Shown: positions 1 through 20,493, counted from the stretch's first letter. The stretch: DNA of 20,493 nucleotides from a virus (IMGVR_UViG_3300028883_000153:1-20493), one strand, 5' to 3'. Notes: generated from the letters alone by a model not told the origin. Translations and numbers: made by a program.

Positions 1-144
1 TACTGGAATTACCGAGTAGTGCGAAAGAAAGTCATAGTGCTGGGTAAAGAGTGCTTTTATTATGGCGTCCATGAAATATATTACAAAAACGGAAAGCCAA
101 CATCTATCACCGCCGAACCAGTCAATCTTGGTTATTGGGAGTAG
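1..144 (+). CDS. 3' end of a small phage protein of unknown function
   Basis: Frame 1 is open from the first base of the window to a TAG at 142-144, giving the last 47 residues of a protein whose start lies upstream. The fragment begins YWNYRVVRKK and contains YYGVHEIYY and KNGKPTSIT; it is rich in Tyr, Val and Lys. From memory of phage genomes this resembles a short, widespread phage protein family of unknown role, in which a WNYRV motif is followed by a YYGIHEVYY-type motif and then GKP. The match is by pattern only. It overlaps the possible TTG start of the next gene by about ten bases, which suggests translational coupling in a run of small genes. No function is claimed. Confidence 0.6.
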   Translation, partial: YWNYRVVRKKVIVLGKECFYYGVHEIYYKNGKPTSITAEPVNLGYWE

Positions 145-416
145 ATCAGATTAGCGCTGAACATATAAATGATCTCCAGGCTGCAATCCAGGAGATCCAA
201 GAGTTTTCATTACCGCGCGATACCCTGATCCAGTGTGAATATTGCGAATCTTGGGGAGTAGTTGGCTTTAATTGCCCTCAATGCGGAGCTCCCATAGATC
301 CAACCAGATCCAAGCGGATTGTAAGAAGGGAAAGCCCGCGCGATACGTTTTATGCATTGCATGGATCTACCGGCGGGTTTAGGCCTAGTATAGGGTTGGC
401 AGAGGAAATGGAATGA
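135..416 (+). CDS. Small zinc-ribbon protein, function unknown
   Basis: A 93-residue protein with a helical N-terminus (about residues 8-24, rich in Glu, Gln, Ile and Leu) and a Cys4 zinc ribbon: C34-x2-C37, then C47-x2-C50, the second knuckle being CPQCGAPI. Such ribbons bind one zinc ion and usually mediate protein or nucleic acid contacts; the partner here is unknown. The start is uncertain. The only usual start codon in the frame is TTG at 135, without a good Shine-Dalgarno site, and it overlaps the preceding gene. The stop overlaps the next gene's ATG (ATGA at 413-416), so the pair is probably translationally coupled. It is one of four small zinc-ribbon proteins in this window. Confidence 0.65.
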   Translation: MGVDQISAEHINDLQAAIQEIQEFSLPRDTLIQCEYCESWGVVGFNCPQCGAPIDPTRSKRIVRRESPRDTFYALHGSTGGFRPSIGLAEEME

Positions 417-649
417 GCGAAAAAGAAGCGCTGGAAAAGGTTTGGAATCTGCAGCCTGGCGAATTTAAAACGGTGATTATAAAAACGTATGCAGTCCGAT
501 GTTTTGAGTGTGGCCGGCATAAGACCGTAAACAGCGCCAGATCTGCGGTTGATGCGCATGGTAAATTAAGGGAGGCCGGCTGGATATTGAGGATCTTTGA
601 TGGCTGGATCTGCGATCAATGCCTGCAAAAGGAAAAGGAGAGTAAATAA
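413..649 (+). CDS. Small Cys4 zinc-binding protein, function unknown
   Basis: A 78-residue protein with two widely spaced CxxC pairs, C30-C33 (CFECG) and C67-C70 (CDQC), separated by a 33-residue helical stretch ending in GW and DGW. This is the arrangement of small phage treble-clef or ribbon proteins in which a first CxxC is followed by a helix, a GW motif and a second CxxC near the C-terminus. The start is the ATG of an ATGA overlap with the preceding gene, and the next gene begins one base after its TAA, so it belongs to the same operon. I recognise the general pattern but not a named family. A DNA or RNA binding role would be a guess. Confidence 0.7.
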   Translation: MSEKEALEKVWNLQPGEFKTVIIKTYAVRCFECGRHKTVNSARSAVDAHGKLREAGWILRIFDGWICDQCLQKEKESK

Positions 650-650
650 G

Positions 651-1274
651 ATGAAAGGCGTGTTAGGAATCAAGAAAGATAAATCCGGATATGTCTACTA
701 TTTCAATGGCCGAGAAATATACCCCAGGTATATAAATAAAGTTAGGCTGGATGGCGCTGATTTTATTCCATGGGTAAAGGAAATTCATTTGGAGATTGGG
801 GATAATATAACTTACAGCAAGCGCATTGTAAAAACTGAAGCATTAATGATTACTATACGTAAAATGAACATAAACCTATCAGAGCATGCCCAAAGCAACG
901 ATATGCTGGCCAGTATTGATGCCGAGATACATGAAGATTTGCCCGAATATTTTATAAAAATCAATGATAATGCCAATATTATTAAAGGCGTAAACCGGTT
1001 ATTAATCCCCGTTGATGGTTATGATGGATCTCTTTATACCGTTTTACATTTCTATAAATTCCCAGACAATAAACCCAGGACCGCGGGCCATTTCCTCATT
1101 ATTCCAAAAACCCAGCTTTCAGCATTATTGGATTATCGGGCAGGTGATCAGGTTGTAGCCAGATGGGATGGTAAAAAATGGGTTGATGCATTACGCCAAA
1201 AGGTTATAGTTAATTATTATTCAGAGATACCAGGCTGCTTTAATACCGGATTTTCGATAGGAAGGGCAAAATGA
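651..1274 (+). CDS. Hypothetical phage protein
   Basis: A 207-residue protein not recognised as a known family. I place the start at the ATG at 651, preceded by AAAGGAGAG at about 630-638, rather than further upstream at 597, which would run deep into the previous gene. It has many Lys, Ile, Asn and Tyr residues and alternating polar and hydrophobic stretches that suggest mainly beta structure (for example residues 140-160, around IPVDGYDGSLYTVLHFYKF). There is a single Cys near the C-terminus, and no signal peptide or membrane segment. Its stop overlaps the next ATG (ATGA at 1271-1274). GATC sites are sparse in it (two seen), so it may differ in composition from its neighbours. Confidence 0.6.
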   Translation: MKGVLGIKKDKSGYVYYFNGREIYPRYINKVRLDGADFIPWVKEIHLEIGDNITYSKRIVKTEALMITIRKMNINLSEHAQSNDMLASIDAEIHEDLPEYFIKINDNANIIKGVNRLLIPVDGYDGSLYTVLHFYKFPDNKPRTAGHFLIIPKTQLSALLDYRAGDQVVARWDGKKWVDALRQKVIVNYYSEIPGCFNTGFSIGRAK

Positions 1275-1498
1275 AGCACGCTAAAACCGTTTCCGAAAGC
1301 ATGTATATCCTGGAGCTGGTTACTCTCCTGGTAAAGAAGGGCTGGAAATTGATCATAGAAAAAGACAAACACTATGATGATCGATTTCTGGTTACTGCAG
1401 TAAAAGCAGGAGATATATTAACGCTACACGATGTCAAAGAACAGCAGATTGAGGAATCTATCAGGACCATTGCAGAAAAGATCCTTGAATCTGAATAA
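1271..1498 (+). CDS. Small hypothetical phage protein
   Basis: A 75-residue protein starting at the ATG of an ATGA overlap with the previous gene. It has the look of a small alpha/beta domain: an N-terminal helix (residues 7-23, SESMYILELVTLLVKK), a strand (GWKLIIEKD), a second strand with FLVTAVKAGD, and a C-terminal helix ending LESE. There are no Cys residues and no motif I can tie to a family. It is the last gene before the control region at 1499-1606, so it most likely closes the upstream operon. The function is unknown. Confidence 0.6.
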   Translation: MKHAKTVSESMYILELVTLLVKKGWKLIIEKDKHYDDRFLVTAVKAGDILTLHDVKEQQIEESIRTIAEKILESE

Positions 1499-1502
1499 AT
1501 GA

Positions 1503-1531
1503 TTGCATTATAGAAATGCCTATGCTATAAT
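1503..1531 (+). promoter_or_regulatory. Candidate extended -10 promoter for the packaging/structural operon
   Basis: TATAAT at 1526-1531 is preceded by TG one base upstream (TGCTATAAT), a consensus extended -10. A partial -35 element, TTGCAT, lies at 1503-1508 with a 17-base spacer. It sits in the largest gap upstream of the packaging genes, right after a finished operon, so it is well placed to start the terminase transcript. The whole arrangement, including the flanking bases (GATTGC, 14 bases, TATGCTATA), recurs at 6775-6805. The sigma factor is unknown; the -35 match is only moderate. Confidence 0.5.
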
Positions 1532-1570
1532 AATCTTGCTTCTCCTTATCGAGCACGTAGGTTCTTCACA

Positions 1571-1601
1571 GCAAATGCCCTTATTGTATAAGGGCATTTG
1601 C
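1571..1601 (+). promoter_or_regulatory. Perfect 14-bp hairpin in the leader of the ParB-domain gene
   Basis: Positions 1571-1584 and 1588-1601 are exact reverse complements (arm GCAAATGCCCTTAT), leaving a 3-base TGT loop. No T-run follows, so this is a poor intrinsic terminator. It ends five bases before the ATG at 1607 and fills the place where a Shine-Dalgarno site would be; none is visible. A role in controlling translation of the next gene, or in transcript processing, fits better than termination, but neither is shown. Confidence 0.6.
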
Positions 1602-1606
1602 ACATT

Positions 1607-2158
1607 ATGAAAAAACTAATATCAAAGCTGGGTATAGAGTGGGAAGATAATATTATATGGATGCGGGTGGGGGATCTCATAAACTGGATTAAAAACCCAA
1701 GGAAACTGACAAATTACCAGGTAGACCAGATCAAGAAATCCATAGAGCGTTTTGGGGTCGTTGAGCCACTAATTGTAAATAGGGATAATGTTATTATTGG
1801 AGGACACGCCAGGCGGGAAATCATTGGGATGCTTGTGGGCTATGATCCCGATTTCAAGGTACCGGTACGAAAACCAGTTAAGCAAATCAAAGAAAAGGAT
1901 CTGGCAGAGCTGAACATCAGGCTTAATAAAAATACCGGTGGTTGGGATTATGATATTATGGCCAATAACTTTGAAATGGAGGATCTAACGGATTGGGGTT
2001 TCTCCGAGGATGAGTTAACCGGCCTTGATTTCGATGATTTCCAGGCTGGGGAGGATGAAGAATCAAACGAGGATGAAGATACCCAGGATGAGCATAGATC
2101 TCCCAAAATGATTACTTGCCCCAAATGCGGGCACGTTTTCAGACAAGATGATGAGTAA
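1607..2158 (+). CDS. ParB N-terminal-domain (ParB/Srx-like) protein with C-terminal zinc knuckle
   Basis: A 183-residue protein. Residues about 20-95 form a ParB-type N-terminal domain: NPRKLTNYQVDQIKKSI, FGVVEPLIV, then the signature GGHARREI at about residues 63-70. Next come the segment LNIRLNKNTGGWD and a DWGFSEDEL motif common in phage members, an acidic low-complexity linker, and a single CPKCGHVF half-ribbon near the end. ParB/Srx domains bind nucleotides and sometimes DNA; in phages they are often fused to, or next to, DNA methyltransferases. No methyltransferase is in this window. It lies directly upstream of the terminase genes. The ATG at 1607 is chosen because it begins the conserved region; it has no clear ribosome site and follows a strong hairpin. 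Confidence 0.75.
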   Translation: MKKLISKLGIEWEDNIIWMRVGDLINWIKNPRKLTNYQVDQIKKSIERFGVVEPLIVNRDNVIIGGHARREIIGMLVGYDPDFKVPVRKPVKQIKEKDLAELNIRLNKNTGGWDYDIMANNFEMEDLTDWGFSEDELTGLDFDDFQAGEDEESNEDEDTQDEHRSPKMITCPKCGHVFRQDDE

Positions 2159-2200
2159 ATGCTAATTACTTTAATAAGTTGATACTATTAGGCATATTTT

Positions 2201-2575
2201 ATGGCAAGAACAGACAGATATAACGCCCAGCAGGTAGCCGATGCCCTTATAGATAATTACGGGTTTATCTATAAGACCGCTAAACAGTTAAGATGTTCTG
2301 CCCAAACTATTTATAACTATATAAATAAGTATAAGGTTTGCAAAGAGGCCAAGGAAACTGCTGACGGGTACCTAGATGATCTGACGGAATCCAAATTAAT
2401 GAAACTGATTGAAAAGGGAGATCATTGGGCGATTGGTTTGCGTTTGGCCAGATCAAAGCGGGGCTACCAGGTAAACAAAAAGGAATCATCCCAAACAGAG
2501 GTAGAGCTAGAAAATACAGGAGAAGTTAAACGGATCATCATAAAATCTGAAAAGCCTATTGAAGATGCCGAATGA
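2201..2575 (+). CDS. terS: Small terminase subunit (putative)
   Basis: A 124-residue protein with an N-terminal helix-turn-helix: residues 9-20 (QQVADALIDNYG), then YKTAKQLRCSAQTIYNYI, where the AQTIYNYI segment looks like the recognition helix. A second helical region (DDLTESKLMKLIEKGDHWAIGLRL) matches the oligomerisation region of small terminases, and the SKRGYQ segment is typical of the phage family with this order. The small subunit recognises the packaging site and delivers DNA to the large subunit, whose gene starts inside the last codons of this one. The C-terminus is charged and probably disordered. The ribosome site is weak. The identification rests on pattern and on position immediately before the large subunit. 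Confidence 0.8.
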   Translation: MARTDRYNAQQVADALIDNYGFIYKTAKQLRCSAQTIYNYINKYKVCKEAKETADGYLDDLTESKLMKLIEKGDHWAIGLRLARSKRGYQVNKKESSQTEVELENTGEVKRIIIKSEKPIEDAE

Positions 2576-3992
2576 AATCGAATTTGAATTACCCATTACG
2601 AGTGAAAAGAGCCTGGATTTGTTTTTATGGCATGGGCTTAATATCAGGATGCCTGATAAGCAGATCTGCCCCAATCATACTACCCCATGGCACTTTTTTA
2701 CTGATGCTTTCTTTTTTCGCTCTCCTGTTCTGGTTGTTAAAGGGTCCAGGGGGCTTGCTGGAAAAACATTTACACTTGGATGCTTGGGATTCTGCCTTTC
2801 TGTATTATGGCAGGCCAGTGTTACCATTATGGGGGGATCTGGCCGGCAAACAAAGATCGTGCATGATTACATTAAATCATTCTGGGATAGGCGGGCTATA
2901 CCAAACTCTCTCCTGGCCTCGGATCCTACCATGCAAAGAACAACACTGGTTACAGGCAATTATATTGAGGCGCTGCATGGATCCGAGAAAAGCGCAAGGG
3001 GCATGCATCCAAATGTTCTCCTCATTGATGAGGTTGATGAAATGAGCTTAAGAGTATTTGAAGCATCCCTGGGGCAGCCCATGGGTAGTAAAAATGCCCT
3101 GGGATATATACCGGCCATGACCGTTATTGCAAGCACGCATCAGCATCCAGACGGGACCATGACAGAAATATTGAGGCGGGCCAATAAAAAGGGCTGGCCT
3201 ATTTATGAATGGTGCTATAAAGAAACCCTGGAGCCCCATGGATGGTTAAAGCCCGAGGAGGTCCAAGCCAAGCGGGAAATGATGACAGAGGCGAGCTTTA
3301 ACGTTGAAATTGAAATGCAGGAGCCCTCCCCAGAAAATAGAGCTATTGATTTTGATGCAGTAATTTCCATGTTCGATGAAAGCCTAGGGGTATTTGAGGG
3401 GGCAGATAATGAATTATGCGAGATCTCCCCATTTGTAAATGATAAGGAAAGGGCTGAATATCAGACATATTTAAAGGATTGCAAGGCCAGGCGCATAGAT
3501 CCTCATTGGTGCCTACCCCGTTTCCGATTTGTAACCGGTGGGGATTGGGCAAAATCCCAGGATAAAACTGTAATCATTACCATTAGAACAGATTGTAAAC
3601 CAATGCGGGTTGTGGCTTATATACGAGTAAACCGTAGGCCATGGCCCCAGATGGTAGCCTTGCTGGATGAAAGGAATCGGAAATATAAGGGATCAGTAAG
3701 TAATCACGATGAAACGGGGATTCAGTCATTGATTGGGGATTACCTGCATACAGCAAGTAATGGGATCCAGATGATAGGCAGGCAGCGCCAGGATATGATC
3801 TATAATGCTGTTGGGCATATTGAGGATCGATCGATCATTTCTCCTGATATTGAATATTTTAAATCAGAATTGAAATACGTTAGGACTAAAGATATTGAGC
3901 GCGGAGGATCCGGCCACTTGCCGGATAGCCTGGCTGCATTAAGCCTGGCCCTTGTTGGAGTAGGTAGGGAATTTGGTGGAATATTTGTATAA
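2565..3992 (+). CDS. terL: Large terminase subunit (ATPase and nuclease)
   Basis: A 475-residue DNA-packaging motor protein. With the ATG at 2565 as start, the Walker A-like loop is GSRGLAGKT (residues 60-68), followed by an adenine-side region GGSGRQTK (90-97) and Walker B LLIDEVDE (152-159). A coupling motif IASTHQ comes next. The C-terminal RNase H-like nuclease has its first acidic residue at D327 (GGDWAKSQD), a middle NHDETG segment, and a last acidic residue at D454 (PDSLAALSLAL). The length is close to the usual 450-550. The gene overlaps the small subunit gene by 11 bases. ATP hydrolysis drives DNA into the prohead through the portal; the nuclease cuts the concatemer. All key motifs appear intact. 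Confidence 0.92.
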   Translation: MPNEIEFELPITSEKSLDLFLWHGLNIRMPDKQICPNHTTPWHFFTDAFFFRSPVLVVKGSRGLAGKTFTLGCLGFCLSVLWQASVTIMGGSGRQTKIVHDYIKSFWDRRAIPNSLLASDPTMQRTTLVTGNYIEALHGSEKSARGMHPNVLLIDEVDEMSLRVFEASLGQPMGSKNALGYIPAMTVIASTHQHPDGTMTEILRRANKKGWPIYEWCYKETLEPHGWLKPEEVQAKREMMTEASFNVEIEMQEPSPENRAIDFDAVISMFDESLGVFEGADNELCEISPFVNDKERAEYQTYLKDCKARRIDPHWCLPRFRFVTGGDWAKSQDKTVIITIRTDCKPMRVVAYIRVNRRPWPQMVALLDERNRKYKGSVSNHDETGIQSLIGDYLHTASNGIQMIGRQRQDMIYNAVGHIEDRSIISPDIEYFKSELKYVRTKDIERGGSGHLPDSLAALSLALVGVGREFGGIFV

Positions 3993-4020
3993 AAGCATAT
4001 AAGGAGGATGGAGAATAGAA

Positions 4021-5394
4021 ATGAAACTAATTGATAGATTGAAACTGGCATTTTCAAGTAAAGAGGATCTAACGCGCCTAATGAGATCTAGTATTACCGG
4101 CGCTGGATCTGGGAGCCCTGCTTATAGCAGAATCCGATATGAAACCATGGCCAAAGAAGGTTACAGGAAAAACGAATTGATCCATGCTTGCATCCAGAAA
4201 ACAGCAAATACCTCCTCCCAGGTGCGATTAAAGGTATATTCTGACAAGAATGAAGAATTGCCCGATCATCCCCTGGCAAAGCTGATAAAGCAACCAAATC
4301 CACTTATGGGAGAATTTGATTTCTGGAGTAGTGTGATTATATTTCTTAACCTGGCTGGATCTGCAGCGTATGAGGTGGTCAGATCCAGGGCTGGTATACC
4401 AGTCCAGTTGTGGCCATTGCGCCCAGATTGGTTGAAACCCATCAGCACTGATACCGCTTACATTGATCACTATGAATATAAGGTACCCATGCATGACGCT
4501 ATCAAGCTGGATACCAGGGATGTATTGCGATTTACTGATTTTGATCCCATAAACTTTTTCCTCCAGGGCTATCCCCGCATCGCTGTTGCTGCCCGAGTTG
4601 GGGATATTGATAACAGCGCCACTGACTTTATTAAAATGTTCTGGGAAAAGGGCGGGGTACCCATGGGGATCCTAAAATCAGAGGTTAAGATCAATGAGGA
4701 TGATGTTGTAAGGATCCGCAAACGTTGGGCGCAAAGGTACGGAGGATTCCAGAACTGGTTTTCTCCTGCTGTTTTGGATACAGCTACCAGCTACCAGCGA
4801 ATTGGCCTTACCTTTGATGAAATGGGGTTTGAAAAGCTGGATGCCAGGAATGAGGTGAAGATTTGCGAGATCTTTGATATACCGGCCATTATTGTAGGCG
4901 CAAAGATCGGGCTGGATCGATCGACCTATTCCAATTACAAAGAAGCGCGGGAAGCCTGGTGGCAAGATAGCTTAAAGCCGATGTATGAAAAGATAGATGA
5001 TGTTATTACTAATGCATTGCTACCAGAGTTTACCGGAGTAAAGCTGGCATGGGACTTTTCCAAGGTGCCTGCCCTCAAAGAGGAAACCGATAAAGTATAT
5101 GAACGCGCAAACGGGGCTATGGCTACCGGTGCCATTACAGTAAATGAGTACCGCGCTATGATTAACCTGCCCCCAGTAAAAAACGGGGATGTTCGTTATA
5201 TATCGGTTGCCAGTGTTGAGATCCCTACTGAAACCCCGAAAAAATCCATGGAGCGCAAGACCATTGAAGAAGAAGAATTTGCAGATGATCACCTGGTAAG
5301 CGAAAAAAAGTTTATGAAAAAGCTGGAGCCTTATTTTAAAGAGCAAATGAAAAGGATCTTGGATGAAGTACGAAAAGAAACTGGGGTTGAGTGA
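4021..5394 (+). CDS. Portal protein, HK97 family
   Basis: A 457-residue protein matching the HK97-type portal pattern. After a short N-terminus comes YRKNELIHACIQKTANTSSQ, the region where these portals have a helix contacting the capsid. Then follow HPLAKLIKQPNPLMGEFDFW, AYEVVRSRAGIPVQLWPLRPD, an LRFTDFDP segment, and the central PAIIVGAKIGLDRSTYSNYKEA stretch typical of the stem and clip region. The C-terminal 60 residues are strongly charged and helical. The portal forms the dodecameric ring at one capsid vertex through which DNA enters and leaves. The start is firm, with an AAGGAGG ribosome site at about 4000-4007. The 3' end overlaps the head morphogenesis gene by 32 bases. Confidence 0.92.
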   Translation: MKLIDRLKLAFSSKEDLTRLMRSSITGAGSGSPAYSRIRYETMAKEGYRKNELIHACIQKTANTSSQVRLKVYSDKNEELPDHPLAKLIKQPNPLMGEFDFWSSVIIFLNLAGSAAYEVVRSRAGIPVQLWPLRPDWLKPISTDTAYIDHYEYKVPMHDAIKLDTRDVLRFTDFDPINFFLQGYPRIAVAARVGDIDNSATDFIKMFWEKGGVPMGILKSEVKINEDDVVRIRKRWAQRYGGFQNWFSPAVLDTATSYQRIGLTFDEMGFEKLDARNEVKICEIFDIPAIIVGAKIGLDRSTYSNYKEAREAWWQDSLKPMYEKIDDVITNALLPEFTGVKLAWDFSKVPALKEETDKVYERANGAMATGAITVNEYRAMINLPPVKNGDVRYISVASVEIPTETPKKSMERKTIEEEEFADDHLVSEKKFMKKLEPYFKEQMKRILDEVRKETGVE

Positions 5395-5989
5395 TGCATT
5401 TTGGACTAACGAATTTGAACTACTATTTCGCATAGTATTTCCAATCATACTAGAATTTACCCTGGAATCTGCTGATGAAGCCATAAAGAATCTTGGAATC
5501 CTGGAGGGCGGGGTTAGCTGGGATCTCATCAATGATGCTGCTGTTCAATGGGTCCAGCATTATTATTTCGATCTGGTAAAGGATATAACAGAAAGCTCCA
5601 GGAACTTTATAAAAGAGCAAATGGTTGAATGGTTGCAATCTGGCGAGCCATTGAAGGACCTGGAAAAACGCCTGCAGACTAGGGGCATGTTTGGCAGGGT
5701 CCGCGCCCAGATGATAGCAGCAACCGAAACTACCAGGGCATACGCCAGGGGCAATTACATTGCATGGAAGGAAAGCGGGATTGTAAAAGGTAAGAAATGG
5801 GCTACTGCCAGAGATGATAAAGTTTGCCCAATATGCCTGCCATTGCATGGCATGGAAATTGGACTGGATCAGGATTTCAATGCGAAAAATGAGGATGGGG
5901 AAGTAATCTATACTGGTTTCTATCCTCCAGCCCATGTTAATTGCCGGTGTGGAATCAGGCCGGTACTAAAGGAATCTAGCAATGAGTGA
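5363..5989 (+). CDS. Head morphogenesis / minor head protein (Mu gpF, SPP1 gp7 type)
   Basis: A 208-residue protein with the C-terminal signature of the Mu F family: a helical LEKRLQTRGMFGRVRAQMIAATETTRAYARGN segment (residues about 94-125), WATARDDKVCPICLPLHG, and the closing YPPAHVNCRCGIRPV. The Cys-x2-Cys and the final Cys-x-Cys probably bind zinc. Such proteins are present in few copies at the portal vertex and are needed for infectious heads. At 208 residues it is a short form; many family members have a longer N-terminal region. The start at 5363 lies inside the portal gene, about eight bases after AAAGG, and implies coupled translation. The stop overlaps the next gene by eight bases. 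Confidence 0.85.
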   Translation: MKYEKKLGLSDAFWTNEFELLFRIVFPIILEFTLESADEAIKNLGILEGGVSWDLINDAAVQWVQHYYFDLVKDITESSRNFIKEQMVEWLQSGEPLKDLEKRLQTRGMFGRVRAQMIAATETTRAYARGNYIAWKESGIVKGKKWATARDDKVCPICLPLHGMEIGLDQDFNAKNEDGEVIYTGFYPPAHVNCRCGIRPVLKESSNE

Positions 5990-6395
5990 AACGGTAAAAG
6001 GATTGAATAAAGCATTGCGCAAGATCCAGCGTTTATCTGATGGTCCTAAATTGATCAAGAATGCTGCTGATGAAAGCATTTTATTTCTGCAATCCCAGAT
6101 CCCAGATTACCCCCCCCAAAGACCTACTACCTACCGGCGAACTAATCTCCTGGGTAATTCACTGACAAGCGCTAGGGGAGCGAATCAAGGATTATCCAGG
6201 GTTGAGGGAATTGGTAAATCAATCCGCATGATCATTGGGACTGCTGTAAATTATGCAAAATATGTGATTGATGAAAAAGAACAAGCATGGATGCATAAGG
6301 GGCATTGGTGGACCATCCAGCCGGTGATTAGGGAAAAGCTGGGAGGGGTATTAAATATATTTCAGAAGAAATATGATGAGGCAATGAAAAAATGA
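5982..6395 (+). CDS. Minor head/tail joining protein, HK97 gp10-like (putative)
   Basis: A 137-residue basic protein. An N-terminal helical region (GLNKALRKIQRLSDGPKL) is followed by DYPPQRPTTYRRTNLLGNSLTS, then a beta-rich IRMIIGTAVNYAKYVIDEKEQAWMHKGHWW stretch and a C-terminal helix. The order arginine-threonine-leucine strand, IGT-x-VNYAKYV, then a tryptophan-rich loop and final helix is the pattern of HK97 gp10-like or tail-completion proteins. In many phages this gene lies after the connector; here it lies between the head morphogenesis gene and the protease, which is less common. It overlaps both neighbours (start in the previous gene, stop in the next), so it is clearly in the same operon. 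Confidence 0.6.
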   Translation: MSETVKGLNKALRKIQRLSDGPKLIKNAADESILFLQSQIPDYPPQRPTTYRRTNLLGNSLTSARGANQGLSRVEGIGKSIRMIIGTAVNYAKYVIDEKEQAWMHKGHWWTIQPVIREKLGGVLNIFQKKYDEAMKK

Positions 6396-6604
6396 TGAGT
6401 ACAGATCCAGATGCAAGCCCTGGCTATTGCGAATATATCCAGGATCCGCTTAATAAGATAACAACCATCTTTTGTGAATGTGGGCGTAAATTCAAGGTTG
6501 AGGGTATGGCTGGGGCAAGTATATTCTGCCCCAAATGTGGTAAACCCCATTACATAACCCTCTATATAGAGGTTGACGAGGAGGAAAAGGAAAATGAACG
6601 ATAA
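6392..6604 (+). CDS. Small zinc-ribbon protein, function unknown
   Basis: A 70-residue protein with C28-x-C30 (CECGRKF) and C46-x2-C49 (CPKCGKPH), a rubredoxin-like or zinc-ribbon knuckle pair, and a very acidic C-terminal tail. Two adjacent ATG codons (6392 and 6395) could start it. The first overlaps the stop of the previous gene. The last codons overlap the start of the Com-like gene, whose ribosome site GAGGAGG lies inside this gene. Nucleic acid or protein binding is plausible from the fold alone. I do not know a named family. Confidence 0.7.
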   Translation: MMSTDPDASPGYCEYIQDPLNKITTIFCECGRKFKVEGMAGASIFCPKCGKPHYITLYIEVDEEEKENER

Positions 6605-6776
6605 CAAAGAGATCCGGTGCCCGCATTGCAATAAGCTGCTGGGAATTGCCCTAGGAAAATGTCAAATAGAAATCAAATGCCCCAGGTGTAGAGAGGTTGT
6701 GAATTATGGCGTTGACAGACCAAACAGCACTCAAATTATTGCTAAACGAGGTCATAAAATATTTATCAATAGGTGA
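6594..6776 (+). CDS. Com-like zinc-finger protein (Mu Com family, putative)
   Basis: A 60-residue protein starting at ATG 6594 behind GAGGAGGAAAAGG. C9-x2-C12 (CPHCNKLLG) and C29-x2-C32 (CPRC) enclose a short GIALGKCQIEIK hairpin; this order (RCPHCNKLLG, Gly-Lys, IKCPRC) is the hallmark of the Mu Com family. In Mu, Com binds a stem-loop in the mom transcript and activates translation of the DNA-modification gene mom. No mom-like acetyltransferase-fold gene is visible in this window, so the target is unknown. It differs from the typical form in having an extra Cys at 23 and a longer basic C-terminus. A 53-aa gene starts inside its 3' part, and a strong hairpin follows within 80 bases. Confidence 0.7.
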   Translation: MNDNKEIRCPHCNKLLGIALGKCQIEIKCPRCREVVNYGVDRPNSTQIIAKRGHKIFINR

Positions 6777-6867
6777 TTGCGCACCAATCACGATTATGCT
6801 ATACTTATCAGAGGATGGAGATACAAAATCCATCCAGGCAGATTTATTGAGCGCCAAGAGCACCTAA
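6706..6867 (+). CDS. Small 53-aa gene overlapping the Com-like gene
   Basis: ATG at 6706 opens a 53-residue frame (starting MALTDQTALKLLLNEVIKYL, ending LLSAKST) that stops at TAA 6865-6867. GAGAGG at 6691-6696 gives a ribosome site nine bases upstream. The first 20 residues look like an amphipathic helix, followed by PITIMLYLSEDGD, a likely strand and turn. The frame overlaps the last 71 bases of the Com-like gene and fills what would otherwise be a gap. Its stop codon lies in the loop of the terminator hairpin. The clean start signal and sensible composition support a real gene; no family is recognised. It also covers the second promoter-like motif. Confidence 0.55.
   Translation: MALTDQTALKLLLNEVIKYLSIGDCAPITIMLYLSEDGDTKSIQADLLSAKST
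6777..6805 (+). promoter_or_regulatory. Second copy of the extended -10 promoter-like motif
   Basis: TGCTATACT at 6797-6805 is an extended -10 (one base off TATAAT) with TTGCGC at 6777-6782, a 17-base spacer. The arrangement GATTGC, 14 bases, TATGCTATA is identical to that at 1501-1529. However, it lies inside the 53-aa frame and upstream of a terminator by about 45 bases, so a transcript from it would be very short unless the terminator is passed. It could give a small RNA or a controlled leader for the protease/capsid genes, or be a coding coincidence. Confidence 0.25.
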
Positions 6868-6885
6868 CTGCTCTTGGTGTTTTTT
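6852..6885 (+). terminator. Intrinsic (Rho-independent) terminator before the protease gene
   Basis: An 11-bp stem (6852-6862 with 6869-6879, one G-T pair; core CCAAGAGCA and TGCTCTTGG) with a 6-base loop CCTAAC is followed at once by six T (6880-6885). This is a textbook intrinsic terminator. It lies between the portal-side genes and the protease/capsid genes, so it would either end a transcript or lower downstream expression unless antitermination acts. The TAA of the 53-aa gene is in the loop. Confidence 0.85.
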
Positions 6886-6899
6886 AATTGGGAGAGATC

Positions 6900-7949
6900 A
6901 TGCAGAGAAAAGTTTGCTTTTCAGAAGTTAAAGAGATCGAAGGCAGGACCGTTTCAGGTATTGCCTCGGTATTTGGAAATATTGATGGGGGCAGTGATCG
7001 CATTATGCAGGGGGCATACAAAAAGACCATCCAGGAGAGCATGGATCGTGTAAAGCATTTATGGGGTCATAATTGGTATGATCCCCCTATTGCAGCGATA
7101 AAAGAATTGCGCGAAGTTGGGCGGGATGAACTGCCCGAAAAGACCAGATCCAAATATCCTGATGCTACCGGCGGGTTGCTGGTTGTAAGAGAATATCTGG
7201 AAACGCCAAGAGGTAATGAAGTGCTGGCCGGTATTAGGGCTGGTGCTATTTCTCAAATGTCAATAGGCTATGAATCTGTTAAGTATGATTATGAGGAGGT
7301 GCAAACAGAAGAAAATGGAAAAATCAAGGTCCGCAATTTAAGAGAGCTCCGATTGTGGGATACCAGCGATGTTGTTTGGGGAATGAATGAAGCGACAAGC
7401 GCAAGTAAAACCGCGGTGCCATTTACGGATCGCGGTACCGGATCCAAGGATGCAGAATGGAAAGCGCCTGGCCTGGTAGATTTCACTACTACCCCATGGG
7501 ATCAATTAGATCCCCAGGAAAAAAGCCGGATCATTGATCACTTTGCCTATAAAGGCGGTGGTAATGCATTTGAGGATCTTAAATTTCCTCATCATGCCTG
7601 GGGTGAAAGAGGCGTTGGAAAGGCAAGCTGGATGGCTGTGAGATCTGCCATGCAGGACCTTTTCGGGGATTGTGGGATAGGTATGAAGGAGGCCGAGGAA
7701 GTTTATTTACACCTGGCCGAACACTTTAAGCAATTCAATGAGCCTGTACCTCCCTTTGAGCTGGTAAAGCTCTCTATAGTATCAAATGAGGTCCTAACAT
7801 TAAAGGATCTTACTATCAATGGATTACAAGATCTAGCAAATGAGCTGAAAACTCATGCAGCCAAGCCGATTGCAGCCAAGCGATCACTTACTGATCAGTT
7901 GAAACTTAAGCTAGAAATCCAAAAAAGACAATATGAGGTAATGAAATGA
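6900..7949 (+). CDS. Prohead protease, HK97 (S78) family, with C-terminal extra domain
   Basis: A 349-residue protein from ATG 6900, behind GGGAGAG. Residues 1-170 match the S78 prohead protease: FSEVKEIEGRTVSGIASVFGN, LWGHNW with the likely catalytic His (H57), ISQMSIGYE with the likely nucleophile S121, and LRELRLWD with E149. It cleaves scaffold and capsid N-termini inside the prohead. Residues about 190-285 carry a further domain with FEDLKFPHH, GVGKASWMAVRSAMQDLFG and AEEVYLHLAEHFKQFNEPVPPFE, a module I recognise as recurring in phage proteases and other head proteins. The last 60 residues are basic and helical, possibly scaffold-like. There is no separate scaffold gene. It overlaps the capsid gene by ATGA. 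Confidence 0.9.
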   Translation: MQRKVCFSEVKEIEGRTVSGIASVFGNIDGGSDRIMQGAYKKTIQESMDRVKHLWGHNWYDPPIAAIKELREVGRDELPEKTRSKYPDATGGLLVVREYLETPRGNEVLAGIRAGAISQMSIGYESVKYDYEEVQTEENGKIKVRNLRELRLWDTSDVVWGMNEATSASKTAVPFTDRGTGSKDAEWKAPGLVDFTTTPWDQLDPQEKSRIIDHFAYKGGGNAFEDLKFPHHAWGERGVGKASWMAVRSAMQDLFGDCGIGMKEAEEVYLHLAEHFKQFNEPVPPFELVKLSIVSNEVLTLKDLTINGLQDLANELKTHAAKPIAAKRSLTDQLKLKLEIQKRQYEVMK

Positions 7950-9331
7950 ATAAGAATGATTTAATAGCCCGCTATCAGAAATGCCTTTCTGATGCCGAGG
8001 CTATCATGGCAGCATTTGAGGGCAAGGAAATGCCCAAGGAAAAGGCAGATGAGGTTAATACCCTGCTTGGGCAATCGGATCAATTAAAGATCCAGCTTGA
8101 TAACATTGAGCGCCTTGCTGCAGGTCGTGAATTTCTGGAAGATCCAAACCAATCAAAAGCAAGCATGAGCTGGCGGCCTGCCGGCCCATCCGAGGGCGAG
8201 GAAGAAGTTGACGAAAAAGCCTGGCGCGAGGTTGAAATTAAGACTTTCGCGGTAGATCCGCTTGGGATGATTGTGCCCAAAACCAATACTCTCCGCTTTA
8301 ATATTCCAATGCGCGTTAACAAAAAGGAATATGCCCCCGCATTTGAAAGCTATATGCGCAAGGGTTTCCATGATATGGGGCCGAATGATCGCAAGACACT
8401 TGCCGAGGGTACGGATAGCGCGGGCGGTTTCCTGGTGCCCGCCGATTACCAGGAAGAATTACTTAAGAAAATCGCTACTGCTGCAGTTGTACGCCAGTAT
8501 GCGCGGGTCCAAATGACCTCCCGAGATCGCGCCCAATATCCATTCGTTAATTACAATACCGATGATAAATATACGAGTGGGGCGCGTGTTACCTGGTCAG
8601 ATGAAAACCCATCCTCAACCTCCCATCGTGTTACCGATCCTGTTTATGGGCTTTTCACCATCCCCATCAATACAGCCCTGGCCTCCATCCCAATTTCATT
8701 GAACTTGATCGAGGATAGTGTATTTGATGTTGAGGGTCATTCCTTGGAGCTGTTTGCCGAGGCCTTTGCATTGGGTGAGGAAAATGCTTTCTGGCAGGGT
8801 ACCGGAGCAGGGCAGCCAAGAGGTATCCTGACCTCATGCGCAGGATCATCTGGGGATGCTGATTTCATTGAAACCGGAACCACCCAGGCTACCGCGCAAA
8901 CCATTATTGCTGATGAAATCGTAGATATGGCCTATGCATTACCTGATCAATATGCCATGAACGCAAAATGGTTTATGAATAAAGCCACTGAAAAATATAT
9001 CCGCAAGCTCACCTCAACCGGTGGGGAATACTTGTGGCCGATCATCAACCAGGTTGGTAATCTTGGGGCGGTGCCTCGGATGCTCCTGGAATATCCTGTT
9101 GCAAGATCTGAATTTCTGCAGGATTCTACCGGCGCAGCCAATACCTACCCGATCATCTTTGGGGATCTGAAAGGGTACTTGGTACTTGATCGCGTTGGTT
9201 TCTCGGTGCAACGTTTGGCCGAGAAATATGCCGAAGAAAATCTGGTTGTGTTGCTTGGGCGCAAGCGTGTTGGTGGGCAGGTCGTTGAGCCTTACCGTAT
9301 GCGCTGCTATAAAGCCCTGGCTAGCACGTAG
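7946..9331 (+). CDS. Major capsid protein, HK97 fold
   Basis: A 461-residue protein, a somewhat long HK97-type major capsid protein. Residues 1-65 are strongly helical (ARYQKCLSDAEAIMAAFEGK and NTLLGQSDQLKIQLDNIERL), the delta/scaffold domain usually removed by the protease. The mature part includes DSAGGFLVPADYQEELLKK (GG at residues 160-161), the N-arm to E-loop transition typical of the fold. Then come ARVQMTSRDRAQYP, LNLIEDSVFDVEGHSLELFAEAFALGEENAFWQGTGAGQPRGIL (the conserved helix and GTG-x-QP-x-GIL motif) and a C-terminal FGDLKGYLVLDRVGFSVQRL (P-domain/E-F region). It self-assembles into the icosahedral shell. The gene starts within the end of the protease gene. A GC-rich hairpin follows at 9361. 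Confidence 0.95.
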   Translation: MNKNDLIARYQKCLSDAEAIMAAFEGKEMPKEKADEVNTLLGQSDQLKIQLDNIERLAAGREFLEDPNQSKASMSWRPAGPSEGEEEVDEKAWREVEIKTFAVDPLGMIVPKTNTLRFNIPMRVNKKEYAPAFESYMRKGFHDMGPNDRKTLAEGTDSAGGFLVPADYQEELLKKIATAAVVRQYARVQMTSRDRAQYPFVNYNTDDKYTSGARVTWSDENPSSTSHRVTDPVYGLFTIPINTALASIPISLNLIEDSVFDVEGHSLELFAEAFALGEENAFWQGTGAGQPRGILTSCAGSSGDADFIETGTTQATAQTIIADEIVDMAYALPDQYAMNAKWFMNKATEKYIRKLTSTGGEYLWPIINQVGNLGAVPRMLLEYPVARSEFLQDSTGAANTYPIIFGDLKGYLVLDRVGFSVQRLAEKYAEENLVVLLGRKRVGGQVVEPYRMRCYKALAST

Positions 9332-9360
9332 GCCAAGGATTGAAAATAGTTAGTTGATTC

Positions 9361-9391
9361 GGAGCTGGTGGGCCTCCTCCCCATCAGCTCC
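9361..9391 (+). promoter_or_regulatory. GC-rich hairpin after the capsid gene
   Basis: Positions 9361-9372 pair with 9380-9391 in a 12-bp stem with one G-T pair (GGAGCTGGTGGG and CCCATCAGCTCC) around a 7-base loop. No T-run follows, so it is not a typical intrinsic terminator. It may protect the 3' end of the abundant capsid message or attenuate read-through. It resembles the hairpin at 10951-10999 in sequence, including the TGGTGGG and CCTCCTC parts. Confidence 0.6.
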
Positions 9392-9415
9392 ATCAAGAAA
9401 TAACGGAGTAAAAAA

Positions 9416-9805
9416 ATGTTAGAACAATATAAGCTAGTGCAATCCCATGCCATTAATGCAAGCACTACCCCCGATGTTGGGGCAGATGTGGATCTCGCAA
9501 AATACACTAATTGCATGGGTAGAAATATCATGGCTGTTGCCACGATCATTCCAACCGGCGCGGATACGGATGAAACCGTAGATGTCAAGATCCAGCAATC
9601 CTCCAGCACCACTGATGGAGATTTCGCGGATATTTCTGGAGCCACATTTACCCAGGTAACGCAGGAAAGCACTGCAGCACTGGAGGCAATCACTTTCAGA
9701 GCTACAAAGCGCTACATTCGCGCCTATGCTACCATTGCAGGCACTACGCCAGGGTTTGCCCTCAATACTGCTTTCCTCCTGGAGGAAAGAGGATCGAGTA
9801 CCTAG
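9416..9805 (+). CDS. Head decoration-type / small structural protein (putative)
   Basis: A 129-residue protein right after the capsid gene, with GGAG ahead of ATG 9416. It is rich in Thr, Ala, Asp and Val, with alternating strands: ETVDVKIQQSS, DFADISGATFTQVTQ, ITFRATKRYIRAYATIAG, FALNTAFLLEE. I recognise this as a common small beta-sandwich protein found behind HK97-type capsid genes, usually left as hypothetical; a role as head decoration or cement protein is inferred from position and fold. There are no Cys residues apart from one early, and no membrane segment. The next gene begins 27 bases on behind AAGGAGG. Confidence 0.6.
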   Translation: MLEQYKLVQSHAINASTTPDVGADVDLAKYTNCMGRNIMAVATIIPTGADTDETVDVKIQQSSSTTDGDFADISGATFTQVTQESTAALEAITFRATKRYIRAYATIAGTTPGFALNTAFLLEERGSST

Positions 9806-9832
9806 GATATTAGAGAAAAATAAGGAGGCCGA

Positions 9833-10948
9833 ATGAACGAAACTCTAGTAATTTTGGGAACGCATCCGTTTACCAGGATCCATGCCAATTTCGAGGATGG
9901 CAGAGATTACATTGTATTTAATGAGGCCGGCTCTAGGGGCTGGCCTCAAACCAATTATCTTTGTCATAAACTCGGGATCCCTGACTGGAAAAAGCTAAAG
10001 GATCCTCAAAGAGCCGAGGCAGTCCGGCAATACCCCAAATGGAAAAGGGATGCCCTGCTGGATAAATTCTATGAGGGCTTTTCTGTTCTGCAGATCCATC
10101 AGCCGATCATTTTCAGGAATAAGCATAACAAGGCAGATCCATTGCATATTCCAGGGCACTTGGGGCGCAAGCACTATGAATGGCTACAGCGCAAGCAACC
10201 ATTTCCAATATACATGCAGGAAGATTACCCCGATATTCCAAGCGCTGTAAGATTTCCTATTGAGGATGCTAAAGCCCTGATCTCAAAGCTGAAAAGGATT
10301 ATGCCGGATGGATCCATGGCAGAGATCGCCTTATTTGGGTCCTCGGTTGATTATGCAATAGCCTTGGGTATATTAAAAGGCTATAAGAAAATTGAAATCA
10401 TCGGGGTAGAAATGGCCACTGATACGGAATATTCATTCCAAAGGCCGGCGATGTATTTCTGGAGTGGGGTTGCTGCTGGAATGGGTGTGGAGATCATTGT
10501 ATCTCATGTATCAGTATTATTTGAAGGTTTGATGTACGGGTATGAAGGAGGCGTTATGATTGATAGGCAAAAGTTTGAAAGTGCAGTAAATAAATTAACC
10601 GTTGTAATCCAGCAAGCCAATTCCAGGGTACAGCAAAGCCAGGCAATACTTATGCAAAATGCCAAGCTGGTTGCTGATGAAAAGGACCTGGATAAACGAA
10701 CTGAATTGGTTAAAAAGCAGAATGAATTATTGAATAAGCATATTCAATTAGTTATGCAATACGGATCCATCCAGGGAGCACTTGCAGAAAACCAGCGCTA
10801 TCTTATGGAGTGCGATAAGATGATCGCTGCCCTGGGAGGGTCAGACGCGCTACAGAAAAAGAACGCTGAATATAACTATTCAGACGTGCAAACAAAGGAA
10901 TTGCATGATAAACAGGGTATCAAAAAAGAGATGCCCGCCGAAACGTAG
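9833..10948 (+). CDS. Rossmann-like protein with C-terminal coiled coil, function unknown
   Basis: A 371-residue protein with a strong AAGGAGG site. Residues 1-240 look like an alpha/beta enzyme. ETLVILGTHPFTR opens a Rossmann-like strand and loop. Residues 165-240 carry IALFGSSVDYAIALGILKGY, IEIIGVEMATDTEYSFQRPAMYFW, GVAAGMGVEIIV and LFEGLMYGYEG, a motif set I recognise from uncharacterised phage proteins that recalls the DUF115-like sugar/nucleotide-handling fold. The conserved S170, D173, E193, E199, Y200, Q203 and R204 could line an active site. Residues about 244-345 form a Gln/Lys-rich helical coiled coil. A metabolic or modifying enzyme inside a capsid operon is unusual. It could also be a non-enzymatic structural protein built on that fold. 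Confidence 0.6.
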   Translation: MNETLVILGTHPFTRIHANFEDGRDYIVFNEAGSRGWPQTNYLCHKLGIPDWKKLKDPQRAEAVRQYPKWKRDALLDKFYEGFSVLQIHQPIIFRNKHNKADPLHIPGHLGRKHYEWLQRKQPFPIYMQEDYPDIPSAVRFPIEDAKALISKLKRIMPDGSMAEIALFGSSVDYAIALGILKGYKKIEIIGVEMATDTEYSFQRPAMYFWSGVAAGMGVEIIVSHVSVLFEGLMYGYEGGVMIDRQKFESAVNKLTVVIQQANSRVQQSQAILMQNAKLVADEKDLDKRTELVKKQNELLNKHIQLVMQYGSIQGALAENQRYLMECDKMIAALGGSDALQKKNAEYNYSDVQTKELHDKQGIKKEMPAET

Positions 10949-10950
10949 TA

Positions 10951-10999
10951 TATAACGGGGCTTGGTGGGGGTGCCTCCTCTCCTGCCTGCCCCGTTATA
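10951..10999 (+). promoter_or_regulatory. Long GC-rich hairpin between head and connector genes
   Basis: An outer perfect 11-bp stem (TATAACGGGGC at 10951-10961 with GCCCCGTTATA at 10989-10999) encloses a further stem, 10964-10971 with 10980-10987, of eight pairs including three G-T, around an 8-base loop. No T-run follows; AAAAAGG, the ribosome site of the next gene, comes directly after. Transcript processing or message stabilisation fits better than termination. The core resembles the hairpin at 9361-9391. Confidence 0.7.
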
Positions 11000-11014
11000 G
11001 AAAAAGGAAATATT

Positions 11015-11638
11015 ATGGCTCTTGATTATTGTACTTATGCAGATCTGGCAGCCTACTTGATAGGTACCGGCATTGAATCCTCTACAGCATATGAGGATCA
11101 TTTGGGCAATCTGATCACTGCAGCCAGTAGAGAAATTGATCATTATTGCGGGCGTTGGGATGGTTTCTTTTATAATACGACCTCCTCAACCGCTACAGCA
11201 GAGGAACGTTATTTTGATGGAGATGGTGAAGATGAGCAATGGATCGATCATTGCCTGGAAATTATTACCCTTTCTGTTGCTGAATCAGGAGATCTGGATA
11301 CTTATACCGAATGGAGCTCCAGCGATTATATTACCTGGCCATATAACAAGGACTATATCAGGAAAATCATCTGCAGGCACGATGGTGCCAAATCCATATT
11401 TCATGCAGGCCGGAAAACAGTGAAAATGGAGGCTTACTGGGGTTTCAGCAAAACCATACCGGAGCCGATAAAAACAGCAACCATTATTACTGCAGTAAGG
11501 ACCTTTAAGCGCGGTATGCAGGCCTTTGCTGATGCTGGGGGCATGGCAGATCTTGGTCAATTATTCTATGTACAGCAGTTGGATCCCCAGGTAAAAGGGA
11601 TCCTAAAAGCTAATGGTTATGTAAAGGTGGTGATCTAA
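11015..11638 (+). CDS. Head-tail connector protein (HK97 gp6-like)
   Basis: A 207-residue protein starting behind AAAAAGGAAA. The N-terminal pattern CTYADLAAYLIGTG, then LGNLITAASREIDHYCGRW (residues about 7-50) is the typical opening of gp6-like connectors, where helices form the ring docking under the portal. A middle beta-rich part (ERYFDGDGEDEQWIDHC, WSSSDYITWPYN) and a late helix region (PIKTATIITAVRTFKRGMQAF) match the longer forms of the family. It joins the portal to the tail. The last base of its stop is the first base of the next ATG (TAATG), so the two are coupled. Confidence 0.8.
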   Translation: MALDYCTYADLAAYLIGTGIESSTAYEDHLGNLITAASREIDHYCGRWDGFFYNTTSSTATAEERYFDGDGEDEQWIDHCLEIITLSVAESGDLDTYTEWSSSDYITWPYNKDYIRKIICRHDGAKSIFHAGRKTVKMEAYWGFSKTIPEPIKTATIITAVRTFKRGMQAFADAGGMADLGQLFYVQQLDPQVKGILKANGYVKVVI

Positions 11639-12069
11639 TGCCTCTTGGGATTGAGTATGCAATATTAGATATACAATCCAAGGTTGCAACCCTTACAGGA
11701 ATCAACCTGGCCCCAGACTACCCGCCGGAGGGCATTGCTGCCTTTCCTACTGCTATTACCTGGGCCAAGGATGGCGGGACCGTTTTAAGATCTGCTGGTT
11801 TTGCATCAATACAGCAAACCATAGTATTAGATATACATTTCGGGCGCGGGATCTTACCGGCCACAATAGAAAACAGCTTGCCTTACCATGATCTAATGAT
11901 GAAATTGATCATAGCAGATCCAGACCTTTCAAATACGGTCCAGGGTATAGATGATATTAGAACTTATTACGGTTTCCTTACCTATGGGGTCCAGGCTACA
12001 AAAGAAAATCCCCCAGGGATAGGATGGCGTTTTGAGATCGATATACATTATGACTTAACGAGTACATAG
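11638..12069 (+). CDS. Tail terminator / head-tail joining protein (putative)
   Basis: A 143-residue protein starting at the TAATG overlap. It has an N-terminal helix (GIEYAILDIQSKVATLTG), a proline-rich loop DYPPEGIAAFPTAITW, paired strands (GFASIQQTIVLDIHFGRG), a helix (LPYHDLMMKLIIADPDL), and a C-terminal strand WRFEIDIHYDL. This alpha/beta order and length fit tail terminator or gpU-like proteins, which cap the tail tube and join it to the connector. Position between the connector and the major tail protein supports this. The sequence alone does not separate a terminator from a head-closure protein. Confidence 0.6.
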   Translation: MPLGIEYAILDIQSKVATLTGINLAPDYPPEGIAAFPTAITWAKDGGTVLRSAGFASIQQTIVLDIHFGRGILPATIENSLPYHDLMMKLIIADPDLSNTVQGIDDIRTYYGFLTYGVQATKENPPGIGWRFEIDIHYDLTST

Positions 12070-12077
12070 GAGGAACG

Positions 12078-12209
12078 ATGGAAAGGTATGTTACAGAAAA
12101 TAAACAGCGACCAAAGCCCATTGAATATGAGGATAAGATCGCTTTAAGGCAGGAAGATACCAAAAAGAAGAAAAAGAAGGGCAAAAAGAAAACAGCCCCG
12201 AAGGAATGA
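12078..12209 (+). CDS. 43-aa Lys-rich protein
   Basis: ATG 12078 follows AGGAGG at 12068-12073 by four bases and opens a 43-residue frame ending at TGA 12207-12209. The last 16 residues are dominated by Lys (runs of KKKKKK and GKKK), after an acidic and Gln-rich start (ERYVTENKQ, YEDKIALRQED). It sits between the tail terminator-like gene and the major tail gene. A good ribosome site and tight packing support a real gene. Short basic proteins at this place occur in other phages, but I do not know their role. The Lys tail could bind DNA, RNA or an acidic partner. Confidence 0.6.
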   Translation: MERYVTENKQRPKPIEYEDKIALRQEDTKKKKKKGKKKTAPKE

Positions 12210-12214
12210 GGTAA

Positions 12215-13198
12215 ATGATGAAGGAATCAGTAGAATTTGGTTATGAGGCCACTGCAGGTACTCCGGTAACTCCTACTACAGTTTGGAGGGGCATTGGATC
12301 TGGTAAGGATGCGCGGGAGGTTGTGCATGTGGATGAGAACATAGGCAAGATCACGCCTATGTTAAGAACGTATGTACCCAAGCTATATGCCGAGGTAACA
12401 TTAGAGGAAACCGTTGCTACCTTTGAACAGATCGCGCATTTATTCCAGATGGGTATAGATAATGTATCCAGCTCCCAGGATGGAGCCGGTGATGGTTATA
12501 TTTGGGAATGGTTATTTCCAGATACAACCGAGAACGCGATCAAATCCTATACGATCCGGCATGGGGATGATAAGGCTGCAAAGATCATAGAATATTGCGC
12601 AGCCGGCGCGATTACCCTAAAGGGCGCATCCATGGAATCCTGGATGATGGGAGGCGAGATCTTTGGCCGGCAATCCTCAACGGGATCCCTTGCATCTCCA
12701 TCAGTGCCAACGGTAGAAGAAATCCTGTTTGGAAATACAAAATTTTACCTGGATAATTCTACTGATGCCTTTGGGGATACGCAGCTAACAGGTACAGCGC
12801 TTGGGGCAGAGATCGAGATTGCTACCGGCATTAAACCCCTATTCACTGCAGATGGGCAGCTTTATTTCAATCACCTGGTTTATGGCCCTCCGGTGATCAA
12901 TGGAAAACTAAAATTTTCTCATAATGCAACCATCCAGGCTGAACTTGCTTACCACGCTACCCAAACCCAGCGATTACTCCGAATGATCGCCACTGGATCC
13001 GCTTTCTCTACTACCGGTACAGAATACGGAGAAAAAACGCTGATCATTGACTTTCCAATTATCTATTCTGCTGTTGGTAATCTGGAGGATAATGATGGAT
13101 CCAATGAAATAACGGTTGATTTCCTGGCCGGCATTGATGATGAAGGAAATGTACCAAAGATAACGCTGGTAAATGATCTATCAGCGCTGCCAAGCTAA
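12215..13198 (+). CDS. Major tail (tube) protein
   Basis: A 327-residue protein (or 326, as ATG codons at 12215 and 12218 are both possible, and GAGG at 12208-12211 favours the second). It begins SVEFGYEATAGTPVTPTTVWRGIG, the usual opening of large siphophage tube proteins, and continues with beta-rich segments such as YAEVTLEETVATFEQIAHLFQMG, EWLFPD, IKSYTIRHGD, AAGAITLKGASMESWMMGGEIFGRQ and a C-terminal ITVDFLAGIDDEGNVPKITLVNDL. Tube proteins form stacked hexamers. It lies directly before the tail chaperone genes, the expected order. The length is above the lambda type and fits the long form with an extra domain. Confidence 0.85.
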   Translation: MMKESVEFGYEATAGTPVTPTTVWRGIGSGKDAREVVHVDENIGKITPMLRTYVPKLYAEVTLEETVATFEQIAHLFQMGIDNVSSSQDGAGDGYIWEWLFPDTTENAIKSYTIRHGDDKAAKIIEYCAAGAITLKGASMESWMMGGEIFGRQSSTGSLASPSVPTVEEILFGNTKFYLDNSTDAFGDTQLTGTALGAEIEIATGIKPLFTADGQLYFNHLVYGPPVINGKLKFSHNATIQAELAYHATQTQRLLRMIATGSAFSTTGTEYGEKTLIIDFPIIYSAVGNLEDNDGSNEITVDFLAGIDDEGNVPKITLVNDLSALPS

Positions 13199-13218
13199 AC
13201 AAATAAAAAGGAGGAAGA

Positions 13219-13545
13219 ATGAACGCAAAAGAAAAAAAAGTAAGATTGGTGGTAAGGCCACCTGATGCGGATAGCCCAGGATTCTTGAGATTGATGAAAA
13301 GCGGGCTGGAATTGCGGGAGGGTGTGCGCAAAATGCAGGAGGATAAGATCAGTGATCCTGCATTGATCGATCAAATGATTAATTTTATGCTCCCTTACAT
13401 TGCCGAGCCAAAAGACAGAGAAAGGGCTTATGATCTCTTACTGGATGCATCCGAAAATGAAATCAATACTGTAATGGATGCTATTGTAGGATCTGACGAG
13501 GAAAACCCTACCGAAAGCGCCTCCAAAGAAGGAGGGGCACATTAA
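13219..13545 (+). CDS. Tail assembly chaperone (gpG-like)
   Basis: A 108-residue protein behind AAGGAGG. It is mostly helical and charged (LMKSGLELREGVRKMQEDK, IDQMINFMLPYIAEPKDRERAYDLLLDASENEINTVMDAIVG) and ends in an acidic, Ser/Glu-rich tail. Size, helical content and place between major tail and tape measure genes are those of gpG-type chaperones, which coat the tape measure protein and deliver tube subunits. The gene is followed in the -1 frame by a second open stretch that reaches the tape measure ATG, as in the lambda G-GT arrangement. Confidence 0.8.
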   Translation: MNAKEKKVRLVVRPPDADSPGFLRLMKSGLELREGVRKMQEDKISDPALIDQMINFMLPYIAEPKDRERAYDLLLDASENEINTVMDAIVGSDEENPTESASKEGGAH

Positions 13546-13715
13546 ATAAATATTACAAAGGCGGTGAGGTCCATTTGGAGGCCGATGAGCTTGCTGTAAT
13601 AATAGGCATGAAATTCGGGATCCCCCCCTGGCAGGTTTATGAGCAATTAACGCAGCGCTGGTTTCTGCAGATCATGGAGATCCTAAATGCAGAGGGCCGC
13701 GCAAAAGGTAACTAA
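13497..13715 (+). CDS. gpT-like extension, probably made by -1 frameshift from the chaperone gene
   Basis: The -1 frame relative to the gpG-like gene is open from 13497 (after TGA 13494-13496) to TAA 13713-13715, overlapping the tape measure ATG as TAATG. The region beyond the gpG-like stop encodes LEADELAVIIGMKFGIPPWQVYEQL, then TQRWFLQIMEILNAEGRAKGN, a helical pattern typical of gpT-like tails. No good start codon exists except TTG 13575, so a fused gpGT product by frameshift within 13497-13545 is the likely source. No canonical X-XXY-YYZ slip site is seen there; weak candidates are GAA-AAC at 13501 and the purine-rich stretch 13525-13536. The coordinates give the open frame, not a defined protein start. 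Confidence 0.65.
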   Translation, partial: RGKPYRKRLQRRRGTLNKYYKGGEVHLEADELAVIIGMKFGIPPWQVYEQLTQRWFLQIMEILNAEGRAKGN

Positions 13716-15163
13716 TGGGCAAAGACCGCAGTATATTAGAGATCATCGTTGAGGGTAAAGATAACGCCTCAAAAAAAATTAGTGGTGTAACCGGTACCCT
13801 AAAAAAATTGGGGGCTGGTGCCCTTAAAGCCACTACTGCAGTAATTGGGGTTGCCACTGCCCTAGGTGGAATGGCTGTAAAATTGGGCGGTGAAGCTGCC
13901 CAGGTTGAGCGCTTGCAAGGCACCTTTGATGCCCTCAATGAATCCATTAATGAAAATGCAGATGTAACCATGCAAAAGCTGATCACTGCTACAGATGGCA
14001 TGGTTTCAAAACAAACACTGCTGGCCAGTACAAATAAACTGATCTCTATGGGGCTTGCTGATACAGGGGATAAGGCTGCAGAATTAACGGAAATGGCGGT
14101 TACTCTTGCATCTGCCATGGGCGAGGATGCGGCAAGCGGATTGGAAAACTTTGCGCTAATGCTGGCCAATCAATCCATCCCCAGGCTGGATACATTTGGG
14201 ATCTCCAGTGGAAAAGTACGGGATCGCATCAATGAGCTTATGGAGGCTGATAAAAACCTTACCAGGGAGCAGGCCTTTATGACTGCAGTAATGGAGCAGG
14301 GCGAGATTGCCATGGGTAAGGTAGGTGATCAAACCGGCGGGACTGCAGCAGAAATGGCCAGATTCCAAGCATCTTTGGATAATTTCAGGGTATCCATTGG
14401 CAATGCGCTTATACCGGTACTCAATACCCTCATGGAACTAGCAAAACCCCTCCTGGAGGCATTATTACCCCTGGTGGAAGAATTGTTTGCCCCCCTAGCC
14501 CAGCTCTTGATTGATGCTTTAATGCCTATATTAACTGCATTGATTCCGGTATTTATAGAACTTATTAATGCCATTATGCCTCTTATAGAAGTGGTATTAC
14601 CCCCGCTTATTGCTGTTATTGGTTTCCTCGCTAATATTATCAGCTCCATATTAATACCGGTTATAAGCGCGGTTGCTGGCTGGTTTGCAGAGAAGATCCC
14701 CCAGGCGGTGCAATTCCTTATTGATATTTGGGAGCAGTATTTATACCCTGCTGTTGAAAAATTACGAACATTTTTCCAGATGATAGCCGAGGGCATAGAA
14801 GTTTTATATGCATGGTTTCAAAAGCTGGCCATTCGAGTACAGCAAACCATGAATAAGATTACAAGTGCATTTAATAAGGCTAAAAAGGCATTGAGTTTTA
14901 TGACAAAACAAAGCCCTGTACCATTGGCCGAGGGTATCAAAGAATCAACCCGAGCACTGGAGAAATTTGGTAATACCTATTCCAGGATCATTGGTCAGGG
15001 AGTAGGCGCAATGAGCTTGGAGGCTGTTGGATCCGGTGGGGCTGGTGGAAAATTTATAACAGTGCATCTGGATTATAGGCCGGTCCTATCCATCGGGGAT
15101 GAGTATGAACTCAAAAACGCATTGCGCAATGTTGTAAATGATATAAATAGGGAGGCTTCATAA
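13715..15163 (+). CDS. Tail tape measure protein
   Basis: A 482-residue protein. The N-terminus (ILEIIVEGKDNASKKISGVTGTLKKLGAGALKATTAVIGVATALGG) is the classic opening of tape measure proteins. Residues about 65-225 are helical (VERLQGTFDALNESI, AAELTEMAVTLASAMGE). Residues about 232-323 are very hydrophobic with repeated Leu/Ile/Pro (IPVLNTLMELAKPLLEALLPL and following), probably the segment that can span membrane on DNA ejection. The C-terminus has KKALSFMTKQSPVPLAEG and a Gly-rich loop. Tail length scales with this protein; 482 residues is short for a siphophage and predicts a tail well under 100 nm. The start overlaps the chaperone frame by TAATG. Confidence 0.88.
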   Translation: MGKDRSILEIIVEGKDNASKKISGVTGTLKKLGAGALKATTAVIGVATALGGMAVKLGGEAAQVERLQGTFDALNESINENADVTMQKLITATDGMVSKQTLLASTNKLISMGLADTGDKAAELTEMAVTLASAMGEDAASGLENFALMLANQSIPRLDTFGISSGKVRDRINELMEADKNLTREQAFMTAVMEQGEIAMGKVGDQTGGTAAEMARFQASLDNFRVSIGNALIPVLNTLMELAKPLLEALLPLVEELFAPLAQLLIDALMPILTALIPVFIELINAIMPLIEVVLPPLIAVIGFLANIISSILIPVISAVAGWFAEKIPQAVQFLIDIWEQYLYPAVEKLRTFFQMIAEGIEVLYAWFQKLAIRVQQTMNKITSAFNKAKKALSFMTKQSPVPLAEGIKESTRALEKFGNTYSRIIGQGVGAMSLEAVGSGGAGGKFITVHLDYRPVLSIGDEYELKNALRNVVNDINREAS

Positions 15164-15164
15164 T

Positions 15165-16682
15165 ATGACCAAGTACGGAAAGGGCATTTGTGGTCAATTC
15201 CTTTATGGGTCTACCTCCCCCCAGGATGATTCTATTTTATGGGCTGCTGAAATCGACTGGGATAATGATGAGGTATATGATGGATCTAATGAAGCATCGC
15301 GCCTCATGGATCTTGAAATAAATAGGGGTACTCCCCAGCGCCTAGATTCGGAAGGCGGTGGATTTCTCTATCAAAGCCCAGGAAGATTGCGCTTAAAACT
15401 TTCCAATGCGGATGATCGCTTTTCTCCATATAATTCCAGCTCTCCCATTTATCCAGTAGAAGAACAGCGCTTAATCAGGGTCCGAAATAAACATGGATCA
15501 ACCGGATCCTATAATAATTTATTTCATGGAATCATCAGCAATATCAGAACGCATGGCCAGGGTGCTAATGCTTATTGTGATATTGAGGCATTTGATGGGG
15601 TAGAGATCTTAAAAAATATGATTGCTTATGTTGGGGTAAAACAGGGATACCGAATAGATCAATGTATGCAAGAAATATTAACTGCTGTAAACTGGCCGAG
15701 CTATTTTGGATATGATTTGGGAGAAGCGAAAAACAGCCAGGATTATTTCTGGGTAACTGGGGAAAGCGCCTTTGATGCCTTGTTTGCTCTCAATGATGCA
15801 GAATATGGAGATCTGGCCATAATGGGTGATGGATCGGTAAAATTCCTACCGCGCATGGCCAGGACCGCATCAGTTGCAACATTAACAGATGATTATTTCT
15901 TAAGGGATGGTGGTTTTCTATTGGATAGACCATCGGATACAAGGCGCAATTATGTAAGTGCCCAGGTATACCCAAGGGTATATTTATCTGATAAAGATAT
16001 TTATACGATGCAGGACAAGCCCAAGATCAAAGCTGGCAGATCCAAGAACTTTATAGCCGAGTTGAAATATAATAATAGATCTGTTGCCTCGTATGATTCT
16101 ACCGGCTATACCCTGACAATTACCGCTAATACTGCAGAGGATGGGAGTGGTTCAGATATAAGCGGCGATTTCTCCGGCGTAATCGTTTTCAAGGGATCTA
16201 TAGCAGAGATTACCATTTCCAATGCCAATGCAAGTGATGGGTATATCCAAAGCGTAACATTAAATGCAGATTGCATAGATATTCCAGATGTTACCAGTGT
16301 ATATGAGGATCGATCCAACGGGGGAACTCTCCGATCACTGCAGATCTTGGAAAACAAGAATTTCTACTCTTTGGATGCATCGCAAGGGTATGTATCATTT
16401 GTATCCAGCCTACTCAATAATTCCTCCCCTGGGTTAACAGTCCAGATGGAGGGCAGGCCAGATCTACAGTTTGGCTTGGATCTGCTGCAAAGGGTAACGG
16501 TAAATTCAGTGAAAAAGAATATATCCAATGAACTTTATAAGGTTGCTTATATCCATCATCAATTTATGCAGGATACCGGCCAGGGCGTAAGATCTACTTT
16601 CAAGCTGGAATCTGCTGCAAGCGCTGATGATTATATGGTTTGGGATGTGGATAATTGGGATCAGGAAAACTGGGGATACTAG
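15165..16682 (+). CDS. Tail hub / baseplate protein
   Basis: A 505-residue protein behind GGGAGG, starting one base after the tape measure stop. The N-terminal region IDWDNDEVYDGSNEASRLMDLEI, followed by RLRLKLSNADDRFSPYNSSSPIY and then LIRVRNKHGS and LFHGIISNIRTHG, is the pattern of siphophage tail proteins in which a Dit/hub-like domain forms the ring below the tube. A second conserved part is CDIEAFDGVEIL, then FDALFALNDAEYGDLAIMGDGSVKF. The C-terminus VWDVDNWDQENWGY is a Trp-rich ending common in this family. Only this one protein separates the tape measure from the adhesion-type genes, so it may do the work of both distal tail protein and hub. Confidence 0.75.
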   Translation: MTKYGKGICGQFLYGSTSPQDDSILWAAEIDWDNDEVYDGSNEASRLMDLEINRGTPQRLDSEGGGFLYQSPGRLRLKLSNADDRFSPYNSSSPIYPVEEQRLIRVRNKHGSTGSYNNLFHGIISNIRTHGQGANAYCDIEAFDGVEILKNMIAYVGVKQGYRIDQCMQEILTAVNWPSYFGYDLGEAKNSQDYFWVTGESAFDALFALNDAEYGDLAIMGDGSVKFLPRMARTASVATLTDDYFLRDGGFLLDRPSDTRRNYVSAQVYPRVYLSDKDIYTMQDKPKIKAGRSKNFIAELKYNNRSVASYDSTGYTLTITANTAEDGSGSDISGDFSGVIVFKGSIAEITISNANASDGYIQSVTLNADCIDIPDVTSVYEDRSNGGTLRSLQILENKNFYSLDASQGYVSFVSSLLNNSSPGLTVQMEGRPDLQFGLDLLQRVTVNSVKKNISNELYKVAYIHHQFMQDTGQGVRSTFKLESAASADDYMVWDVDNWDQENWGY

Positions 16683-16694
16683 GAGTTAATAATT

Positions 16695-17300
16695 ATGGGA
16701 TATACCAAAATTACTGATATAGATGTAGAGGATCCAGCAACATCAACATGGGCCAATAATATAAAGGATAATATCGAGCATATTGCTGATACAAGATATT
16801 TACCCCTGCCAATGGGCGCGGTCCTATTTCCTCTATCTGGGATTGAGCCGGCTACCATGGAGCAGGTGGAAAGCAGCGCGGCCGGCAATAAACCAAACAG
16901 ACTGCATTTTAAATTTGATTCCTCAACGGATCAGGGGGTCATGTGGGATACTTTATTGCCCAGGGATTATGGGGTAAATCCGATATTAAATATCTTATTT
17001 TATTGTGATTCTACCGGATCCTCTAGGGTTGCTGTATTTGATGCCCAGGTATCCGCTATCAGTGATGGCGATTCCAGCATCAATGCAGAGGCCTTTGATT
17101 CTGCTAATTCTGCAAATTTATCTGTACCAGATGAAAGCTATGTTGAGGAACTTGGGCAGATTACTTTAACTAACTTTGATAGCGGGGCTGCCTTGGATGA
17201 GATTTGCATATTGCTTTATAGGGATGCCGATAATGGCAGTGATGATGCCGGCTCCATTTATGTAAGGAAAGCCTGGATAAGCTATGAGTACAGTACATAG
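16695..17300 (+). CDS. Minor tail / adhesion-type protein with beta-sandwich domain
   Basis: A 201-residue protein with TAGGAG before ATG 16695. A short helical N-terminus (ATSTWANNIKDNIEHIAD) is followed by a beta-rich C-terminal domain (from residue about 68): LHFKFDSSTDQGVMWDTLLPRDY, LFYCDSTGSSRVAVFDAQVSAISDGD, LLYRDADNGSDDAGSIYVRKAWISYEY. This domain recurs in the protein encoded at 18055-19020 (FDSST, MPDDYNGG, VYVQRDPADGSDDLAVDAKLEAVRLRY) and is a common phage tail module. It probably builds a tail-tip or fibre structure. Its partner and ligand are unknown. Confidence 0.65.
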   Translation: MGYTKITDIDVEDPATSTWANNIKDNIEHIADTRYLPLPMGAVLFPLSGIEPATMEQVESSAAGNKPNRLHFKFDSSTDQGVMWDTLLPRDYGVNPILNILFYCDSTGSSRVAVFDAQVSAISDGDSSINAEAFDSANSANLSVPDESYVEELGQITLTNFDSGAALDEICILLYRDADNGSDDAGSIYVRKAWISYEYST

Positions 17301-17308
17301 GATAAGTA

Positions 17309-18055
17309 ATGGCAATTAAGATAGATACCGGCTTAATAGATTTTGGTAATCCATCCGGCATAGATGGGATCTCCCAGCTATCCATTGTAACCTGGCTGGA
17401 GTTTACCGGTGCGCCTAGTGGGTATGTTTTCTCAAAAATGGATTATACATCAGCGCCAGATCCAGCCCCATTGCCCCATGGATGGTATATTTTGGGTAAT
17501 ACCGATGAAACTATAAACTTTTTATATGGTTGGTGGAACGCTACAGGCTGGTGGAGATCTAGCACTGGGACTATCCAAGCGAATAATTTATACCAAGTAG
17601 GCATTTCCTATGATAATTCCTCAACCGCTAATGATGCAACCATTTATATTAATGGATCTAGCGTTGCTGTTACCGAAGAACAGGGACCAGGCGCAGATTT
17701 ACGGGATGATACCGGAGTTAATTTTCTAGTGGGAGGATGGCATAATAACGGAACGCCAACCCAGGGGAGCTGTAATTGTATTATTTACGATATAAAGATC
17801 TATTCTGGCATACGAACAGCAGCAGAATTTAAGCGCGATTATGATAGGCGCTGCCATTTACCAATTATCGAAAGCGATCTTGAAATATGGATCCCATTTC
17901 TGGGGGCAAGTGGGTGCCAAGTATTTGATGGGGTTGCTCTCGGATCATCCAACCTAATTAGGGAATATATTACAAAAGTGTTAGGGCAGCCCTATGATAC
18001 CGGCTCCGGTGGTCCTATTGGGGCTGGTAGTAAATTACGAATAGGAGGCCAATAA
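17309..18055 (+). CDS. LamG/ConA-like lectin-fold tail protein (putative)
   Basis: A 248-residue protein. The strand pattern LSIVTWLEFTGAPSGYVFSK, YILGNTDETINFLYGWW, NLYQVGISYDNSS, ATIYINGSSVAV, NFLVGGWHNN and CIIYDIKIYSGIRTAAEFKRDYD is that of LamG or concanavalin A-like jellyroll domains, ending with the helix typical after the last strand (AEFKRDY). Such domains bind carbohydrate, and phages use them as tail-tip binding modules. The C-terminus is Gly/Ser-rich (GSGGPIGAGSKLRIGG). The ribosome site is weak. The stop overlaps the next ATG by TAATG. Confidence 0.65.
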   Translation: MAIKIDTGLIDFGNPSGIDGISQLSIVTWLEFTGAPSGYVFSKMDYTSAPDPAPLPHGWYILGNTDETINFLYGWWNATGWWRSSTGTIQANNLYQVGISYDNSSTANDATIYINGSSVAVTEEQGPGADLRDDTGVNFLVGGWHNNGTPTQGSCNCIIYDIKIYSGIRTAAEFKRDYDRRCHLPIIESDLEIWIPFLGASGCQVFDGVALGSSNLIREYITKVLGQPYDTGSGGPIGAGSKLRIGGQ

Positions 18056-19020
18056 TGGCTGATTATCCAAGTACAATGCCGAGCTGGGTTAATGTGGTTG
18101 ATGATATAGATACCGCTTATGCAGCCCACATGAATAATGCATGGGCTGAAATCATCGCTATTGCAACCGAGCTAGGATTAGATGTTGCCGAAGATTATAC
18201 AGATCTCAAAACCAGGCTAAATGCTACCCTGGGAGAGGCCGGCAATGCTGAAACGACTACAGCAACCGGAAATATTACCCTGGCTGATTCTAATGCCAAG
18301 ATCCAGTATATAAATTGCAATGGCGCTGATCGTGATGTAACCATGCCCGCCGAAGCTGCTACAAATCACGAATTTGTTATTGTAAATACAAGCGGGGCTG
18401 ATTATGTTCTGACGGTTAAGGATGATGGGGGCGGGACCTTATGCATCATTGATCAGAATGAAACTGGAGCCCTGTTCTCTAATGGATCTGCCTGGTATGC
18501 ATTGACCGGCGTAAACATTGCTGCAAATATTGATATGAACGCGGGATTTTTAAAGCCGGCGCAAACCAATCCATGTGGTGATGCAGCAGCCGAGGAATTT
18601 GGTACTAATGACGTTGACACTTATTATCTAGCCTTTGATTCCTCAACCCTGGAGGCTGCCCAGGCCTCATTTACCATGCCAGATGATTACAATGGGGGGG
18701 CTGTAATTGCCCAATTTGTTTGGGGGTCCAGCTCTACCGGTACAGTTACATGGGGTATTAAGCTATTGGGTATTGGTGATTCGGGAGCAAATGATCAGGC
18801 ATGGGGAACGCTAGTGGAGGTTTCTGATTCTGTTGATACTGCCGATGATAAGGCTATAAGCGCCTGGACTGCTGCAGTAACGCCAGGCGGGAGCCCAGCA
18901 GCAGGATCAAGGATGCATGTATATGTTCAGAGGGATCCTGCAGATGGATCAGATGATTTGGCTGTAGACGCCAAGCTGGAGGCAGTACGTTTGCGCTATA
19001 TCAGAAAGAGAGCTTTATAA
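18055..19020 (+). CDS. Tail-tip / fibre-type protein with beta-sandwich domain
   Basis: A 321-residue protein behind AGGAGG. Residues 1-65 include a helical ADYPSTMPSWVNVVDDIDTAYAAHMNNAWAEI segment that resembles the start of the 16695 gene product. The middle (about 65-175) is a beta-rich region (NITLADSNAKIQYINCNGADRDVTMPAEA, EFVIVNTSGADYVLTVKDDGGG) like phage fibre shaft or spike repeats. The C-terminal domain (from about 195: YYLAFDSSTLEAAQASFTMPDDYNGGAVIAQFVWGSSSTG) is the shared phage tail beta-sandwich. It probably forms part of the tail-tip receptor-binding apparatus. The next gene starts directly after its TAA with no spacing. Confidence 0.65.
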   Translation: MADYPSTMPSWVNVVDDIDTAYAAHMNNAWAEIIAIATELGLDVAEDYTDLKTRLNATLGEAGNAETTTATGNITLADSNAKIQYINCNGADRDVTMPAEAATNHEFVIVNTSGADYVLTVKDDGGGTLCIIDQNETGALFSNGSAWYALTGVNIAANIDMNAGFLKPAQTNPCGDAAAEEFGTNDVDTYYLAFDSSTLEAAQASFTMPDDYNGGAVIAQFVWGSSSTGTVTWGIKLLGIGDSGANDQAWGTLVEVSDSVDTADDKAISAWTAAVTPGGSPAAGSRMHVYVQRDPADGSDDLAVDAKLEAVRLRYIRKRAL

Positions 19021-19830
19021 ATGGCTGTTGATGATATTTATACTGTTTCTTTGCTTCACATGAATGGGGCTGATGGCAGCACAAGTATTACTGACGAGTC
19101 AGGAAAAACATGGACATTGAACGGAAATGCGCAGCTAGATACAGCAAAAAAGAAATTTGGGACAGCATCTTTATATTTTGATGGTTCTGGAGATTATGCT
19201 GTATCTTCAACCCATGATGATTTTGATTATGGGGCTGCTGATTGGACATGGAATTTGCAATTTGCAACAAACCGCACCACTAGAATGGATGTGATGGTTA
19301 ATGACGTTACTTGGCCAAATTCTGCTGGCCTGACATTAATTCTGAATTACAGTGGGCAGGGGAGCATCGCATTTTATGAGTTTAGCACTAATAAAATTTC
19401 AACGACAACAGATCAAGGATTTACAGACAATAATTTTCATCATTTGGAATTGGCGAGAGGATCGGATATATTCTACTTGTTTTTGGATGGATCATTAATT
19501 GGATCATCTACAGCATCGCAAAGTAACGGCGGCGGTTATCCAACCGTCTTGGGAATAAATGAAAATTTATCATCCTATCCTTATTTGGGCTGGATCGATG
19601 AGGTTAGAATATCTAAAGGCATAGCCAGGCATACATCTACATTTGAGCCACCAACAGCAGAATATGGAGCAGAAGAAGAACAGGTGATCATCTCGGGAGT
19701 TGGAATCAGCGCATCCGGTATGATCTATATGAGTTTATTGGAGAAATATGAAAAGATCTTTGGTCGGAAATATAAAAAGAAAAAGGGGTTAATACAACCT
19801 GATCTATTACCGGAGATTATACCGATATGA
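19021..19830 (+). CDS. LamG/ConA-like lectin-fold tail protein with basic C-terminus
   Basis: A 269-residue protein starting directly after the previous stop. Residues about 10-215 form a LamG-type jellyroll: LLHMNGADGSTSITDESG, GTASLYFDGSGDYAV, WTWNLQFATN, HHLELARGSDIFYLFLDGSLIGS and WIDEVRISKGIARHTSTFEPP, the last being the typical closing strand and loop. A short linker with VIISGVGISASG leads to a basic C-terminal tail (YEKIFGRKYKKKKG). It is probably a second host-surface binding protein. Its first 390 bases have no GATC site and the first 600 no CCWGG, unlike the rest of the window, which hints at recent acquisition. It overlaps the endolysin gene by ATGA. Confidence 0.7.
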   Translation: MAVDDIYTVSLLHMNGADGSTSITDESGKTWTLNGNAQLDTAKKKFGTASLYFDGSGDYAVSSTHDDFDYGAADWTWNLQFATNRTTRMDVMVNDVTWPNSAGLTLILNYSGQGSIAFYEFSTNKISTTTDQGFTDNNFHHLELARGSDIFYLFLDGSLIGSSTASQSNGGGYPTVLGINENLSSYPYLGWIDEVRISKGIARHTSTFEPPTAEYGAEEEQVIISGVGISASGMIYMSLLEKYEKIFGRKYKKKKGLIQPDLLPEIIPI

Positions 19831-20493
19831 TGAAAAATAAAGTAAATGGGATAGACGCTTCACAGCATCAAGGGATCATTAACTGGGATCAAGTGGTATC
19901 CAGTGGGATCTTGTTTGCCTTTATAAGGTCCACGTTTGGCCTATATCCTGGGGATTATGATACCCAATGGAAAAGGAATTGGGCAGAGGCTAAAAGAGTT
20001 GGGGTCATGCGGGGGGCATACCAATTTATATTATCCTATCAATCCATAACTGACCAAGCCCGCCTATTGGTAGATCGCATGGATGGAGATTTTGGAGAGC
20101 TCCCGCCGGTTTGCGATGTGGAATATTGGCGCAGGCAAGATGGAAAATATGAATCCATGCCAACAGTGCTCCAAGTTAAAAAGTGGTGCGAAACTGTTGA
20201 AATGCTTACCGGTATTACCCCAATTATTTATTCCGGTGGATATTGGAAAACCATTACAAGAAGCATGGATCCCAGGGATCTAACTTGGGCATTACGCTAT
20301 GATCATTGGCTGGCGCAATATACAGCAGAAGGATTTGAGGAGCCATGCAAACCATGGCAAACATGGGCATTTTGGCAGCATACCGAAAAGGGGGATGGTC
20401 CTGCCATTGCTGGAATCAGGGGCAATCTGGATCTTAACGTTTTTAATGGGGATCTGGATGCATTTGCAGATTATACGAATAATGTAATCATTG
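19827..20493 (+). CDS. Endolysin, GH25 lysozyme (3' end outside window)
   Basis: ATG 19827 (overlapping the previous stop, ATGA) opens a frame that runs to the window edge: 222 codons plus one base. It matches the GH25 muramidase family: GIDASQHQGIINW (residues 8-20, with D10), FAFIRSTFG, PPVCDVEYW with the catalytic Asp97 and Glu99, PIIYSGGYW, LTWALRYDHWLAQY, FWQHTEKG, and LDLNVFNGD near residue 202. GH25 enzymes cleave the MurNAc-GlcNAc bond of peptidoglycan. The domain is essentially complete at the edge; whether a wall-binding domain follows cannot be seen. There is no signal peptide, so release would need a holin, likely encoded beyond the window. Confidence 0.9.
   Translation, partial: MMKNKVNGIDASQHQGIINWDQVVSSGILFAFIRSTFGLYPGDYDTQWKRNWAEAKRVGVMRGAYQFILSYQSITDQARLLVDRMDGDFGELPPVCDVEYWRRQDGKYESMPTVLQVKKWCETVEMLTGITPIIYSGGYWKTITRSMDPRDLTWALRYDHWLAQYTAEGFEEPCKPWQTWAFWQHTEKGDGPAIAGIRGNLDLNVFNGDLDAFADYTNNVII

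Follow-up and report, generated by a model that had tools for sequence, protein, structure and literature searches.

The DNA analysed here, hereafter the window, is a virus contig of 20,493 bases that carries GATC sites at 3.0 times the number expected from its base composition (228 versus 76.0) and that has completely lost other short palindromes, among them CTNAG and CCSGG. GATC and CCWGG remain in it, at counts well beyond those that codon-aware models predict. The explanation that we tentatively prefer is that the window belongs to a tailed phage whose word usage may have been shaped by the restriction and methylation repertoire of its host, with a GATC-linked process that would enrich GATC.

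The window reads as a single structural module from a tailed phage. Its structural genes are all co-oriented (+ strand) and run from a ParB-like protein through terminases, head and tail to an endolysin. The ParB-like protein (1601..2158, 185 amino acids) adjoins the terminase genes and matches the ParB part of PHROG 498, which is annotated as a DNA methyltransferase, but it has no methyltransferase domain; its C-terminal end is a CPKCGH zinc-ribbon-like motif. The next product (2201..2575), without a family match in Pfam and PHROG scans, is a probable small terminase subunit, judged from position and a helix-turn-helix-like sequence only. It is followed by the large terminase subunit (2559..3992; phrog_9; relatives 39-46% identical), the portal protein (4021..5394; phrog_2662, 6.7e-70; relatives about 50% identical), a MuF-like head morphogenesis protein (5363..5989), the head maturation protease (6888..7949; phrog_80) and an HK97-type major capsid protein (7946..9331; PF05065, 1.2e-50). 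Tail proteins are also encoded in the module, including the tail tape measure protein (13715..15163; phrog_991). A gap of about 170 bases (13545-13715) lies between this gene and the ORF that ends at 13545; in tailed phages a frameshifted tail assembly chaperone often sits just before the tape measure gene. The last two genes encode a laminin-G-like (LamG) domain protein (19021..19830; PF13385, 1e-8) and a glycoside hydrolase 25 endolysin that reaches the end of the record (19827..20492; PF01183, 3.3e-28). The predicted endolysin points to a bacterial host. Searches with the capsid, portal (as a single sequence and as an alignment), terminase, endolysin and tail proteins found no relatives in 84,980 species genomes, and capsid, portal, terminase, endolysin and tail-protein searches found no near relatives among viral contigs; the closest that these searches came were viral contigs with portal proteins about 50% identical.

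The initial annotation, made by hand, had reported about 230 GATC and 26 GGATCC sites against expectations of about 75 and 3. A recount gives 228 and 26, and base composition predicts 76.0 and 3.6, which bears out both the counts and the expectations. The excess of AGATCT also holds, with 24 copies and not the 22 first given, and the GC content, estimated at 42%, is near that value but higher when computed (44.1%). GATC sites are spread evenly, with 6-16 per full kilobase across the available 20 kb of genome. The check proposed at the outset, a comparison with Markov and codon-shuffled models, gives expectations of 124-157, none of them reaching 228: 135.5 under a synonymous codon shuffle, 133-152 when the junction bases are kept as well, 151-157 under a second-order Markov model (observed, 1.45-1.5 times as many), and 124 under Gibbs sampling with codon usage and junction dinucleotides. 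Stronger null models shrink the excess, to 1.5-1.8 times under those that preserve codons, without removing it. Codon choice alone is therefore insufficient, as had been claimed, and the combination of codon usage and dinucleotide bias also fails as a cause under the synonymous and junction-preserving shuffles. Under the codon- and junction-preserving shuffle GATC is the strongest outlier of all 4-mers (z 12.8, the next being 7.1). GGATCC likewise exceeds the 11-17 copies produced by codon-aware shuffles.

The Burge-Karlin ratio, for which the restriction-site field uses an over-representation cut-off of 1.23 (PMC4687349), is only 1.08 for GATC and 1.14 for CCWGG, so that neither excess is flagged by that criterion. 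This is a fair warning but not a refutation of the GATC excess, because the sub-words GANC and GNTC on which the ratio depends are mostly GATC itself. Among the 16 GNNC words, only GATC (2.46), GCGC (1.87) and GTAC (1.87) are above first-order expectation, and the remaining 13 are found at 0.56-0.81 of it.

GATC sites occur in different codon frames (90, 52 and 82, plus 4 intergenic), in agreement with the initial annotation, and in all frames the synonymous codons that complete a GATC are used more often than they are in other contexts. For instance, the ratio of Ile ATC to the other Ile codons is 82:57 after G and 88:264 elsewhere (p 3e-12), that of Leu CTN to TTR is 29:6 after GAT and 40:45 after other NNT codons (p 4.5e-4), and that of Arg CGN to AGR is 14:5 after GAT and 11:28 otherwise (p 1.7e-3). 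Gly codons placed before TC are GGA in 33 of 43 cases. The Ser preference (TCN:AGY, 52:1) is partly confounded by the depletion of GAAG/CTTC. Following a G, a third-position C is preferred in the case of ATC, whereas most other codon boxes show no such preference. Several such context tests were tried, and the Ile result would survive any reasonable correction for multiple testing.

The absent sites constitute a complementary signal that the first reading of the sequence missed. CTNAG is not found at all, against 39.5-50.6 copies expected from codon-aware shuffles, and CCSGG is equally missing, against 24-27 in those shuffles and about 33 under a Markov model. Of the 64 palindromic hexamers, 24 are absent, versus 6-11 in simulations; GATATC, CAGCTG, AAGCTT, GAATTC, CAATTG and GTCGAC are among them. 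This complete purge of CTNAG, CCSGG and many hexamers is at odds with a generally relaxed restriction, one of the causes first put forward; restriction pressure therefore looks strong but site-specific. Some non-palindromic words are also scarce: GAAG/CTTC is depleted (72 versus about 127), and the 5-mers GAACC, ACGGC, GCCGC and CACAG are low, nearly missing. These depletions could reflect asymmetric restriction sites.

CCWGG occurs 118 times in the window, and the local density of eight sites reported for positions 4021-5000 was recovered (8 in the 4000-5000 kilobase). Other raised words are TACCGG, RCCGGY, CTGCAG and GCGC (94 copies of the last). TACCGG is present 31 times, where codon simulations give about 6-7, and the 33 copies of ACAGCA/TGCTGT compare with about 9-12 expected. 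Dinucleotides are strongly biased (AC/GT at 0.59 of expectation, AT 1.34, CC/GG 1.34, GC 1.26); GTC/GAC and CGT/ACG are among the rarest trinucleotides in the window, and the values in relatives are milder.

A panel of 99 sequences, made up of the window and of viral loci no shorter than 8 kb, almost all of them encoding a related portal or terminase, places these features among related viruses. The ratio of GATC to base-composition expectation ranges in it from 0 to about 3.2, with a median of 0.94; it is below 0.1 in 11 sequences and at least 2.5 in 8. The GATC excess is a property of the window's lineage and not of the phage family. GATC is wholly missing over 12-21 kb in L036, L037, L173, L170, L166, L169, L178, L182 and L126, and L170 and L173 lack six or seven palindromes of 4-5 bp, including ACGT, AGCT, CCGG, GATC and TCGA. 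At the other end, the contigs L083 and L085 (54-58 kb) carry GATC at 3.1-3.2 times composition, together with many other strongly biased tetramers, of which CATC, CTGC, GAGC and GGCC are depleted. At least one palindrome of 4-5 bp is wholly missing in 36 of the 99 sequences, and CTNAG and CCSGG are both missing only in the window and in L054, which also lacks CTAG and has nearly lost CATG (10 versus 84 expected). Between the GATC-rich L042 and L052 (79% identical), the best kept of the 16 tetramer classes that contain each of A, C, G and T once is GATC (64%); between L004 and L006, an ordinary pair that is 80% identical, its retention is unremarkable (47%). This conservation is suggestive only, because it is measured in other phages than that of the window. 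Since the panel extends from zero GATC to about three times expectation, comparison of close relatives can test the question once hosts and methylation are known.

Among the alternatives to the preferred explanation, a host-wide signature is possible though doubtful: the host genome itself would be GATC-rich and AC/GT-poor, and resemblance of the phage to it would suffice, with no need for phage-specific selection. The evenness of the excess along the window, the strong dinucleotide biases and the rise of TACCGG, RCCGGY, CTGCAG and GCGC fit such a signature, and methyltransferase-linked, highly iterated palindromes such as HIP1 are known in cyanobacteria (PMC4390886). However, the loci nearest to the window by background signature (L006, L013 and the Syntrophomonadaceae phage L102) have ordinary GATC ratios of 0.80-0.84, so the background signature alone does not give the excess, and the junction-preserving shuffle already takes up codon and dinucleotide bias. 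It is improbable that GATC and CCWGG are a compositional by-product, that is, the remainder left by purged palindromes and fixed codon usage, and for GATC this is already disfavoured. The low Burge-Karlin ratios agree with it, as does the CCNGG total of 118, near the second-order Markov sum for CCWGG and CCSGG (about 109). Nevertheless, simulated synonymous sequences from which all the absent words are banned contain only 125-131 GATC and 64-66 CCWGG sites. The GATC excess is not a left-over, because the ban does not raise simulated GATC; CCWGG is raised only slightly by it. Spill-over from avoided sites was thus rejected for GATC and is minor for CCWGG. Moreover, most CCWGG sites (69 and 34, versus 13 in the synonymous frame) are in frames where a switch to CCSGG alters the protein, and the codon context tests are specific to GATC. 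A very-short-patch repair at 5-methylcytosine, turning T:G mismatches back to C:G and thereby raising CCWGG and GATC, is barely credible. GATT/AATC is somewhat low (232 versus 310 under the second-order Markov model), but CTWGG/CCWAG is not depleted (CTAGG 19 versus 17.8 expected, CTTGG 61 versus 49.9), which also tells against the Dcm part of the Dam/Dcm-like methylation first suggested. Such repair cannot make the A-to-C and multi-base choices that create GATC, as in Arg AGR/CGN and Ser AGY/TCN.

A mark of the phage's own, in which an enzyme encoded outside the fragment would modify GATC and the site would be selected for self-recognition or protection, is unlikely. Methyltransferases are carried by 12 of 33 related viral records, and an N6/N4-type DNA methyltransferase is encoded by each of the GATC-rich L042, L052 and L085, in the first two of which GATC is conserved. 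However, such enzymes are also present in the GATC-poor L037, L009 and L007, and the GATC-rich L021 and L083 gave no match. The presence of these methyltransferases therefore shows no clean association with GATC excess in the relatives, and no gene in the 33 records passed the cut-off for the Dam family (PF02086). A link suggested by the B3 mycobacteriophages, in which a PAPS-reductase/ParB gene pair adjoins the terminase, failed as a common cause: Laroye and 031MP004 have the pair and are not GATC-rich. In the panel, PAPS reductase was found in 1 of 40 records, L030, which is not GATC-rich either.

According to the explanation preferred here, in which host restriction and methylation shape the word usage of the phage, the missing sites would be those that present hosts, or earlier ones, cut with their restriction enzymes, and the host would spare GATC and CCWGG or the phage would be protected at them. 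The pull towards GATC would come from a GATC-linked process, most likely methylation by a Dam-type enzyme of host or phage. GATC might then be gained because repair favours methylated sites, or because carrying the mark is selected for. CCWGG may be under a weaker form of this process or may reflect a general leaning towards words that are permitted. Against this explanation, Pfam and PHROG scans of the window's proteins detected no methyltransferase in the fragment, which is incomplete and 20 kb long. A broader proposal is that several unrelated or distant lineages (the window, L021, L083/L085, L042/L052 and the B3 phages) have independently accumulated GATC as a selected self-tag, with marked GATC benefiting the phage, for instance because a host system recognises it as self. 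This seems decidedly unlikely.

Several known systems can be compared with the window. In the mycobacteriophages of subcluster B3 (Pipefishvirus), GATC and GGATCC reach about four times expectation genome-wide, without an accepted cause (Siranosian et al. 2015, PMC4841201). We reproduced this excess in Athena, Phlyer and Daisy; Athena has 540 GATC sites in 45 kb, where composition predicts 135, and prefers GAT over GAC before C. The host on which B3 phages grow is M. smegmatis, and Dam methylation is reportedly missing from mycobacteria (PMC4841201), which, B3 being the closest published parallel, speaks against the methylation reading. The window shows the three traits of the B3 type that were tested (GATC at several times the number predicted by composition, non-local over 20 kb, and an excess of GGATCC), and in both cases the excess occurs in a tailed phage lineage with relatives that do not have it. 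However, the B3 phages are actinobacterial, high in GC and unlike the window in gene set; in them CTNAG and CCSGG are reduced but still present, and CCWGG is enriched about 1.5-fold.

With respect to restriction avoidance, GATC is below expectation in 46 of 46 phages facing the corresponding GATC enzyme (Rusinov et al. 2018, PMC6286503). As in such avoidance, certain type II-like palindromes are gone altogether from the window, CTNAG and CCSGG being far under codon-aware expectation, but those phages avoid GATC and the window has it in excess. The iterated palindromes of cyanobacteria are linked to methyltransferases, and biased repair has been proposed as their origin (Elhai 2015, PMC4390886). 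As in the window, a GATC-containing word (RCCGGY in one strain) is found there far above expectation. However, HIP1 is an 8-mer, GCGATCGC, of cellular genomes, whereas the enriched unit in the window is GATC itself; an extended palindrome of the HIP1 type (GCGATCGC) was rejected, since CGATCG is present in only 2 copies and the flanks of GATC are mixed.

The window is not the first of its kind, because the GATC and GGATCC excess has already been published for B3; it is a further case of that unexplained excess, joined to an ordinary but very complete site avoidance. Although the avoidance of sites by phages is well documented, the active build-up of a restriction palindrome still lacks an explanation. 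The window provides a second, clear case, unrelated to the B3 phages, in which one stretch of 20 kb combines the purging of CTNAG and CCSGG with the build-up of GATC.
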